A DNA stretch of 64,000 nt, taken from positions 1,178,001 through 1,242,000 of the forward strand of contig NZ_LT635475.1 of NCBI RefSeq assembly GCF_900120165.1, in the 5' to 3' direction. Each line of letters begins with the position of its first letter. Position 1 is the first letter of the stretch. The notes below the pieces were generated by a model. That model was not told where the DNA came from. It ran no database searches and saw only the letters and a list, made by a program, of their open reading frames with translations. The translations under genes and the position numbers were made by a program. This DNA comes from Ezakiella massiliensis. GTDB lineage: Bacteria; Bacillota; Clostridia; Tissierellales; Peptoniphilaceae. Of the stretch, positions 1 through 64,000 are shown piece after piece.

Positions 1-320
1 TAAGGCCTTTTGATGTGCATACAGAATTTGAAGGGAAGATTTATCTCGTGACCAAGAAGCACAAGAATGTTTACTCTGAGCTCAAGGCCAATCCTTATGT
101 GGCTATTGCAAGGGCTACTGGTCAGGGCTATTTTAGGATTTACGGTGAGCTTATCGAGGACGACCGCCGCGAAGCGCGTGCTAAACTCGTAGACGACAAT
201 GTGGAACTTTGCAAGGGCAAGTACGCCGCAGATGATGAGGACACAGCTGTTTTCTATTTCAAAGACGCGACTTTAAATCTGATGGAACACGGCAAAGACC
301 CGATTGTGATTGAGTTTTAA
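1..320 (+). CDS. Pyridoxamine 5'-phosphate oxidase family protein (5' partial)
   Basis: The gene runs off the left edge. The reading frame is open from base 3 (R-P-F-D-V-H-T-E-F-E-G), so the internal GTG at 15 is unlikely to be the true start. About 105 C-terminal residues are visible. The pattern 'RPFDV ... GKIYLVT.KHKNVYSELKANPYVAIA' is typical of small FMN-binding split-barrel proteins of the PNPOx-like superfamily. These bind FMN or F420-type flavins and act as oxidoreductases of often unknown substrate. The stop codon abuts the ATG of the next gene, suggesting co-transcription. Family assignment is fairly sure; the substrate cannot be read from this fragment. Confidence 0.75.
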   Translation, partial: RPFDVHTEFEGKIYLVTKKHKNVYSELKANPYVAIARATGQGYFRIYGELIEDDRREARAKLVDDNVELCKGKYAADDEDTAVFYFKDATLNLMEHGKDPIVIEF

Positions 321-941
321 ATGAAATTTAAAAATATTATTTTTGATGTGGACGGGACTCTTTTGGATTCCCGTTCGCAGACTATAGAGGCTTTTGACCG
401 CCTGGCCATGGATAAAATTGGCCGCCACTTGGAGGGGGAGGAGAGAGACTTTGCCTTTCACAATCCTTCGTTGGAGACTTTGAAGGCCTTAGGGCTAGAA
501 ACCAATGAGGAAAATATGGCCGAGCTTTACAGGCACTTTCACGATTTGTCTGGGAGTTTGAAATTTTTCCCCGGCATGAAGGAGGTCTTGGACCAAATAA
601 AAACTAAAGTTAATTTTATGGGGATGGCGTCCAACCGCGACATCGACGAGTGCGAATACGCCCGGGCCCACAATGGTCTGGGTGTCTACTTTGACGACTA
701 CGCCTGCAGGGACCATGTGGCTAATCCCAAACCCTCTGGCGACATGCTGGTCTGGTATATGAAAAAGCACGGACTAAATCCGGCCGAGACCATTTATATT
801 GGCAATGCTGTGACCGACCATATGGCCGCAATCGACGCAGGAATAAGTTACGGAATTGCAGAGTGGGGGACCACGGAATATCTACAGGAAAAGGGGATTT
901 CATTTAAAGAGCCAAAAGATATTCTCAAAATTTGCGGTTAA
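321..941 (+). CDS. HAD-superfamily hydrolase (phosphoglycolate phosphatase-like)
   Basis: A 206-residue cytoplasmic HAD phosphatase. Motif I DVDGT is at residues 9-13 with the nucleophilic Asp. An S within MASNRD serves as motif II, and the Lys of NPKPSGD as motif III. Motif IV reads IGNAVTD instead of the usual GDxxxD, so the first acidic residue is Asn, which could lower activity or alter metal binding. The helical cap (residues ~17-85) resembles PGP/Gph-type enzymes; the substrate is unknown. It starts directly after the upstream stop codon. The C-terminus (I-C-G-stop) is encoded by the first bases of an intergenic fold-back repeat, so the repeat appears to have replaced the native 3' end. 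Confidence 0.8.
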   Translation: MKFKNIIFDVDGTLLDSRSQTIEAFDRLAMDKIGRHLEGEERDFAFHNPSLETLKALGLETNEENMAELYRHFHDLSGSLKFFPGMKEVLDQIKTKVNFMGMASNRDIDECEYARAHNGLGVYFDDYACRDHVANPKPSGDMLVWYMKKHGLNPAETIYIGNAVTDHMAAIDAGISYGIAEWGTTEYLQEKGISFKEPKDILKICG

Positions 942-1115
942 AATCGCGATATTCTCGTGAAATTTAATCGGTTTGTCTACCATAAAGGTAGACGCTACAT
1001 GACCGATTAAATTTTTCGCGTCGAATCTCATCGAAATTACGAAGCCCTGCCCAAGAGGTCAATTTCCCGTAGCGGCGATCCTGAAATGGTCGCCAAGAAA
1101 TTGACCGATTGGTGA
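929..1115. repeat. Fold-back repeat mosaic with nested hairpins
   Basis: The stretch starts at the AATTTGCGGTTAA that supplies the stop codon of the HAD gene. Arms ATTTAATCGG (962-971) and CCGATTAAAT (1003-1012) enclose an inner hairpin GTCTACC..GGTAGAC (975-993) followed by GCTAC. A second nested pair lies at 1058-1107: outer stem GGTCAATTTC/GAAATTGACC encloses GGCGATC..GGTCGCC preceded by GTAG. No U-tract follows, so these are not ordinary terminators. Bases 1116-1230 show nothing further. Confidence 0.75.
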
Positions 1116-1237
1116 ATCTTACGGCCAAAGCAAATTAAGATTGATACAAAAGTAAAACGATTTTCAGAACGTTGTAGCAGAAAAAATTTTGCCCTAAAAG
1201 TTATACATTATAAATTAAATATGTGCTCATTTGTTGT

Positions 1238-1266
1238 TTGTTCTTTGAGAAATTTTGTGCTATAAT
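1238..1266 (+). promoter_or_regulatory. Predicted sigma-A promoter of the corrinoid transporter leader
   Basis: TTGTTC (1238-1243) and TATAAT (1261-1266) are separated by 17 bases, just upstream of the riboswitch. The -10 is consensus and the -35 is imperfect. Confidence 0.55.
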
Positions 1267-1282
1267 CTCCCTGTAAACAATT

Positions 1283-1415
1283 TAATGTGTGAGCAAAAGG
1301 GAAGTTGGTTTAAGCCACACGGTCTTCGCCACTGTAAAAGCCGAGGGTGCATCTCACTTGACGGGAAGGGATGTATTTGTTCGAGGCAAAGAGTCAGGAT
1401 ACCTTTCACATGTAA
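1283..1415 (+). ncRNA. Cobalamin riboswitch (B12 aptamer)
   Basis: The leader carries hallmark blocks of the adenosylcobalamin-class riboswitch in order: AAAAGGGAAG near 1296, the B12-box-like GCCACTGTAAAAGCC (1328-1342), and GAGTCAGGATACC (1391-1403). Flanking arms ATGTGTGA and TTTCACAT can pair as P1. It lies directly in front of an ABC importer operon, the usual target. Ligand binding is expected to repress transport genes when cobalamin is plentiful. Confidence 0.9.
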
Positions 1416-1430
1416 TTTCTTTACGAAAGA

Positions 1431-1466
1431 TAGAGAAGTTTATTTTAACTTCCTCTATATTTTTAA
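1431..1466 (+). terminator. Riboswitch-controlled transcription terminator
   Basis: TAGAGAAGTT (1431-1440) pairs with AACTTCCTCTA (1447-1457) with one bulge and is followed by TATTTTTAA. It sits between the B12 aptamer and the AAGGAGG ribosome-binding site at 1465-1471, which fits an expression platform acting by premature termination. Confidence 0.7.
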
Positions 1467-1479
1467 GGAGGATTTTTTT

Positions 1480-2544
1480 ATGACAAATTTGAGAAGAATT
1501 TTCGCACTCTTGCTTGCTCTTGCCCTTGTTTTTTCATTTGCAGCTTGCAGCAAGGTTGACGAAAAGAAGGTTGAAGAGCCTAAGCAAGAAGAAAAGGTAG
1601 ACAAACAAGAAGAAAAAGCTGAAGAAAAGCAAGACGAAAAGGCCGAAGAAAAGACTGAGGCCAAAGACGATTACTACCCAGTAACTGTTGAGACTTACAG
1701 TGCTGATGGAGAAAAAATCGAACTTACTTTTGACAAGGCACCTGAAAAGGTCTTGTGTGTTTACCAATCTGCAATTGAAAATATGCTTGCCCTTGGCCTT
1801 GGCGATAGGGTTATTGCAAACGCAATGCTAGACGTACCTGTAAAGGATGAGTGGAAGGACCAATTTGATAAGGTTCAGTACTTTGAAAAAGCTCCGTCAA
1901 AGGAAGCCGTTCTTGATATGGCTCCTGATATGATTATTTCATGGTCCAGTTATTTCCGTGATAAAACTCTTGGCGATGTTAAGTTTTGGCATGACAGGGG
2001 TGTTAAGACCTATATCAATTTAAACAGTGGCATCATGAAGCCAGACAAATTGGAATATGAATACCAAGACATCAGAACCCTTGGCAAGATTTTTAACAAA
2101 AACGAAGAAGCAGAGGCTTTGATTGCTGAAATGGAAAAGAAGATTGCTGAAGGTCAAAAACTTTCAGAGTCCAGAGAGCCAGTTACTGCTGTTATTTTAG
2201 AAATCGAAGGCGACAACCAATTCAGAAATTACGGTGAGGATTCAATCGGAGGAAACATTGCAAGCTTGGCTGGAGCTAAATTGGTTTTTGACAAGAATGG
2301 TAAGTTTGGCCTGGAAGAATTGATCGAACACAATCCAGAAGTTATTTTTACAGTTTACTTTGGAGATGAAAAGCTTAGGGATGGCGAAAAAGAAAAGATT
2401 TTAAATAACCCACAATTGCAATCCTTGGACGCTGTAAAAAATGGCCGTGTTTATCCAATTATGCTTAGTGAAGTATACTCATCTGGCGTTAGAACAGCCG
2501 ATGGTATCGACACTATCGTAAACGGACTTTATAATGAAAGATAA
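1480..2544 (+). CDS. Corrinoid/iron ABC transporter substrate-binding lipoprotein
   Basis: A 354-residue lipoprotein. The start is ATG 1480, because AAGGAGG lies just upstream and the signal peptide with lipobox FAAC begins there; the frame open upstream overlaps the riboswitch. A Lys/Glu-rich linker (residues ~25-60) precedes a periplasmic-binding-protein type 2 fold (Peripla_BP_2, BtuF/FhuD type) from about residue 65. Its stop overlaps the start of the permease gene. The cobalamin riboswitch makes a corrinoid the most likely ligand (BtuF role). A siderophore or haem ligand is possible from the fold alone but less favoured by context. Confidence 0.85.
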   Translation: MTNLRRIFALLLALALVFSFAACSKVDEKKVEEPKQEEKVDKQEEKAEEKQDEKAEEKTEAKDDYYPVTVETYSADGEKIELTFDKAPEKVLCVYQSAIENMLALGLGDRVIANAMLDVPVKDEWKDQFDKVQYFEKAPSKEAVLDMAPDMIISWSSYFRDKTLGDVKFWHDRGVKTYINLNSGIMKPDKLEYEYQDIRTLGKIFNKNEEAEALIAEMEKKIAEGQKLSESREPVTAVILEIEGDNQFRNYGEDSIGGNIASLAGAKLVFDKNGKFGLEELIEHNPEVIFTVYFGDEKLRDGEKEKILNNPQLQSLDAVKNGRVYPIMLSEVYSSGVRTADGIDTIVNGLYNER

Positions 2545-3568
2545 AAAATTTAGATGGCTAATGCTAATATTACTTGTAGTATTAGCCATTTCTATTATCT
2601 TGGGCGTAAATATTGGCTATGCCAAAATCAATTTTAACCATGTTTTAAAAATTATCTTGTCCAAGATCGGTTTTGGCGTTGATGTTAGTGGGATTCGCCC
2701 ACAAGATTTTGACATCATTTACCTTATCCGACTGCCCAGACTTATCCTTGCCCTTGTTGTCGGTATGAGCCTTGGCGTGTCGGGTCTTGTAATGCAGGCT
2801 GTAGTTAAAAACCCTCTTGCAGACCCCTATGTGCTCGGCATAAGTTCGGGCGCAACTTTTGGAGCAACCCTGGGCATTACCCTTGGCATAAATAGGATTT
2901 TCGGATCAAATGCCATTGGTGTATGTGCCTTTATTGGAGCCTTTGCCATTGCAATTATGGTTGTAGTTTTGTCCAACATCGGCTCGCAATCGTCGACATC
3001 CAAACTCCTGCTTTCGGGTATTGCCCTTTCAACTGCCATGAACACCCTGTCCTCAGTTTTAATATTTTTATCATCAAATCGTGAGGCCTCGCGTGAACTA
3101 ACTTTTTGGCTCATGGGATCTTTGGCAGGGGCCAAGTGGGAAAACCTCACAAGGATTGCCCCCATCATTTTCCTCTGTACGCTTGTATTTTTCACCCAGC
3201 ACAGGAATTTGGACCTAGCACTTTTGGGCGACGACATCGCCATCACCATGGGTGTTAACCTAAACAAGCTAAGGCACATCTACCTACTTATCATAAGTAT
3301 AATGATTGGTTTTGTAGTCTATGTAAGCGGGATTATAGGCTTTATTGGCCTCATCATCCCCCACGTAGCCAGGTTTATTGTGGGCAACAGCCATAAAAAG
3401 CTGGTGTTTTTGTCTGCAATCTTGGGTTCCATCCTTTTAATCTGGGCGGACATAGCTTCGCGCGTCCTCATTCCATCCACAGAGTTGCCCACAGGAGTTG
3501 TTGTAGCTCTCATAGGCGCACCGTTATTTATATATTTAATTATCACAAAATCTTTTAGGAGGAATTAA
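2534..3568 (+). CDS. FecCD/BtuC-family ABC transporter permease
   Basis: A 344-residue polytopic membrane protein with about ten hydrophobic segments. It carries FecCD signatures: RLPRLILALVVGMSLGVSG near residue 63, DPYVLGISSGA near residue 97, and GFIGLIIPHVARF near residue 268. It overlaps the substrate-binding gene by 11 bases and the ATPase gene by one base, so translation is probably coupled. With its neighbours it forms a BtuFCD-like importer expected to be controlled by the cobalamin riboswitch. Confidence 0.88.
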   Translation: MKDKKFRWLMLILLVVLAISIILGVNIGYAKINFNHVLKIILSKIGFGVDVSGIRPQDFDIIYLIRLPRLILALVVGMSLGVSGLVMQAVVKNPLADPYVLGISSGATFGATLGITLGINRIFGSNAIGVCAFIGAFAIAIMVVVLSNIGSQSSTSKLLLSGIALSTAMNTLSSVLIFLSSNREASRELTFWLMGSLAGAKWENLTRIAPIIFLCTLVFFTQHRNLDLALLGDDIAITMGVNLNKLRHIYLLIISIMIGFVVYVSGIIGFIGLIIPHVARFIVGNSHKKLVFLSAILGSILLIWADIASRVLIPSTELPTGVVVALIGAPLFIYLIITKSFRRN

Positions 3569-4323
3569 TGATTATTACAGAGAATCTTTCTTATAGAATT
3601 AATGGCAAAACCCTTATAAAAGATATAAATTTGAAAATTGAAGATAAAAAGTTTGTCGCAATTATCGGGCCAAACGGGTCGGGCAAGTCGACAATCCTAC
3701 GGTGTATTTACAGGGCTAACAAAAATTATACGGGCAATATTATTATTGATGGCAAAAACTTGCAGGACATAAAGGTAAGGGATAGTGCAAAAAAGCTCGC
3801 TGTCATGAGTCAGATAAACGATATGAATTTCGATTTTACGGTTTATGAAATGGTAATGCTTGGTCGCAGCCCCCACAAAAAATTTATGGAGAGGGACAAC
3901 AAGCACGACAAGGAAATTGTCCAAGCAGCCATTAAAATGGTTGGCATGGAGGGCAAGGAAGACAGGTTCTTGTCCAGCTTATCTGGTGGGGAGCGCCAAA
4001 GAGTCCAACTTGCACGCGCCTTTTGCCAGGAGAGCGAAATTTTAATTTTGGACGAACCCACCAATCATTTGGATATTAAATACCAGCTGGAGCTTTTGAA
4101 ACTCGTAAGAGACTCGAAAAAAACTGCAGTCGCTGCCCTCCACGATATAAATTTGTCACTCATGTTTTGTGATTACCTTTATTGCTTAAAAGACTCCCAG
4201 CTCATCGCCCAAGGCACGCCTGAGGAAATAATTACCGACGAGATGATCTACAAGCTCTATGGAGTAAAATCGCAAGTCACAACAACAGATGACGGAATAA
4301 AAAATATTATATGGAAGATATAA
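3568..4323 (+). CDS. Corrinoid/iron ABC transporter ATP-binding protein
   Basis: A 251-residue ATPase with Walker A GPNGSGKST (residues ~33-41), signature LSGGERQR, Walker B ILILDEPTNHLD and the H-loop ALHD. It belongs to the FepC/BtuD group and should power the preceding permease. It is the last gene of the riboswitch operon; a terminator hairpin starts at its stop codon. Confidence 0.88.
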   Translation: MIITENLSYRINGKTLIKDINLKIEDKKFVAIIGPNGSGKSTILRCIYRANKNYTGNIIIDGKNLQDIKVRDSAKKLAVMSQINDMNFDFTVYEMVMLGRSPHKKFMERDNKHDKEIVQAAIKMVGMEGKEDRFLSSLSGGERQRVQLARAFCQESEILILDEPTNHLDIKYQLELLKLVRDSKKTAVAALHDINLSLMFCDYLYCLKDSQLIAQGTPEEIITDEMIYKLYGVKSQVTTTDDGIKNIIWKI

Positions 4324-4347
4324 CACGCCTCAAAGCGTGTTTTTATT
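4322..4347 (+). terminator. Intrinsic terminator of the corrinoid transporter operon
   Basis: ACACGC-CTCAAA-GCGTGT followed by TTTTATTT begins within the ATPase stop codon. Confidence 0.8.
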
Positions 4348-4504
4348 TGTGCTTGATTGAAATTGATTAGGAAAGGCACTTAAGATATGCTGATATTAAT
4401 CCGCACTAGATAATGTTTTGCTCATTTGACTGGACTTATTTTTTTTTTTTGATATAATTGTGATATAATAAAGCATAATAAATAAAAAATATTTAGGAGG
4501 CTTT

Positions 4505-5077
4505 ATGATTTTAGCATCATCTTCGCCCAGGCGGAGGGAAATCCTTGAAATGTTTGGTATTGATTTTGTGACCATGGCGCCGGACATTGACGAGGATATT
4601 ATAAGAAATAAATATGATTTGGCGGACAAAAATGAGAGGGAAAAGTGTTTGAAGGCCCTGGCTCTGGCAAAGGCCAAGGCTATCCAAGAAAAGGTCGGCG
4701 ATGACCAGATTATTTTGGCGGCTGACACCATGGTCTTTGCAGACAGGCCACTGGGCAAGCCCAAAGATGACGAGGACGCTCTTGAAATGCTAAAATCTCT
4801 AGCAGGCAAAAGCCATGAAGTCTTAACGGGTTTTGCTATTATAGGTAAATATGATATAATTAACAAAACGGTTACATCCACAGTTCGTTTTATCCCCATG
4901 GATGAGAATTATCTGGCCTTTGCCAAAGCCTATGTGAAGGATGGTTATTCCACGGGCAAGGCGGGGGCTTATGGGATCCAGGATAGGGGGGCGTATTTTG
5001 TGGATATGATTCAAGGCGATTATTATAATGTTGTGGGGTTACCTATAGAATCTATAAGGCATATTATTTGCGGTTAA
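4505..5077 (+). CDS. maf: Maf-family nucleotide pyrophosphatase
   Basis: A 190-residue Maf/YhdE-type protein beginning ILASSSPRRREIL, the diagnostic N-terminal loop, followed by the ADTMV and GKP motifs. Such enzymes hydrolyse non-canonical or canonical nucleoside triphosphates such as dTTP or UTP and are linked to septum formation. The start at 4505 is supported by AGGAGG at 4495-4501. As with the HAD gene, its last residues (I-I-C-G-stop) are encoded by the leading bases of a fold-back repeat. The upstream region has TTGACT, a 12-T run and two TATAAT-like boxes. Confidence 0.88.
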   Translation: MILASSSPRRREILEMFGIDFVTMAPDIDEDIIRNKYDLADKNEREKCLKALALAKAKAIQEKVGDDQIILAADTMVFADRPLGKPKDDEDALEMLKSLAGKSHEVLTGFAIIGKYDIINKTVTSTVRFIPMDENYLAFAKAYVKDGYSTGKAGAYGIQDRGAYFVDMIQGDYYNVVGLPIESIRHIICG

Positions 5078-5370
5078 TTTCGCGACATTCTTGTGAAAAA
5101 ATTTTTTAGTCCTCGATGTACGCTCTAGTACACCTGCGTCCTAAAAAATTTGTTTCACGTCGAATCTCATCGAAATTTCCTCGCAAATTTAGAGAATCAA
5201 ACGTATGTACATTAGAACGTTGGTAGTGGCCGATTTATTTCGGCCATCTCGGGCACGGGGTTCGATGCCCCGTGGTCGAGGATGTAGGCTACGGATATTT
5301 ATGTAGCCATGTACCGTCTGGTTTATCCCAGACACCTCGTACGAGCAGGCTCGATGCCGCGAGGACGAGA
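5066..5370. repeat. Fold-back element plus two hairpin pairs
   Basis: The fold-back at 5066-5190 has left arm ATTTGCGGTTAATTTCGCGA and right arm TCGAAATTTCCTCGCAAATT. Inner arms ATTTTTTAG and CTAAAAAAT surround a GTACGCTCTAGTAC core. It supplies the maf stop codon. Downstream are GTAG + GGCCGATTTATTTCGGCC (5228-5245) with a CTCG..CGAG hairpin (5248-5280), then GTCTGGTTTATCCCAGAC (5316-5333) with a second CTCG..CGAG hairpin (5336-5369). No gene is visible between 5078 and 5435. Confidence 0.75.
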
Positions 5371-5435
5371 TTAAATTTGCAACATTTCTGCCATACATAT
5401 GGCGTATAAAAAATTAAAACAAAAGGAGAGGGATT

Positions 5436-7217
5436 ATGAAAGAGAAAGATGAAAAGGTTAAGGGGGCAAGTTTAAAGGGTTATGGCCTGATTTTTAAAAC
5501 TGCTCCTCTGGCAGTGATTTTTCACGTTGTTTTTACAATTCTTAGGGGCCTTAGCCCAACTGCCATTGCAATTTTTATGGGTCTTACAGTTGATGCTGTT
5601 ATTGACCAAGTTGGAAAGATGGATGATCTGTCTTTAGTATTTAAGTATTCGGGAATTTTGTGTGCCCTTATGGCTTATCAGATGATTTCCAAACCGCTTT
5701 TGGAATGGCTATCATCTGTTATTAACGTTAAGCTTGAGGGTGTTTTAAATGAGATGATTATCGACAAGCATACCAAATTAAAATATTGGCGGCTAGAGGA
5801 TAATGAGTCTTTGGATCTTATTAAGCAGGTTGATAAGGATACTTTGTCACAATTTTCAAATGTGATTATGACTTATCAGCAGATGTTTATTGTAGGTTTT
5901 ACAGTTGTGTCTGCTATGATTACCATTACTAGGTATGTTTGGTGGATTGTGCCGGTTACTTTGGTAATTGTTATGCCGCTTTTGTGGCTGGCCAATAAGG
6001 GTGCTAAGAAGACCTATGAGGAAGACAAGTCTTTGAATGACAAAAAGAGGTATGTCGATAGTCTTGATGAGGTGCTTTTGAGCAAGGAGGCCGCAAAAGA
6101 ACGTTACTTATTTGATTATTCTGACCATTACAACGAAAAAGACCTAGATAAGTTTATGCAAATTCACGATGCTCAGTTTAAGGTTATGCGTGACTGGTTT
6201 ATTAGAAGCAAGGCTGGGTCAGTTGTTTTTTCTTTTATTGTGCTTTCAGTAGCTATTATTCTTTTACAACCTTTAAGGGCTGGCCTTATTAGTTTTGGTA
6301 TTTATTCATCCTTGATCGGTCTTATTACTGCCCTTGTTCAAAGCGTTGGCTGGACTGTGCCCCAGGTTATGGATGGATTTACAACCGCCAAATTATTTTT
6401 CAATGACTTCTTTAAATTTATGTCCTTTGACGAGGAAGAGAATGCTCTCGTTAGACCAAATGAAGTTCCTGATTTTGAATCTATAGAATTTAAGGACGTT
6501 CATTTTACTTATCCGGGTACAGATCGTGAAATCCTAAAGGGTATGAGTTTTAGATTTGATAAGGGCCGTCACTATTCATTGGTAGGTGCTAATGGTAGCG
6601 GTAAATCTACAGTTATAAAGCTGATGCTTGGTCTTTATGATAATTATGATGGGGAAATTTTGATAAATGGAGTAGACGCTCGTACAATTCCTCTTGCTAA
6701 GAGGAGGGCGTATTTCTCTGCAATCTTCCAAGATTACACGATTTTTGGAACAAGCATTAGAAATAATATTGCTATGGGATATGAGAATCGGGAAGCAAAA
6801 GTCGATGAAACCATTGACGATTTGGATTTGAGGGATATGGTTAACAAGTTGCCGGACGGCATCGAAACTGAAATTGGCAAGCTGGACCAAGAGGGAGCAG
6901 ATTTATCTGGCGGTCAAAGACAGAGAATAGCCTTAGCTCGTGCGGTTGTATCCGATTCTCCAGTTATAGTTCTGGACGAGCCAACTGCCGCTATGGACCC
7001 AACAACTGAATCCAAGCTTTACCATAAAATGGGCAAGCTAACCAGTGGCCGCACAACCGTTTTTATTTCACACAGGTTGGGGTCCACTTCGCTTAGCGAC
7101 GAAATATTTTTGTTTAAAGATGGCAAGGTTTATGAGCACGGCACACATGGAGAAATGATGGCTTTGGAGGGAGATTATTTTGAAATGTATAACTCACAAA
7201 AGGAATGGTATTTATAA
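5436..7217 (+). CDS. ABC exporter half-transporter (membrane + ATPase), subunit 1
   Basis: A 593-residue type-IV exporter half. A six-helix membrane domain occupies residues ~20-320, followed by an ATPase domain with Walker A GANGSGKST (~386), Q-loop AIFQDYTIFG, signature LSGGQRQR and Walker B VIVLDEPTAAMD. It starts at ATG 5436 after an AAAAGGAGAGG ribosome-binding site. It is coupled by overlap to a second half-transporter, so the pair is probably a heterodimer. The exported substrate, perhaps a drug, lipid or peptide, is not evident; no peptidase domain or peptide gene is nearby. Confidence 0.85.
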   Translation: MKEKDEKVKGASLKGYGLIFKTAPLAVIFHVVFTILRGLSPTAIAIFMGLTVDAVIDQVGKMDDLSLVFKYSGILCALMAYQMISKPLLEWLSSVINVKLEGVLNEMIIDKHTKLKYWRLEDNESLDLIKQVDKDTLSQFSNVIMTYQQMFIVGFTVVSAMITITRYVWWIVPVTLVIVMPLLWLANKGAKKTYEEDKSLNDKKRYVDSLDEVLLSKEAAKERYLFDYSDHYNEKDLDKFMQIHDAQFKVMRDWFIRSKAGSVVFSFIVLSVAIILLQPLRAGLISFGIYSSLIGLITALVQSVGWTVPQVMDGFTTAKLFFNDFFKFMSFDEEENALVRPNEVPDFESIEFKDVHFTYPGTDREILKGMSFRFDKGRHYSLVGANGSGKSTVIKLMLGLYDNYDGEILINGVDARTIPLAKRRAYFSAIFQDYTIFGTSIRNNIAMGYENREAKVDETIDDLDLRDMVNKLPDGIETEIGKLDQEGADLSGGQRQRIALARAVVSDSPVIVLDEPTAAMDPTTESKLYHKMGKLTSGRTTVFISHRLGSTSLSDEIFLFKDGKVYEHGTHGEMMALEGDYFEMYNSQKEWYL

Positions 7218-8989
7218 TGAAGGGTCTAAAGAAATTTTTTAAAACATTTAAAGATGTTACACCAATCGCATTAAAACCTATGTTAAAGAAAAACTCCAAA
7301 GACTTTTGGATGACTTTAATATCATCTTTTTTGCAATCGACATTTTTGGGATTAAATATAATTGTTCAGGCAAAATTTTTCCAATATGTAAATGAGTATA
7401 TAAATGGTGGGCCAGTCCAAACTGTTGCATTGTGGATGGGAATATTCTTTTCGTTTATAATATTTCAGCAAATTATAAATGCAGTTGTAAATTTCTACAT
7501 TAACAAGTTTATCCAATCTGGCTACAAGGTTATAGAAAACAATATGATGAGGAAGATAAAAACTTTAAAGCCCCTCTATTTTGAAGACCCAGACAATCTC
7601 TTGAAGCTTTCAAGGGCAAGGGCAGGGGCTCAAGACGTCATCCTTTTCTTGGTCCTTTTGATTATGAGCATAGCTGGATACCTACCACTTTTTATCATTC
7701 CAACAGTCTACATGGCAGGCAAAAATGCAAGTTTGGCCTTAATCTTTCCACTGCTCTTGCTACCAGCGATTTTGGCTTATTTTGTCAAGGTAAAAATATT
7801 TGTGAAAATGCGCAAAGAAGAAACACAAATAACCAGAGTTCGTGATGAGTACAGAAAATACATTGTGGGGCCAGCTGCCAAAGAAATGCGTATGGGGGGC
7901 TTTTATAATTTCTTGTACGGAAAATACAAAACTGGATGGGAAGCAGTAAAAAGCTTAAAGCTAAAGGCAAATTTAAAAATATTTATAATAGAAACCCTCC
8001 TGCAACTAGTATCTGCAAGTGCATATGTCGGAGTAATTTATCTGATAATTCGAGCCACCCTCTTGGGTGATGCTGATGCGGGATTTTTAGCAGCCACAAT
8101 TGGGTCAATGGAATTTATGTTTAAAATGATTGAAGAATTTTTGACCAACTTCTTCCAACCAATAGCGGAGAGATATAGCGGTATAGAATTTTACTTGCAG
8201 TTAATGAATGAACCAGACCAGGAAATCGGGAAAAATCTTACAGATATAGAAAAAATAGCTGTAAGAAATCTGTCATTTAAATATCCAAAAGCTGAAGACT
8301 ATGCAGTAAAAGATGTTAACCTAGACCTAGAGAAAAATAAATTACTCGCAATAGTTGGGGAAAACGGGTCAGGCAAGTCGACCCTCTTAAAATTAATCCT
8401 TGGCCTATATGATAGCGCGGAAGGGAATATAAAATACTACGACAAAATGAATCAAGAAATTATAGGACCCAACCTAAGGGAAAAAGCAAGCGCAATCTTC
8501 CAAGATTATTATAAATACAAAATGCAATTGGATGAAAACATAGAAATCTCAGACCTAAATAAAAATGAATCCTATAAGGGAGCCCTAGAAAAAGCTGGCC
8601 TCTCAGAAGAAATGGCAATCTTTCCCCAAGGAGGATCTACAATTTTGGCCCGGGACTTCCACGGAGTTGATCTCTCCGGAGGCCAATGGCAAAGGGTGGC
8701 AATCGCCCGTGGCGTCTACCGCGACCGCGACATCATCGCCTTTGACGAACCGACAGCAGCCATCGACCCACTGGAAGAATCTGCATTATATAATAAACTC
8801 CGCGAAATCTCTGAAGGCAAAATTGGCCTCTTGATTACTCACAGAATTGGATCCGCCAGGATCGCCGACGAAATCGTCGTCATGAATGGGGGCAAGGTCA
8901 GCGAAAGGGGCACGCATGAGGAGTTGATGGAGAAACAGGGAGAATACTTTTCAATGGTCGAAGCACAGGCCAAATGGTATGAAAAATAA
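7217..8989 (+). CDS. ABC exporter half-transporter (membrane + ATPase), subunit 2
   Basis: A 590-residue partner of the preceding gene. I choose ATG 7217, which overlaps the upstream stop as TAATG; an in-frame ATG at 7205 is possible. The membrane domain covers residues ~25-310. The ATPase domain has Walker A GENGSGKST, Q-loop AIFQDYYKYK, an altered signature LSGGQWQR, and Walker B IIAFDEPTAAID. Heterodimeric exporters often have one degenerate catalytic site, but both Walker B glutamates are intact here. A fold-back repeat begins at its stop codon. Confidence 0.83.
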   Translation: MKGLKKFFKTFKDVTPIALKPMLKKNSKDFWMTLISSFLQSTFLGLNIIVQAKFFQYVNEYINGGPVQTVALWMGIFFSFIIFQQIINAVVNFYINKFIQSGYKVIENNMMRKIKTLKPLYFEDPDNLLKLSRARAGAQDVILFLVLLIMSIAGYLPLFIIPTVYMAGKNASLALIFPLLLLPAILAYFVKVKIFVKMRKEETQITRVRDEYRKYIVGPAAKEMRMGGFYNFLYGKYKTGWEAVKSLKLKANLKIFIIETLLQLVSASAYVGVIYLIIRATLLGDADAGFLAATIGSMEFMFKMIEEFLTNFFQPIAERYSGIEFYLQLMNEPDQEIGKNLTDIEKIAVRNLSFKYPKAEDYAVKDVNLDLEKNKLLAIVGENGSGKSTLLKLILGLYDSAEGNIKYYDKMNQEIIGPNLREKASAIFQDYYKYKMQLDENIEISDLNKNESYKGALEKAGLSEEMAIFPQGGSTILARDFHGVDLSGGQWQRVAIARGVYRDRDIIAFDEPTAAIDPLEESALYNKLREISEGKIGLLITHRIGSARIADEIVVMNGGKVSERGTHEELMEKQGEYFSMVEAQAKWYEK

Positions 8990-9114
8990 TTTGTTGCTAA
9001 AATTGCGCCTTTTTGCAGTGTTCGACTTTTTCGTCACTGCGGCGTAGGCTCTACTACGCCTCATTCCTAAAAAGTCTCAAGCTACAAAAATCCATCAATT
9101 TTATCTAACAAATT
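8988..9114. repeat. Fold-back repeat element
   Basis: The left arm AATTTGTTGCTAAAATTG overlaps the stop codon of the exporter gene. The right arm CAATTTTATCTAACAAATT closes the element. The centre holds CACTGCGGCGTAGGCTC and ACTACGCC. A near-identical core recurs at 47625-47710, and a relative lies at 22189-22318. Confidence 0.75.
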
Positions 9115-9409
9115 TTGTATAGAGAAGATAATTTGTTTTTCCTCGCAAATTTAGAGAGGGATAAAAGTCGAGAGAATATAATTTTATTTAACAAATTATG
9201 TAAAGATGAATCTCATCGAAATTCCCTTGCAAATTTAGAGAGGGAGAAAGGTAAAACGATTTTTAAGAACGTTGTAGAGGCTGCCTTTATGGCAGCCATT
9301 AAAATCGAGGGTTGAACCCTCGATTTTATTTACAAAAATCCATCAATTTTATCTAACAAATTTTGTATAGAGAAGATAATTTGTTTTTCCTCGCAAATTT
9401 AGAGAGGGA
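9084..9409. repeat. ~78-bp direct repeat pair with hairpins between
   Basis: Bases 9084-9161 recur almost exactly at 9332-9409 (248-base offset). Between them are the GTAG hairpin GGCTGCCTTTATGGCAGCC (9279-9297) and a perfect hairpin AAAATCGAGGG/CCCTCGATTTT (9301-9326). An open frame at 9115-9315 is repeat-derived and not a gene. Confidence 0.7.
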
Positions 9410-9449
9410 GAAAAGTTGAGAGAAGATAAGTTTTCCTTACGAATGTTTT

Positions 9450-9516
9450 TGTAGCCATGTAGCGTCTGGTTTATCCCAGACATCTCGAACGCGGAGACTC
9501 GATGTCCCGCGATCGA
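9450..9516 (+). repeat. GTAG hairpin plus CTCGA hairpin
   Basis: GTAGC is followed by GTCTGGTTTATCCCAGAC, then a longer hairpin opening CTCGAACGCGG and closing CCGCGATCGAG. The same two-hairpin unit with other stem sequences occurs at 5228-5280 and 24296-24360. Confidence 0.7.
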
Positions 9517-9642
9517 GGTTTATCTCACGCAACTTGTTGCCCAAGAAAATAAATTTTTTGCCCACGTTGATGAGAAAAGTCTCGCCTCAAAAGCCAAAAA
9601 TCCATCAATTTATCTAGCAAATTGTGTATAGAGATGACAAGA

Positions 9643-9675
9643 AAGCAATCATTAAATTTTGATTGCTTTTTTTGA
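9643..9675. terminator. Intrinsic terminator hairpin
   Basis: AAGCAATC..GATTGCTT followed by TTTTTT. It could end transcription from the exporter operon through the repeat region. Bases 9676-9930 are AT-rich with no gene or motif I can support. Confidence 0.65.
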
Positions 9676-9930
9676 TGGGAAAGTTTTGCTAATTAATATT
9701 TACATCTATTTAGGATGAGTATATAGATTTTTTTTGTAAAAAACAATTGTTCTTGGTGATTGGTATTTATATAAAGTTAGATTGGGATTACAAGCCTAAG
9801 TCGTAGAGTGAATAAAATTATATTATAAGCTTTATATGTTTAGGTGTTTATCGCAACTTATAAAAGGCCATATACACCTAGATATGAGCATGTATCAATA
9901 ATTAAATTATTTTAATATTTACATTTTCTA

Positions 9931-9959
9931 TTGACTTATAGTTAGTCATGGCTTATAAT
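9931..9959 (+). promoter_or_regulatory. Sigma-A promoter of the zinc-uptake operon
   Basis: TTGACT (9931-9936) and TATAAT (9954-9959) with the optimal 17-base spacer. Confidence 0.8.
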
Positions 9960-9962
9960 GGT

Positions 9963-10002
9963 TGATATGTGATATTGATAATCATTATCAAAAAACATAT
10001 CA
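9963..10002 (+). promoter_or_regulatory. Fur/Zur-type operator
   Basis: The perfect palindrome TGATAATCATTATCA (9976-9990) equals the 7-1-7 Fur-family box described in Bacillus. It is framed by a second perfect inverted repeat, TGATATGT (9963-9970) and ACATATCA (9995-10002). It covers the likely transcription start of the zinc-uptake genes, so a Fur-family repressor, most plausibly Zur, should silence them in metal-replete cells. Confidence 0.8.
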
Positions 10003-10015
10003 CAAGGAGGTTTTT

Positions 10016-10699
10016 ATGAATAATTTAAAAAGATTTTTACTAGCAGGGCTTATTGTTCTAACTGGATTAGTAGCAGCCTGCTCAAAGCCAGCAGAAAAAG
10101 GTGGTGAGCCAAAGGCTGAGGTAAAGCAAGAAGCTAAGACAGAAGAAAAGAAAGACGATCACGATCACGATCATGACCACGATCATGCAGAAATCAACAA
10201 AGAAGATGTTTCTCTTGATATGTGGAAGGGCGATTGGAACTCAGTAGATGCTTACTATGACGATCCAGTTGTTAAAGAGGCTATTGAAAAAGCTGCAAAA
10301 GAAGAAAATATTACAGTTGAAGAATTCATCGCAAATATCGATGTTCGTAGAAAGACAGATTACAAGGGGCTATCAATTGATGGCGACACAATTACTTTCT
10401 ATGATGGAAAAGTTGGAGAAGGCAAAGAAGTTGCATCTGCAAAATATGTTTTAAAAGATATTCTTGAAGTTCAACATGGCAGCAAGACTTTAAACTGGTT
10501 TGTATTTGAAACTGACTCAAAGGATGTTAAGCCATTGGTTGGTCTTATGCAAATTCATGGTGAAGATCACCTTGCCCACTATCATACAAGGTTTGCTGAT
10601 TCAATTGAAGAAATTAAAGATGAAGACAGCAAGTTATATCCAACTTATGTTCGTACTTCAACATCAAGTGAAGATGTTGCTGAAGAGTTAACAGAATAA
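10016..10699 (+). CDS. ZinT-domain metal-binding lipoprotein
   Basis: A 227-residue lipoprotein with lipobox VAAC. A short acidic linker and a His-rich run of alternating D and H (residues ~49-58) precede a ZinT/YodA domain: LDMWKGDWNSVDAYYDD at its start and HGEDHLAHYHTRFADS near the end, carrying the conserved metal-binding histidines. The start at 10016 is supported by AGGAGG at 10005-10010. ZinT proteins bind extracytoplasmic zinc and feed ZnuA-type binding proteins. It is first in an operon with a metal ABC importer behind a Fur/Zur box. Confidence 0.9.
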   Translation: MNNLKRFLLAGLIVLTGLVAACSKPAEKGGEPKAEVKQEAKTEEKKDDHDHDHDHDHAEINKEDVSLDMWKGDWNSVDAYYDDPVVKEAIEKAAKEENITVEEFIANIDVRRKTDYKGLSIDGDTITFYDGKVGEGKEVASAKYVLKDILEVQHGSKTLNWFVFETDSKDVKPLVGLMQIHGEDHLAHYHTRFADSIEEIKDEDSKLYPTYVRTSTSSEDVAEELTE

Positions 10700-10710
10700 T
10701 TGGGTTCTAG

Positions 10711-12024
10711 ATGAAAAGAGGAAAATTTTTTTTAATTGGTTTTTTCCTTGTACTTTTCACATTAGTTTCGTGTAGAAACATTGAAGATGGAAGCGGCACC
10801 AAAGAAAAACCTTTAGTGTACGCTTCTTTTTTTCCTATATATGATCTTACAAAAATGATTGCGGCGGATGATGTTGAACTAAAGAGTTTTATGCCGACAA
10901 GTGCGACTGTGCATGACTGGCAACCGACGCCTCGCGATATCAAGCGTTTATCAGAAGCGGACTTGCTTATTATTAATGGGGCGAATGCAGAGAGATGGGT
11001 TGATAAGGTTCAAGAGAATTTACCGGACTTAAAGATTGTCAGGCTATCTGACAATGTCGACTTGATTAGCTATACTGGTGCGGCAAGTCTTGGTGATTTT
11101 CAATTGATGACGCGCTATGATTTCAAGGACAAGACGAATAATATTTTATTTGGCCACACTCATGAAGACTATTTGCGTTTGGTTTTCAAAAAAGACGATG
11201 GCACAATGTCTCAAGACGAACTTGTAAATCTTGGAAAGAAGCTGATGGAAGATGTAGGTGTGGAAGTACGTCAAGATACCAATTTAGATATTGAAGATGA
11301 AAAAGTTTATAGGATAAAGATGCGTCACGAATCGGGCGAGCTTCATTATGAATTGCCTGAGACGGGGAAGTGGATTGTATTTGCTGATAGACTGCCGGAG
11401 GATATTTTGTCCTACAAATTTGTCGGCTTGGACGATGAGGAGCTCGTTGGTACCGAGCTTTTGAGGGGGAGCAGTCAAGGTGTTGATAAAATCACGTACG
11501 ATCCGCACTCATGGCTATCGCTTAACAATGCAAAGGCTTATTTAAACACTATTGCTCGTGAGATTACAAAGCTCGTCCCAAATAAAAAGTTTATGATTGA
11601 CTCGAGGCGTTTTAATGCGGTTGATACTTTGAATTTGATGCAAAATGAATTTAGGGATAAGTTTAAAGAGCTTGATAAACGAGAGTTTATTGTCATCCAC
11701 TATGCCTTTCAATATTTGGCTAGGGATTTAAATCTAGTCCAATATCCTCTTCAAGGTCTTACAAGCATTGATGATCCAAGTATTAGGTCAATGGTGCGTG
11801 CGATTGATTATGCAAAAAAAGCTGGTATCAAGACGATTTTTACAGAGTATGGTGCTCCAAAATCTATTGCACGGGTAATTGCAGAGGAGCTTGATGGAGG
11901 CAAAGTAAGTTCGCTGGCAAGTATGGAGTATGCGCTTCCGGGCGTTGGTATTGACTCGATGAGTTATATTGATTTGATGCGAATGAATCTTGAAAATTTA
12001 TATGAGGAGCTAAGTGATGAATAG
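10711..12024 (+). CDS. ZnuA-like zinc ABC transporter substrate-binding lipoprotein
   Basis: A 437-residue cluster A-I metal-binding lipoprotein (lipobox VSC). Metal-site regions visible include HDWQPTPRDIKRL near residue 70, DPHSWLSL near 265, VIHYAFQYLARD near 330 and FTEYGAPKS near 380. It is much longer than the usual ~300 residues because of an insert at about residues 125-255, where many ZnuA proteins carry a His-rich loop. Here the insert is an ordinary-looking domain with HTHEDY at its start. It overlaps the ATPase gene. Zinc is inferred from ZinT and the operator; manganese is an alternative. Confidence 0.85.
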   Translation: MKRGKFFLIGFFLVLFTLVSCRNIEDGSGTKEKPLVYASFFPIYDLTKMIAADDVELKSFMPTSATVHDWQPTPRDIKRLSEADLLIINGANAERWVDKVQENLPDLKIVRLSDNVDLISYTGAASLGDFQLMTRYDFKDKTNNILFGHTHEDYLRLVFKKDDGTMSQDELVNLGKKLMEDVGVEVRQDTNLDIEDEKVYRIKMRHESGELHYELPETGKWIVFADRLPEDILSYKFVGLDDEELVGTELLRGSSQGVDKITYDPHSWLSLNNAKAYLNTIAREITKLVPNKKFMIDSRRFNAVDTLNLMQNEFRDKFKELDKREFIVIHYAFQYLARDLNLVQYPLQGLTSIDDPSIRSMVRAIDYAKKAGIKTIFTEYGAPKSIARVIAEELDGGKVSSLASMEYALPGVGIDSMSYIDLMRMNLENLYEELSDE

Positions 12025-12709
12025 TATTGAGATAAGAGATTTAAATTTCAGTTATGGAGAAAATCAGGTTTTAAAAGATATAAATCTCGAGATCAAAGAG
12101 GGCGAGTTTGTTGTAATTATTGGCAGCAACGGAAGTGGCAAGTCTACTTTTATAAAAAACTTGCTTGGTGAATTGAAGCCACAAACTGGATATGTTGAAA
12201 TTTTAGGTAAAAATATCACAGATTACAAGGATTATCACGATATTGGTTATGTACCGCAGATGAGTGTTGCACAAAAGATTGCTTTTCCAATTACTGCGCG
12301 TGAGATGGTCGTGCTCAATCTGTACAGCGAGTTTGGTTTTTTTAAATTTGCAAAAGCTGCCCAATACAAAAAAGCTGATGAGATTTTGGAGTATTTGGGT
12401 TTATTGGAACACAAGAACAAACCCATTAACGAGCTGTCAGGCGGTCTGCAGCAACGTGCAATGATTGCGCGTGCAATGATCAATAATCCTAAGATTTTAA
12501 TATTGGACGAGCCTACAGCTGGCGTTGATGAGGCAAGTCGCCATGCGTTTTTAAAGTCGATTCAAAAACTAAACGACGACAAAAATCTCACGATAATTCT
12601 CGTTACCCATGAGCTTGACGAAGTTATGGAGTTTGCAAATGTTGATAGCACATACGAAATTCAAGATGGTGTGCTTGTAAAAAAGTTTAAGGGGGGAGAA
12701 AAATGTTAG
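12017..12709 (+). CDS. znuC: Zinc ABC transporter ATP-binding protein
   Basis: A 230-residue ATPase with Walker A GSNGSGKST, signature LSGGLQQR, Walker B ILILDEPTAGVD and H-loop THE. It matches the ZnuC/MntB-type ATPases that pair with cluster A-I binding proteins. I choose ATG 12017 over an in-frame GTG at 12014. The gene overlaps the end of the binding-protein gene and the beginning of the permease gene. Confidence 0.85.
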   Translation: MNSIEIRDLNFSYGENQVLKDINLEIKEGEFVVIIGSNGSGKSTFIKNLLGELKPQTGYVEILGKNITDYKDYHDIGYVPQMSVAQKIAFPITAREMVVLNLYSEFGFFKFAKAAQYKKADEILEYLGLLEHKNKPINELSGGLQQRAMIARAMINNPKILILDEPTAGVDEASRHAFLKSIQKLNDDKNLTIILVTHELDEVMEFANVDSTYEIQDGVLVKKFKGGEKC

Positions 12710-13497
12710 AATATGCTTTTATGCGTAAGGCTCTTTTAGTTGGATTTTTTCTATCTATAATGGTGCCTGCTATTGGCGTTGTAATGGTTAATCGCAAAAC
12801 CTCGATGATTGGTGACGCCCTTTCCCACAGCGCTCTTGCAGGTGTAGGCATGGGACTCATACTTGGCTTCGACCCCTTGATTGGAATGGTTATTATATGT
12901 ATTTTTGCGGCTTATTTAATTGAAATTATTCGTCATCGCTTCCCTCAATATGGCGATATGGCGACGGCAATTATTATGAGCATTGGCCTTGGGCTTGCGT
13001 CGATTTTGTCAGACTTTGCACCGGGTGGCACTAGCTTTGAATCATATTTATTTGGAAGCATTGCATCAGTCACAACAACAGATGTGATAAATGTAGCGAT
13101 TGTGTTTGTTCTCGTACTTTTTGCAAGTATCAAGGAATACGCAGGCCTACTTGCAATTGCAATTGACCACAACACTGCAAGGCTCTCGGGTGTTAATGTA
13201 AAGTGGATTAATGCCGTATTTACGCTTTTAAGTGCAGTTACGATTGCCATGGCAGTAAAACTTGTTGGTGCACTTATGGTAACATCTCTGATCGTTTTAC
13301 CAGTTGCAACCACCCTTATTGTAGCAAGATCTTATAAGCAAACCCTAATCACAACGATTATACTTGGCATAATATATATGATGACAGGGATTACCGCATC
13401 TTATTATTATGACATCAAACCAGGTGGAGCGATTATAATTGCAGCGCTTGTAGGAATGTTTGTGTTTTTTGTATATGGAAAAATTAAGAAAAGATAG
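12703..13497 (+). CDS. znuB: Zinc ABC transporter permease
   Basis: A 264-residue ABC-3 family permease with about eight membrane segments and the motif IGDALSHSALAGVGMG near residue 38, diagnostic for ZnuB/MntC-type permeases. It overlaps the ATPase gene by seven bases and is the last gene of the zinc operon, followed by a terminator at 13532-13560. Confidence 0.87.
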   Translation: MLEYAFMRKALLVGFFLSIMVPAIGVVMVNRKTSMIGDALSHSALAGVGMGLILGFDPLIGMVIICIFAAYLIEIIRHRFPQYGDMATAIIMSIGLGLASILSDFAPGGTSFESYLFGSIASVTTTDVINVAIVFVLVLFASIKEYAGLLAIAIDHNTARLSGVNVKWINAVFTLLSAVTIAMAVKLVGALMVTSLIVLPVATTLIVARSYKQTLITTIILGIIYMMTGITASYYYDIKPGGAIIIAALVGMFVFFVYGKIKKR

Positions 13498-13531
13498 CTT
13501 TTACGATAAAAATATATATAATTGCACACAA

Positions 13532-13560
13532 AAAAGACGCCGTGGAGGCGTCTTTTCGTT
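13532..13560 (+). terminator. Intrinsic terminator of the zinc operon
   Basis: AAGACGCC..GGCGTCTT followed by TTCGTTTG. Confidence 0.75.
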
Positions 13561-13704
13561 TGTATTTAGTTGTAATCCATGTGATTATGTTGTCTAGGAG
13601 AAGAGTTTGTCCTTTGATTAGGCCGATTTTTGCCATTTAATTATTCTATAAAATTTTTGGGTAATAATAGCTATAAGATATTTAATATAGAAAGGAAGAT
13701 AATT

Positions 13705-14262
13705 ATGAAGAAATTTTTACCTATTATAATAGTAATTGTTGTACTGGTTGCAATTTTTGCTGGCATGTACAATGGTCTTGTTGGCCAAAATGAAGAGGTT
13801 GACTCTGCATGGGCCCAAGTTGAAAATGTATTGAAGAAGAGGGCAGACCTCATTCCAAATTTAGTTGAAACGGTCAAGGGCTACGCCCAACATGAAGAAG
13901 ATATTTTTATCAAGGTTACCGAGGCAAGGTCTAAGGTTTTAGACGCCAAGACTCCTGAAGAGGCAGCAGAGGCAAACGCTGAACTGTCAAGGGCTATCGG
14001 CGACATCAATGTAGTTGTGGAAAATTATCCAGAACTCAAGGCCAACGAAAACTTTATGGCCCTCCAAGCTGAGCTTTCATCGATTGAAAACGAACTTTCA
14101 ACCGAAAGAATGCGCTATAACGACAAGGTCAAGGTTTTCAACCAAGACGTCAAGAGATTCCCAAAGAAATTGATCGCAGGCATGTTTGGCTTTTCACCTA
14201 GGGAATATTTCCAAATCTCGGAAGAGGATAAAGTTGCCCCAAAAGTTGACTTCAACAAATAA
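13705..14262 (+). CDS. LemA family protein
   Basis: A 185-residue protein with one N-terminal membrane helix and a helical bundle containing the LemA hallmark NVLKKRADLIPNLVETVKGY and a C-terminal FPKKLIAGMFGF. The start is ATG 13705 with AAAGGAAG upstream; the longer open frame lacks an RBS. LemA proteins are membrane-anchored and of poorly known function, frequently beside TPM-domain proteins as here (next gene on the strand). Its stop lies next to a fold-back repeat that begins with a duplicated TTTGCGGTTAA. Confidence 0.9.
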   Translation: MKKFLPIIIVIVVLVAIFAGMYNGLVGQNEEVDSAWAQVENVLKKRADLIPNLVETVKGYAQHEEDIFIKVTEARSKVLDAKTPEEAAEANAELSRAIGDINVVVENYPELKANENFMALQAELSSIENELSTERMRYNDKVKVFNQDVKRFPKKLIAGMFGFSPREYFQISEEDKVAPKVDFNK

Positions 14263-14398
14263 TTTGCGGTTAATTTGCGGTTAATTTCGCGATATTCTCG
14301 TGAAAAATTTTTTTAGTCCTCGATGTACACATCAGTACACCTGCGTCCTAAAAAAATTATTTCACTTCGAATCTCATCGAAATTCCCTCGCAAATTTC
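14261..14398. repeat. Fold-back repeat element (~125 bp)
   Basis: Left arm AATTTGCGGTTAATTTCGCGA and right arm TCGAAATTCCCTCGCAAATT, with inner arms ATTTTTTTAG and CTAAAAAAAT around GTACACATCAGTACAC. The motif TTTGCGGTTAA occurs twice at the left edge. Confidence 0.75.
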
Positions 14399-14502
14399 AT
14401 GTAGAAAGATATATGTGATGTTTCTACAAAAATTCATCAATTTTATCTAACAAATTATGTGTAGAAAAGGCAAGTGAAATATAAAAAAAATAACGCGAAG
14501 CG

Positions 14503-14780
14503 TGTAGGGTCCACTTTATGTGGACCGAAAAGTCTTGCCCTAAAAGTAAGGCGAAGCCATCTTGAACACGGGGTTCGATGCCCCGTGGTCGAGGATATAA
14601 CATACGAACGCTTTTATAGCCATGTAGCGTCTGGTTTATCCCAGACATTCGGCGAATGTGATTGCCCCTTGTGGGTATGAACATTCGTCGTAAAAACCAA
14701 TAGATTACGGATATTTTTAAGAATGTTGTATGGGCGATCCTGAAATGGTCGCCAAGAAATTGACCGATTTGTATTAATGA
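14503..14780. repeat. Cluster of GTAG and CTCGA hairpins
   Basis: Contains GGTCCACTTTATGTGGACC (14508-14526), a hairpin built on CACGGGG/CCCCGTG (near 14568-14590), GTCTGGTTTATCCCAGAC (~14630-14647), the CATTCGG module with CGAATGT/ACATTCG arms (14649-14725) that recurs at 29095-29170 and 39049-39118, and GGCGATC..GGTCGCC (14730-14753) with a trailing GAAATTGACC. No gene fits between 14263 and 14797. Confidence 0.7.
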
Positions 14781-14797
14781 AAGGAGGGGAGTGATTT

Positions 14798-15571
14798 ATG
14801 AAAAAATTTATAAATATTTTGATGGCATTTATGATGATATTTACATTTTCCATAAATGCGGATAGGATAAGTGACTTCGACTATGACTCACTTCCCGACC
14901 AAGACTATTATTTCTATGCTTACGATGAGACGGGAACCTTGTCCGAGTCGTCTAAAAAATTTATCATAGACCACTCCAGCGAGCTCTATGACAAGGCCGG
15001 CGTCCAAGTCGTGGTCGCGGTCGTAAATGATTTAAACGACATGACCATAGAGTCATACGCGACCAGGCTTTTTGAAAAGTGGGAGATTGGCGACAAAAAC
15101 GACCAGGGCCTTTTGATCTTGGTTAAGCCTAAGACCGCCAGTTCAAAGGGGGAAGTTAGGATTGAAGTTGGCTACGGGCTCATGAAAATTATGCCAGCCC
15201 AAAGAGCCAACCAAGTTATCCAAAATGTCATGATTCCCGAGTTCAAAGACGGTAACATGGAAAAGGGCATCATGGATGGCTACAATATAAGTTTAGGTCT
15301 AATAGCGGATTATCTGGGCGTCAAACTCGAAGGCATCAGGGGCGTCTCCACAGATAGCGGAGAAGACGCCATGAGCGCCATTAGATTAATAATCTTGCTC
15401 TTAATAATATTCTTTCTTCTAAAAAGCGGAGGCCGAGGCCCACGCATCTTCTTTAATCCATTCAGAGGCGGGACCTACTACGGTGGTAGAGGTGGCCGTG
15501 GTGGCTTTGGCGGTGGATTCTCCGGAGGGGGAGGACGAAGCGGGGGAGGAGGTAGCTCCGGCTCCTGGTAG
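14798..15571 (+). CDS. TPM-domain (YgcG-type) membrane protein
   Basis: A 257-residue exported protein: signal peptide, TPM domain (~residues 40-165, with VVVAVVNDL and DQGLLILVKP), a membrane helix near residue 195-210, and a Gly/Ser-rich C-terminal tail ending in repeated GG and SGSW. The layout matches YgcG/TPM proteins commonly paired with LemA, and LemA is the previous gene. Proposed roles include membrane-associated quality control or phosphatase-like activity. RBS AAAGGAGGGG is upstream. Confidence 0.87.
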   Translation: MKKFINILMAFMMIFTFSINADRISDFDYDSLPDQDYYFYAYDETGTLSESSKKFIIDHSSELYDKAGVQVVVAVVNDLNDMTIESYATRLFEKWEIGDKNDQGLLILVKPKTASSKGEVRIEVGYGLMKIMPAQRANQVIQNVMIPEFKDGNMEKGIMDGYNISLGLIADYLGVKLEGIRGVSTDSGEDAMSAIRLIILLLIIFFLLKSGGRGPRIFFNPFRGGTYYGGRGGRGGFGGGFSGGGGRSGGGGSSGSW

Positions 15572-15575
15572 GATT

Positions 15576-15850
15576 AATTTGCGGTTAAAACGGCGACCTT
15601 CACTCGTTTCGAAATGTTTGCTCACTGCGGAGGGCACTTGAGCCCACCTCATTCGCAAAATTTCTGTACTTCGTGAATTTCATCCGTTTTTCCTCGCAAA
15701 TTGTATGTAGATGCACACCTGCGTCCTAAAAAATTTATTTCACTTCGAATCTCATCGAAATTACGAAGCCCTAGCCCAAGAGGGCAATTTCCCGTAGCGG
15801 CGATCCTGAAATGGTCGCCAAGAAATTGACCGATTGGCTAGCAGGTCTCG
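15576..15850. repeat. Fold-back repeat and nested hairpin module
   Basis: The fold-back at 15576-15702 runs from AATTTGCGGTTAAAACGG to CCGTTTTTCCTCGCAAATT, with AAATGTTTGCTCACTGCGGAG / CTCATTCGCAAAATTT inside. At 15785-15835, GGCAATTTC..GAAATTGACC encloses GTAG + GGCGATC..GGTCGCC, almost the copy seen at 1058-1107. No gene is present between 15572 and 15945. Confidence 0.7.
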
Positions 15851-15945
15851 TGTCAGAGATTCCCAAGAGAACGAGTGGAAACGATGTTCGATTGGTGAAT
15901 TTTACTGTCCAAACAAACTATATATAAAAGGATTGGTGTATAAGA

Positions 15946-16410
15946 ATGAAAAAATATTTATTTAAGTGCTTGATGTTAATATGTTTTTGTATTTTTACAT
16001 TAAGCTCATGCAAAAATCAAGATTTTAAAGAAATTGTTGATAAAGAAATTGTTGATTATGAAATGGATATAGACGAAGTATATGATAGCGAAAGAGGTTT
16101 TGGCAACGATAGGTTTACCATATATTCATTTTCTGTAAGTGGAAACAAAGATATGGCAGGGCTTAAGCCAATTAATGACCTTGAAAAAAATAAGCCGATG
16201 AGTTTAAAAGATATAAAACCGAAATTAGAATATATAAAACAAAATCACAAAGATAAGATAAAAGATATATCAGAGATCGAGGATTTTATTCGCGATTTGG
16301 AAGCTGATGAAGATGGCAAGTTTATGTATTTTGTTGAAGGCGGAACTTATAAGCTTTATATCTATAATCCAAAGACTAAAAATGGATATTTGTTTGTGTT
16401 TGTAATATAA
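15946..16410 (+). CDS. Hypothetical small lipoprotein
   Basis: A 154-residue predicted lipoprotein: signal peptide, lipobox LSSC near residue 22, then a charged globular region ending in a strand-rich tail (TYKLYIYNPKTKNGYLFVFVI region). I do not recognise a family. It is monocistronic, flanked by a repeat cluster upstream and a strong terminator downstream. Composition is more AT-rich and Lys-rich than the neighbours. Confidence 0.7.
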   Translation: MKKYLFKCLMLICFCIFTLSSCKNQDFKEIVDKEIVDYEMDIDEVYDSERGFGNDRFTIYSFSVSGNKDMAGLKPINDLEKNKPMSLKDIKPKLEYIKQNHKDKIKDISEIEDFIRDLEADEDGKFMYFVEGGTYKLYIYNPKTKNGYLFVFVI

Positions 16411-16440
16411 AAAAATCTTATTAATTTAAATTGATTGTCT

Positions 16441-16467
16441 GCCCACATTTCTATGTGGGCTTTTTAT
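16441..16467 (+). terminator. Intrinsic terminator
   Basis: GCCCACAT-TTCT-ATGTGGGC followed by TTTTTATT, ending the lipoprotein transcript. Confidence 0.85.
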
Positions 16468-16564
16468 TTACATAAAAATCACTCATCGCCTATAATTTTT
16501 CTCTATAACTTTATAATCGTTATTAAATTTTCTTATAACGCTTGAATTTTGAGTTAATGTCGTT

Positions 16565-16697
16565 GTACAATTAGAGTAGTTGCAGGGGGGCATCCGGTTT
16601 TAGCCGTCTTGCACTAGCAATAGTTATTGGCGACAAAGCTAATACAATTTCATTGTTAAATCTCCACGAAAAACGACCTAGGGCGGTCGTTTTTTCA
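16565..16697 (+). ncRNA. Possible small structured RNA with its own terminator
   Basis: A TGTACAAT extended -10 (16563-16570) is followed by GC-richer sequence than the surroundings, with pairing options TAGTTGCA/TGCACTA and CAATAGTTATTG. It ends in a strong hairpin AACGACC..GGTCGTT with TTTTTT (16668-16697). It lies before the separate promoter of the next gene. I cannot match it to a known riboswitch or RNA family. It could instead be an attenuated leader. Confidence 0.35.
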
Positions 16698-16789
16698 TTG
16701 TCTTTAAAAATATACACACAAGTGGGCTTGTCTTGGAGGAGAATTTTTGCGGCCCTTGTGTTATAATTGCAATAGAAAGAGGTGGGCGG

Positions 16790-17683
16790 ATGAATTGGAT
16801 CAACGCTTTTGAAATTATTTGCTACATTATTGTTTGTATTTTTCTGGTCGATGTTTACAGAAAAAAATTGACAAGGGAATTTTATTTGTTTATTTCGGCG
16901 GCCATAGCTGGCTTTGCCCTGGAGCTTTTGGCTGTTAGACTGACGGATATCTACCATTATTCTGATTTGTATTATCTGATGGTGGGGGTCAAGCCTTATC
17001 AGTTTCCATTTTTTGGCGGCCTTATGTGGGGGGCGGTTGCTGTTTTGTCACTGAGACTAGCCGAGCGTTTTAAGCTGAATGATTTCAAGACGGCGGTCCT
17101 GGCTGGATTTTTTGTGGTAACCATGGATCTGCTCTTGGACGTGGCGGCCATCCGCTTATCGGGCGGCTTTTGGTTTTGGGATGGCAGAGAGATCAATCTC
17201 CTCATCAACCACCACACCTTTATGTCCGTTATCTGGGTGAATTTTTTGGGCTATATGTTTGAAACGCCCTCCCTCATTTACTATTCCAAGTCTTATTGGC
17301 GGCGAGGGGAAAAGTCCGTAGGCAAAAATATTTTGGCAGCGATCATAATTGGCCTTATGGGAGTTGCGACAGTGGGAATTTTGAGTTTTATTTCATTGAA
17401 GCTAAACGACTTAACCGACGAATGGTTTTCCTTCTTGGCCTTTGGAATTTTGTGGCTTTATATTTTTATAAATCTTATAATAAATCTAATCAACAATCGC
17501 AAGCGGATTTCGATTGGACTGACCGATCCGGCTCTTACGATATTTTGGCTGGCCATTTATTCTTACTGTATAATTGGCTTAGGATATCTGGGAATTTTAA
17601 GGGCAAGGCCGCTTTACGGTCTTTTCGCTTGTTTAATATTTGCCCTCACGATTTTTATTTCCCTAATTAAATTTGAAGACTAA
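16790..17683 (+). CDS. Polytopic membrane protein, carotenoid-biosynthesis (DUF422)-like
   Basis: A 297-residue protein with about eight membrane segments. The start is ATG 16790: a TTATAAT box at 16761-16767 leaves no room for the longer frame, and AAAGAGGTGGG is a fitting RBS. The pattern MDLLLDVAAIRLSGGFWFW followed by VNFLGYMFETPSLIYY resembles DUF422/CruF-type proteins, where Asp, Trp and Asn-Phe-Leu-Gly motifs recur. This is a weak resemblance and the function is unassigned. The gene ends in a strong terminator. Confidence 0.6.
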   Translation: MNWINAFEIICYIIVCIFLVDVYRKKLTREFYLFISAAIAGFALELLAVRLTDIYHYSDLYYLMVGVKPYQFPFFGGLMWGAVAVLSLRLAERFKLNDFKTAVLAGFFVVTMDLLLDVAAIRLSGGFWFWDGREINLLINHHTFMSVIWVNFLGYMFETPSLIYYSKSYWRRGEKSVGKNILAAIIIGLMGVATVGILSFISLKLNDLTDEWFSFLAFGILWLYIFINLIINLINNRKRISIGLTDPALTIFWLAIYSYCIIGLGYLGILRARPLYGLFACLIFALTIFISLIKFED

Positions 17684-17720
17684 AAAAGAACTTGCAGGTT
17701 ATCTTGCAAGTTCTTTTATA
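17684..17720 (+). terminator. Intrinsic terminator
   Basis: AAGAACTTGCA..TTGCAAGTTCTT followed by TTATATAA. Confidence 0.85.
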
Positions 17721-17737
17721 TAATAGGAAAGTTTTTA

Positions 17738-17775
17738 AGAAAAAAGCCGCGAAAATTCACGGCTTAATTTTTTTA
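17738..17775 (-). terminator. Terminator of serpin-like gene 1
   Basis: On the minus strand, AAGCCGTG..CGCGGCTT followed by TTTTCTT lies just downstream of the serpin stop codon. Confidence 0.75.
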
Positions 17776-19014
17776 TTGGGGATTTGTGATAAGTGCCATA
17801 AAAGTTATGAGTTCGCCGTCCACGGATGGGCTGGTGATTATGACAAAATATGGCTTGTCGCAGATGACTTTTAAGATTTTTACTTCTTCGATTGCTGGTT
17901 CTGACTTTACTCCTGCCAGTATGGTCACGGCCTTGGCTTCAACTTTTTTCTCGTCTATCTTGAGTTTGGCCACCTGCTTGATGGACCTGGTCCTATAGGT
18001 CTCATCGCTTGGATTTTGGACATTTTGGTCTACGGCAAAGTCTTTATTTATAAATTCACTCTTATTATTTTCCATGGTTTTTAAGAGGTCGATATTAGAA
18101 GTTAAATCAATCTTTGGCGTTTTCAAAACGACATCGTAGCGGTCAAAGTATTTTTCATTTGTAATGGCATCGACCATGTCTTCAAGGGCCTTCTTGTAAA
18201 GGTCTTCACGGCTCATCCCGTCCACTTCCTTGGGGACCATAAAGTATACGCGGGCCCTTTCCTTGTCAACCTTGGCTTCCTTGTAGACGGCGGTAAAATA
18301 TTCAGTTTGGTAGCCGATTTTGCCCAGAAGCTCTTGATTCATAAAGGGGGCTGTGACTTCGCCGTCAAAGGTCTTGAACTTGTCGTCTGCCGTTAAGTCT
18401 TTGTCAAATTCATCTTCCCAGGCTCCAAAAAATCTGGTCGCATTTATAATTGAGAGGTCCATGTCCTTGTAGTTGGGTTCCAAGAGGACTTCGCCCAGGA
18501 CTTGCTTTTGCAATTCTACTGCCAAGTCTTTGGCTTGGTCTGGGAAGCCGACGACCTTTAAAATTCCGTCGCCGCCCAAGGCCTTGATGCCCGTATCCGG
18601 CTCATTGTTAACTAAAAACAGAGATCTGGAATCGATTAGCGATGGCTTTAGCTTGTAGGTCTGTAAATCCTTCATAGGAAAGCCGGGGAAGACCTCTTCG
18701 CTTTCCATAATTTTGGAATAACGGGCCAGTAAACTATAAACAGAATTTGCGGAATGGGGCGAGTAAATTAAATTGTCCCCTTTTAAAATTTCTGAATTTA
18801 TGTTGCCCTTTAAAATATTGGACGCATCCATTATATCTTCAAAGCCCTTGAGGCCGGCCGCATTGTTAAAGGCGATGGTCTTTTCGTCAGGATCGGCAAT
18901 TTTATCCTTGATAGTGCCGAAATTTTTATCGCCGCCAATTGTATATTCGGATTTTTTGCAGGCGGCAAAATTTATGGCCATTAATATTGATAGAATTAAA
19001 AGAATTTTTTTCAT
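17773..19014 (-). CDS. Serpin-like lipoprotein 1
   Basis: A 413-residue lipoprotein (signal peptide, lipobox FAAC) with a serpin fold: LIYSPHSANSVYSLLARYS (helix A region), INATRFFGAWEDEFDK, TAPFMNQ, VVLKTPKIDLTSNIDLLKTM, QVAKLKIDEKKVEAKAVTI (hinge) and a C-terminal KPYFVIITSP..ELITFMALITNP (strand 5B). The hinge deviates from the inhibitory consensus: Lys and Val stand where Gly and Thr/Ser are expected. Inhibition of a protease is therefore uncertain. A tandem paralogue lies upstream on the same strand. The minus-strand promoter is TTGCAT-17-TATAAT (19063-19091). A surface-anchored protease inhibitor acting on host or self proteases is the inferred role. Confidence 0.75.
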   Translation of the reverse strand: MKKILLILSILMAINFAACKKSEYTIGGDKNFGTIKDKIADPDEKTIAFNNAAGLKGFEDIMDASNILKGNINSEILKGDNLIYSPHSANSVYSLLARYSKIMESEEVFPGFPMKDLQTYKLKPSLIDSRSLFLVNNEPDTGIKALGGDGILKVVGFPDQAKDLAVELQKQVLGEVLLEPNYKDMDLSIINATRFFGAWEDEFDKDLTADDKFKTFDGEVTAPFMNQELLGKIGYQTEYFTAVYKEAKVDKERARVYFMVPKEVDGMSREDLYKKALEDMVDAITNEKYFDRYDVVLKTPKIDLTSNIDLLKTMENNKSEFINKDFAVDQNVQNPSDETYRTRSIKQVAKLKIDEKKVEAKAVTILAGVKSEPAIEEVKILKVICDKPYFVIITSPSVDGELITFMALITNPQ

Positions 19015-19062
19015 CTTTTCCTCCTTTTGTTTGCGATTAATTTCGTAAAATTACTTTACTAT

Positions 19063-19091
19063 ATTATAAGGCAAAACAAATGATAATGCAA
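19063..19091 (-). promoter_or_regulatory. Promoter of serpin-like gene 1
   Basis: On the minus strand: TTGCAT (19091-19086), 17-base spacer, TATAAT (19068-19063). Confidence 0.65.
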
Positions 19092-19115
19092 ATTTTTTGC
19101 CAGAGCCGGCAAGTC

Positions 19116-19144
19116 TTGACAAAAAATCAGATGTGTTATTATAC
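19116..19144 (+). promoter_or_regulatory. Orphan plus-strand promoter between the serpin paralogues
   Basis: TTGACA (19116-19121) and TTATAC (19139-19144) resemble the tRNA-Thr/tuf promoter at 20567-20595 and sit at the equivalent place relative to a serpin gene. There is no gene in front of it, only a terminator. It looks like a by-product of the serpin tandem duplication. Confidence 0.5.
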
Positions 19145-19157
19145 GATTATATTGCAA

Positions 19158-19190
19158 GAAAAAAGCCGCAGGTCTTGCGGCTAATTTTTT
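19158..19190 (-). terminator. Terminator of serpin-like gene 2
   Basis: Minus strand: AGCCGCAAGACCTGCGGCT followed by TTTTTTC, downstream of the gene at 19214-20443. Confidence 0.7.
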
Positions 19191-19213
19191 TGCTTGAAAT
19201 TCTTTAAATGTTT

Positions 19214-20443
19214 TTATTTGGGATTGGTGATCAGGGCCATAAAGGTTATGAGCTCGCCGTCCTTATAGGGGCTGGTGATTATAACAAAATATGGCTTGTC
19301 GCAGATGACTTCTAGGATTTTTTCATTATCAATCGGTGTGGCTGTCAGATCTCCTTCCAGAATGGTCACGGCCTTGGCTTCAACTTTTTTTTCGTCGATC
19401 TTGAGCTTAGCCACTTGCTTGATAGATCTGGTCCTATAGGATTCATCGCTTGGATTTTGTACATTTTGGTCAACGGCAAAGTCTTTGTTTACAAAGTCCC
19501 TCTCATTTTTTTCCATGGTTTTAAAGAGGTCGATATTAGAAGTCAAATCAATCTTTGGCGTCTTTAAAATTATGGCTGAATAGTGGTCTGAGTATTTGTA
19601 ATTTGTAATGGCGTCGACCATATCCTCCAAGGCCTTTTTGTAAAGGTCTTCACGGCTTATGCCATCCACTTCCTTGGGCACCATAAAGTAGACACGGGCC
19701 CTTTCCTTGTCGACCTTGGCCTCCTTGTGGGTGGCGGCCAAGTATTCAGTTTGGTAGCCGGTTTGGTCTATAAGCTCTTGATTCATAAAGGGGACTGTGA
19801 CTTCGCCGTCAAAGGTCTTGAACTTGTCGTCTTTGGTTAGGTCTTTGTCAAATTCGTCTTCCCAGCCGCCGAAAAACCTGGTCGCGTTTATAATTGAAAG
19901 GTCCATGTCCTTGTAGTCAGGTTCCAAGAGGACCTCGCCCAGGACCTCTTTTTGCAATTTTTTTGCCAGGTCAGAAGCTTGGTCTGGAAAACCGACGACC
20001 TTTAAAACCCCGTCGCCGTCCAAGGCCTTGATGGGAGTATCTGGTTGGCTGTTAACTAAAAATAATGATCTGGAATCGATTAGCGATGGATTTAATTTAT
20101 AAGTCTCTAAATCTTTCATAGGAAAACCGGGGAAGACCTCTTCATTTTCCATGGCCTTCGAATAGCGGGCCAAGAGACTATAAACCGAGTTTGCAGAATA
20201 GGGCGAGTAAATCAAGTTTGCCCCTTGCAAAATTTCATCATTTATGTCGCCCTTTAAAATATTGGACGCCTCCATAATATCTTCAAAGCCCTTGAGGCCG
20301 GCTGCATTGTTAAAGGCTATGGTCTTTTCATCAGGTTCGCTTGCCTCACCTTTTATCCTGCCAAAATTATCATCGCCAGTCTTCTTGCAGGCGGTAAAAT
20401 TTATGGCCATTAATATTGATAGAATTAAAAGAATTTTTTTCAT
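19214..20443 (-). CDS. Serpin-like lipoprotein 2
   Basis: A 409-residue paralogue of the neighbouring serpin-like gene with the same signal peptide, lipobox (FTAC) and serpin landmarks (LIYSPYSANSVYSLLARYS, INATRFFGGWEDEFDK, KPYFVIITSP, FMALITNP). The start is ATG 20443 after AAAAGGAGGG; an upstream in-frame start at 20476 lacks support. Identity with copy 1 is high along most of the length but breaks down in the predicted reactive-centre loop, where this copy has EGDLTATPIDNEKILEV against AGVKSEPAIEEVKILKV. The pair therefore probably targets different proteases. Confidence 0.75.
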   Translation of the reverse strand: MKKILLILSILMAINFTACKKTGDDNFGRIKGEASEPDEKTIAFNNAAGLKGFEDIMEASNILKGDINDEILQGANLIYSPYSANSVYSLLARYSKAMENEEVFPGFPMKDLETYKLNPSLIDSRSLFLVNSQPDTPIKALDGDGVLKVVGFPDQASDLAKKLQKEVLGEVLLEPDYKDMDLSIINATRFFGGWEDEFDKDLTKDDKFKTFDGEVTVPFMNQELIDQTGYQTEYLAATHKEAKVDKERARVYFMVPKEVDGISREDLYKKALEDMVDAITNYKYSDHYSAIILKTPKIDLTSNIDLFKTMEKNERDFVNKDFAVDQNVQNPSDESYRTRSIKQVAKLKIDEKKVEAKAVTILEGDLTATPIDNEKILEVICDKPYFVIITSPYKDGELITFMALITNPK

Positions 20444-20492
20444 CTTTTCCCTCCTTTTGTTTATGAGTAAAAACACAAAACCACTTTACTAT

Positions 20493-20520
20493 ATTATAAC
20501 ACAAACAAATGAGAAAGCAA
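20493..20520 (-). promoter_or_regulatory. Promoter of serpin-like gene 2
   Basis: Minus strand: TTGCTT (20520-20515), 16-base spacer, TATAAT (20498-20493). Confidence 0.6.
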
Positions 20521-20566
20521 GATTTTATTAAAAAAGTCTGCTTGTGATTTAAAAAACCTCCGAGTC

Positions 20567-20595
20567 TTGACAAAAGAAAATAAATAGGGTATTAT
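20567..20595 (+). promoter_or_regulatory. Promoter of the tRNA-Thr/tuf transcript
   Basis: TTGACA (20567-20572), 17-base spacer, TATTAT (20590-20595), 11 bases before the tRNA. Confidence 0.8.
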
Positions 20596-20606
20596 ATGAA
20601 ATGTAA

Positions 20607-20682
20607 GCCCACGTAGCTCAGTCGGTAGAGTACATCCTTGGTAAGGATGAGGTCACCAGTTCAATCCTGGTCGTGGGCTCCA
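20607..20682 (+). tRNA. tRNA-Thr (anticodon GGT)
   Basis: A complete 76-base cloverleaf: acceptor GCCCACG/CGTGGGC, D arm GCTC..GAGT, anticodon stem CATCC/GGATG around TTGGTAA (anticodon GGT), T arm ACCAG-TTCAATC-CTGGT, discriminator T and encoded CCA. It is 69 bases upstream of tuf with no terminator between, so tRNA-Thr and tuf are probably co-transcribed, as in the thrT-tufB arrangement of Escherichia coli. Confidence 0.95.
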
Positions 20683-20751
20683 CTTATATTTAAAGTGGCA
20701 GAACAAAGAACCCGAGTGGGTCAACAATTATTACAAAGGAGAGTTTGAAAA

Positions 20752-21945
20752 ATGGCAAAAGAAAAATTTGAAAGAACCAAACCGCATGTCAACATCGGTA
20801 CAATCGGACACGTTGACCACGGTAAAACAACAACAACAGCAGCAATCACACTTGTACTAAACAAGAGATTTGGCTCGGGTGAATTCATCGACTATGCACA
20901 CATCGACAAAGCACCAGAAGAAAGAGAAAGAGGAATCACAATCTCAACCTCACACGTAGAATACGAAACACCAAACAGACACTACGCACACGTAGACTGT
21001 CCAGGCCACGCTGACTACGTAAAGAACATGATCACAGGTGCAGCCCAAATGGACGGCGCAATCTTAATCGTAAGTGCAGCAGACGGACCAATGCCACAAA
21101 CAAGAGAACACATCCTACTAGCAAGACAAGTAGGCGTACCAAAAATGGTAGTATTCTTAAACAAAGAAGACCAAGTAGACGACCCAGAACTAATCGAACT
21201 AGTAGAAATGGAAGTAAGAGAAATGCTCTCAGAATACGACTTCGATGGCGACAACACACCAATCGTAGTAGGATCAGCCTTAAAAGCACTAGAAGATCCA
21301 GACGGAGAATGGGGAGATAAAATCGTAAAACTCATGGAAGCAGTAGACGAATGGATCCCAACACCAGAAAGAGCAACAGATCAACCATTCCTAATGCCAG
21401 TAGAAGACGTCTTCACAATCACCGGCCGTGGAACAGTAGCCACAGGAAGAGTAGAAAGAGGAACAGTCAAAGTAGGCGACACAGTAGAACTAGTAGGCCT
21501 AACAGACCAACCAAGAGACGTAGTAGTAACAGGCGTAGAAATGTTTAGAAAACTCCTCGACCAAGCAGAAGCAGGAGACAACATCGGTGTACTACTAAGA
21601 GGTGTACAAAGAGACGAAATCGAAAGAGGACAAGTCTTAGCAGCACCAAAAACAATCAAAGCACACACCAAATTCAAAGCAGAAGTATACGTCCTAACCA
21701 AAGAAGAAGGCGGAAGACACACACCATTCTTCAACGGCTACAGACCACAATTCTACTTCAGAACAACAGACGTAACAGGAAACATCGAACTAGAAGAAGG
21801 CGTAGAAATGGTAATGCCAGGAGACAACGCAAGATTCACAATCGAACTCATCACACCAATCGCAATAGAAAAGGGATTAAAGTTCGCTATTCGTGAGGGA
21901 GGCCGTACAGTAGGCGCGGGAGTAGTAACAGAAATCGTAGAATAA
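20752..21945 (+). CDS. tuf: Elongation factor Tu
   Basis: A 397-residue EF-Tu, which delivers aminoacyl-tRNA to the ribosome. G-domain motifs are GHVDHGKT (G1), DCPGH (G3) and NKED (G4); domains 2 and 3 follow and the protein ends [21 protein letters not shown] precedes the ATG. Codon use is extreme and uniform (ACA, GTA, AGA) up to about 21870, then switches to TTC GCT ATT CGT GAG GGA GGC CGT. The last ~75 bases thus look transplanted. A diverged copy of the same 3' end lies at 22115-22189. Confidence 0.97.
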
Positions 21946-21953
21946 ACAACAAT

Positions 21954-21985
21954 CAAAGCAAGTACATTCGTACTTGCTTTTCTTG
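21954..21985 (+). terminator. Intrinsic terminator of tuf
   Basis: AAGCAAGTAC-ATTC-GTACTTGCTT followed by TTCTTGTG. Confidence 0.85.
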
Positions 21986-22114
21986 TGCTTTTCTTATGGC
22001 CGACAGATTCAACTAATCGGGCATCGCAAAGCTCGCCCTCTTAGGAATCTTTGGCACAAGACCTGCCACTGCATTCACTTCGCTAACGCTCGTGACTTGC
22101 AGGGCTAGGGCTTC

Positions 22115-22189
22115 GAAAAGGGATTAAAGTTCGCTATCAGAGAAGGTGGCAGAACAGTTGGTGCGGGTGTTGTTACAGAAATAGTTTAG
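22115..22189 (+). pseudogene. 3' remnant of a second tuf gene
   Basis: Translates as [20 protein letters not shown] then TEIV-stop: the last 24 residues of EF-Tu except the final Glu. The first 23 bases match tuf exactly; the remainder is synonymous but differs at many third positions. No start, RBS or upstream EF-Tu sequence is present. It is a relic of a duplicate tuf or of a recombination event. A fold-back repeat begins at its stop codon. Confidence 0.85.
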
Positions 22190-22597
22190 TAATTTGTTGC
22201 TAAAATTGCGACTTTTTGCAGTGTTCGATATTTTGCTCATTCCGCTGTACACTCTAGTACAGCTCACTCGTCAAAATATCTCAAGCTACAAAAATTCATC
22301 AATTTTATCTAACAAATTGTATGTATAATTGTATACAGAAGATAAATATGAAATAAAAGAAGCAGTTACTTTTGTAGCTGCTTTTTTAGTATTTAAAATA
22401 CATATTTTTATTCAATTTTCGGGATGTGATTTTTGGCTTTTGTGGCAAGACTCTTGGGCGACATTCTCCTCAGATTGTTGCAACCAATCAGGAAAAATTC
22501 GGTCCACTTGCAGCCCTGCCCAAAAGAGCAATATAATGGCTGAATGTATTTCTCATACGGATATTGCTAAGAACGTTGTAGGGGCCAGCTTTATGTG
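22187..22597. repeat. Fold-back element and hairpin repeats downstream of the tuf relic
   Basis: The fold-back at 22189-22318 has arms AATTTGTTGCTAAAATTG and CAATTTTATCTAACAAATT. A hairpin AAGCAG..CTGCTTTTTT at 22358-22388 can act as a terminator. Bases 22510-22585 match 59734-59805 (GCAGCC.TGCCCAA.AGA.CAATA through GAACGTTGTAGGGG). The final GTAG hairpin GGGGCCAGCTTTATGTGGCC is interrupted by the IS at 22601. No gene is credible here. Confidence 0.65.
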
Positions 22598-22764
22598 GCC
22601 TGGGGTGTTCCCAAAAAGTTGGACAAATAATTTGTTCATCTAAAAGAATGCTTTCTACTTGCTAACTAAATTTTTGAATGCGATTGTCAAGGGTTGCGAA
22701 GCAACTTGCATAGCCCTTGACATAAAGCTTATTCAAAAATTTAAAATTTGGCAAGAAAGCTTCT

Positions 22765-23649
22765 TTATGCTCTTTCTTTTTCTTCGTAATACTTGGCCCT
22801 TTTTTCATTGGGGCTTAGGTAGTTGTTCTTTTCTTTTATTCTTGTGTTGTTGTAGTATTCCACAAATTCATCTACTGCCTTTTGTAACTGCTCTAGGCTT
22901 TTGAATTTTGTTTTACTTAGTTTTTCTCTTTTAATTACTGACCAGAAGCTTTCTATGACTGAGTTGTCTAGGCAGTTGCCTTTTCTTGACATGCTTTGGT
23001 AGATATTATTTTCTTTTAGTAGGTCTTGGTATTCTTTACTGAAGTATATGATGCCTTGGTCTGAATGAAATGTTCTTCTGTATTCTGCATTATTGGTTTT
23101 TCTTATGGTTTCTTTTGCTAGATCTATGAAGGGTTCTTTTCTCATGTTGTCTACTACGTTGTATGAGATTATTTTCCTGTCAAATCCATCTATGAAGGCG
23201 TTTAGGTAGGCCCATGTATAGTTTTCTTTGTCTTTATATATTTTTACATAGGTTGTGTCTGTAAAGAGTTTTAGATTTGGCATTGTGGAGTCAAATCTTC
23301 TTTTTATTCTGTTTGGTATGTCTTTTAGGCTTCCTAGGAATGTGTATGGTTTTCTGGTTTTCTTGGTTTTTATTTGCATGCCCAGTTCTTTGTATAGTCT
23401 ATGGACTTTTTTTATGTTTATTTCTTCATCCATCTTTAATACTGCGTGTATTCTTCTTAGTCCATAGTTTGGATGAGCTTCTCTTATTTCTAGCATTTTA
23501 AGTTTTAGTTCTGAGTCTTTGTCAGGCTCTCTCATTCTGTCTAGATTGTGGTAGAAGGTGGATCTAGCTAGTCCTATTACTTCAAGAATTGTCTTTAGTG
23601 GGTATTGTCTTCGGAGGTCTTCGGCAATCCTTGTTTTTTCTTCGTTTTT
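22765..23649 (-). CDS. IS3-family transposase OrfB (DDE integrase), copy 1
   Basis: rve/DDE transposase. Catalytic residues are the Asp of FTDTTYVKIY, the Asp of HSDQGIIY and the Glu of NSVIESFWSVIKRE. An N-terminal HTH_21 region (YPLKTILEVIGLARSTFYHN) lies upstream of the first in-frame ATG (23535). The protein is therefore probably made as an OrfAB fusion by -1 frameshifting in the A-runs of the overlap; the start given is the approximate slip region. It recognises the IS ends and catalyses strand transfer. Confidence 0.88.
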   Translation of the reverse strand, partial: KNEEKTRIAEDLRRQYPLKTILEVIGLARSTFYHNLDRMREPDKDSELKLKMLEIREAHPNYGLRRIHAVLKMDEEINIKKVHRLYKELGMQIKTKKTRKPYTFLGSLKDIPNRIKRRFDSTMPNLKLFTDTTYVKIYKDKENYTWAYLNAFIDGFDRKIISYNVVDNMRKEPFIDLAKETIRKTNNAEYRRTFHSDQGIIYFSKEYQDLLKENNIYQSMSRKGNCLDNSVIESFWSVIKREKLSKTKFKSLEQLQKAVDEFVEYYNNTRIKEKNNYLSPNEKRAKYYEEKERA

Positions 23650-24149
23650 TCTTGAAGTCGAATCCTCCTCAACTCTTTTAAATATGCGTTTTCTATTTCA
23701 AGTCTTAGTAGCTTCTCATCTTTTTCTTCTAATTTTTTTATGAATTCGTTCTTGTCATCTATGTTTGAATATTTGCTTTTCTTAAGGTTTTTATCTTTAC
23801 TCAATTCTTGGCCTTCCCTTCGTATATACTCAGGAAGGAGCCTTTGGTAGTATTTGTATACCCAGCTTGAAAATGTCATGGCTGGTATGCCATGGCTCTT
23901 AGCAAACTTTGTTAGGGCATCTCCCTTCCTTAGGTACAATTCTACTAGATTATGTCTTTCTTGTAAAGTTAAGGTGTTTCTTTTGCTTGAGTCCATAAAG
24001 GCATCTGGTCCGTATTCGTTGTGTGTTTGGATCCAGCCTTGAAGGGTTGTTTTGGGGATGTTGTTTATCTTTGTGAATTTTCTAAGTGATAGTTTTGAGT
24101 TTAGATATTCTTCTACTTTCTTCTTTTTGTAGTCTTTAGTGTAGTCCAT
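23595..24149 (-). CDS. IS3-family transposase OrfA, copy 1
   Basis: A 184-residue DNA-binding subunit with two helix-turn-helix segments (SLRKFTKINNIPKTTLQGWI and ALTKFAKSHGIPAMTFSSWV) and a C-terminal coiled coil (KLEEKDEKLLRLEIENAYLK). The start at 24149 follows a GGAGGAG site. OrfB lies in the -1 frame. Confidence 0.9.
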   Translation of the reverse strand: MDYTKDYKKKKVEEYLNSKLSLRKFTKINNIPKTTLQGWIQTHNEYGPDAFMDSSKRNTLTLQERHNLVELYLRKGDALTKFAKSHGIPAMTFSSWVYKYYQRLLPEYIRREGQELSKDKNLKKSKYSNIDDKNEFIKKLEEKDEKLLRLEIENAYLKELRRIRLQEKTKKKQGLPKTSEDNTH

Positions 24150-24189
24150 GTTCTCCTCCTTTTGTGTCCAATTTTCGGGGAACAGGACA

Positions 24190-25086
24190 GCCCGAAAAAT
24201 ATCGATTACACCATCGGTGTATGAGATATTTTTAATAATACAAGCACAAAACATTTTATGGATGTATATTATTGTATTATATAAATTTATAAGAACGTAG
24301 GTAGAGTCCGATTTATTTCGGACATCTCGAACGCGGAGACTCGATGTCCCGCGGTCGAGGTTTATTCAACGGATGCGTTTTATAAATTGCAATTTTTTTT
24401 ATGGATGTATATTATTGTATTATATAAATTTATAAGAGCGATGTAGGGGCGATCCTGAAATGGTCGCCATAAAAAATTGGGGGTTCGATGCCCCCGATTT
24501 TTGTTTTGTTGGATGTATTTTATTTTATAGATGATTTGCGCCGTCAATCGGTAAAAAATTTTGGTCACCATTTTCATCAGATTGTTACAACCAATCAAAC
24601 AAAATTTTTTGTCCGAAATAAATCGGACGCTACCTAAATTTTGTTTTCTTGGGCAACAATTTGCGAGGGAATTTTTATTCTCTTGATCTTTCTCCCTCTC
24701 TAAATTTGCTAGGAAATTTCGATGAGATTCGAAGTGAAATAATTTTTTTAGGACGCAGCTTTACATCTATTCATATATTTCGCTGGAAAATTCGATGAGA
24801 TTTGGAGCGGACGAATTTTTTGCCGACGCAGGTGTACATATACACATAATTTGTGAGAAAAAACTGATGGATTTTTGTAGCTTGAGACTTTTTGACGAGT
24901 TTGGCTGCCATAAAGGCAGCCTCTACAACGTTCTGAAAAATTTTTTTATTTTCTCTACATAATTTGTGAGGAAAATTCGATGAAAAACGCGAAGTGCAGA
25001 AATTTTGCGAATGAGGTGTACAGATGGTACTCCGCAGTGAGCAAACATTTCGAAACAAGCGTTTTTCGCGAATTTAACCACAAATT
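24190..25086. repeat. Dense repeat mosaic between the IS and the response-regulator gene
   Basis: Holds a 40-bp direct repeat (24254-24293 and 24397-24436, TTTTATGGATGTATATTATT...), the GTAG hairpin GTCCGATTTATTTCGGAC with a CTCGA hairpin (24296-24360), GGCGATC..GGTCGCC plus a GGGGG/CCCCC hairpin (24441-24503), reverse-oriented GTCCGAAATAAATCGGAC-GCTAC (24611-24633), GGCTGCCATAAAGGCAGCC (24903-24921) and fold-backs at ~24655-24780, ~24775-24860 and 24956-25086. The last reaches the stop codon of the gene at 25086. No gene is supported. Confidence 0.7.
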
Positions 25087-25712
25087 TACTCGTCTTCGAT
25101 GACAAAGCCAGTAACCCTCGCCTGTATCGCCAACTGTGTCCTATTAGCAAAGCCCGTCTTATCCAAGAGATGTTGGATGTGGGTTTTTACTGTATTTAAG
25201 GATATGTTTAGGGTTTCTGCGATTTCGTCGTTGCCGACTCCTGTGGTGAGGAGGCGGAGGACTTGAATTTCCCTGGGCGTGAGTTCGGTCGACTTGACCA
25301 TGCCCAGAGCCACTTCTGGAGTTTCAGATGGATAAACGGATTCGCCGGCGAGTGTCCTTTCTATGATTTCAAGTATTGTTTCTTTGGAGACTTCCTTGTA
25401 CCAAAAGCTTTCGATGCCGATTTCTCTGGCTTTATCCATCCAGGATATTTCGGGCATAGAGGTGACGGCGATGATCTTGAGGTCAGGTTTTAATTTTTTA
25501 ATTTTTTCCGCGGCTTCAAGGCCGTTGGATCCGTCTTGCATGAGTATATCCATTATGACCAGGTCTATTTTGGAGTTTAGGACATAGGTGTCTGCAAACA
25601 TGGCTGTGTCCACGCAATAGGCCACTTCATAGTCCGGGCATTGGCTTATATAGAGTTTAAACATTTCGCGCGATACGAATTGGTCGTCTACTATCATAAT
25701 TCTATAAGTCAT
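25086..25712 (-). CDS. NarL/FixJ-type response regulator
   Basis: A 208-residue regulator. The receiver domain (residues ~1-120) has the acidic pair DD near residue 9-10, phospho-acceptor Asp in LVIMDILM, Ser/Thr in AVTSMPE and a Lys near residue 105. A LuxR-type HTH (ELTPREIQVLRLLTTGVGND..) occupies the C-terminal 65 residues. It overlaps the upstream kinase gene by 11 bases, so it is the cognate output. Targets are unknown; the divergent stalk-domain gene at 29206 is a candidate. Its stop codon lies within a fold-back repeat. Confidence 0.9.
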   Translation of the reverse strand: MTYRIMIVDDQFVSREMFKLYISQCPDYEVAYCVDTAMFADTYVLNSKIDLVIMDILMQDGSNGLEAAEKIKKLKPDLKIIAVTSMPEISWMDKAREIGIESFWYKEVSKETILEIIERTLAGESVYPSETPEVALGMVKSTELTPREIQVLRLLTTGVGNDEIAETLNISLNTVKTHIQHLLDKTGFANRTQLAIQARVTGFVIEDE

Positions 25713-26979
25713 GGTTTCCTCCTTTTGGCCAGGTCAGGTCTAAAATGAAATGGGAATCAGATTGGATTTTCATTTTGCCGCCGCAGCTTTCAATTATTTG
25801 GCGGATATTTTTCAGGCCGCCTTTTTCTATTATGGGCCCATGGATAATGATGCCGTCGTTTTTTATCCTTGAGTGGATATTTATGTCGTCCTCATCAAGG
25901 TCAATCCAAATATTTTTGGCCTGACCGTGGCGGATGGCGTTGTTGAGTGATTCGTGGACGATTTTAACCAGCAAGTTTAAATCGCCATCTTCAGCCGGCA
26001 ATTTGCCGTTGACATTTACTGTCACCCCAATATCCTTGGCAGTTGAAATGAGTTTTTTAAATTTATTTATGGACTTTGCTGAATCTGGGTCTTCGCTTTT
26101 TTCATCCAGCATGACCAAGCTTTCCATCCAAAGACTTATGAGCTTGTCCCGGTCCTCCTTGGTCTTTACATCCATGTCCAGATAGCGCTTAAAATATATG
26201 AGCGACTGGCCAATCTTGTCGTGGATTTTAATCTTGGCCTGGAGGATTTCCTTTTGCCGGGTGTACTTGCCAACATTTATTTGGTAGTCTTTTAGGCTGG
26301 CGTTCATCTTTTCTATCTGTTTATTTTTTTCTTGGATTTGCTGATAGAGGGCCCACTCAAGTGTAATATCATAGGCCAAGGTCTCCCTCACATTTTCGTG
26401 AGGGATCACTTTTATCTGCCAAGTCCTTCCCATGGCCTCGATTACAAGGGGGTCTCTTTGCAAAATCTTAGATCCTTCTTTTATATTGTTATTTTTTATG
26501 TCCTTAGCGCAGACCAGGTCGTTTGCCAGCATCTTACCAAAGACGGCGAAGCTAATGTCTTGCATCATCCTGTTGACGAGAAGGGGTGTTCCATCCATCT
26601 TTGAAAAGCAAATCCCGTCTGGCAGGTTGTCCATGCTTTTTTTAACAGAGTTTTTGCCTATGGTCTGTCTATTTATTTTCACAAAACTTATTGCAAAAAT
26701 AAATTCAAGTACAATCAGCAAGATATCGTAGGCGATAAATGCGTAGAGGGACAGGTCGACAAAGGTCTTGGCCAAGTAAAAGTCACCGTTTCCCAGCTCT
26801 GCCAAAACTTGTATGGGAAAAATGCTCAAGATTAAAATAACTACTGTTTGCAAAAAATACTTGGACCGGGCCTTGATAAAGGCCACCTCTACCACAGCCT
26901 TGATGGCAACTACCAAGAGCCCCGTGTTAATTATAAATAAAATCGCCAGTTGGTAGGTGTTTAGGTCTAAGAGAGTCAT
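25702..26979 (-). CDS. Sensor histidine kinase (HisKA_3/NarX-like)
   Basis: A 425-residue membrane kinase: about four N-terminal hydrophobic segments (residues 1-105), a PAS-like region, a coiled coil, a phospho-acceptor H in KIHDKIGQSLI, and an ATPase domain with N-box HESLNNAIRHGQA and a G-box GGLKNIRQIIESCGG. It overlaps the response regulator (downstream) and a second membrane sensor-like gene (upstream) by a few bases, forming a three-gene operon. Confidence 0.85.
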   Translation of the reverse strand: MTLLDLNTYQLAILFIINTGLLVVAIKAVVEVAFIKARSKYFLQTVVILILSIFPIQVLAELGNGDFYLAKTFVDLSLYAFIAYDILLIVLEFIFAISFVKINRQTIGKNSVKKSMDNLPDGICFSKMDGTPLLVNRMMQDISFAVFGKMLANDLVCAKDIKNNNIKEGSKILQRDPLVIEAMGRTWQIKVIPHENVRETLAYDITLEWALYQQIQEKNKQIEKMNASLKDYQINVGKYTRQKEILQAKIKIHDKIGQSLIYFKRYLDMDVKTKEDRDKLISLWMESLVMLDEKSEDPDSAKSINKFKKLISTAKDIGVTVNVNGKLPAEDGDLNLLVKIVHESLNNAIRHGQAKNIWIDLDEDDINIHSRIKNDGIIIHGPIIEKGGLKNIRQIIESCGGKMKIQSDSHFILDLTWPKGGNHDL

Positions 26980-28628
26980 GAGTCCCTCCTTTCCAGGCGA
27001 GCGGACAAATTGATCTCGTCCTTGCCAATGCTTTCGTTAATCCTAATGCCTATTTTTTCATGAGCTTGGCCGTATTCGTCCAAGAATGACTTGGCCCTGG
27101 CGCCAGTAATTTTAATATTGAGCTCAGGGACCTTGATTTTTCTTTTCATACTTACATATACAGAATCGACGCCAGGCATGTAAAACTCTAGGGCGTATTG
27201 GAAAATTTCATAAAAGGCCAATGAGACTCCGGCATTGTACATACCGGCAATATCCCAATCTAAACTGGTCTTTACCTTGCTTAAGGATAAATAATCCAGG
27301 GATTCGCTAAAGGCCAGCTTGAGTTCGTCCAAGTCCAGAAGTTTTTTGTTTTTGGTCAGCAAAAACAAATTGGAATATCTCTTTATATAGGCGTCGATAA
27401 AGCAGGCGTGCTTAAGTTTTATTTCAAAGGCATTCTCGTCCTCGGGCAGGTTCATCAAGATGTTTCTAAGTTGGTCAAACTGAGGCTTGAGCTGCCTTTG
27501 CAAGTGGTCTCTAATCTCCCTTTGCTCTTCGACCTGAACCATATTTTTCTTGAGGGCGTTGTTGGCTTTGAGAATTTCGTTTTCATTTAGGATTTCCTCG
27601 TTCAATTCGATCAAGTGTTTTTTTAGGGCATTAAAATCGCTGAGGTCAACAAACCAAAAGGCCTTGCCTCCTTGGATAGCGGCGCTTTCCATAAGGGTGT
27701 CCTCGTCTATGAAAAGAGGAGTGCCCAGGGCCCAATCAATCATCTGGGGACTTACATCAGGTCCACCCTCAGATGCCAAAATAATTTTTCCGTTTTTATC
27801 TGCCAAGCCGATTTGCAGGGACGAGAGCTTCATAAAACCCTCGTAGCCCCTGTTGGATGGGATAAGACGGGTGAAGACCAAGGACTCGATAAAAAATATA
27901 ATTCCAAGTATATTAAACTCCGCACTCTTAAAGGCGACCTTAAAATGATAAAAGAAAGGCGGCTCGTAAATGTATAAAAAAGTGTAGGCGGCCAGTATTG
28001 CCAAGATTAGAAGAGGCAAAATAATTGGCCAGGGCGACCGCATGTGCTTAGATGCGCGAATAGTAGAATAAATGCAGCCAATGGCCAAAATTAAAATGTA
28101 AATTAAAATTATATAAAAACCCGGCTTGTAAGTCGCAACAGATAAGGGAATATCTGTTGCAAAGACCAGGGAGTGGTAGTCGTTGGTGAGGACCAAGAGA
28201 ACCAAAATTTCTGTCGGTATCCAAAGAAGCTTCCACCATTTGCTAATGGATTCGCGCTCAGACTTGCCCACCAAAAGAGTAGTTTGAAAAACCAAGTGGA
28301 CAATATTGATGGAGAAAAAATAATAGAAATAGCGGATGTAGGCGACGGCGGTTGGATTGTTGTAGAGAATCTCGTACTTCAAAGTCCTGGCGCCTATGTA
28401 GCCAATCAAAAGAGCCGTGATGGCCCTAAAGAGGCGTTTAGATTCGGTCCGAAGGATCCTGGATTCCATATTGGCCTCCCAAAGGAGAATCATGGCCGTA
28501 TACAAACAGAAGACCAGGGCATTTACCGGAAAGCCGACAATATTCAGCTCATCCATGAGGTGGAGGGCACAAGCAATCATAATACAAATAGTCGAAGATG
28601 TATAAGTGATAATTTCCCTGCGATACAT
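26976..28628 (-). CDS. Membrane sensor protein with degenerate kinase-like C-terminus
   Basis: A 550-residue protein. The start is ATG 28628 (MYRREIITYTSS), directly after GGAGG; the longer open frame runs into repeat DNA. About eight N-terminal membrane helices (7TM-sensor-like, residues ~5-240) are followed by a PAS-like segment (IGLADKNGKIILASEGG), a coiled coil, and a C-terminal region aligned in layout with a kinase DHp-ATPase. I see no clear N-box or G-box there. It overlaps the complete kinase by four bases. It probably senses a signal and acts through the partner kinase. Confidence 0.7.
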   Translation of the reverse strand: MYRREIITYTSSTICIMIACALHLMDELNIVGFPVNALVFCLYTAMILLWEANMESRILRTESKRLFRAITALLIGYIGARTLKYEILYNNPTAVAYIRYFYYFFSINIVHLVFQTTLLVGKSERESISKWWKLLWIPTEILVLLVLTNDYHSLVFATDIPLSVATYKPGFYIILIYILILAIGCIYSTIRASKHMRSPWPIILPLLILAILAAYTFLYIYEPPFFYHFKVAFKSAEFNILGIIFFIESLVFTRLIPSNRGYEGFMKLSSLQIGLADKNGKIILASEGGPDVSPQMIDWALGTPLFIDEDTLMESAAIQGGKAFWFVDLSDFNALKKHLIELNEEILNENEILKANNALKKNMVQVEEQREIRDHLQRQLKPQFDQLRNILMNLPEDENAFEIKLKHACFIDAYIKRYSNLFLLTKNKKLLDLDELKLAFSESLDYLSLSKVKTSLDWDIAGMYNAGVSLAFYEIFQYALEFYMPGVDSVYVSMKRKIKVPELNIKITGARAKSFLDEYGQAHEKIGIRINESIGKDEINLSARLERRDS

Positions 28629-28652
28629 GAGAGGCCTCCTTTCAATAAAATA

Positions 28653-28900
28653 CAATTTGCGGTTAAATTCGCGAAAAACGCTTGTTTCGAAATATTTGCA
28701 AACTGCAGCCCTGCCCAAGAGAGCGAGTGATAACGACGCTCGATTGGTATGCAGCGACTCACGCAACCTGTTGTTCAATCGTTCGACCGAAGGGAAAAAC
28801 GATTGAGTACAACAGTCTGAGGAAACGGAGGGCACTCGAGCCCACCTCATTCGCAAAATTTCTGCACTTCGTGTTTTTCATCGAATTTTCCTCGCAAATA
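28653..28900. repeat. Fold-back element with enlarged centre
   Basis: Arms AATTTGCGGTTAAATTCGCG (left) and CATCGAATTTTCCTCGCAAA (right), with AAAAACGCTTGTTTCGAAAT / AAAATTTCTGCACTTCGTG inside. The centre carries an inserted block with CAACCTGTTGTTCAATCG and CGATTGAGTACAACAG, which can pair imperfectly. It lies between the divergent sensor gene and the stalk-domain gene. Confidence 0.65.
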
Positions 28901-28973
28901 ACTCTAGTCTTTAAGGTAATTATATCATATATCACTTTATTATACTAGAAAAATAATAAAAATTTTTATAAAT

Positions 28974-29018
28974 ATCAACCTTTCGGGTGATGTGGAAAAA
29001 CAAATTTGATTTTATAAT
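28974..29018 (+). promoter_or_regulatory. Shared promoter element before stalk-domain gene 1
   Basis: ATCAACC-TTTC-GGGTGAT (28974-28991) lies 21 bases before TATAAT (29013-29018) and covers the -35 position. The same arrangement occurs before the genes at 33059 and 39194. This suggests a common regulator. Confidence 0.6.
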
Positions 29019-29059
29019 ATAAATAGAAAGAAAGACAGAATGATTTTTCCTATGGATAT

Positions 29060-29170
29060 ATTTGTAGCCATGTACCGTCCACATTTTCGTGGACATTCGG
29101 CGAATGTGATTGCCCCTTGTGGGTATGAACATTCGTCGTATAAACCAATAGATTACGAATATTTTTGATA
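29060..29170 (+). repeat. GTAG hairpin plus CATTCGG module in a 5' leader
   Basis: GTCCACATTTTCGTGGAC (29077-29094) is followed by the module CGAATGT..ACATTCG (29101-29135) that encloses GCCCCTTGTGGGT. The module recurs at 14649-14725 and 39049-39118. It lies between the promoter and the start codon at 29206, so it would be part of the mRNA leader. Confidence 0.65.
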
Positions 29171-29205
29171 TATTACAATATAAAAATAAAAAACGAGGTG
29201 ATATT

Positions 29206-29946
29206 ATGAAAGACTTTAAAAAAACGATTTTGCTTTTACTGGCGGCTGTATTCATTTTAACAAGCGCACGGGCAGTCCAAGCCAAGGGCGAAATCAAAAT
29301 CTACTTAAATGACCAAATTATTAAGACCGACCAGGCGCCAATTGTCGTCAACCAAAGGGTCCTAGTCCCCATTCGGGTCATAGCCGAAAACATGGGGGCA
29401 AGTGTAAACTACGAGCCAAGTGAAAAGCTGGTTTCAATTCAAAAAGGCATGATCAGTATTGCCCTTTGCATTGGCGATTCGTCCATCTGGTACTCGGACG
29501 ACGTAAAAGCTGGGCCAATCCAAATCGATGTGCCAGCAACGGCGAAAAACGGGCGGACCTTGGTCCCGCTTAGGGCCATTGTAGAACTCTTTGACATGGA
29601 CGTCAAATGGGACGGCAAAAAGAATGCTGTCTATATAAATGACAAGGCTATCTCATACTTGCAAGATGAGATCAACATAGACAATGCAGGCGAAGAAGTT
29701 TTAAAAGCACTCTTAGACCTAGGACTGGTAACAAAGGACGCCTATGTATCTGAAGTTAGTGAATATGAAATGGACCAATACGACTGCAAGGACGAGGGTT
29801 TCTGGGTCGTCATTAGAAAGGATAATCCAATCGACAAAAATTTGGCGGAACTTCTTGGCCATTACTTTATGAATAAGAAACAAACTGTGCTTATGAAGCT
29901 CGATGTCGCTCACGATAAATTCGTGCCAATATTCGCAGTTAATTAA
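29206..29946 (+). CDS. Secreted copper-amine-oxidase-N (stalk) domain protein 1
   Basis: A 246-residue exported protein: signal peptide ending near VQA-K, then a Cu_amine_oxidN1/stalk domain with IYLNDQIIKTDQAPIVVNQR and RTLVPLRAIVELFDMDVKWD, followed by a ~85-residue unassigned C-terminal part. Such domains are common in exported clostridial proteins and are thought to serve in cell-surface attachment or protein interaction. The leader contains a shared promoter element and hairpin repeats. Confidence 0.8.
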   Translation: MKDFKKTILLLLAAVFILTSARAVQAKGEIKIYLNDQIIKTDQAPIVVNQRVLVPIRVIAENMGASVNYEPSEKLVSIQKGMISIALCIGDSSIWYSDDVKAGPIQIDVPATAKNGRTLVPLRAIVELFDMDVKWDGKKNAVYINDKAISYLQDEINIDNAGEEVLKALLDLGLVTKDAYVSEVSEYEMDQYDCKDEGFWVVIRKDNPIDKNLAELLGHYFMNKKQTVLMKLDVAHDKFVPIFAVN

Positions 29947-30022
29947 AAACCAAAAGACGGACAGTCTTAATTAAAAAACAAAAAAATCAATCAAAAAAAT
30001 ATAAAATTAAAAGGAGGATATT

Positions 30023-31237
30023 ATGGGATTTATTAAAGCATTTACAGGCGGTTTAGGCGGCACTTTTGCTGACCAATGGTTGGACTTTTACGGACCAGGC
30101 GCGCTACAGTCGGGCACACTGGGAATTTTCCCAGCCAAGCCCCAAGGACAAAACGCCGGCCGTGGCGAAAACACCAAGGGCAACAACAATATTATTTCAA
30201 ACGGGTCCAAGATCGTGGTTCCCGAAGGCACAGCCCTTATCACCATGCAAGACGGGATGATTACAGGCATTATCAACGAGCCAGGCGGATTTATTTTCTC
30301 GTCTGACGATCCAAATTCACAAAGCATTTTTGCAGGCGACGGCTTGTCGGCATCCATTATCAAGTCCACCTGGGATAAGATTAAATTTGGCGGCCAAGCA
30401 GGCGCTGAACAATTGGCCTTTTATGTAAACCTCAAGGAAATTCCTAAAAACAGGTTTGGGACCCAAAGCGAAATTTATTGGGACGACGCCTTTTTTGGCA
30501 CCCAAGTCGGCGCAGTCACCAGGGGCACTTACACCCTAAAGATTGTCGACCCACTCCTCTTCGTCAAAAACTTTGTCCCACAAAAATACTTGGTGGCAAA
30601 CGCACCTGCCTTTGACTTTGCAGACATGGACAACGAAGCGGCCGAAGAATTATTTAACGAAGTCGTTTCATCATTATCAGCTGCATTTTCAAACTACACC
30701 AACGATCCATCCAAGGGCAACCGCATGTCCAAGATCCAAGGCGACCAAATCGGTTTTGCAAAATCCTTGTCAGAGGCGGTTGAAGACGGTTACGAATGGA
30801 GGTCCACCAGGGGCCTTGAAATTGCAAAGACAGCCATCCTTGCCATTGAATATGACGAAGACACCAAGGCTCTTATGTCCGATGTTAAAAAAGCGGACGC
30901 ACTTTCAGGCAATCGTGGCAATTCCTTCTTCCAACAAGCAGCAGCCAGGGGTATGCAAGCGGCTGGTGAAAACGGCGGCGGTGCCAATATGGCCTTTATG
31001 GGCATGGGCATGAACGCAGCTGGCAATATGATGGGAGCCACCCAACAAGAGGGCGGACAAAATTCCTATCAGCCAAACTTTGGAGGCGGACAAAATCAAA
31101 ACGCAAATCAAAATGCAAATCAAAACGCAAATCAAGACCCAACTGAAAAATTAATCCAGATGAAAAAACTTTTAGACGCAGGAGTTATTACTCAAGAGGA
31201 ATTTGACAAGGCTAAAAAAGATTTGCTAGGCATATAG
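30023..31237 (+). CDS. SPFH-domain (YdjI-like) protein with SHOCT C-terminus
   Basis: A 404-residue protein. Residues ~1-285 match the 'virion core/SPFH' YdjI type (VVPEGTALITMQDGMI, EQLAFYVNLKEIP). A Gly/Met/Gln-rich linker with NQNA repeats follows, then a SHOCT motif (KLIQMKKLLDAGVITQEEFD) at the very end. SPFH proteins form membrane-associated oligomers linked to envelope stress. RBS AAAAGGAGG is at 30009-30017. It is followed after ten bases by a zinc-ribbon membrane protein, mirroring the ydjG-ydjI association in Bacillus. Confidence 0.83.
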   Translation: MGFIKAFTGGLGGTFADQWLDFYGPGALQSGTLGIFPAKPQGQNAGRGENTKGNNNIISNGSKIVVPEGTALITMQDGMITGIINEPGGFIFSSDDPNSQSIFAGDGLSASIIKSTWDKIKFGGQAGAEQLAFYVNLKEIPKNRFGTQSEIYWDDAFFGTQVGAVTRGTYTLKIVDPLLFVKNFVPQKYLVANAPAFDFADMDNEAAEELFNEVVSSLSAAFSNYTNDPSKGNRMSKIQGDQIGFAKSLSEAVEDGYEWRSTRGLEIAKTAILAIEYDEDTKALMSDVKKADALSGNRGNSFFQQAAARGMQAAGENGGGANMAFMGMGMNAAGNMMGATQQEGGQNSYQPNFGGGQNQNANQNANQNANQDPTEKLIQMKKLLDAGVITQEEFDKAKKDLLGI

Positions 31238-31247
31238 AGGTGATCTT

Positions 31248-32810
31248 ATGGCTACAGATGAAGACATTAAAATCAGAGACATAAATAGCGGTCTCAAAGA
31301 TGGTCAGGTCAAGTGCCCCAAGTGCGGGGCGACCGACATCGAAACCAATACCAAGACCGGCAAGCTCAGATGCAATTTCTGCCGGCACGAATTTGAATTA
31401 GAATTGGCACCCGAGGACGCAGACATCAGCACACTCGAGGGCACAACCATGGGCACAGGCGCGGCCGACATCGACCAATCCTACGAGGACATGGTAACTG
31501 TTAAGTGCGAATCCTGCGGGGCAGAGGTCGTTATCGATACCAAGACCAATACCCAAGCCCGTTGCCACTGGTGCAGGAACACCCTGTCCATCAACAATAT
31601 AATTCCAAACGGGGCAATCCCAGACGTCATCCTGCCCTTTAAGGTCACAAAGGCCGACGCCCAAGATGAAATCGGCAAATTTGTTAAGTCCAGAAGATTT
31701 TTTGCCAGCCCACAATTTTCCAGGGAATTTACCACAGAAAATATTTGCGGCGTCTACCTGCCCTACATGCTGGTCGATGTAAACGCCCACATGAATCTCT
31801 GGGGCGAGGGGCAAATCGAAAGGGCCTCCTACGAAGTTGGCACAGGCGACGACAAACAAACAAAATACGACGCCGACGTCTACGAAGTCGAGAGGGATTT
31901 TGATATTTTAATTGACGACCTGTCAATCGAAGCCAGCTCAGACAAACTCAATTACACGGCCAAGGACAAGACGACCAATATTATAAATGCAATCATGCCT
32001 TTTGATACAGAAAATTGTGTTAAATTTAATGCAGGCTACATGAAGGGCTACACCTCAGAAAAAAGAGACAGCAATATAGATGCCCTTCGCGACACAGTCG
32101 AGGCCCAAAGCTCTGACGTGGCAAGACTTGCAGCCAAGGAAACAATCGAAGAATACGACAGAGGCGTTAGATGGGAAGACGAAACTTATACAGTCAAGGG
32201 CGACTCGTGGAAGGCAGCCTACCTACCAGTATGGCTTTACTCCTACATGGAAACCAAGAAAAATAAAAACCTCCTCCACTATGTCGCAGTAAACGCCAGG
32301 ACCAAGGAAACCATGGGGAGCGTCCCCATCAATTTCAAAAAATTATTCCTCTACTCAGTATTGGTAGAAATATTTGGTGGGATCGCAGCATTTTTTTTGA
32401 GAATGCTGGCAGCCATGCCATTCTTTGACGACACTAAGATTCAAGACAACAAAGAGTTTGCCTGGATTCTCCTCCTATCGGGTATCGTATTTTACTACAT
32501 GATATATCTAAGGTATAGAAACGCAGATGAAAGACACCACTACGAAGACGAGACCAAGCACGAGATTAGTAATTTGCACTGTGAAGATAAATTTATTAAG
32601 AGGCTCACTGGTTTAAGCAAAGAATATATAGAAGGGGAAAACTCTTCAGAGCTCAAGGGCAACCAGCTTGACTTAAGTCAAAATGAACGCATCAAAAAAG
32701 CCAAAGAGAAAGGCGTCTTTGACGAGGCCCTAGAGGGCAAGAAGCGACTAAACAAAGAACTTGATCAGGCTGAGGCCAAGAAAAAGAACAAAAGAGCCAA
32801 GGAAGATTAA
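31248..32810 (+). CDS. Zinc-ribbon membrane protein (YdjG/TFIIB-ribbon-like)
   Basis: A 520-residue protein with two Cys4 ribbons: CPKCG..CNFC (residues ~23-45) and CESCG..CHWC (~85-108). A long soluble region and two membrane helices near residues 365-385 and 405-425 follow, then a charged, Lys-rich coiled tail. The arrangement fits YdjG-type partners of SPFH proteins. The pair is probably an envelope-stress or membrane-scaffold module. RBS AGAGGTGA precedes the ATG; a strong terminator follows at 32882. Confidence 0.75.
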   Translation: MATDEDIKIRDINSGLKDGQVKCPKCGATDIETNTKTGKLRCNFCRHEFELELAPEDADISTLEGTTMGTGAADIDQSYEDMVTVKCESCGAEVVIDTKTNTQARCHWCRNTLSINNIIPNGAIPDVILPFKVTKADAQDEIGKFVKSRRFFASPQFSREFTTENICGVYLPYMLVDVNAHMNLWGEGQIERASYEVGTGDDKQTKYDADVYEVERDFDILIDDLSIEASSDKLNYTAKDKTTNIINAIMPFDTENCVKFNAGYMKGYTSEKRDSNIDALRDTVEAQSSDVARLAAKETIEEYDRGVRWEDETYTVKGDSWKAAYLPVWLYSYMETKKNKNLLHYVAVNARTKETMGSVPINFKKLFLYSVLVEIFGGIAAFFLRMLAAMPFFDDTKIQDNKEFAWILLLSGIVFYYMIYLRYRNADERHHYEDETKHEISNLHCEDKFIKRLTGLSKEYIEGENSSELKGNQLDLSQNERIKKAKEKGVFDEALEGKKRLNKELDQAEAKKKNKRAKED

Positions 32811-32881
32811 GATCAATCCCGGTCTAAAATAAAAGACCATAAATATTTTTTTCATAATCCACCTTCTAGCAAAAAGCTAGG

Positions 32882-32922
32882 AAGCAAAAGCACTCCAAGA
32901 CGTCCGGAGTGCTTTTGCTTTG
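32882..32922 (+). terminator. Strong intrinsic terminator
   Basis: A 15-bp perfect stem, AAGCAAAAGCACTCC / GGAGTGCTTTTGCTT, followed by TGT. Confidence 0.85.
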
Positions 32923-32940
32923 TAAAAATAAATTCAAAAC

Positions 32941-32984
32941 TCACCATTTCGGGTGATGTATTAAAGGGAATTAAATTTTATAAT
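32941..32984 (+). promoter_or_regulatory. Shared promoter element before the lipoprotein at 33059
   Basis: TCACCATTTCGGGTGA (32941-32956) lies 22 bases before TATAAT (32979-32984), followed by ATAAATAGAAG; compare 28974-29018 and 38898-38942. Confidence 0.6.
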
Positions 32985-33058
32985 ATAAATAGAAGGAAAA
33001 GAAAAGAATTTTCCAAGGGATATTTTTGATATACATTATTTAAACAAAGGAGGGCATT

Positions 33059-34600
33059 ATGAAAAACAAAAATAAAATTTTGATTATTATCCTGGTCTTG
33101 GCTTTGCTTTTTGCAACGAGCTGTAAGAAGAAAAAGCCCGGAGAAGATTCAGAGGCCAAGGACAATAAAAAAGAAAGCGTTGCCGAAGATTCAAAAGATG
33201 GCCAAGATGAAGATGATGAAGACTCGGAGGAAGGCAAGTCTGACGAGAAAAAATCTGACAAGAAATCTGCCAAGTCAAAAGCCAAGAAAGATTTGACTTA
33301 TGTTGAGGGTGGCGAAGTTGGTTCTATGTCTTCATACGTCGAGGACAGGGAAGTTTGGACGGACTTTTCTAGCGAGGCCCACAAGGACCTTGCAAAGAGG
33401 GTTCAACTGGGCGTTCACCTGCCGAGGATCCTCTTGGATTCTGCGGATGCGGATGAGGCAAATGCTGAGATCGAAGAGCTGGCAGATAGCCTCGTTGCAA
33501 TTTACCAAGACCACAAGGATGAGGTCGAGGATGCTGAAATTGGTATTTACGCTAGCTTTTCCACTTATCAAGACGAAAATGTACTTAGCATCATGATTAG
33601 GATTTACGATTTTTGGAATTCGGATTCTCCATTCTATAGGGCCTACAATTTTTCCCTGCCAGACGGAGAGCTTATCAATGATAAGGACCTGATGAAGCAT
33701 TTTGGAGTGGATGAGGACGAGATTTTGACCATGGTCGAAGACGCACTCATGGAAGACTGTGAGTTGACGACTGCCCCCTACTACGATGAAGTCGAGGATT
33801 ACGGTTTTATTTATAATCCGACCAATTACGTTGGCAGGATTTTAAATGACCTCTGGGATAATTTTGATTCTTTGGACCATCAAATTTATATTGACCAAGC
33901 TGGCAGGCCACAATTTATTTTCACCCAGTATGAGATTGTAAATACGGTCCCTTGCCCAATGACTTTGGAGCTCAAGGCAAATACCTTTGCCAAGGACCCA
34001 ATCTCCACCGAGTACTTGTGGATGGCAAGAAAGCTTGGCATCGATTCTTACGATGATAGGTACAAGGCCTTTATAATTTATCTGGGCTCCGCCTATAACG
34101 AGCCCAGTTTGGAAGAGGTTTTGAAAAAACTTCAACCTTGGTCAGCCATCTTTATGGATTACTCTGACCCGCCCATGCTAATATCCATGTATACTGACGA
34201 TGGCCAAATACCTTTTATTAATGGTCAAGAATGTTATTTGATAGTTCCAAAGTACAGGAACGCATCTGTTTCATTAAAAGAATTGGAAATCGTTGACGAC
34301 GGAGCAAGGGCAAAATTGGAAGAGGTGGAAAATTTTTATATGGATGAAACTGCTTGTGCAGGACCAACCTTTATCTGCCAAAATATGAGCGAGATCGCTC
34401 CGAATGCAAAGATTACTATCAGGTACAGGGACGATGTCTTGGAATTTTCGCCGAGCATTAGCCAAAAAGACGGCAGTCTGGTTTTGCCGGACGAAGTTAT
34501 AGATGCGGAAGATCTCTTGGATTGGGATAGCCTGATCTATGAGTATGGTTATTCGGAAACTATGTATAAAATAATTGACTCGCTCATACCCAAGGATTAG
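33059..34600 (+). CDS. Large hypothetical lipoprotein
   Basis: A 513-residue predicted lipoprotein (lipobox ATSC) with a highly charged Asp/Glu/Lys linker (residues ~25-80) before a globular part. The segment YNFSLPDGELINDKDLMKHF followed by DEILTMVEDAL recalls the DUF3298/RsiV-type pattern in which a 'function...dkdLF' helix follows a strand. This is only a suggestion. RBS AAAGGAGGG is upstream. It shares a promoter element with the two stalk-domain genes. Confidence 0.65.
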   Translation: MKNKNKILIIILVLALLFATSCKKKKPGEDSEAKDNKKESVAEDSKDGQDEDDEDSEEGKSDEKKSDKKSAKSKAKKDLTYVEGGEVGSMSSYVEDREVWTDFSSEAHKDLAKRVQLGVHLPRILLDSADADEANAEIEELADSLVAIYQDHKDEVEDAEIGIYASFSTYQDENVLSIMIRIYDFWNSDSPFYRAYNFSLPDGELINDKDLMKHFGVDEDEILTMVEDALMEDCELTTAPYYDEVEDYGFIYNPTNYVGRILNDLWDNFDSLDHQIYIDQAGRPQFIFTQYEIVNTVPCPMTLELKANTFAKDPISTEYLWMARKLGIDSYDDRYKAFIIYLGSAYNEPSLEEVLKKLQPWSAIFMDYSDPPMLISMYTDDGQIPFINGQECYLIVPKYRNASVSLKELEIVDDGARAKLEEVENFYMDETACAGPTFICQNMSEIAPNAKITIRYRDDVLEFSPSISQKDGSLVLPDEVIDAEDLLDWDSLIYEYGYSETMYKIIDSLIPKD

Positions 34601-34626
34601 AGATAATTAAAAAAAGGGGAGAGCTT

Positions 34627-34704
34627 ATGGCCACGGAAAAGACAAAAATAAATAAAAAAAATCATCATGAATTGCTTACAATAGGATTATGGTTAAGCAA
34701 GTAA
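34627..34704 (+). CDS. Possible 25-residue small protein
   Basis: ATG at 34627 is preceded by AAAAGGGGAGAGC, a good RBS, and encodes MATEKTKINKKNHHELLTIG plus five further residues before TAA. No signal or known motif is visible. It might be a short leader peptide for the downstream lipoprotein; the conservation needed to believe it cannot be judged from one sequence. Confidence 0.3.
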   Translation: MATEKTKINKKNHHELLTIGLWLSK

Positions 34705-34735
34705 ATTTAAAATACAAAAACAGGAGGATAAAAAA

Positions 34736-35632
34736 ATGAAAAAGAGATTAGCATTATTATTAGCAATCGCCATGATTTTCACATTGGCAGCCTGCGGTAA
34801 AAAACCTGCAGAAGATAAGACAAGCGACAAAGCAGAAAAGAAAACAGAACAGAAAGCGAAGGTAGCGGAGCCTATAAAGGTTTCTGGCGAGGACATATCT
34901 ACGACTCCAGAAGGCATCGAAGAGCTTAGCGAAGAAAAACTAAAAGAAATATATGAATACTTTGATGAGAACTATGAAGAAACAGTGGGTATGACCTATG
35001 CAGAAGTAGAAAAGAAAATTGGCGTGCCAGGTGCCTACTTTGTAGACTTTGATGAAGAAGACGAAAATGGAAACCCTACAAAAACTATTTTTTGGTTTTC
35101 ACCAGATCATTTCCTTTATGTAGTCTTTGTTGCTGACAAGGATAATCCTGATGAATTTGGCCTTGACATAGCTGGAGCCCTGCCAAAGAATATTGATGAA
35201 TATGAAGAAGGTTTAGAAGAAGACACAACAGAAAGCGGAGAAGAAGAAACAACATCTGAAAGTGACGGAGAAGTGATAGCAGAATTATCACCTGATACAG
35301 GCATGGTAGAGGTTACAAACGGTGATCCAGATAAAAGTCCTGGGGATACATGGGAGCTTAGCGAAGAATATCTCGAAGAAGTAGCTAAGTACTTTGATGA
35401 GAACTATGAAGAAACATTGGGGATGACCTATGAAGAAGTCAGAGACTATATTGGCATGCCAGGTACCAATTATCCAGACTATGATGAATTGGATCCCGCA
35501 GACGGAGTCCTGGCAAAATATGTTTTCTGGTATTCACCAGACCATGCCTTTGTAGCAATGTTTACTGCTGATGCAGAATATCCAGATGAATTTGAACTCG
35601 AAAATACTGCATACTATGAACAAGTTAAATAA
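34736..35632 (+). CDS. Two-domain repeat lipoprotein A
   Basis: A 298-residue lipoprotein (lipobox LAAC) with two tandem ~105-residue copies of a domain. Each has an amphipathic helix (LSEEKLKEIYEYFDENYEE), MTYAEVEKKIGVPG, a F/Y-D-x-D-E segment, a strand KTIFWFSPDH and a PDEF.L end. The pattern 'TY.EVE..IG.PG' recalls the SmpA/OmlA-BLIP type fold but this is inference. The two copies are joined by a Glu/Ser-rich linker with VIAELSPDTGMVEV. Relatives lie at 37472 and 37956 on the other side of an IS. Confidence 0.75.
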   Translation: MKKRLALLLAIAMIFTLAACGKKPAEDKTSDKAEKKTEQKAKVAEPIKVSGEDISTTPEGIEELSEEKLKEIYEYFDENYEETVGMTYAEVEKKIGVPGAYFVDFDEEDENGNPTKTIFWFSPDHFLYVVFVADKDNPDEFGLDIAGALPKNIDEYEEGLEEDTTESGEEETTSESDGEVIAELSPDTGMVEVTNGDPDKSPGDTWELSEEYLEEVAKYFDENYEETLGMTYEEVRDYIGMPGTNYPDYDELDPADGVLAKYVFWYSPDHAFVAMFTADAEYPDEFELENTAYYEQVK

Positions 35633-35659
35633 AAAATAAAATTTGATGAGATTCAAAGA

Positions 35660-35710
35660 ATGAAATTTAATCGGTCATGTAACGTCGATCCTTGCACACG
35701 AGGCGGTGGC
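35660..35710 (+). repeat. Left half of an IS-split concentric palindrome
   Basis: Carries arms ATGAAATTTAATCGGTCA (35660-35677), GTCGATCC (35684-35691) and TTGCACACGAGGCGG (35692-35706), each complementary in order to the right half at 37300-37376. Confidence 0.75.
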
Positions 35711-35750
35711 TGTCCTGTTCCCCGAAAATTGGACACAAGAGGAGGAGAAC

Positions 35751-36305
35751 ATGGACTACACTAAAGACTACAAAAAGAAGAAAGTAGAAGAATATCTAAA
35801 CTCAAAACTATCACTTAGAAAATTCACAAAGATAAACAACATCCCCAAAACAACCCTTCAAGGCTGGATCCAAACACACAACGAATACGGACCAGATGCC
35901 TTTATGGACTCAAGCAAAAGAAACACCTTAACTTTACAAGAAAGACATAATCTAGTAGAATTGTACCTAAGGAAGGGAGATGCCCTAACAAAGTTTGCTA
36001 AGAGCCATGGCATACCAGCCATGACATTTTCAAGCTGGGTATACAAATACTACCAAAGGCTCCTTCCTGAGTATATACGAAGGGAAGGCCAAGAATTGAG
36101 TAAAGATAAAAACCTTAAGAAAAGCAAATATTCAAACATAGATGACAAGAACGAATTCATAAAAAAATTAGAAGAAAAAGATGAGAAGCTACTAAGACTT
36201 GAAATAGAAAACGCATATTTAAAAGAGTTGAGGAGGATTCGACTTCAAGAAAAAACGAAGAAAAAACAAGGATTGCCGAAGACCTCCGAAGACAATACCC
36301 ACTAA
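35751..36305 (+). CDS. IS3-family transposase OrfA, copy 2
   Basis: 184 residues, same product as the OrfA at 23595-24149. Two helix-turn-helix segments and a C-terminal coiled coil; start ATG 35751 after GGAGGAG. Confidence 0.9.
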   Translation: MDYTKDYKKKKVEEYLNSKLSLRKFTKINNIPKTTLQGWIQTHNEYGPDAFMDSSKRNTLTLQERHNLVELYLRKGDALTKFAKSHGIPAMTFSSWVYKYYQRLLPEYIRREGQELSKDKNLKKSKYSNIDDKNEFIKKLEEKDEKLLRLEIENAYLKELRRIRLQEKTKKKQGLPKTSEDNTH

Positions 36306-37135
36306 AGACAATTCTTGAAGTAATAGGACTAGCTAGATCCACCTTCTACCACAATCTAGACAGAATGAGAGAGCCTGACAAAGACTCAGAACTAAAACTT
36401 AAAATGCTAGAAATAAGAGAAGCTCATCCAAACTATGGACTAAGAAGAATACACGCAGTATTAAAGATGGATGAAGAAATAAACATAAAAAAAGTCCATA
36501 GACTATACAAAGAACTGGGCATGCAAATAAAAACCAAGAAAACCAGAAAACCATACACATTCCTAGGAAGCCTAAAAGACATACCAAACAGAATAAAAAG
36601 AAGATTTGACTCCACAATGCCAAATCTAAAACTCTTTACAGACACAACCTATGTAAAAATATATAAAGACAAAGAAAACTATACATGGGCCTACCTAAAC
36701 GCCTTCATAGATGGATTTGACAGGAAAATAATCTCATACAACGTAGTAGACAACATGAGAAAAGAACCCTTCATAGATCTAGCAAAAGAAACCATAAGAA
36801 AAACCAATAATGCAGAATACAGAAGAACATTTCATTCAGACCAAGGCATCATATACTTCAGTAAAGAATACCAAGACCTACTAAAAGAAAATAATATCTA
36901 CCAAAGCATGTCAAGAAAAGGCAACTGCCTAGACAACTCAGTCATAGAAAGCTTCTGGTCAGTAATTAAAAGAGAAAAACTAAGTAAAACAAAATTCAAA
37001 AGCCTAGAGCAGTTACAAAAGGCAGTAGATGAATTTGTGGAATACTACAACAACACAAGAATAAAAGAAAAGAACAACTACCTAAGCCCCAATGAAAAAA
37101 GGGCCAAGTATTACGAAGAAAAAGAAAGAGCATAA
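36251..37135 (+). CDS. IS3-family transposase OrfB, copy 2
   Basis: Same product as the copy at 22765-23649: HTH_21 region followed by the DDE integrase core (FTDTTY, HSDQG, SVIESFW). The frame is -1 relative to OrfA and is open back to about 36203; the first ATG (36365) would omit the HTH_21 region. A-runs at 36250-36255 and 36261-36266 are candidate slip sites. Both copies look intact, so transposition competence is plausible. Confidence 0.88.
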   Translation, partial: KNEEKTRIAEDLRRQYPLKTILEVIGLARSTFYHNLDRMREPDKDSELKLKMLEIREAHPNYGLRRIHAVLKMDEEINIKKVHRLYKELGMQIKTKKTRKPYTFLGSLKDIPNRIKRRFDSTMPNLKLFTDTTYVKIYKDKENYTWAYLNAFIDGFDRKIISYNVVDNMRKEPFIDLAKETIRKTNNAEYRRTFHSDQGIIYFSKEYQDLLKENNIYQSMSRKGNCLDNSVIESFWSVIKREKLSKTKFKSLEQLQKAVDEFVEYYNNTRIKEKNNYLSPNEKRAKYYEEKERA

Positions 37136-37299
37136 AGAAGCTTTCTTGCCAAATTTTAAATTTTTGAATAAGCTTTATGTCAAGGGCTATGCAAGTTGCT
37201 TCGCAACCCTTGACAATCGCATTCAAAAATTTAGTTAGCAAGTAGAAAGCATTCTTTTAGATGAACAAATTATTTGTCCAACTTTTTGGGAACACCCCA

Positions 37300-37445
37300 G
37301 GCCGAAATAAATCGGCCGCTACAAATTCCGCCTCGTATGCAAATGGTCGCCAAGAAATTGACCGATTAAATTTCATAAAAATATCGCAAATTTAACACGA
37401 AATATGGATATCTCGAACGCGACGACTAAATGTCCCGTGGTGGAG
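37300..37445 (+). repeat. Right half of the IS-split concentric palindrome
   Basis: GGCCGAAATAAATCGGCC-GCTAC is followed by CCGCCTCGTATGCAA (37328-37342), GGTCGCC (37345-37351) and TGACCGATTAAATTTCAT (37359-37376), complementary to the left half. A degenerate CTCGAACGCG..CCGTGGTGGAG hairpin lies at 37411-37445. Confidence 0.75.
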
Positions 37446-37471
37446 GCATATAAAAATAATGAGGATAAAAA

Positions 37472-37897
37472 ATGAGAAAAAGATTATCAATATTATTAGT
37501 ACTTGCACTAGCACTTACAATAGTCGCATGTAAGGGCGGCCCAGTTGCAAATGGCACAGGCATGATCGAAGTTAAGGGACAAGACGAATCAACTCCACCA
37601 AAAAACATCAAATTAGTTAGTGACGATAAAATTCAGGAAGTTAAGACTTACCTACAAGAACACGAAGATGAGGCAGAGTCAATGACTTACGCTGAGCTAG
37701 AAGAGTTATTTGGCGCGCAAGGCGCAGATTTCATAGATCTTGATGAAACTGCTAGCGAGAGCGGAAATAAAGTAAAATATATTTACTGGTACTCAGAAAA
37801 TGATAACTTTTTAGGCATATTCATCGCTACACCAGATGAGCCTGATAAGTTTATACTTAATATATACTCTACAAAAAAGGATATGGAGAATAATTAA
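37472..37897 (+). CDS. Single-domain repeat lipoprotein B
   Basis: A 141-residue lipoprotein (lipobox TIVAC) with one copy of the repeated domain: GTGMIEVKGQD, SDDKIQEVKTYLQEHEDE, MTYAELEELFGAQGADF, VKYIYWYSENDNFLGIF, PDEPDKF. It is the shortest member of the three-gene family; its divergence suggests an older split. RBS AATGAGGA is moderate. It lies just downstream of the IS/hairpin block and 58 bases before the next family member. Confidence 0.72.
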   Translation: MRKRLSILLVLALALTIVACKGGPVANGTGMIEVKGQDESTPPKNIKLVSDDKIQEVKTYLQEHEDEAESMTYAELEELFGAQGADFIDLDETASESGNKVKYIYWYSENDNFLGIFIATPDEPDKFILNIYSTKKDMENN

Positions 37898-37955
37898 TTC
37901 TATAGTAAATCTACATGAAGAGGGCTAATATATGGAGAATGTAAAGGTGAGAAAA

Positions 37956-38864
37956 ATGAAAAAAAGATTGGCATTATTATTAGCAATGGCAATGATTTTC
38001 TCCTTGGCAGCATGCGGTAAGAAACCTGCAGAAGAAAAGGCAGACAAGCCAAGCCAAAAGATAGAAAATAAAGCTGACACAGAAAAGAAAGACGAAAAAA
38101 AGGAAGAAAAGAAGGACGAAGGATACAAGGCAATCGGCATGGTAGACGTTCACGGTGAAGGCATATTTACAACTCCAGAAGGCATCGAAGAGCTCAGCGA
38201 AGAAAGATTAAAAGAAATATATGAATATTTTGATAAAAATATGGAAGAAACACAAGGCATGACCTATGAAGAAGTAGAAGAATACATTGGCACGCCAGGT
38301 GCTCACTTTGTAGACCATGATGAAGAAAATGAAAATGGGGAGCTTACAAAAAGTATTTTTTGGTATTCACCAGACCACTTCCTTTCTATGGTGTTTACTG
38401 CTGACAAGGATAGTCCTGATGACTTTGGCCTCACAGAGACTTGGGCCATGCCAAAGGCCATTGACGAAGATGAAGTAGACCCACAATCAGAAAGTGAAGA
38501 AAAACCGACAGTAGCATATTCAGATGAGACAGGCATGGTAGAGGTTCACGGCAAAGATATGCTCAAGCGTCCAGATGGGATCGAAATACTGTCACAAGAA
38601 GAAATGCAAGAAGTGGTTGACTATTTCTCCAAAAACAACAGCGACTTAGCAGATGCAACTTACGCAGAAATCGAAAGCCATTTTGGTGTAGCCGGGGCCC
38701 ACTTTGTAGACTTTGATGAAGTCGATGGCGATGATATCACAAAATATGTCATGTGGTATTCAGAGGAGAACAGCATGGCCGTCAGCTTTATTGGCAAAAA
38801 AGATTCACCTGATGACCTCAAGATCCTTATGTGGTCTAGCTCACTAGCACCTAGTGAACAATAA
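37956..38864 (+). CDS. Two-domain repeat lipoprotein C
   Basis: A 302-residue lipoprotein (lipobox LAAC), closely related to the one at 34736. The signal peptides MKKRLALLLA are nearly the same. The start is ATG 37956 after AAAGGTGAG rather than the upstream ATG 37932. Two domain copies carry GMVDVHGEG / GMVEVHGKD, MTYEEVEEYIGTPGAHFVD / ATYAEIESHFGVAGAHFVD and FWYSPDHFL / MWYSEENSM. No known enzyme motif is visible. Extracytoplasmic binding or inhibitory roles are possible but unproven. Confidence 0.75.
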   Translation: MKKRLALLLAMAMIFSLAACGKKPAEEKADKPSQKIENKADTEKKDEKKEEKKDEGYKAIGMVDVHGEGIFTTPEGIEELSEERLKEIYEYFDKNMEETQGMTYEEVEEYIGTPGAHFVDHDEENENGELTKSIFWYSPDHFLSMVFTADKDSPDDFGLTETWAMPKAIDEDEVDPQSESEEKPTVAYSDETGMVEVHGKDMLKRPDGIEILSQEEMQEVVDYFSKNNSDLADATYAEIESHFGVAGAHFVDFDEVDGDDITKYVMWYSEENSMAVSFIGKKDSPDDLKILMWSSSLAPSEQ

Positions 38865-38897
38865 AAAGCTCTGGGGAAAATATTAAATTTTTTAAAA

Positions 38898-38942
38898 ATC
38901 ATCCTTTTGGGTGATTTAATAAAGCAAGATGTGTTTTATAAT
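38898..38942 (+). promoter_or_regulatory. Shared promoter element before stalk-domain gene 2
   Basis: ATCATCC-TTTT-GGGTGAT (38898-38915) lies 21-22 bases before TATAAT (38937-38942); same layout as 28974-29018 and 32941-32984. Confidence 0.6.
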
Positions 38943-38984
38943 ATATATAGAAACAAAGAGAAAAGAATTTTTCTAACGGATATT

Positions 38985-39172
38985 TTGTAGCCATGTGTAG
39001 AGGCGATCCTGAAATGGTCGCCATCTCGAACACGTGGACATTCGGCGAATGAGATTGCCCCTTGTGGGCATGAACATTCGTCGTAAAAACAAATAGATTA
39101 CGGATATTTTTAAGAACGATGTAACGGCGATCCTGAAATGGTCGCCACTCGAACGCGGAGCGTTCGAGACAT
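38985..39172 (+). repeat. GTAG hairpins and CATTCGG module in a 5' leader
   Basis: GGCGATC..GGTCGCC occurs twice (~39002-39023 and ~39124-39146). The CATTCGG module with CGAATG/ACATTCG arms (39049-39118) lies between, and CTCGAACGC-GGA-GCGTTCGAG follows (39147-39168). All lie between the promoter and the start codon at 39194. Confidence 0.65.
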
Positions 39173-39193
39173 TTCAAAAACGGGAGGTATATT

Positions 39194-39991
39194 ATGAAAA
39201 ACTTATATAAAATTTTAGCACTTGGACTAGCAGTCCTCATGTGCGTGGGAATGTTGGCAGTAAATGTTAAGGCGGTAGATAATACACCAGGAACAAAGAC
39301 AGATCCACAAAATCCACCAGCAACAAATGATCCAAATCCACAAACTCCAAATCAACCAGGAGCAATTCCAGGGAACGATCCAAATGGATATCAATTCGAA
39401 GATTTAACACACGGAGATCCAGACAATCAAAAACCAAATGATGATGATTATCCATATGATTATGATGGCGATATCTTTAATTACTATGATGATTATGACG
39501 AAGATGATACTGAAGAAACAAAGGTAGAAGAAAAGAAAGACGAAGAAAAGACTGATGAGGGCGGAGAATATGGAGAACGCATTTTAAAACTTATCTTTAG
39601 AGTTGGCAACAAGGATATGGAAAAGTACATCAACGAAGACTTGACCATTATCAAAATGGATGCCGCTCCATACATCAAAGACGGCAGAAATATGGTAGGC
39701 GTTAGATATGTTGCTGAAGGCCTTGAAATGCAAGTCACTTGGGATGCCAAGACCAGGACAGTTTTCATAGAAGATGACATGTTCAAGATTGAAATCCCAG
39801 TTGACACCAACAAGATCATCGTAAACGGACAAGTTATGGAAAGCGATGTAATGCCAGAATTTGTAAATGGCAGGACCATGTTACCAATCGCAAATATCGC
39901 CAGAGCCCTCGGCCTCAAAGACGGCGAAGATATATTCTGGGACAATGTCGAAAAGAAAGCAACCATAATCAGAGTATTAAGCGCAAAATAA
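39194..39991 (+). CDS. Secreted copper-amine-oxidase-N (stalk) domain protein 2
   Basis: A 265-residue exported protein: signal peptide (cleavage near VKA-V), a Pro/Asn/Asp-rich low-complexity spacer with Tyr-Asp clusters (residues ~30-125), then a stalk domain (MDAAPYIKDGRNMVGVRYVA, VTWDAKTRTVFI, NGRTMLPIANIARALGL). The spacer may span the wall. RBS GGGAGGT precedes the ATG. It is probably co-regulated with the gene at 29206. Confidence 0.8.
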   Translation: MKNLYKILALGLAVLMCVGMLAVNVKAVDNTPGTKTDPQNPPATNDPNPQTPNQPGAIPGNDPNGYQFEDLTHGDPDNQKPNDDDYPYDYDGDIFNYYDDYDEDDTEETKVEEKKDEEKTDEGGEYGERILKLIFRVGNKDMEKYINEDLTIIKMDAAPYIKDGRNMVGVRYVAEGLEMQVTWDAKTRTVFIEDDMFKIEIPVDTNKIIVNGQVMESDVMPEFVNGRTMLPIANIARALGLKDGEDIFWDNVEKKATIIRVLSAK

Positions 39992-40011
39992 CCCGCTCCT
40001 AAATATATTGT

Positions 40012-40045
40012 GAAAACAGCTTGGTTTGATCCAAGCTGTTTTTAT
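40012..40045 (+). terminator. Intrinsic terminator of stalk-domain gene 2
   Basis: AAAACAGCTTGG-TTTGAT-CCAAGCTGTTTTT. Confidence 0.85.
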
Positions 40046-40059
40046 ATGGGGAGGCGTGT

Positions 40060-40490
40060 GCGTGCACAGTCGAACCCTCAACCGGGGTGGACCCGGTATC
40101 GGGCCCGAAATGTCCGAAATAAATCGGACGCTACCCGCGATACGCCACGAAATACCGATGCCATTTGTACAAATAATCTTCATTTAAAAATCGCTTTGCG
40201 GTTGTAGCGGCGATCCTGAAATGGTCGCCATAAAAAATTGGGGGCTCGATGCCCCCGATTTTTGTATTGTTGGATATTTTTATTTTTTTATGTATTTGTT
40301 TTTTATATGATGTGGCTTTTGTGGTGCTCCTAAAGGGGAATTTGACACCCCCACGACTATTTCACGTTAAATTTTGTAAAAAGACTTGTTTCGAAATTTT
40401 TTGTGAATTTCGATGTACAGGAGTACACCTCATTCACAAAATTTCTGTACTGCGCCTTTTTCCTAAAATTTTCCTGTGAAATAGCGTTGT
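40060..40490. repeat. Hairpin repeats and a fold-back element
   Basis: Contains TCGAACCCTC..-type hairpin (40072-40105), reverse-oriented GTCCGAAATAAATCGGAC-GCTAC (~40109-40131), GGCGATC..GGTCGCC with a GGGGG..CCCCC hairpin (~40205-40260) and a fold-back at 40360-40483 with TACAGGAGTACACC at its centre. No gene is present between 39992 and the tRNA. Confidence 0.65.
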
Positions 40491-40518
40491 TGTTTTTATT
40501 CCCTTTATCAGCGACAAA

Positions 40519-40550
40519 TAAAAGAGCAGCCCAAAGGCTGCTCTTATTAT
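40519..40550 (-). terminator. Terminator of tRNA-Leu
   Basis: Minus strand: AAGAGCAGCC-TTTG-GGCTGCTCTT followed by TTATTTG, just downstream of the tRNA. Confidence 0.8.
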
Positions 40551-40551
40551 T

Positions 40552-40637
40552 TGGTGCGGATAAAGGGATTTGAACCCCCACGATCTAGGATCACATGGCC
40601 CTCAACCATGCGCGTCTGCCAGTTCCGCCACATCCGC
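40552..40637 (-). tRNA. tRNA-Leu (anticodon GAG)
   Basis: 86 bases with encoded CCA. Acceptor GCGGATG/TATCCGC, anticodon loop TTGAGGG within a CATGG..CCATG-type stem, long class-II variable arm and T arm GTGGG-GGTTCAAATC-CC. The length and long variable arm fit tRNA-Leu. Confidence 0.93.
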
Positions 40638-40782
40638 ATATTTTTGTTACATATTTCTCGCCTATTTGGCCAAAGCTTGTGACTTAGCCTTGTTAATAGG
40701 GTATAATTAATTAGGTGGTATTCTTGATACCGTTATTTATTATACACTATTTAAAATTTTTTGTAAAGGGGTTTTTTATATT

Positions 40783-42063
40783 ATGCTGAAAAATATAGAC
40801 AAAGTTTGCGAATACTTCAAGGCTCAGGAGAAGGCTCCTGATAACTTACGGATGGGGGTTGAGTTTGAGCACTTGCTTTTGGACTCTCAAGCTAATGCGC
40901 GTTCATATTATGATGCAGGTGGATCAAGGGACCTCTTTTTAGCTATGATTGACAAGGGTTGGAAGGGGAATTTCGAAGGCGAATTTGTGCTTTCAATTAA
41001 AAAGGACGGCCTGATTATTTCAACTGAGCCGGGCGGCCAGCTGGAATTTTCAACTGACCCCTTGGAAAATCCTTGCGAAGTCAAGTCGGAGCTCTTTAAA
41101 TTTTACAGGGATGCAATCGATGCCCTAGAGCCTTTTGATTCTCATATTTACACTTTGGGTTTCCAACCTCTAAGCGATGTTGACGATATAAAAATTTTGC
41201 CCAAGGAGCGTTACTATGCCATGTATAATTATTTTAAATCGGCTGGCACCATGGGCAAGTTTATGATGAAGGGGACGGCCAGCGTCCAAGTGTCTTTGGA
41301 TTTCCTAAATGAAAAGGACTATGGCCGCAAATATGCTTTGGCCAACAAGCTTTCAAATATTTTATATATTTTATTTGATAATGTGGCCTTTAAAGGCGGC
41401 AGGCCAATCGATGTTTACGCCTTTAGGTCTATGGTTTGGAACAACACTGACCGCAAGCGCTGCGGAACTTTTGAATCTGCCTTCCGTCCTGATTTTAAAT
41501 ACGAGGACTACGCCAAATTTCTCTTGAGCAACGATGCGATTTTTACCTTGAAGGACGGAGAATTTCATCCCTTCGATGGGACTATTGACCAGGCCATGAC
41601 TGGCGCGTCAAAGAAGGAGATGGAGCACCTGATGACCATGGTTTTCCCAGACGTGCGGACCAAACGCTTTATAGAAATTAGGCAGGTGGATTCCATTCCT
41701 TACCCTTACAATCTGGGGGCTGTTGCACTTTTAAACTCAATCTTCTATAATAATGACAATATGGATCGGGTTTACAATTTGATCGGCGATTTGACTTTCA
41801 AGGAAAGCGAACGGGCCCGTCTTGAAATGTATGAAAAAGGGACCAAGACTAAGATGATGGGCAAGACCATGGAGGCTTGGGGGGTGGATATTTTATCGGC
41901 CCTGGACATCAAGGACTGCTTTAAGCCTTATATAGAAAAAATTGTACCCCTCATGGAGGGTAACACCCTTCGTAGGCAGCAGATTGACAGGTGGAAGACC
42001 TACGCAACTTGCGACTATGCGATTGAGATTTGTAAAATGAATTTGGAGGATATTGATGTATAG
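40783..42063 (+). CDS. Glutamate-cysteine ligase-like protein
   Basis: A 426-residue protein of the GCS2 (plant/EgtA-type) glutamate-cysteine ligase family: MGVEFEHLLLD near residue 23, EPGGQLEFST (substrate-binding strand), then MKGTASVQVSLDF and RFIEIRQVDSIPYP. It should form gamma-glutamyl-cysteine from Glu, Cys and ATP. It overlaps the next gene, an ATP-grasp ligase, so the two probably make a low-molecular-weight thiol. RBS AAAGGGG is upstream. Confidence 0.8.
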   Translation: MLKNIDKVCEYFKAQEKAPDNLRMGVEFEHLLLDSQANARSYYDAGGSRDLFLAMIDKGWKGNFEGEFVLSIKKDGLIISTEPGGQLEFSTDPLENPCEVKSELFKFYRDAIDALEPFDSHIYTLGFQPLSDVDDIKILPKERYYAMYNYFKSAGTMGKFMMKGTASVQVSLDFLNEKDYGRKYALANKLSNILYILFDNVAFKGGRPIDVYAFRSMVWNNTDRKRCGTFESAFRPDFKYEDYAKFLLSNDAIFTLKDGEFHPFDGTIDQAMTGASKKEMEHLMTMVFPDVRTKRFIEIRQVDSIPYPYNLGAVALLNSIFYNNDNMDRVYNLIGDLTFKESERARLEMYEKGTKTKMMGKTMEAWGVDILSALDIKDCFKPYIEKIVPLMEGNTLRRQQIDRWKTYATCDYAIEICKMNLEDIDV

Positions 42064-43372
42064 CGACAAAAAAATTGATGAGTATATTGAATTTGTAAAA
42101 AATGGCGACTATGTAGAGGACTTTAAGCACTTGCAAGACTTGGCTTTGAAAAATGACGTGACCTATGACGGCAAGATCGTTCCTTTTACTTATCAGCCGC
42201 TTTTGGTGTCCAAACGCGACAATGATGCCTTTAAATTTATAGTTACTAGGACCAACGAGATCATCCGCAAGATTACTGAAAAATACTTGCACGACGAAAA
42301 ATTCCGGGCGCTTTTTGGCTTTTCAAAAGAGCTGGAAGAGATGATCCTCCACGATCCTCTCTACGAAGTGCCAGTTGCCATTGGTAGGTACGATGTGTTT
42401 TTTAATTCTCTAAGCGACTTTAAATTCTGCGAGATAAATACTGACGGGTCATCAGCCATGAGCGAGGACTCTGGCTTAGCTGAGATTTTTGAAGAGTCCA
42501 AAATCTTCAAGGACTTAAATTGGAATTTAAAATCTTTTGAGCTCTATGATTCATGGGCCCAAAAGTCCTTGGACATCTACGATATGGCGAGGGGCAGTCA
42601 CCAGGGAATTACAGTTGCTATTGTGGACTTCAAGGGGTCAGGCACGCCAAAGGACTTTGTGAAATTTAAAGCTGCCTATGAAAAGGCAGGACTAAAGGCA
42701 ATTATCGCCGATATGGAAGACTTAGTTTACGATGCAAATGAAAATGCCCTAAAATTTGACGGTCAAAAGATCGACATGGTTTACAGGCGGGCTGTCACCA
42801 GCGAAATCATGGAAAAATATAATGATTCAAAGGCCTTTATCGACGCTTATTTAAACGACGCCTTTATTTCAATCGGGTCCTTTAGGTCGCAGATCGCCCA
42901 CAACAAGACCTTCTTTGAAGTCCTCCACCGCGAGGATGTCAAAGATGATATGGACATCGAAGACGTCATGTTTATAGAAGAGCATATTCCTTTTACAGCT
43001 AAGTTCCAGGGCGACGATGAATTTTTCGAAGAGATTGTCAGGGACAGGGCAAAGTATATCTTTAAGCCGAATGACCTGCGTGGGGCACGGGGAGTTTTTG
43101 TGGGCAGCGAATACTCTGAAGACGAATTTAGGGAAAAGGCAAAAGAAGTTTATAATAAGGACTTTATCTACCAAGAATATGTAGAGAAAAAATTTGTGAA
43201 ATTTATTGAGCTGGACGAAAATGATGAGTGGCATGTGGTTGAACGGGCCAATATGCTGGGACTTTTCTCCTACAACGAAGCTTTCAAGGGCATCTACGGC
43301 CGCTTTGGCATAGATAACATTATAGGATCGGCCAGGGAGTACATCGCAGCACCAGCTTTTAAATACGAATAG
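42056..43372 (+). CDS. ATP-grasp ligase of glutathionylspermidine-synthase type
   Basis: A 438-residue protein. I choose ATG 42056 over a TTG at 42053; RBS TTGGAGGA lies inside the upstream gene. FCEINTDGSSAMSED and FKPNDLRGARGVFVG match the GSP_synth ATP-grasp fold, with FIYQEYVEKKF and NIIGSAREYIAAP towards the end. With the GCS-like gene it may join gamma-Glu-Cys to glycine or an amine. It is not a classical GshB or GshF, so the product could be glutathione or another thiol. Confidence 0.75.
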   Translation: MYSDKKIDEYIEFVKNGDYVEDFKHLQDLALKNDVTYDGKIVPFTYQPLLVSKRDNDAFKFIVTRTNEIIRKITEKYLHDEKFRALFGFSKELEEMILHDPLYEVPVAIGRYDVFFNSLSDFKFCEINTDGSSAMSEDSGLAEIFEESKIFKDLNWNLKSFELYDSWAQKSLDIYDMARGSHQGITVAIVDFKGSGTPKDFVKFKAAYEKAGLKAIIADMEDLVYDANENALKFDGQKIDMVYRRAVTSEIMEKYNDSKAFIDAYLNDAFISIGSFRSQIAHNKTFFEVLHREDVKDDMDIEDVMFIEEHIPFTAKFQGDDEFFEEIVRDRAKYIFKPNDLRGARGVFVGSEYSEDEFREKAKEVYNKDFIYQEYVEKKFVKFIELDENDEWHVVERANMLGLFSYNEAFKGIYGRFGIDNIIGSAREYIAAPAFKYE

Positions 43373-43381
43373 GAGCATTTT

Positions 43382-44092
43382 ATGGAAAAGAACGAAGGAG
43401 CAAGGGTCAGAAATATCGTAAAGTCCTACGGATCTGGCAATAGTAAAATCTATGCCAACAATGATATTTCTTTTGATATAAAGAAGGGCGAGCTAACGGT
43501 TATAGTTGGTCCATCGGGCGCCGGCAAGTCGACCATTTTAAATATTTTGGGCGGCATGGACAGGCCGGACTCTGGGCAAATTATTGTGGATGGCGAAGAC
43601 ATTTCCCAGGCCACAGACGCCGAGCTTACCAATTACAGGAGGTACAAGATTGGTTTTGTCTTCCAATTTTACAACCTCATCAACAACTTAACAGCCAAGG
43701 AAAATGTGGAACTGGCCAGCCAAATTGTAGAAAATTCAATTCCTGCAGAGGAAATTTTGGCCCAAGTTGGTTTGGACAAGCGGATGGATAACTTCCCTTC
43801 GCAACTTTCTGGCGGCGAGCAGCAACGCTGTTCAATCGCAAGGGCCTTGGCAAAACGCCCGTCAATTTTACTTTGCGACGAGCCAACGGGGGCACTCGAT
43901 TATCACACGGGCAAGCAAATTTTAAAGCTCCTCCAAGACACGGCCAGAAAGACCAATACAACTGTTGTAATTATCACCCACAACACCGCCATTACCCCAA
44001 TAGCCGACAAGGTTATAGAGATTTGGGATGCCAAAGTGAGGAACATTTACGAGAACGAAAATCCCGTAGATATTGAAACGATTGAATGGTGA
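43382..44092 (+). CDS. MacB/LolD-type ABC transporter ATP-binding protein
   Basis: A 236-residue ATPase with Walker [10 protein letters not shown], signature LSGGEQQR, Walker [13 protein letters not shown] and ITHN. The [11 protein letters not shown] form and the nearby FtsX-type permease place it in the MacB/LolD/FtsE group that drives mechanotransmission rather than simple transport. RBS AGGAG precedes the ATG. It is probably co-transcribed with the thiol genes (nine bases between). Confidence 0.87.
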
Positions 44093-44096
44093 TTTT

Positions 44097-47000
44097 ATGA
44101 AGAAAAAAGCACTCTTAAAAGATATGTTAAGAGAGATCAAGAAAACACGCACCAGATTTTTATCCATAACAGCAATGATTATGGTGGGCGTGTTTGTTTT
44201 GGTGGGATTAAAAGTTACGGGCCCGGCCATGAGGGACAACGCGACCATGCACGCCGACAGGCAAAATATGTACGACATAAAAGTCGTGGGGCCGGTGGGC
44301 ATTGACGACGAGGACATAAGGCTCATAAAGGGCGTTGACGGGATTAAAGAACTCTATGCCGGCTACTCGGTTGATCTCAATTGGCCCGATGAAAAAATAA
44401 ATATCAAACTAGAGTCGCTGAGCAATGATATTTCTGTGCCTGAAGTTATCGAAGGCCGCCTACCTGAAAAGACAGGCGAAATTTTAATTGAGGCAGTAAA
44501 CACTTTTGATCATATAAAGATTGGCGATCAAGTTGAATTTGCCAAGGAAGTTGACAAGTTCAAGGAAGACGACGATCCAGATTCCCTCAAGACTTATACT
44601 TACACGGTCGTGGGCAAGGCCATCTCGACCGACTATATTATGCAGGGGCTCAAGGGCGTTAGCTACAAGTCGGGGACCAGTATTGGGACCATCGGCTATA
44701 TAACAGAAGAAAATTTTAACGAGGCAGATTATAGTTTTGTAAAATTAAGGCTGGAGGAAATCGCTGGGAAAAATCCAGAGTCCTCGGCCTATATTAATCA
44801 CGCTCGTGAAAAGAAATCTGAAATAAAAGACCTGCTTGCACCGCGGTCTGCTATAAAATTCCAAGAGCTCAAGGATAAAAATCTCAAAAAAATCCGCGAT
44901 AGCGAAGCCGATATTAAGGACGCCAAGGACCAGATTGCAGACGCCGAAGGCAAGTTTAATGATGCCGAGAGAAAATTGGCAGACGCCAAGATCAAATTGG
45001 ACGACGGGCAAAAGAAGATTGCCCAGGGCAAGCGCGACTTGGCCAAGGGCGAGGCTGATGCCAGAAAAGAAATGGCAGACGCCCAAGCCAAGATTGACGA
45101 CGGCAAAATCCAATTGGCCGATGCCAAAAAAGAATTGGCCGACCACGAAGCTGATTACAATGACGGATTAAAAAAATACAAGGACGGATTAAAAAAATAC
45201 GAAGACGGGGTCAAAGAACTTGACGACAACGAAAGAAAAATAAAGCGCGGCCTTAGAGAAGTTGAAAACGGCAAGGCTCAAGCAAATATGGGGCTCAGCC
45301 AGGCCCAAGCGGCTCTTGGTCAAATCGATGCAGGTATTGGCCAAATCGATGGGGCCATTGGCCAGCTGAGTGCCATCCCCCAAGGGGCACCCGGCTACGA
45401 GGAAGCCCAAGGGCAAATCGCAGGGCTCCAGGGGCAAAAGCAAGCCTTGATTAGTCAGAGGGCCCAAGCAGAAGCAGGGATTGCCTCTGCCAGCGCAGGT
45501 TTATCTGAAGCCCAACAAGCTGAGACCGATTTAAAAAATAAATTAAAATTGATAAATGAAGCTAGGGAAAAGCTTCCTGAAGAAAAGAAAAAACTCGACG
45601 ATGCCAAAAAAGACTTGGACGAGGGCAAGGAAAAGCTCGATGACGCCAAGGATAGGCTGGCCAGAGAAGAAAAGAAATTGCTGGACGGCGAGGCCGAATT
45701 AAAATACGCCGAGGCCAAGCTCACACGCGAAATCAAAAAGGGCAATGACAAGATTGCCGACACCATTATCCAGTATAACGAAGGCAACCGCGAGTACATC
45801 GAGGGCAAGGCCGAGTACGACGAAAAGCTGGCTGACTTTAACAAGAAAAAGAAGGACGCCCTGGTGGACATTGCCGACGGCGAAAAGAAAATCGCCGACG
45901 CCAAGGAGATTATCAGAAACCTAAACGAGCCACACTTTGCAGTTCAAACCAGGAGGGACAACGACGCACTTTACTTTATGTACGAATCTGCCAATAACTT
46001 GGACTATGTTTCCTGGATTTTCCCCGTATTTTTCTTCTTCATCGCAGTCTTGGTTTCAGTTGCAACCATGACGCGGATGATTGAAGAGGACAGGATTGAC
46101 ATCGGGACCTACAAGGCCCTGGGCTACGGCAAGATGGATATCTACCAAAAATATATTCTCTACGGACTGATTTCCAGTTTGATCGGCGGCATTATTGGCG
46201 CCTCACTGGGGTCGACCCTATTGCTAAAAGCAATTTACAAGGCCTATAGCGCTTCATTCGTCATTAAAAAATTGCAAATCACCCCATCTATTGGCATAAA
46301 TATTACGGCCATCATGGTTGGAGTTTTGGCAAATGTGCTTACTATAATCTTGGTTATCAAGAGGACTCTGAAGGAAAATGCAGCCAGCCTCTTGAGGCCG
46401 AAGGCTCCAAAGAAGGCCAAGAAGATTTTGATAGAAAAAATCCCCTTTATTTGGAATCGTTTGAGCTTCCTAAACAAGGTAACTCTTAGAAATGTTTTCC
46501 GCTACAAGTCTAGAATGTTTATGACCATCTTTGGCGTGGCTGGCTGTACGGGATTAATTTTCCTGGGCTTCTCACTCAAGGAAGCCATTGGCGGCATGGA
46601 CAAGCACCAATTCGAAGACGTCTACACTTACCAAGTTACGATTACGACCGACAAATCTTTACCAAAAGACGGCCTTGATGACCTGCAAAAGTTTTTGGAC
46701 TCTGACGATGTCGAGGCCTATACCAAGATGCACATGGACCAACTTCTATTGGAAGCCGAAGAAGGCAAGGACCAACAAGTTCAACTCATGGTTCCGGAAA
46801 ATCCAGAGGATTTCGCCAACTTCGTTCACTTGAAGAGGGAAATTTATTTGAAGAAGCCAGTCGAATTGAATTTAGACCGGCCGCTTATGAGTCGGAAATT
46901 GCAAAATTATTTGACCGACGGCAAGCTGACCTTGCAGGATTCAAATCTGCAAGACTTCCAAGTGGCAATAGATCCGGCAGACTGGTTTGACTTCTACATT

Positions 47001-47600
47001 GGCCACGCCCTAGTCATGACTAAGGCCGATTATGAAAAATTCTTTGGTGAGGACTTCGAGGCAAATGCTTACGCAGTAAAATTAAAGGACCCAAAGGCCT
47101 CAGCGAAAGCAATCGAAGGCCTCCGCGATAATACATCGATTCTCACCATCACCAACTTCGACGACCACCTAAAGATCATCGAAGACTGGATGGGATCAAT
47201 CAGGATAATCACTGTGGTCATCCTGCTCTGCGCAGCAGCCCTGGCCTTTGTCGTTTTGTACAATCTAACAAATATAAATATCAGCGAAAGGATGAGAGAG
47301 CTCTCAACCGTAAAAGTTTTGGGCTTTAACTCCAAAGAGCTAACCAATTATGTTTACAAGGAAACCATAATGCTTTCAGTCCTAGGAATCCTCGTCGGAT
47401 TTTTGGTCGGCTGGGGCATGCTTGGTGTCGTCAGCGAAATCCTAAGCCCCGATGACATACAGATGAATTTATTATTGACTTATAAACCGTATCTATTCTC
47501 GGCCACAATTACCATGGTCTTTGTATTTTTGATCAGAGGAATTGTGGTAAGGCAGTTGAGGGAGATTGATATGGTGTCGTCTTTGAAATCCTACGAGTGA
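44097..47600 (+). CDS. Giant FtsX-type ABC permease with coiled-coil domain
   Basis: A 1167-residue membrane protein. The start is ATG 44097; a TTG at 44073 inside the ATPase gene is less likely. One N-terminal helix (~residues 18-38) is followed by an extracytoplasmic MacB-like domain and a very long Ala/Asp/Lys-rich coiled coil (residues ~255-620, many KLDDAKKDLDEGKEKL-like heptads). Then come three helices of a first FtsX domain (~640-770), a second extracytoplasmic domain and a C-terminal FtsX domain (~1045-1160). The coiled coil could bridge the wall or bind a partner protein. Cargo unknown. Confidence 0.85.
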   Translation: MKKKALLKDMLREIKKTRTRFLSITAMIMVGVFVLVGLKVTGPAMRDNATMHADRQNMYDIKVVGPVGIDDEDIRLIKGVDGIKELYAGYSVDLNWPDEKINIKLESLSNDISVPEVIEGRLPEKTGEILIEAVNTFDHIKIGDQVEFAKEVDKFKEDDDPDSLKTYTYTVVGKAISTDYIMQGLKGVSYKSGTSIGTIGYITEENFNEADYSFVKLRLEEIAGKNPESSAYINHAREKKSEIKDLLAPRSAIKFQELKDKNLKKIRDSEADIKDAKDQIADAEGKFNDAERKLADAKIKLDDGQKKIAQGKRDLAKGEADARKEMADAQAKIDDGKIQLADAKKELADHEADYNDGLKKYKDGLKKYEDGVKELDDNERKIKRGLREVENGKAQANMGLSQAQAALGQIDAGIGQIDGAIGQLSAIPQGAPGYEEAQGQIAGLQGQKQALISQRAQAEAGIASASAGLSEAQQAETDLKNKLKLINEAREKLPEEKKKLDDAKKDLDEGKEKLDDAKDRLAREEKKLLDGEAELKYAEAKLTREIKKGNDKIADTIIQYNEGNREYIEGKAEYDEKLADFNKKKKDALVDIADGEKKIADAKEIIRNLNEPHFAVQTRRDNDALYFMYESANNLDYVSWIFPVFFFFIAVLVSVATMTRMIEEDRIDIGTYKALGYGKMDIYQKYILYGLISSLIGGIIGASLGSTLLLKAIYKAYSASFVIKKLQITPSIGINITAIMVGVLANVLTIILVIKRTLKENAASLLRPKAPKKAKKILIEKIPFIWNRLSFLNKVTLRNVFRYKSRMFMTIFGVAGCTGLIFLGFSLKEAIGGMDKHQFEDVYTYQVTITTDKSLPKDGLDDLQKFLDSDDVEAYTKMHMDQLLLEAEEGKDQQVQLMVPENPEDFANFVHLKREIYLKKPVELNLDRPLMSRKLQNYLTDGKLTLQDSNLQDFQVAIDPADWFDFYIGHALVMTKADYEKFFGEDFEANAYAVKLKDPKASAKAIEGLRDNTSILTITNFDDHLKIIEDWMGSIRIITVVILLCAAALAFVVLYNLTNINISERMRELSTVKVLGFNSKELTNYVYKETIMLSVLGILVGFLVGWGMLGVVSEILSPDDIQMNLLLTYKPYLFSATITMVFVFLIRGIVVRQLREIDMVSSLKSYE

Positions 47601-47604
47601 TATT

Positions 47605-47900
47605 TCGCTTTAAATTTGCGGTTAAAATTGCGGCTTTTTGCAGTGTTCGACTTTTTCGTCACTGCGGCGTAGGCTCTACTACGCCTCATTCCTAAAAAGT
47701 CTCAAGCTACAAAAATCCATCAATTTTTCCTCGCAAATTTAGAGAGGGAGAAAGCAAATATTATTTTACAAATGGTATTAATCTTTTAGATCGCTTTGCG
47801 GTTGTAGGGTCCACTTTATGTGGACCGAAAAGCATTGCTTCAAAAGCAAAAATTTGAGGAGAATGTGGTCCGAAAAACATTGGTCTCCCTTGTGGACGGG
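47605..47900. repeat. Fold-back element and GTAG hairpin
   Basis: The fold-back at 47612-47740 runs from AAATTTGCGGTTAAAATTGCG to CCTCGCAAATTT, with a core nearly identical to 9005-9085. The GTAG hairpin GGTCCACTTTATGTGGACC (~47808-47826) is followed by CGAAAAGCATTG. Bases 47900-48004 hold no gene. Confidence 0.7.
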
Positions 47901-48008
47901 AAATGTTTTTAAAATATCATAATCGCAAAATGAAATAATAAATCTCATTTAATGGCGGCTTAATGGTCGCCATTTTTTCTTGGGTTTTCTTATATTTATG
48001 CCTTGTGT

Positions 48009-48014
48009 TATAAT
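48009..48014 (+). promoter_or_regulatory. -10 box of the AAA/nuclease operon
   Basis: TATAAT in the context CCTTGTGTTATAAT, the same 14 bases that precede the membrane-protein gene at 16790. No clear -35 is visible. The transcript start would be near 48020, next to the RBS GGAGGGATGA. Confidence 0.5.
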
Positions 48015-48030
48015 GGGGGCGGAGGGATGA

Positions 48031-48282
48031 ATGGGAACTTTTGATATTATTATGGCCCTGATTGTTGGGGCGGTATTTATTTATTATATTATTTCGGGCT
48101 TGGCCAAGGAATATTTGGTTCAGATGACATGGGTTTTGGCTATTTATTTTTTGATCAGGGTTTTTGTGGGCTTGGAGGACTTGGAGATTTTAAATAGGAT
48201 TGACAAGTTTGTGGCCTTTGTTATGATGATTTTGTGGGTTCAAAAATATAAGTACTTAAAGGAGGGGTCAGATGAGGATTGA
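48031..48282 (+). CDS. Small membrane protein of a candidate defence operon
   Basis: 83 residues with two to three hydrophobic segments (residues ~5-25, 30-47 and 62-72) and a charged C-terminus (KYLKEGSDED). I do not recognise a family. It overlaps the ATPase gene by 11 bases, so the three genes are translationally linked. A membrane-located effector or anchor is possible, as small membrane proteins often accompany abortive-infection ATPases; this is inference. Confidence 0.65.
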   Translation: MGTFDIIMALIVGAVFIYYIISGLAKEYLVQMTWVLAIYFLIRVFVGLEDLEILNRIDKFVAFVMMILWVQKYKYLKEGSDED

Positions 48283-49171
48283 GATTGAAAATATTGGCAA
48301 GATTAGGCGGGCGGATGTAGATTTATCGACGGTGGCGGTTTTGGCTGGGGAAAATAACTCCGGCAAATCGACGGTGGGCAAGGTTTTGTATTCCATTGCC
48401 AGGGCTATGGACGAGTGCGCGGACTTAGGAGTTAAGCTCAGCGAAGACTTTGACGAGGTCCTCCGTTTTGAGGCGGACAAGGGGTCTGTTAAGATTGAAG
48501 GCGACATGGTTTGCGACTTGCAAGTGGATGATGATGGACAGATTCATTCTGGAGATTTTTCCAAGGGAGATTTTAATTTTATTTATATTGACGATCCAAA
48601 TATTTTGGATTTTAAGGTTGGGGCTCCTTATTTGCCGGAGGTTTTAAACTCCAGGCGGATTGATTTAATAAATATGCTGGCCAGTAAAAATGGTCAGGGC
48701 TTTGCCAGCGAGAGGATAAACGCCCTGGTCGATGGCGATTTGATTATAAAAAATAACGAGTTTTTCTACAGCAAAAACGAGGGGCTTTCCATGCACAACA
48801 CCTCGTCGGGCCTCAAGATGTTTTTAATTTTGAAAACTCTTTTTGCCAATGGCTGGGTGGGCAACAAGTCAGTTCTGATTTTTGACGAGCCCGAGGTCCA
48901 TCTTCATCCCGAGTGGCAGCTGGTCTTTGCCAAGACCTGCATTGACCTGGTGAAAAAATACCAGGCCAGGATTTTACTAAACACCCACAGCCCGTATTTG
49001 GTCGAGGCCTTTGAGGTTTATTCTGCCAAGGAAAAATTAAATGCCAAATTTTATCTGACCGAAAATTCCGAGGACTTTGCAGACATTGTCGACGTGACCA
49101 AGGATATCGACCTAATTTACAAGGGCCTGGCTCAGCCTTTTTCTAAGCTGGAAGCTGAGGCCTATGAATAA
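48272..49171 (+). CDS. AAA-family (ABC/SMC-like) ATPase
   Basis: 299 residues. Walker A GENNSGKST is at residues 26-34, preceded by a short N-terminal strand as in AAA_15/AAA_21 ATPases. Later come an ABC-signature-like NTSSGLKMFL, Walker B SVLIFDEPEVHLHPEWQ and the H-loop NTHSPYLVEA. It lacks a TOPRIM domain, so it is not a full OLD nuclease. It overlaps the next gene, a small nuclease-like protein, by eight bases. ATPases of this type with adjacent nucleases form several anti-phage systems. RBS AAAGGAGGGG. Confidence 0.82.
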   Translation: MRIEIENIGKIRRADVDLSTVAVLAGENNSGKSTVGKVLYSIARAMDECADLGVKLSEDFDEVLRFEADKGSVKIEGDMVCDLQVDDDGQIHSGDFSKGDFNFIYIDDPNILDFKVGAPYLPEVLNSRRIDLINMLASKNGQGFASERINALVDGDLIIKNNEFFYSKNEGLSMHNTSSGLKMFLILKTLFANGWVGNKSVLIFDEPEVHLHPEWQLVFAKTCIDLVKKYQARILLNTHSPYLVEAFEVYSAKEKLNAKFYLTENSEDFADIVDVTKDIDLIYKGLAQPFSKLEAEAYE

Positions 49172-49730
49172 TTTATTTGAAAAGAATTTACGAACCCTCA
49201 AAGATATTTCAATTGATAACCACGATCCATCTAATCCCGAATACATGACCGAGTCAGACGAGATGGCCGTGGACTTTGACCGGGTCAAGGAAGATTATGT
49301 ATATGAAAAGGAATTATATTATCATCCCAAGTCTGCGGACGCTCTTGTAGACCGTGACGGAAAGCTCACTATGATCGAGTTTAAAAACGGAACTGTCGAC
49401 AGGGACTTGGTCCGTGACATCAGGGAAAAAATGCTGACCTCGGCACTAATTTATTCGGACATTACTGGCAGGGACCTGGAATTTATTAGGTCGACCATGG
49501 ATTTTATTCTGGTTTACAATTACGACAAAAATCCCTTCAAGGCCAACAAGGTTTCCAATTCCTTTTACAAGGACCAATTGAAGCGGGGGATTTTTAAAAA
49601 GGCCAAGCTCCGCTATAGGCAATTTGGACTGGACCAGTACGAGGGCTTTGTCTACAAGAATGTTTACACCTATTCTATGAGAGATTTTCGCCAGGAATTT
49701 ACAGGCGACAACAATAAATCAGATGATTAA
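49164..49730 (+). CDS. PD-(D/E)XK nuclease-like partner protein
   Basis: 188 residues with KSADALVDRDGKLTMIEFKN: Asp59, Glu72 and Lys74 fit the D-x(n)-E-x-K core of the PD-(D/E)XK superfamily, with the expected hydrophobic strands (ADALV, LTMIEF). The preceding helix carries Glu residues, and FILVYNYD may be the next core strand. I recognise no named family. Its position immediately after an AAA ATPase, with overlap, suggests a two-component effector. A terminator follows directly. Confidence 0.6.
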   Translation: MNNLFEKNLRTLKDISIDNHDPSNPEYMTESDEMAVDFDRVKEDYVYEKELYYHPKSADALVDRDGKLTMIEFKNGTVDRDLVRDIREKMLTSALIYSDITGRDLEFIRSTMDFILVYNYDKNPFKANKVSNSFYKDQLKRGIFKKAKLRYRQFGLDQYEGFVYKNVYTYSMRDFRQEFTGDNNKSDD

Positions 49731-49736
49731 TAAGAC

Positions 49737-49769
49737 AAAAAAGCAAGAGATTTTTCTCTTGCTTTTTTG
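49737..49769 (+). terminator. Terminator of the AAA/nuclease operon
   Basis: AAAAGCAAGAG..CTCTTGCTTTT followed by TTGATG. Confidence 0.85.
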
Positions 49770-49799
49770 ATGTCTTGAAATTGAAAAATAAAAATAAAT

Positions 49800-49876
49800 C
49801 ACCCTCGAACCCTCAACCGAGTTGAACCCGGTATCGAGCCCGAAATGTCCACCATAAAGGATGGACGCTACACGAA
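49800..49876. repeat. CTCGA-type hairpin and reverse GTAG hairpin
   Basis: CTCGAACCCTC..TCGAGCCCGA (~49803-49842) is followed by GTCCACCATAAAGGATGGAC-GCTAC (~49846-49870). Confidence 0.6.
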
Positions 49877-49887
49877 TTTTTCATAAT

Positions 49888-50388
49888 TTATTTTCTTACA
49901 TAGGTTACGTATTTAAAATGCAGGCCGATGTCTTCCATCATTTGAGATTCTTCGGCGATGACAAAGCCATGGTCTTCGGGGTCGCCTATGCCCGTGTCGG
50001 CATCGAAGGTCTCAAAGACCCGGGTCATGAGAATTTTTGTAATATCCGGATAGAGCTTCTTGGTTAGGCTTGCCCCACCCACAAAATAACCGTCGGGGTC
50101 ATTCATGAGTTCCTTTTTAAACTCGTCGAAGTCGTGGATGACCTTGTCGGCCTTGGGAACCTCGCCCCGTGACAAAACGATTATCCGCCTGCCTTTGAGT
50201 GGCCCCATATCGTCAAAGGTCTTCCGTCCGCAATACAAATTTTTCCCCATGGTAATTTCCTTGTAGCGGGCCAGGTCCTTTGGTATGTGAAAGAGCATGG
50301 TCCCGTCCTTGCCAATATTAAAATTGCCGTCGCAGGCCATTATCAGGGTTATTTGCTTTGAAAGCCCACTATTATGTCCATGTTCCAT
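49888..50388 (-). CDS. Dihydrofolate reductase
   Basis: A 166-residue DHFR (ITLIMACDGNFNIGKDGTMLFHIPKDLARYKEIT, then MGKNLYCGRKTFDDM and YFVGGASLTKKL, then the C-terminal strands). It reduces dihydrofolate to tetrahydrofolate with NADPH. The only in-frame start is ATG 50388, inside the upstream CDF gene, giving a 40-base overlap and a slightly extended N-terminus (MEHGHNSGLSKQ) relative to typical DHFRs. Confidence 0.88.
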   Translation of the reverse strand: MEHGHNSGLSKQITLIMACDGNFNIGKDGTMLFHIPKDLARYKEITMGKNLYCGRKTFDDMGPLKGRRIIVLSRGEVPKADKVIHDFDEFKKELMNDPDGYFVGGASLTKKLYPDITKILMTRVFETFDADTGIGDPEDHGFVIAEESQMMEDIGLHFKYVTYVRK

Positions 50389-51422
50389 TCCTTGTCGTCC
50401 TCCTTCTTTAAAATTTCCACTGCTTGACTTTTGATATCTTCTTTTGAATGCAGGTCGTCTTCGTTAATGGCCAGGGTTACATAATTTTCCTTGTCCATAA
50501 TGAGGTCATAGACGCCCATAACTCCGTCGATATTTTTCAAAAGCCTCTTAATATGGAGGAGCTTGGTGTCTTGGATAAGGGGCTCAACGTGGACGACCAG
50601 GTCGATGTTTGCGGTCTGCCTCAAATTGGCAGTGATCATTTCGATTTCGTTGTGGACCTCCTTGACCGTGAGATTGGGGTCGACTTCCACGTCCGCAGTC
50701 GCGATGACCTTGCCCATGGACTGTCTGTCAACATAAATATCGTGAACGTTCTTAATTAAACCTGACTCGTTTAAAGCTTGGACAATCGTATCTATGTCAC
50801 TGGCCATTGGACTTGGCCCAACAAGCGGCGTGACCGTATCCTTCAAAGTTTCGTAGGCTTGGTAGAGGATAAGGATTGAAATCAAAATCCCTAGGCTTGC
50901 GTCCAGCCATTCGTGGCCGGCAAAGAAAAATGACGAGACCAGGATAAAAGATGAGATAATTATATCCATGAGGGCGTCTTGGCGGTTGGCCACAAAAATT
51001 GTCGCCCCGTGTTTCTTGTATTCGATATGATTGAGATAGACAAAGCCTGCCTTCAATACGATTGATAAAATCAAAAAGGCCCTGCCAATGGTATCCACAT
51101 CAGGCGTCCGCGGATGGATCAAAACCTTGACCGAGGATATAAAAAATTGAATGCCCACAACAGCCGTAAAAATTGCAATCACAAAGCCTGCAATGTATTC
51201 AGCCCGGGCGTGGCCGTAAGGGTGGTCCTTGTCGATGGGCTTTTTGGATAATTTAATTCCAATATAAGTGACAACGCCTGTTATCGAGTCGCAGGCGTTG
51301 TTAATTCCGTCAGTAAAAAGAGAAATGGACTGGCTAATGAGCCCTAAGATAATTTTTGGAATGGCGATAATCAGGTTCATGATGATCCCGATTAGGCCGA
51401 CTTTTTCTCCGCTATTATTCAT
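50349..51422 (-). CDS. Cation diffusion facilitator (CDF) transporter
   Basis: A 357-residue CDF transporter with six membrane helices. LFTDGINNACDSITG carries the helix-2 metal-site residues, HPYGHARAEY the cytoplasmic loop, and the C-terminal ~150 residues form the cytoplasmic dimerisation domain. It exports divalent cations such as zinc, iron or manganese. It overlaps the DHFR gene (downstream) and the membrane-protein gene (upstream) on the minus strand, forming an operon. Confidence 0.87.
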   Translation of the reverse strand: MNNSGEKVGLIGIIMNLIIAIPKIILGLISQSISLFTDGINNACDSITGVVTYIGIKLSKKPIDKDHPYGHARAEYIAGFVIAIFTAVVGIQFFISSVKVLIHPRTPDVDTIGRAFLILSIVLKAGFVYLNHIEYKKHGATIFVANRQDALMDIIISSFILVSSFFFAGHEWLDASLGILISILILYQAYETLKDTVTPLVGPSPMASDIDTIVQALNESGLIKNVHDIYVDRQSMGKVIATADVEVDPNLTVKEVHNEIEMITANLRQTANIDLVVHVEPLIQDTKLLHIKRLLKNIDGVMGVYDLIMDKENYVTLAINEDDLHSKEDIKSQAVEILKKEDDKEWNMDIIVGFQSK

Positions 51423-52290
51423 GGTGATCTTCCTCTATAATTTCGTCATCGTCAGGTCCGTAATCGTCGGCGTATATGTCCGGCAGATAATATCTGACAT
51501 GGTCTGAGTAATAAATAAAACTTGATATTGTAAAGGCACTAATAATGAGGGACAAAACATTTGAAAGAAAATCCAAGCCCAAGCCTGCGTAGACCTTGGC
51601 TGGGTCTGGGATAATTTTCATAAGATTTTCATAGGTCAAGCTTAAGATAGTGTTTAGGAAAACTATAAAGAGAATTTTCTTCCAGAAGTTTTTGTTCTTA
51701 AAGGTATCTGTTAATCTGTCCCAAGCGTCTCCCATCTTGAGCCTGGTGTCGTCCATAATGGAGATGAAGAAGACCTGAACAAAAAAGAGAATTGCTGCCA
51801 GGCCAAAGGCAAGGATAAGACTTCCAATAGTCCCAATGGCAGATAGCAAAAAGAATGCAATCACCATATAGATGGTGAGCATTATAAAGGCCAAAATCGA
51901 AGCCCCCAATATTTTTCCCAAGCCCTTCAAGAATAATTTAGACTTGTTTGCCCAAGCGTCAAAGTCCTTGGCCTTTAGGAAAAATAAAAATATAAAATAT
52001 GCTTGGATGACCAGATTGGCCAGGTCCGTCCACATGGAAGCAGATGAGGTCCTGATCCTCAGATAGGACTCCAAATTTTCTGGCACATAGTGAGCCGCCA
52101 AGTTGCCATGGATAATATAGGGAACAAGTGGCAGGACCGTCATGAGGATTGCCAAGATCAGGGTCGCGACCGCCATCTTATTCCATAAAAATTCTCCGCT
52201 GGCTGTAAGTAATTGGAAGGAAGAACAATCTTCCTCCCTGTTTATTGCGTTTAAATCTTTTAAGTCTTCGTAATAATTTTTTTTATACAT
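51415..52290 (-). CDS. Hypothetical polytopic membrane protein
   Basis: 291 residues with about six membrane segments between residues ~40 and 265 and an acidic C-terminus (DDYGPDDDEIIEEDHHE). The layout resembles DUF975/YesL-like integral membrane proteins with a long cytoplasmic loop (MDDTRLKMGDAWDRLTDTFKN), but I do not recognise a family firmly. It sits eight bases from the aminopeptidase gene and overlaps the CDF gene. Confidence 0.65.
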   Translation of the reverse strand: MYKKNYYEDLKDLNAINREEDCSSFQLLTASGEFLWNKMAVATLILAILMTVLPLVPYIIHGNLAAHYVPENLESYLRIRTSSASMWTDLANLVIQAYFIFLFFLKAKDFDAWANKSKLFLKGLGKILGASILAFIMLTIYMVIAFFLLSAIGTIGSLILAFGLAAILFFVQVFFISIMDDTRLKMGDAWDRLTDTFKNKNFWKKILFIVFLNTILSLTYENLMKIIPDPAKVYAGLGLDFLSNVLSLIISAFTISSFIYYSDHVRYYLPDIYADDYGPDDDEIIEEDHHE

Positions 52291-52298
52291 TTATACTC

Positions 52299-53525
52299 CT
52301 AGATTACAAAATCTCCGTTCTTGAAGATTTGATGTTCTTTGCCGTCCTTGTCGATGCCGACGATTGATAAAGTCTCGTCGCCAATCATAAAGTCGTCGTG
52401 GATTTGTGAATCATTGATGCCATGAGCTTTAAGCTCTTGGTCGTCCATGTCGACACCGCCTTCCACGCAAGTTGGATATGCAGCGCCCAGTGCCAAGTGG
52501 CAGGAGGCGTTTTCGTCAAAGAGTGTGTTGTAGAAAATGAGACCTGAAGTGTTGATTGGGCTCTTGACACTTACGAGTGCAACTTCGCCCAGCCTGCAAG
52601 CACCTTCGTCGCGGCTGATTAATTCCTTCAATTGGTCTTCGCCTTTTTTGGCGCCAACTTCAACTGCCTTGCCGCCTTCAAAGCGAATCCAGAAATCTTC
52701 GACCAGGCTGCCGCTTAAATTGAGTGGTTTTGTTGCATAAACAATGCCCTCAGCGATTCTGTTGTCTGGAGCTGTAAAAATTTCTTCGGTTGGTAGGTTA
52801 GGTAGGAAACGATAACCCCTGTCGTCTTTTGATTCGGCGCCAACCCAGATGTGATTTTCTGGGAGTCCTATCCTAAAGTCAGTTCCGCGGTCGGTCTTAT
52901 AATGTAATTCCTTTAATTGCAAGTTGTTTAGGACCTCGCCCCTCTTTGCCAGCTTGTCCAAGTGTTCTTCCCAAGCTGCAACAGGATCTTCGTGGTCCAG
53001 TCTAACAGTTTTGAAAATTTCTGTCTTTAATCTTTCAAAGGCTTCGTCTTCGTCCAGGTCTGGGAAAACATTTTTGGCCCAGGCCTTGGTTGGGTAGCCC
53101 ACAACTGTCCATGAGTTGATGTCGTTCATGGTGTATTTCATGGCAGGCTTCATGACCTTTGATGAAGCGCGATTTCTAATTTGCAGGCGCTTTGGATCAA
53201 TGCCTTTAAATAAATCTGGGTCAGAACCTGTAATGGAAATAAAAGCGACCCCGTCTTTGATGTAGTCCATGCGTTCGTCCAGCTTGTATTCGCCGAAGTG
53301 GGCCAGCCTTTCTTCGCTCATGCCTTCCATATTTAATCTGGATAAAACTTCGTCATTTATATTTACCTTTACCTCAGCGGCCCCACATTCGTAGGCCATC
53401 TTTGTGAGCTCTCTGGCAAAGGGTAGGTTTTCTGTGTTAGCGTTGATCCAGATGATTGGATTTTCGCGTTTTTGTACGGCTAGGGCCTCTTTGATAATTA
53501 ATTCTGCATATTTTTTGTCGTTCAT
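52299..53525 (-). CDS. M29-family aminopeptidase
   Basis: A 408-residue thermophilic-metallopeptidase (AmpS/AmpT-like) protein: YAELIIKEALAVQKRENPI at the start, NNLQLKELHYKTDRGTDF, FTAPDNRIAEGIVYATKP with the first metal ligand region, and GVDMDDQELKAHGINDSQIHDDFMIG towards the C-terminus with the His/Asp ligands. It releases N-terminal residues from peptides in the cytoplasm. I choose ATG 53525 with AAAGGAGA upstream rather than the TTG at 53531. Confidence 0.87.
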   Translation of the reverse strand: MNDKKYAELIIKEALAVQKRENPIIWINANTENLPFARELTKMAYECGAAEVKVNINDEVLSRLNMEGMSEERLAHFGEYKLDERMDYIKDGVAFISITGSDPDLFKGIDPKRLQIRNRASSKVMKPAMKYTMNDINSWTVVGYPTKAWAKNVFPDLDEDEAFERLKTEIFKTVRLDHEDPVAAWEEHLDKLAKRGEVLNNLQLKELHYKTDRGTDFRIGLPENHIWVGAESKDDRGYRFLPNLPTEEIFTAPDNRIAEGIVYATKPLNLSGSLVEDFWIRFEGGKAVEVGAKKGEDQLKELISRDEGACRLGEVALVSVKSPINTSGLIFYNTLFDENASCHLALGAAYPTCVEGGVDMDDQELKAHGINDSQIHDDFMIGDETLSIVGIDKDGKEHQIFKNGDFVI

Positions 53526-53538
53526 AATCAATCTCCTT

Positions 53539-54405
53539 TTATTTTTTCTTTGTATTTTTATTTTTATCGTCAGGGGTCTTTTGAATTAAAGGTTTGGTCT
53601 TTAGAGCTGTCTTTGAGGGCTTCTTCATCTCTTCGTATTCGTCTTCGTCGTCAAAGTCATCGTCGTCCAAGTCCATATCCATATCCAAATCAATCTCCTC
53701 AACCTCAACATCGTCGATTTCAATATCGATATCCTCGATGTCAACGTCTTCTATGTCGTCAATATCATCAATGTCTTCGATGCCCGACATCTTCATGAGC
53801 TTGGAGATTTCCTCCTCGTCATCTTCGCCGTCGACCAAGTCAAAGTCCTCTTCCATAGAAAACTTAATGAGAGATAGGCAAGTATCAGGTCTAAACTTGC
53901 CCTTCTTGATGTGGGCCTTGCCTTCTTTGATTTCCTCTTCGCTTGGAATATCCCCGCCTTCATCGGCAAAGGGATCTCCTGGGGCTGGGATTTCCAAGCC
54001 GTAAACTGCGAAGAGATAATTTAAAATATCCCGGTCGTAGATTTCATTTAAAATTAAAAACTTGTAAATCAGATGTTCATTGGTGTTTTCCATGTGAAAA
54101 TTGCAGGCATTTAAAAGTTCAAAAAAGACTTCAAAGCTGGGCTCAATTTCATAGGTCATGGTTAGAGTTTGACCATGATCCCAAGGCCACTTGCGTTTTG
54201 GATTTAAAAATTTAAGTAAGACGTCGGCTTTATCGTGGGCAATAATCTTGGATTTTGATTTCAAAACCTTTCTGATCACGGCCTTGTAATCGATGAGCAT
54301 TTCCCTCTCGGCCTTGTCCTCAAGCTCATCAGGGTAGAGCTCTGTTGCCAGTTCGTTGGCCATCTTAAAGTATTCAAAGTTATTTATATAGTCAATCTTA
54401 TCCAT
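53539..54405 (-). CDS. Acidic protein with Asp/Ile repeat tail
   Basis: 288 residues. The start is ATG 54405 (MDKIDYINNFEYF) after AGGAGG; the longer frame adds 10 residues without an RBS. Residues ~1-190 are helical and globular without a family I know. Residues ~215-265 form a low-complexity segment of repeated Ile-Asp-Asp / Ile-Glu-Asp pairs, then Met-Asp and Asp runs, and a basic Lys-rich tail. It is cytoplasmic by absence of a signal. It is first in the minus-strand operon running to DHFR. Confidence 0.65.
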   Translation of the reverse strand: MDKIDYINNFEYFKMANELATELYPDELEDKAEREMLIDYKAVIRKVLKSKSKIIAHDKADVLLKFLNPKRKWPWDHGQTLTMTYEIEPSFEVFFELLNACNFHMENTNEHLIYKFLILNEIYDRDILNYLFAVYGLEIPAPGDPFADEGGDIPSEEEIKEGKAHIKKGKFRPDTCLSLIKFSMEEDFDLVDGEDDEEEISKLMKMSGIEDIDDIDDIEDVDIEDIDIEIDDVEVEEIDLDMDMDLDDDDFDDEDEYEEMKKPSKTALKTKPLIQKTPDDKNKNTKKK

Positions 54406-54537
54406 AAAAACCTCCTCTAAGTTAAAGATTTGCACATATAATCATAAATAATACATACCCAATATCTTCTATTAATAATAGGCGTAGAGAAAATTAAAAG
54501 GCAAATGCAATTTTTATTTGCAAAGTCGGAGGCGGAG

Positions 54538-54725
54538 AATTGTAAAAAAATATTGGGATTTAAAAATCAAAACTTACGGACACAGAAAGTCAAAAAAATA
54601 TTATGATTTGCATTTCAAAAATCCTTGCCTTTCAAAGTCAAAAAAATATTAGGATTTGCATTTCAAAAGTCGTGGCCGCAAAAATCCAAAAAAATTTTGG
54701 GATTTTTATTTCAAAAGTGGGCGTA
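54538..54725. repeat. ~48-bp tandem repeat, four degenerate units
   Basis: Units start near 54540, 54586, 54634 and 54681. Each contains AAAGTCAAAAAAATATTAGG-like sequence followed by ATTTGCATTTCAAAA. AAATCC..GGATTT arms within units can form short hairpins. It lies between the divergent acidic-protein gene and the suf promoter. Bases 54436-54537 show nothing. Confidence 0.6.
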
Positions 54726-54754
54726 TAGAGAAAGATTATCATTTACATTTTTAT

Positions 54755-54783
54755 TTGACAATTGTTTTGCTTTTTGATACAAT
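54755..54783 (+). promoter_or_regulatory. Promoter of the suf operon
   Basis: TTGACA (54755-54760), 17-base spacer, TACAAT (54778-54783). Confidence 0.75.
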
Positions 54784-54849
54784 TGGGTATACATTGAAGG
54801 GGCAAGTAAATAGTTTTTTAGGGATTTACATATTTTTTCTAGAAATTTT

Positions 54850-54893
54850 ATCTACATATTCAAACAAGCGTTTTTGGATATGTAGATTTTTTT
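54850..54893 (+). terminator. Attenuator hairpin in the suf leader
   Basis: ATCTACATAT (54850-54859) and ATATGTAGAT (54878-54887) form a perfect 10-bp stem followed by TTTTTTTAT, between the promoter and sufC. Upstream TACATAT (54826-54832) could pair with ATATGTA and compete. This suggests regulation by premature termination. Confidence 0.6.
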
Positions 54894-54939
54894 ATGTTTT
54901 TATGAGGGAACTCACAAATATATATTTTAAGGAGGAGCT

Positions 54940-55671
54940 ATGCTATTAAAATTAGAAAATATTAGTGCAAGTATCGAGGACAAGGAGATTTTAAAGGGCA
55001 TTAATCTGGATGTTAAGCCTGGCGAAGTCCACGTTGTAATGGGCCCTAACGGGTCCGGCAAGTCCACTCTTGCAAATGTTATTATGAATACAGGTGGCTA
55101 CACCGTTACAAATGGTAAAATTATTTTTAAAGGGGAAGACATTACGGATGATGGCCCAGAAAAACGCGGCCGCATGGGCATGTTTATGTCCTATCAAAAT
55201 CCTGTTGACATCCCTGGCGTTACACTCGAAAATTTCATCAGGGCAAGCATGAAGGCCCGCGACAAGGAAGTTGGATTTTTTGAACTCCGCGACAAGATGG
55301 ACGCCGTCATGGAAGAGCTCCACATGGATCCTTCTTACAAGGACAGGTATGTAAACGTAGGTTTTTCTGGCGGTGAAAAGAAAAAATCTGAAATTTTACA
55401 ACTCTTGATGCTAGAACCAGAACTGGCCATCCTTGACGAAACTGACTCAGGCCTCGACGTCGACGCCATTGACGTGGTCGGCCGCGGCATTGAAAAGTTT
55501 AGGGAAAGAGACAACTCCAGCCTGATTGTAATCACCCACCACCACGAAATCCTTCGCCACGTTTACAGCGATTACGTCCACGTAATTATGGACGGCAAGC
55601 TGGTCAAGACTGGCACAGAAGATTTGATGCAAAGAATTGATGCAGAAGGCTTTGGCTTTTTGAGGGGATAA
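54940..55671 (+). CDS. sufC: Fe-S assembly ATPase SufC
   Basis: A 243-residue ABC-type ATPase with Walker A GPNGSGKST, the SufC-specific YQNPVDIPGV (Q-loop region), signature FSGGEKKK, Walker B LAILDETDSGLD and ITHHHEI. It energises the SufBCD scaffold. RBS AAGGAGGAG is at 54930-54938. It heads the suf operon. Confidence 0.95.
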   Translation: MLLKLENISASIEDKEILKGINLDVKPGEVHVVMGPNGSGKSTLANVIMNTGGYTVTNGKIIFKGEDITDDGPEKRGRMGMFMSYQNPVDIPGVTLENFIRASMKARDKEVGFFELRDKMDAVMEELHMDPSYKDRYVNVGFSGGEKKKSEILQLLMLEPELAILDETDSGLDVDAIDVVGRGIEKFRERDNSSLIVITHHHEILRHVYSDYVHVIMDGKLVKTGTEDLMQRIDAEGFGFLRG

Positions 55672-55672
55672 T

Positions 55673-57085
55673 ATGACACAAAGAAAAAGAACGCAAGTTG
55701 ATGATATAGAAAGAGGGGTCTACGATACCATTTCCGACGTCAAGTTTAGAAAAAAACTCGACAATGGTTTGACTTATGACATCGTAAGGGCCATCTCAAA
55801 GGAAAAAAACGAACCTGAGTGGATGCTGGACCTCCGGTTAAAGGCTGTAGATATTTTCTACAAGCTAGAAAATCCTGTTTGGGGTCCGGACTTGAGCGAA
55901 GTAGACTTGGATAATATTTCCACCTACATCAGCCCTGATGCAGATATGGAAGACAATTGGGAAGCGGTTCCTGATGAAATCAAAACTATGTTTGATAAGC
56001 TGGGGATTCCTGAAGCAGAAAAGAAATCTCTGCTTTCTGGTGTTGGCGCTCAATTTGACTCAGAGGTCGTCTACCACAATGTACAAAAAGAATTAACCGA
56101 CCAAGGCGTTATATTTTTGGACTTCGACACAGCCGTCCAAGAACACGAGGACTTGGTTAGAAAATATTTCCAAAAGGCAATCCCAGCCGGCCTCCACAAG
56201 TACGCCGCCCTCCACTATGCAGTTTGGTCAGGGGGGACCTTTGTTTACGTGCCAAAGGGAGTCAAGGTCGACGTGCCTCTGCAAACTTATTATCGTTTGA
56301 ACGCACCGGGCGCTGGCCAATTTGAACACACCATGATTATCGTGGACGAGGGAGCTTCATGCAGGTTTATCGAAGGCTGTTCAGCTCCTAAGTACAATGT
56401 TTTAAATATTCACGCGGGGTCTGTTGAACTCTTCGTCGAAGAAGGGGCTCACTTGAACTTCACTTCAATTGAAAACTGGTCACGCAATATGTACAACCTA
56501 AACACCAAGAGGGCAGTTGTCGAAAAGAACGGCCACATTGAATGGGTGGGCGGATCTTTTGGTTCAAAAGTTTCCATGCTCTATCCGGGATCAATTTTAA
56601 ATGGCGAAAACGCAATTTCAGACAATCTGACATTAAACTTTGCCGGCAGCGGACAAATTATTGAATCGGGCGTGCAAATTTTCCACAATGCGCCAAACAC
56701 CATGTCTAATGTCGACTCCAGGTCCATTTCAAAATCAGGCGGGATTTCAGTCTTTAGGTCTACGGTTAAGTTTGCAAAAAACGCACACGGATCAAAGTCA
56801 GCCGCATCTTGTGAATCGCTCATGCTGGATAACGAATCCAGGGCCGATACCATTCCAGTAATTATTAACTCATGTCCAGACGCTGTTGCCGGCCACGAAG
56901 CTGCCATTGGCAAGGTTGACCAAGATGTCCTCGACTACATGATGAGCAGGGGCCTGGGAGAAGTCGAAGCCAAGTCCATGATCGTTCGCGGATTTGCTGA
57001 GCCAATCTCCAGAGAACTTCCGCTCGAATACGCTGTTGAGATGAACAATTTAATCAATCTGGAACTAGAAGGAACTGTAGGTTAG
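55673..57085 (+). CDS. sufB: Fe-S assembly scaffold SufB
   Basis: A 470-residue SufB with the conserved core VYVPKGVKVDVPLQTYYRLN, EGCSAPKY (containing the Cys that matters for cluster assembly), NAHGSKSAASCESLMLD and the C-terminal AVAGHEAAIGKVDQDVLDYM motif. It is the platform for building [4Fe-4S]/[2Fe-2S] clusters with SufC and SufD. It follows sufC by one base. Confidence 0.95.
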   Translation: MTQRKRTQVDDIERGVYDTISDVKFRKKLDNGLTYDIVRAISKEKNEPEWMLDLRLKAVDIFYKLENPVWGPDLSEVDLDNISTYISPDADMEDNWEAVPDEIKTMFDKLGIPEAEKKSLLSGVGAQFDSEVVYHNVQKELTDQGVIFLDFDTAVQEHEDLVRKYFQKAIPAGLHKYAALHYAVWSGGTFVYVPKGVKVDVPLQTYYRLNAPGAGQFEHTMIIVDEGASCRFIEGCSAPKYNVLNIHAGSVELFVEEGAHLNFTSIENWSRNMYNLNTKRAVVEKNGHIEWVGGSFGSKVSMLYPGSILNGENAISDNLTLNFAGSGQIIESGVQIFHNAPNTMSNVDSRSISKSGGISVFRSTVKFAKNAHGSKSAASCESLMLDNESRADTIPVIINSCPDAVAGHEAAIGKVDQDVLDYMMSRGLGEVEAKSMIVRGFAEPISRELPLEYAVEMNNLINLELEGTVG

Positions 57086-57093
57086 GTGATAGT

Positions 57094-58011
57094 ATGCAAG
57101 TAAATAAAATTTCATTTCCAACATTTAAACACTTAAAAGTAAATCACACGGAAATTAGGGACGAGGAAATCCTAAAGGGTTTTGACCTCCTCTACGCTAG
57201 TGATTTAAATCCAATAGAAGTTAAAGATAAAGAAATCAAAAGACAAGTTCAAAATACCGACGGCTGGGCCATTGAGGGCGACCACTTTATCGTCCTTGAA
57301 GGCGGCCAAGTAGAGAACGGAATCGTCTTTACAGACCAAGACAAGCAAGCCCAAAGGCTCAAGATCGAGCTGCAAAAAAACGCAAAGGCCAAACTCTTTT
57401 TCCTCTACGATTTAAATGGGGGAGACCTGCTAGCCGACGTGGAATTTATTGTAAACGAAGGGGCCGAGCTTGAAATGGGAATGATTTTCCTGGAAGGCCA
57501 CCACATTTATTACAATATCCATTCGCATTTGAAAGAAAAAAATGCCAAGATGCACATGGAGGCAGCTTACTATGCAGGCGACGGATCAAATTACGATATG
57601 AATTTGGAAGTCATCCACGACTCAAAGGAAACCGAAAGTTTACTAAACATGAACGGGGTCCTGGACGATGGGGCATCCAAGCTTTACAAATACAATATCG
57701 ATTTTCCAAAGGGCTGTTACGGGTCCAAGGGCGAAGAAACTGAAACGGTTATTGCCATTGGTGACGATTTTAAAAACGTAACTGTGCCAATACTTTTGGT
57801 TGGCGAAGACTCAATCGAGGCCGCCCACGGGGCAACCCTAAAGCAGCCTGACGAAAGGACCATCGACTATATCAGCTCACGGGGAATCGACAGAGACACG
57901 GCCACACTCATGGTAGTGGAAGGCCACTTCCAAGCAGCCATGGACATGATGGATAAGGACACCAAGGACCTGGCCATGAAGAGGCTGGAAGAAATTATAA
58001 GGGGAAGATAA
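57094..58011 (+). CDS. sufD: Fe-S assembly protein SufD
   Basis: A 305-residue SufD, shorter than the usual ~430, with the beta-helix core and the C-terminal AAHGATLKQPDERTIDYISSRGIDRDTA..MVVEGHF segment that mirrors SufB. It forms the SufBC2D complex and helps iron entry. It sits nine bases after sufB and one base before sufS. Confidence 0.88.
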   Translation: MQVNKISFPTFKHLKVNHTEIRDEEILKGFDLLYASDLNPIEVKDKEIKRQVQNTDGWAIEGDHFIVLEGGQVENGIVFTDQDKQAQRLKIELQKNAKAKLFFLYDLNGGDLLADVEFIVNEGAELEMGMIFLEGHHIYYNIHSHLKEKNAKMHMEAAYYAGDGSNYDMNLEVIHDSKETESLLNMNGVLDDGASKLYKYNIDFPKGCYGSKGEETETVIAIGDDFKNVTVPILLVGEDSIEAAHGATLKQPDERTIDYISSRGIDRDTATLMVVEGHFQAAMDMMDKDTKDLAMKRLEEIIRGR

Positions 58012-58012
58012 A

Positions 58013-59230
58013 ATGCTAGACGCAAAACAAATCAAAAAAGATTTTCCAATCCTGACCGAGGGCGTCCACTATTTGGACTCGGCTGCGACGACTCAAAAGC
58101 CGCAGGCAGTTTTGGATGCAGTCATGAATTATTACAAGTCTGCAAATGCAAATCCCCACAGGTCGGCCCACAAATTTGGTCAAGCGGCAACTGAAGCTTA
58201 CGAAAACGCCAGGGCTACTGTAGCAAAATTTATAAATGCAAAATCCGAACGTGAAATCGTCTTTACCAAAAACGCAACTGAATCCCTAAATATCCTCTCC
58301 AATTATTTTATGAGGACACTTAAAGATGACGACGAAATCTTAATTACAATCGCCGAACACCACGCCAACTTTGTCAACTGGCAAGAAGTGGCAAAGGCGA
58401 CTGGGGCAAAACTCGTCATCGGATATTTAAATGATAAAAGAGAACTTAACACAGACGAATTTTTATCAAAGGTAAACGCCAAGACCAAGGTCGTTTCATT
58501 TCAAGAGGCGTCAAATGTCACAGGCTATATTACAGACGCCAAAAAATTGATCAAGGAAATCCGCGCCAAGTCGGACGCGACCATTATTGTGGACGGGTCC
58601 CAATCCGTTCCCCACAAGAAAACTGACGTGGTCGATATGGACTGCGACTTTTTGGCCTTCTCCGGCCACAAGATGCTAGCCCCAATGGGCATCGGCGTTT
58701 TGTACGGCAAGGAAGAAAAGCTAAATGAATTAAGTCCCCTCCTTTATGGGGGAGATATGATCGAATACGTCTACGAAACCCACGCGACCTATCTGGATGC
58801 GCCAGCCCGTTTTGAAGCAGGCACGCAAAATGTAGGCGCAGCTGTGGGACTGGCAGCGGCCATAGATTATTTAAATGCCATCGGCATGGACCAGGTCCAC
58901 GCTTATGAAGACCACTTGGCAGAAATCGCTTACAATAAATTATCTGCCATTGACGGCGTGCAAATGTACACGGCCGACTCCAAGGACAGACTTGCAGTTA
59001 TGTCTTTTAATATTGCAGACGCCCACCCCCACGACATTGCTACGATCTTAGATACCAGGGGGGTCATGATAAGAAGCGGCCACCACTGCGCCCAACCCTT
59101 GCACAGGTACTTGGGCAGGCCATTTTCTGCCCGCGCATCATTTTATATTTACAACACAGAAGACGAAATCGACAAACTAGTCGAGGCCATAGAATATGTA
59201 AAGGAGGTTTTAAAAATTGGATCTAGATAG
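58013..59230 (+). CDS. sufS: Cysteine desulfurase SufS
   Basis: A 405-residue group-II cysteine desulfurase: PLP lysine in FSGHKMLAPMGIGVLYG, histidine in EHHANFVNW, and the catalytic Cys in RSGHHCAQPLHRYLG. It takes sulfur from cysteine and passes it to SufU. It overlaps sufU by 14 bases. Confidence 0.95.
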   Translation: MLDAKQIKKDFPILTEGVHYLDSAATTQKPQAVLDAVMNYYKSANANPHRSAHKFGQAATEAYENARATVAKFINAKSEREIVFTKNATESLNILSNYFMRTLKDDDEILITIAEHHANFVNWQEVAKATGAKLVIGYLNDKRELNTDEFLSKVNAKTKVVSFQEASNVTGYITDAKKLIKEIRAKSDATIIVDGSQSVPHKKTDVVDMDCDFLAFSGHKMLAPMGIGVLYGKEEKLNELSPLLYGGDMIEYVYETHATYLDAPARFEAGTQNVGAAVGLAAAIDYLNAIGMDQVHAYEDHLAEIAYNKLSAIDGVQMYTADSKDRLAVMSFNIADAHPHDIATILDTRGVMIRSGHHCAQPLHRYLGRPFSARASFYIYNTEDEIDKLVEAIEYVKEVLKIGSR

Positions 59231-59645
59231 AATATACACAGATTTAATCTTGGAGGCCTCCACATCCAAGAAAAACCAAAGGGAAATTGAAAATCCCGAT
59301 GTGGAAGAGCTGGGCCACAACCCATCATGTGGGGACGAAATTACAATCGTGGTCAAATTTGATGGCGACAAAATTGCAGACGCCTCCTATCACGGGGAAG
59401 GCTGCGCAATATCAAAGGCCTCCACATCCTTTATGATCGACACCATTAAAGGACAGACGATCGATGAAGCCAAGGTCATCATCCAAAGCTATTTGGATAT
59501 GATCAGAGGCGAAAAGCTCACGGCTGAGCAAATGAAAAGCCTAAAGGACGCTAGAGTCCTGGAAAATATTAAAAACATGCCAGCCAGAGTAAAGTGTGCG
59601 ACACTTTCATGGCACACCATGCAAAACATCTTGGCAGATAAATAA
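59217..59645 (+). CDS. sufU: SufU-type zinc-dependent sulfur transfer protein
   Basis: A 142-residue SufU with the three Cys zinc/sulfur sites NPSCGDEI, GEGCAIS and RVKCATLSW plus Asp in the first motif. It accepts persulfide sulfur from SufS. The start is the TTG at 59217 (TTGGATCTAGATAG), after AAGGAGG (59203-59209). It is the last gene of the suf operon. Confidence 0.92.
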   Translation: MDLDRIYTDLILEASTSKKNQREIENPDVEELGHNPSCGDEITIVVKFDGDKIADASYHGEGCAISKASTSFMIDTIKGQTIDEAKVIIQSYLDMIRGEKLTAEQMKSLKDARVLENIKNMPARVKCATLSWHTMQNILADK

Positions 59646-59689
59646 TTTTGTAGATAGAAATAACTTGCAAGAAAAATTTGTGCAAGTAT

Positions 59690-59960
59690 TAGCAAGAGAA
59701 TAAAAATTTCGCGAAGCGGGTAGCGTCCGATTGCAGCCACGCCCAAGAGAACAATAGAATGGATGAATACGTTTATCCTACGTATATTGCTTAGAACGTT
59801 GTAGGGGCTACTTTATGTAGCCCGAAAAGTCAAAAATACTCGCGCAACTTGTTGCCCAAGAAAACAAAATTTAGGTAGCGTCCGATTTATTTCGGACAAA
59901 AAATTTTGTTTGATTGGATGCAACAATCTGAGGAGAATTTCGGACAAAAATTTTTATTCG
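59690..59960. repeat. Hairpin repeats downstream of suf
   Basis: Bases 59734-59805 match 22510-22585. The GTAG hairpin GGGGCTACTTTATGTAGCCC (~59802-59821, followed by CGAAAAGTC) is intact here and shows what the IS-interrupted copy at 22577 looked like. GTAGC-GTCCGATTTATTTCGGAC follows near 59876-59899. No gene is present between 59646 and 60227. Confidence 0.7.
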
Positions 59961-60044
59961 ATTGTTATCCACGCAAAGAAACTTTGAAAAAATATTGCAA
60001 TCGTTCGCAAGACAAGAAAAAACGAGAAAAAAATAAAATTTTTT

Positions 60045-60072
60045 ATTAAGAGGCCCCGGCCTCTTTTTTGTT
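60045..60072. terminator. Intrinsic terminator
   Basis: AAGAGGCC-CC-GGCCTCTT followed by TTTTGTTTG. Confidence 0.8.
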
Positions 60073-60150
60073 TGTAATAAAAAACATCTAAATAAAATAA
60101 AGAAGTTAAACAATTATAAAAAATATTTATTGGACTTATTAAGAAAACTG

Positions 60151-60179
60151 TTGACATTATATATATATATATATATAAT
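60151..60179 (+). promoter_or_regulatory. Promoter with a TA-repeat spacer (candidate phase-variable)
   Basis: TTGACA (60151-60156) and TATAAT (60174-60179) are exactly 17 bases apart, and the spacer is almost entirely a TA dinucleotide tract: ten TA units from 60158 to 60177 running into the -10. Gain or loss of one unit would change the spacing to 19 or 15. Confidence 0.75.
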
Positions 60180-60227
60180 GAAAGTATATATGAAAAACTT
60201 ATATAAATTTATATTTTGGAGGAGACT

Positions 60228-63200
60228 ATGAGAAAAATTATAAGCATCTTGCTCACACTCGCAATGATCTTACCAATGGTCGCCGTGCCAGTAAAGGCCG
60301 AGGCTAGGACGGTAAATGATTTTGACGGGCTGAAGGCAGCAATAGAAAATGCGGATGTAACGGAAATTACCGTAAGTGGTAATATAACCGTTAGCGAAAC
60401 TTTGAAGATAACAAGGAACATAAAAATTTCTGGAGGAACATTAACAGCCGGGAATTTAAAAATGGACTCTGCAATAGAATCAAATATGTTTTATGTTTCT
60501 GCTGGGGCATTAACATTAGAAAATATTACTCTTGATGGAGCTAATAAGGCTAGAATTATTTTTGCGGATAATGCAAGTGTTGATATGACAGATGTTACTG
60601 CAAAAAATGGTTCAACAAATGGCCTTGGTCAAACTGCAGCAAATGACCAAAATTACTCAGGTGGAGCAATCTACGCTATTAATGGCTCTAAGCTAAAGAT
60701 AAAAGGCGGAAGTTTTGTTGATAACTCAGCTGGTGGAATTGCTGCTGAAGGCGGAGCTATAAAGCTATATAAATCGGAACTTTATATTAATGACGCTACA
60801 GCAACAGATAAAGCTACGACAAAGTTTACAGGAAACCACTTAGATGGCTGGGAAACAACAGGTGGTCGTCAAGGCGGTTCTGTAGAAGCAACAGAATCAA
60901 AAGTAGAAATTTATGCTACTACTTTTGATATTGTTGGCCCCTTTAATACAGGCGGTGCAATTAAATTCGAAGATTGCGGTACTGAAACAGAAAAAGTAAA
61001 AGTTATTAACTCATCATTCACAATACTGGATGGTAAAAAACCTGTAGGTATGGCTGGTGGAGCGATAACATCAGAAGGCTCACACTTGTTAATTGATAAC
61101 TCTACTTTTAAGACAGGAAAAGGATCTTATGTTCAAGAGTCAGGTGGACTCATCCAAGTAGTTGGAACAGGAACTTTTGACCTTAAAAATTCAACCTTAA
61201 CTGGTTCAGGTGTTGGTTGGAACGTAACAGGAGCTAACAAAACCGCAAAATACGGTGGAGCTATTGTATTTTACGATGACTCAAGTGTTACAGCCACAAT
61301 AGAAAACACAACTATTCAAAATTTCACAGCAGAAATATCTGGTGGTGCCATTGCTTTAAATACACAAATTGGTAAAAGCGGTGGAACAGAATTAACTTTA
61401 ATAGATACTAAACTCTTAAATAACTTAACCTATGCATTTGATATGTCAGTTTATGGTGGTGGAATTTTTGTAGGAAATGGTAACACCGTTACTATGCAAG
61501 GCGGACAAATCTCCTCTGAACAATCTTCATCTGTAGGCGGTGCAATTTATAATGAAGGTAAAGTAACACTTACCAAATCTGAAAAAGGCAACGCTCAAAT
61601 TATAAATAACAAGGCCTATCACATGGCAGCTGGAGTATTAAACGACGGTGAGTTGATAGTTGATTATGCAACTTTTTCTGGTAATGCAAAAGGCGATTGG
61701 TCAAATGCAAATCAACACGTTCTTAACAAAAATGAAATGGCTGGAGAAAACATATATGCAGCTAAAGATGTAACAATAACTCAAAATGCTCAATTCGATG
61801 GAAAAGACGTTCGTATAATAGAAGGTAAATCTAGCATTTTATTGACTGGTAAGTTACCTGAAGATAGATATATAAATGTTTCCATAAGTGAATCAGAAAA
61901 AACAACTGGTAAAGATTTATTCCAAGAAAAATCGAAGAGGAAAGTTGGCTATTTAGTAGCAAAGGGAACAGAAGGCTATACACCAACAAAAGAAGATGCC
62001 AAGCAAATACACTATGTATCTAAAGATACGGACCCAACTCAACCGTTAGCTGAAGCAAATGATCATGAAAGCACTGGCAAGTGGGATTTTGTATTAAATA
62101 AAGATGACAATACAATAGTTCTTGGTCAAAGGGTAAAGCTAATTTATCACGGAAATCTTGGAAAGATTGGTTCAAAAGACTCAGACGAGGAGCTTGTAGA
62201 TGTTTACAAAACTCCAGAATTCTGGGAAGGAAAGGGACAATTAAAAGAGTTTAAAGCGGCTAAACCTACAAGAGATAAATATGACTTTATGGGTTGGTAC
62301 TATTGGAAAGACCAAGCAGCTGGTGATAGTGAAACAGGAATTCAAAATATAACAAAACCAGATGAATTAAAAAATGATTTATTCGATTTCTCAAAAATAA
62401 CTTTCCAAAATAATGTAAAGGATACAGGTAAAATAATCACTCCGAATGTAATAAACACCTACGCAGGTTGGTCAAAAAATATAGATTTAGAAGTAGTGAA
62501 AGAATGGAAAAAAGCAGATGGAACTGATATAACTGATGAAAACGAAAAGAAAGATATAAGTGTAACTCTCTATGATGGAGCAACTTCAAAAGAAACAAAA
62601 ACCCTTGATAGCTCTAAAAGTTACGTTGGAAAATTCGAAAACCTTCCAGTCTTCACAAAGTCATATGAAGGCGATGAAAAGAATATGAACCTAAGATTTG
62701 CTGCAAAGGTATACAAGGTTGAAGAAGAGGCTTTAGATGGTTTTACCACAAGCTATAATCCTGCAACCATAACGGCAAATTCTGATGTAGAAAAGAAAAT
62801 CACTATCACAAACAAAAAGACAAGCACTGGTAACGTGTATGTAAAATATATAGCTGAAGATGGCACAGTCTTAGAAGCAGAAAGTAAAGTTGTAGAAAAT
62901 GCCAAAGTTGGCACAGACTATACAACAACACAGAAAACATTTGACAATTATACATTTTCAAAGATGGCTGACGGTTCGGCTGCAGCAAGCGGAAAAGTTG
63001 TTGCAGGAGATTTGCATGTAATTTATGTATACAAGAAAATAGATAAGCCAGTTTCAAAATACAATGTAACTTATGAATTTAAGTCTGAAGATTCAAGCAA
63101 GACTCTTCCAGAAGCAGTTAATAAATTAAAACCTGCAGATCAAACTGGTGTAGAAAACGGAACAACAATAACACCGACAACATTTACAAGTGTTACTGAT

Positions 63201-64000
63201 GGTGAAGATACTTGGACATTTAAAGGTTGGGATTCAAGTTCGCAAACAATAAATGGTGCAGATGTAAAATTTATAGGCACATGGACTTTTGCAGCTAAAC
63301 CTGATCCAGAACCAAAATCTGATTTTACTGTTACAAAAACTGTTGACAAGCAAACTTACGAAAAAGCTGGCGATGTTTTAAATTATACAGTTATAGTTAA
63401 GAATACTGGAGAAAAAGATTTAACAGGATTAACTATTTCAGATGATAAAACAACATTTGAAAATCCTACATTTGATCTTAATAAAGGTGAATCAAAAGAA
63501 TTCACTTACACTTACACAGTTACAGAAGCTGATGTAACTGCAAAAAAAGTTACAAATACTGCGACAGTAACTCACGGTGATGATTCTAAAGATGATAGCA
63601 CAGAATCAAAATTAAAAGAAGACAAGCCTGATCCTGAACCTAACCCAGATCCAGAACCACAACCAGAGCCAAAACCAGAACCTCAACCTGAACCAGATCC
63701 TGGTTATTGGTATGAACCTAGTCCTCCATATTTGAGAGAAGATCCAAAGGAAGAACCTGTTGAGGAAAAACCTGTTGAAGAAAAGCCTATCGAAAGGCCT
63801 GAGCTAAACAAGGATGATCACAAAATTTACATGTTTGGTTACCCTGACTGGACTTTCAAACCTGAAGGCGAGATGACCAGGGGCGAAGCAGCAGCTATGT
63901 TTGCAAGGCTCTTCAAGGAATATCCAGGAGACAATTACAATTACCACGAAGATTTTTCCGACGTGGATGAAAATTACTGGTGCTACAAGGAAATTGCTTA
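60228..64000 (+). CDS. Large SLH-anchored surface protein (3' partial)
   Basis: At least 1257 residues, open to the right edge. The start is ATG 60228 after TTGGAGGAGA. Domains in order: signal peptide (~1-26, ends VKAEA); parallel beta-helix/polymorphic-repeat region with many GGAI.. turns (~35-541); a Flg_new/Listeria-Bacteroides-like segment with YDFMGWYYW (~635-750); a CnaB-like domain (~755-863); MucBP-like VYVKYIAEDGTVLEAESKVV (~869-936); SHIRT-like YNVTYEFKSEDSSKTLP..WTFKGWD (~941-1024); a DUF11-like domain (~1031-1125); a Pro/Glu-rich spacer; and the first SLH motif (FGYPDWTFKPEGEMTRGEAA). It is a likely adhesin bound to secondary wall polymer, behind a TA-repeat promoter. Confidence 0.88.
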   Translation, partial: MRKIISILLTLAMILPMVAVPVKAEARTVNDFDGLKAAIENADVTEITVSGNITVSETLKITRNIKISGGTLTAGNLKMDSAIESNMFYVSAGALTLENITLDGANKARIIFADNASVDMTDVTAKNGSTNGLGQTAANDQNYSGGAIYAINGSKLKIKGGSFVDNSAGGIAAEGGAIKLYKSELYINDATATDKATTKFTGNHLDGWETTGGRQGGSVEATESKVEIYATTFDIVGPFNTGGAIKFEDCGTETEKVKVINSSFTILDGKKPVGMAGGAITSEGSHLLIDNSTFKTGKGSYVQESGGLIQVVGTGTFDLKNSTLTGSGVGWNVTGANKTAKYGGAIVFYDDSSVTATIENTTIQNFTAEISGGAIALNTQIGKSGGTELTLIDTKLLNNLTYAFDMSVYGGGIFVGNGNTVTMQGGQISSEQSSSVGGAIYNEGKVTLTKSEKGNAQIINNKAYHMAAGVLNDGELIVDYATFSGNAKGDWSNANQHVLNKNEMAGENIYAAKDVTITQNAQFDGKDVRIIEGKSSILLTGKLPEDRYINVSISESEKTTGKDLFQEKSKRKVGYLVAKGTEGYTPTKEDAKQIHYVSKDTDPTQPLAEANDHESTGKWDFVLNKDDNTIVLGQRVKLIYHGNLGKIGSKDSDEELVDVYKTPEFWEGKGQLKEFKAAKPTRDKYDFMGWYYWKDQAAGDSETGIQNITKPDELKNDLFDFSKITFQNNVKDTGKIITPNVINTYAGWSKNIDLEVVKEWKKADGTDITDENEKKDISVTLYDGATSKETKTLDSSKSYVGKFENLPVFTKSYEGDEKNMNLRFAAKVYKVEEEALDGFTTSYNPATITANSDVEKKITITNKKTSTGNVYVKYIAEDGTVLEAESKVVENAKVGTDYTTTQKTFDNYTFSKMADGSAAASGKVVAGDLHVIYVYKKIDKPVSKYNVTYEFKSEDSSKTLPEAVNKLKPADQTGVENGTTITPTTFTSVTDGEDTWTFKGWDSSSQTINGADVKFIGTWTFAAKPDPEPKSDFTVTKTVDKQTYEKAGDVLNYTVIVKNTGEKDLTGLTISDDKTTFENPTFDLNKGESKEFTYTYTVTEADVTAKKVTNTATVTHGDDSKDDSTESKLKEDKPDPEPNPDPEPQPEPKPEPQPEPDPGYWYEPSPPYLREDPKEEPVEEKPVEEKPIERPELNKDDHKIYMFGYPDWTFKPEGEMTRGEAAAMFARLFKEYPGDNYNYHEDFSDVDENYWCYKEIA

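Follow-up and report, generated by a model that had tools for sequence, protein, structure and literature searches.

A family of GTAG-tagged hairpins with variable stems in Ezakiella massiliensis, probably REP elements linked to a single RAYT gene

Why should a short intergenic hairpin keep its tag and much of its loop from copy to copy while both arms of its stem change together? The question is raised by a 64-kb stretch of the Ezakiella massiliensis chromosome (contig NZ_LT635475.1, positions 1,178,001 to 1,242,000; hereafter the window), for which a sequence-only reading had described at least 25 such copies. A domesticated transposase is believed to disperse GTAG-tagged REP elements. Our analysis indicates that the window hairpins are very probably REP elements of this GTAG superfamily, spread and kept by a REP-associated tyrosine transposase (RAYT) that would recognise a folded single strand of DNA.

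We located 25 hairpins of the described form in the window, so that the earlier count stands. The units are 22-26 nt long and 21 of the 25 carry an exact GTAG at one side only, which corresponds to the size and tag of REPs (a palindrome of 20-40 bp, only one end of which bears an unpaired GTAG or GT[A/G]G). Seventeen have a loop of the TTTAT type (16 tagged GTAG and one GTAC). Among them, GTAG-C-GTCTACC-TTTAT-GGTAGAC was found at 975..998 (-), GTAG-A-GGCTGCC-TTTAT-GGCAGCC at 9274..9297 (+) and 24903..24926 (-), and GTAG-G-GTCCAC-TTTAT-GTGGAC at 14504..14525 (+) and 47804..47825 (+). The stem GGCCGA-TTTATT-TCGGCC follows GTAG-T at 5223..5245 (+) and GTAG-C at 37300..37322 (-); GTCTGG-TTTATC-CCAGAC has the tag GTAC at 5311..5333 (+) and GTAG-C at 9459..9481 (+) and 14624..14646 (+). 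GTCCGA-TTTATT-TCGGAC follows GTAG-A at 24301..24323 (+) and GTAG-C at 24611..24633 (-), 40112..40134 (-) and 59875..59897 (+), the copies at 24611 and 59875 lying within a longer palindrome, AACAAAATTT...AAATTTTGTT. The remaining three are GTAG-G-GGCCAGC-TTTAT-GTGGCC at 22578..22600 (+), with an imperfect stem and overlapping a 105-aa ORF, GTAG-C-GTCCAtCC-TTTAT-GGTGGAC with a T bulge at 49847..49871 (-), and GTAG-G-GGCTAC-TTTAT-GTAGCC at 59801..59822 (+). A second type, GGCGAtCC-TGAAAT-GGTCGCC, accounts for seven copies, all on the + strand: five tagged GTAG (1069..1094, where the tag is followed by C, 15794..15819, 24443..24468, 38997..39022 and 40204..40229), one GTAT (14728..14753) and one GTAA (39121..39146). 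The last copy, at 29072..29094 (+), combines a GTAC tag and the loop ATTTTC with the arms GTCCAC...GTGGAC. All eight stems named beforehand are present and each has its partner, although GGCGATC is confined to the second type with its bulge. The constancy claimed for loop and flank was true in part: the TTTAT-type loop is found in 17 of 25 copies, but eight have another loop, four a degenerate tag, and the flanks vary, as does the base directly 3' of GTAG. The foot of the stem, G-[T/G]-C, is almost invariant and the variation affects chiefly the inner pairs.

The same reading knew of no family with this rule. It is in fact the published definition of REPs, as worded in the relevant passages of PMC3686654 and PMC3733652; the former describes a 5' GT(A/G)G tetranucleotide ahead of a palindrome of variable sequence.

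A strict pattern that included the stem foot in both arms matched 89 copies in the whole genome, and its reversed control none. As this pattern holds GTAG, the first and third pairs and TTTAT constant, 89 is a lower bound and is silent on how often those elements change. The broad pattern GTAG-N6-9-TTTAT showed no excess in the genome (227 matches versus 230 for the reversed control) because chance matches in AT-rich DNA swamp the signal, and the strict pattern was used for this reason. A scan of the window that disregarded the tag and required a YTNRT loop between pairing arms gave 18 hairpins, of which 14 had GTAG, one GTAC and three neither; GTAG was at the scanned one-base spacing in 11 of the 14 and one base farther out in the other three, whose stems have seven pairs. 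The same scan of Markov-resampled windows found a mean of 1.2 hairpins, none with GTAG. Considering all perfect GC-rich 6-bp hairpins of the window, GTAG stands ahead of 14 of 208, and it occurs at only 334 of 127,920 positions. Like REPs, the copies are many and mostly intergenic, 84 of the 89 being clear of mechanically called ORFs of at least 100 aa.

Do the two arms really change together? In 71 simple copies from the whole genome, 98.6% of the stem cells were paired, versus 73% after the arms had been shuffled, with pairs 1 and 3 set by the search pattern in these and the following percentages. The arms covary, covariation being a check that the sequence-only reading had proposed. In sets of distinct sequences the values were 99.0% (n=17) and 94.3% (n=20). 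A first MAFFT alignment, which misaligned copies of different loop length, was excluded from the counting. There are 17 distinct 6-bp arm pairs in the genome, 12 of them fully paired; in the other five the mismatch is at position 4 (four cases) or position 2 (one case). This is the variable palindrome with conserved complementarity that characterises REPs. In a relative (G036) there is a Y-R pair within the loop, which was C-G in 35, T-A in five and otherwise in two of 42 copies.

The genome has a single RAYT (TnpAREP) gene, at G000:C1:891403-892080. Six strict hairpins are found within 850 bp upstream and one about 80 bp downstream, and the nearest at each side are inverted with GTAG outermost, i.e. 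the arrangement of a REPtron, in which a RAYT lies between inverted copies of one REP. In E. peruensis the RAYT gene also has hairpins at both sides, the nearest upstream copy being in the opposite direction. The protein matched Pfam Y1_Tnp with 26.9 bits (cut-off 23); against NCBIfam NF047646 it reached 68.2 bits (E 6.7e-19), below the curated cut-off of 80. A search of solved structures with the single sequence gave no matches. With a profile of 58 relatives the best was 4er8 'TnpArep' (E 6.7e-10), above chains named merely transposase; we take 4er8 to be the E. coli enzyme. Several of the 120 relatives listed bear the name RayT in their source. T23, H77-x-H79, Y145 and N149 are invariant among the relatives, and by analogy with known enzymes the first three would be the N-terminal Thr, the HUH motif and the catalytic Tyr of a RAYT, in both the 14- and the 58-row alignments. 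Beside the putative catalytic Tyr, N149-P150 agree with the RAYT motif NP(L/V)(R/K)xG (PMC2817692), and the next residues, MAAS, depart from it.

Larger intergenic repeats accompany the hairpins. One could ask whether the hairpins are MITEs whose short inverted repeats were mobilised by a DDE enzyme, either a different transposase acting on double strands or that of an IS since lost. Such repeats alongside copies and the longer outer palindromes at 24611 and 59875 would fit, but the flanking modules vary among copies while hairpin and tag remain constant, and the same hairpins lie at both sides of the RAYT gene, so we consider this origin extremely improbable.

The distribution among genomes points to the RAYT as well. 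In six Ezakiella genomes, gene and repeats are present together in two (89 and 96 copies) and both absent in four (0 copies), and this co-occurrence, along with the hairpins flanking the gene, supports the REP/RAYT reading. Beside a RAYT relative of Peptoniphilus sp. BV3C26 there are seven GTAG hairpins. At RAYT-like loci of the same order that match in the core, GTAG hairpins appeared at three of nine (20 in total; other non-overlapping orders of the tag letters gave 0-1) and none was nearby at the other six. In other phyla, 12 of 13 RAYT loci had at least one (43 in total; 3-8 for the other non-overlapping orders).

If the enzyme works like its relatives, it would be a single-strand HUH/Y1 nuclease binding one DNA strand folded as a hairpin. 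It would read GTAG and the loop and need a paired stem of little defined sequence, and it may have distributed the repeats through intergenic DNA. The stem could then drift or be exchanged provided that pairing stays. A requirement for pairing and not for sequence would let many self-complementary stems arise next to a tag and loop that stay constant. That the Ezakiella REPs moved by means of the RAYT we infer from sequence. Points against this reading are the NCBIfam score below its cut-off, a RAYT motif preserved only as NP, the six loci of the order that lack hairpins, the mismatched arm pairs and, as given below, the unpaired cells left by one-sided changes, the few copies with CT at the 3' side and the lack of an excess of inverted pairs.

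The sister species allowed a comparison site by site. For 81 of the 89 copies a 500-bp anchor was found in the E. peruensis sequence retrieved, which covers part of that genome, and a single alignment spans just 19. Alignments shorter than 500 bp (five) were excluded from the orthologue count as possible repeat-to-repeat matches, and so was L141 because it is repeated by L142; the copies at 890560, 890700 and 890840 belong to a single tandem array, making their interspecies pairing uncertain. At 761907 the third pair is C-G in one species and T-A in the orthologue, so that the compensatory change proposed from the window is supported both genome-wide and at one orthologous site. The other proposal, arms changing as a unit, has one clear case, 811082, where the whole hairpin was exchanged between conserved flanks, and a weaker one at 557196. 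Both one-sided arm changes between the species give an unpaired cell. Four slots of the window were also compared, with flanking genes about 90% identical. In three of them both species have a copy on the same strand with different stems, and the fourth has no copy in E. peruensis. Of the 60-nt flanks, 11 of 12 comparisons were at the random level (30-35 identical columns; random 60-mers had a mean of 33 and a maximum of 41), the conserved one being to the right of 14504 (55/60). Flanks at this level mean that the compared slots show turnover, not clean exchange, and together with the different copies they suggest separate insertions. This speaks against the idea that the same REPs are immobile now, old copies being held by gene conversion and host selection (e.g. 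as chromosome-structure sites) with the RAYT domesticated for another function. That REPIN populations are said to last for millions of years (PMC8049555), that the RAYTs of the two species are 94% identical with the same upstream context, that the exchange at 811082 resembles conversion and that the copies are restricted along the chromosome are all in its favour, and we hold it to be rather unlikely.

Selection on a folded RNA, to which the sequence-only reading had attributed the complementary arms, was not borne out. On that view the hairpins would function within mRNAs as attenuators, terminators or stabilisers of the 3' end, and RNA folding would select the compensatory changes. The intergenic position of 84 copies would agree with it, as would the 31 sense versus 17 antisense copies between tandem genes and the opinion of Di Nocera et al. 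(PMC3733652) that many REPs are transcribed with a possible RNA role. However, Rfam at gathering cut-offs found nothing at the hairpins, the only matches in the window being two tRNAs and a cobalamin riboswitch. A T-rich 3' flank is present in just 5 of 84 copies, on which basis intrinsic terminators were rejected. Copies between convergent, divergent and tandem genes (24, 12 and 48) are roughly proportional to the intergenic bases of the same stretches (11975, 5996 and 27116 bp), and conserved RNA elements would not be expected to have 81 of 89 copies anchored in E. peruensis and yet 19 spanned by one alignment. The one-sided GTAG and the linkage to the RAYT are also left unexplained, and we find an RNA function very doubtful. 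A folded DNA strand recognised by the RAYT accounts better for tag, loop and free stems.

The placement of these REPs along the chromosome is uneven. All 89 strict copies lie outside a 596-kb region that surrounds the replication terminus and makes up a third of the chromosome. G021, of the same family, likewise has its terminus in a large zone (1.115 of 2.51 Mb; as large in 9 of 20000 simulations) where its type of hairpin is missing. Exclusion from the terminus as a general rule was rejected: G036 has copies close to it, and its largest copy-free gap contains dnaA and does not reach significance (2059/20000). Co-orientation with replication was found in 57 of 89 copies (p 0.011, the copies not being independent), and we claim no strand bias from this. 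Strict pairs within 350 bp (n=22) were -+ 7, +- 4, ++ 7 and -- 4; with 11 of 22 inverted, these strict copies show no excess of closely spaced inverted pairs such as REPINs would give. TnpAREP usually cleaves at a CT (or CA) that adjoins the hairpin; counting the 3' side, CT lies within 7 nt in 7 of 84 intergenic copies. As a speculative proposal, which we regard as unlikely, the RAYT, or conversion primed by it, might swap whole hairpins at fixed sites, keeping tag and flanks and renewing stem and loop; this would be the missing mechanism of the 'orthoswitch', with copies kept out of the terminus third and their placement following chromosome organisation. The empty third raises the question of whether replication or chromosome domains influence where REPs insert or are retained. 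One RAYT and many stems in one genome, with a sister species for comparing sites, make REP stem switching directly testable.

How do these elements compare with known systems? Three features are possibly new: the host group, the replacement of a hairpin at an orthologous site whose flanks are conserved, and the 596-kb absence. A literature search, outside which most subscription journals lie, found no paper on REPs or RAYTs in Firmicutes, Bacillota, Clostridia or genera of Peptoniphilaceae. The RepRanger table names three Bacillota genomes under its own REP definition (PMC12306157), and according to a 2018 survey (PMC6006769) REP-type classes occur chiefly in larger genomes and in Cyanobacteria, Bacteroidetes and several classes of proteobacteria. 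The 24 GTAG families of Di Nocera et al. (2013), including the Stenotrophomonas SMAG, are described in PMC3733652 as having, like those found here, an unpaired GTAG at one end, stems mostly of 6-9 bp, a short loop, an intergenic location, sub-families with alternative complementary stem bases and a degenerate tag in a minority. Most of them are spread genome-wide, whereas strict copies are missing from one third of the Ezakiella chromosome; the 5-nt TTTAT/YTNRT loop and the small-genome Gram-positive anaerobic host are also different, the main text of that paper having no Firmicutes, Clostridi-, Peptoniphilus, Finegoldia or Anaerococcus. With our data, the known range of GTAG REPs and RAYTs would come to include Gram-positive anaerobes with small genomes (Ezakiella, Peptoniphilus and relatives). 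In Stenotrophomonas (Nunvar 2010, 2013), REPs are likewise inverted around the rayt gene and keep their palindromy, 'suggesting selection for complementary mutations' (PMC2817692). Stem variants within a lineage ('orthoswitch') and an abundance that mostly tracks RAYT presence (PMC3686654) are further likenesses, but the 17 distinct 6-bp arm pairs (12 fully paired) of Ezakiella coexist with a single RAYT in one genome. The REPtrons of group 3 TnpAREPs (S. maltophilia, Marinomonas) also have a short perfect palindrome, GTAG, critical loop bases and a stem that must pair but is less constrained in sequence; according to PMC8266576, stem mismatches cost them activity, stem swaps cost less, and GTAG and certain loop bases are needed, which fits the reading proposed here. 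The Ezakiella RAYT differs from them by additional residues at its C-terminus (about 161-226). Finally, IS200/IS605 elements share the Y1 transposase domain, and their hairpins too have a guide tetranucleotide at the 5' side (PMC8266576), while in Ezakiella the best solved relative is a TnpAREP, and dozens of gene-less hairpins accompany one gene copy.

When the window (contig positions 1,178,001-1,242,000) was scanned for perfect GC-rich 6-bp hairpins, GTAG stood ahead of 14 of the 208 found, while the background frequency of this tetranucleotide was 334 in 127,920 positions. A tag-blind scan, whose sole requirement was paired arms around a YTNRT loop, returned 18 hairpins, 14 with GTAG, one with GTAC and three with neither tag; in three of the 14 the tag was located one base further out, the stems being of 7 bp. 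Markov-resampled windows gave a mean of 1.2 hairpins in the same scan, none of them tagged. Including imperfect and bulged copies the total rises to 25, in agreement with the number proposed by the sequence-only reading, and the eight stems it had listed were all recovered. The loop was TTTAT in 17 copies, ATTTTC in one, and TGAAAT in the seven of a second type (GGCGA-t-CC). The tags were GTAG (21), GTAC (2), GTAT (1) and GTAA (1).

Over the whole genome (1,741,785 bp in a single contig), the strict pattern GTAGNGKCN{3,5}TTTATN{2,6}GMC, which leaves the inner arm bases unconstrained, had 89 matches, 44 of them forward and 45 reverse, whereas the reversed control had none. The 71 simple copies with 6-bp arms had standard pairs in 98.6% of the stem cells, compared with a mean of 73% (maximum 79%) when the 3' arms were shuffled. 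Counting each distinct arm pair once (n = 17, 12 fully paired), the values were 95.1% and 71% (maximum 85%). The covariation score of the ungapped alignment of these 17 hairpins was 0.547 versus 0.191 in shuffles, and 0.627 versus 0.185 for 20 distinct hairpins from two genera, in both cases with 0/500 shuffles as high. For both alignments the score was lost when the partner positions were slid, and counts of further pair types were no higher than in shuffles. The number of two-sided pairs exceeded the shuffles only in the 20-sequence set (7/500, versus 84/500 for the 17 sequences). In the relative G036, loop bases 1 and 4 covary (C-G in 35, T-A in 5 and other combinations in 2 of 42), suggesting that in TTTAT a T-A pair may close the TT, the remaining T bulging out.

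A single gene for a Y1 transposase is present in the genome (891,403-892,080; 226 aa). The NCBIfam model for REP-associated tyrosine transposases (RAYTs), the enzymes associated with repetitive extragenic palindromes (REPs), matched it at E 6.7e-19, under the curated cut-off, and a profile of 58 relatives searched against solved structures had TnpArep (4er8) as its top match (E 6.7e-10). Residues H77-x-H79, Y145, T23 and N149 were invariant in the alignments of relatives. Upstream of the gene, six strict hairpins lie within 850 bp, and downstream there is one at about 80 bp; the nearest on each side are mutually inverted with GTAG outermost. The arrangement is that of a REPtron (REP plus RAYT). 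The C-terminal tail (residues 161-226; 5884-6081 of the fetched locus L002) alone matches ORFs of five other genera (genomes G009, G018, G020, G022 and G026) at 45-53% identity, the transposase core having no match there, which points to a shared or acquired tail domain.

Among six Ezakiella genomes, this one included, the two with RAYT (the other being E. peruensis M6.X2) carry 89 and 96 repeats and the four without it, one of them 71% complete, carry none. The other 55 relatives searched gave one or two strict matches in nine, with a full palindrome by eye only in G036. Of 61 genomes, 15 gave a match to the RAYT query, in five cases via the C-terminal tail only. In other genera of the order, three of nine core-matching loci (L108, L109 and L110) had 4-10 GTAG hairpins around the gene, with stems and loops unlike those of Ezakiella, and six had none there. 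In Peptoniphilus sp. BV3C26 there are seven, of the forms GTAG-GGACCGG-TTTA-CCGGTCC and GTAG-GGACCAA-TTTA-TTGGTCC. At 13 loci of RAYT relatives from other phyla we found 43 GTAG hairpins, at least one at 12 loci and at least two at nine, versus 3 to 8 for reordered tags not overlapping the neighbours of GTAG itself; TAGG (29) and GGTA (11) were kept apart from this control, given their overlap with GTAGG and GGTAG.

Hairpins following the same rule lie near RAYT relatives in Deltaproteobacteria and Scalindua (L006, L007, L010, L013), Verrucomicrobia and Opitutus (L011, L016) and Uhrbacteria (L015); in L006, L007 and L013 the GTTCCCCGAAC core is constant and the outer pairs differ. The RAYT relative at L108 (G036:C3:741093-741566), surrounded by ten GTAG hairpins, contains a single in-frame TAG within the part that matched and may therefore be a decaying gene.

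The comparison with E. peruensis M6.X2 covers the fetched quarter of its genome, in which 81 of the 89 copies had a 500-bp anchor and 19, none within the window, were spanned by one alignment of at least 500 bp. Eleven of these (named by genome position) were identical, two (783911, 890700) had a one-sided change leaving an unpaired cell, and one (761907) had a two-sided compensatory change, C-G to T-A, with flanks identical at 78/83 positions. The whole hairpin differed in two, 811082, with flanks identical at 76/80 and one mismatch in the E. peruensis hairpin, and 557196, where only 51/84 flanking positions were identical. Two were absent (594954, 1267073) and one, adjoining the RAYT, was rearranged (891269). 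Within the window, 14 intergenic regions were tested, and for four of them a single fetched E. peruensis stretch contained the two flanking genes; three of these slots held hairpins on the same strand with other stems and one was empty. Flanks were mostly dissimilar between the species, the exception being to the right of 14504 (55/60). Thus compensation was seen at one site and clean exchange of the unit at one, while turnover of copies was common. The sequence-only reading had proposed compensatory change or arms copied as a unit; of these, arm compensation has genome-wide support in addition to its one orthologous site, and copying as a unit has one clear site. The exchange of a hairpin at a fixed site is a side finding worth follow-up.

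From the position of dnaA (1,151,445) and the change of GC-skew sign between the samples at 240 and 280 kb, the replication terminus can be placed near 0.26 Mb. Every one of the 89 strict copies is located between 557,196 and 1,702,864, the origin-proximal two thirds, leaving an empty zone outside the window (from 1,702,865 through the contig end to 557,195) of 596 kb (34%), centred at 259 kb. With the copies merged into 41 clusters, 0/20,000 uniform simulations gave a gap this large. Intergenic DNA was ~7% in ten samples inside the zone versus ~11% in ten outside, the latter chosen away from known copies, a difference that is not enough to explain zero copies. G021 has a similar gap over its terminus and G036 has none. 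We claim no rule for this unexplained regularity, also a side finding that deserves follow-up.

The window also holds a longer intergenic repeat (~130 nt) at 5066-5190, 8988-9115, 14273-14397, 15576-15701, 22191-22318, 28654-28899, 40409-40482 and 47613-47740. It has its own palindrome, whose arms differ between copies yet pair (e.g., GGCGTAG-GCTCTA-CTACGCC); no GTAG tag was seen by eye at the stem in these copies. A CTCG...CGAG hairpin directly follows several REP copies (5246-5280, 9482-9515, 24324-24360), indicating that the REPs are parts of larger mosaics. Other features are a cobalamin riboswitch match (1271-1424; 33 bits against a cut-off of 31.5), which precedes the ORFs that end at 2544 and 3568, and a tandem duplicate of a gene of ~415 aa (17766-19880; 84-87% identity over 300-nt blocks).

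Structure, covariation, RAYT linkage, co-occurrence and copy turnover are directly supported. Our literature search returned no earlier report of GTAG REPs with RAYT for the genus Ezakiella. The hairpins belong to a type already described, that of GTAG REPs accompanied by a RAYT, and the earlier view that no described family follows this rule has to be abandoned. Group 3 TnpAREPs depend on GTAG, on certain loop bases and on a paired stem, with a looser demand on its sequence (PMC8266576). By analogy, the Ezakiella RAYT would recognise the tag and the loop on one DNA strand folded as a hairpin and would need a paired stem, being less strict about its sequence. An enzyme of this type would account for constant tags and loops with changing stems, so that no RNA function, one of the two options of the sequence-only reading, is needed. 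A change of stem near a RAYT has been named "orthoswitch", with a mechanism on which its authors state that they can offer no more than speculation (Nunvar et al., 2013, PMC3686654).
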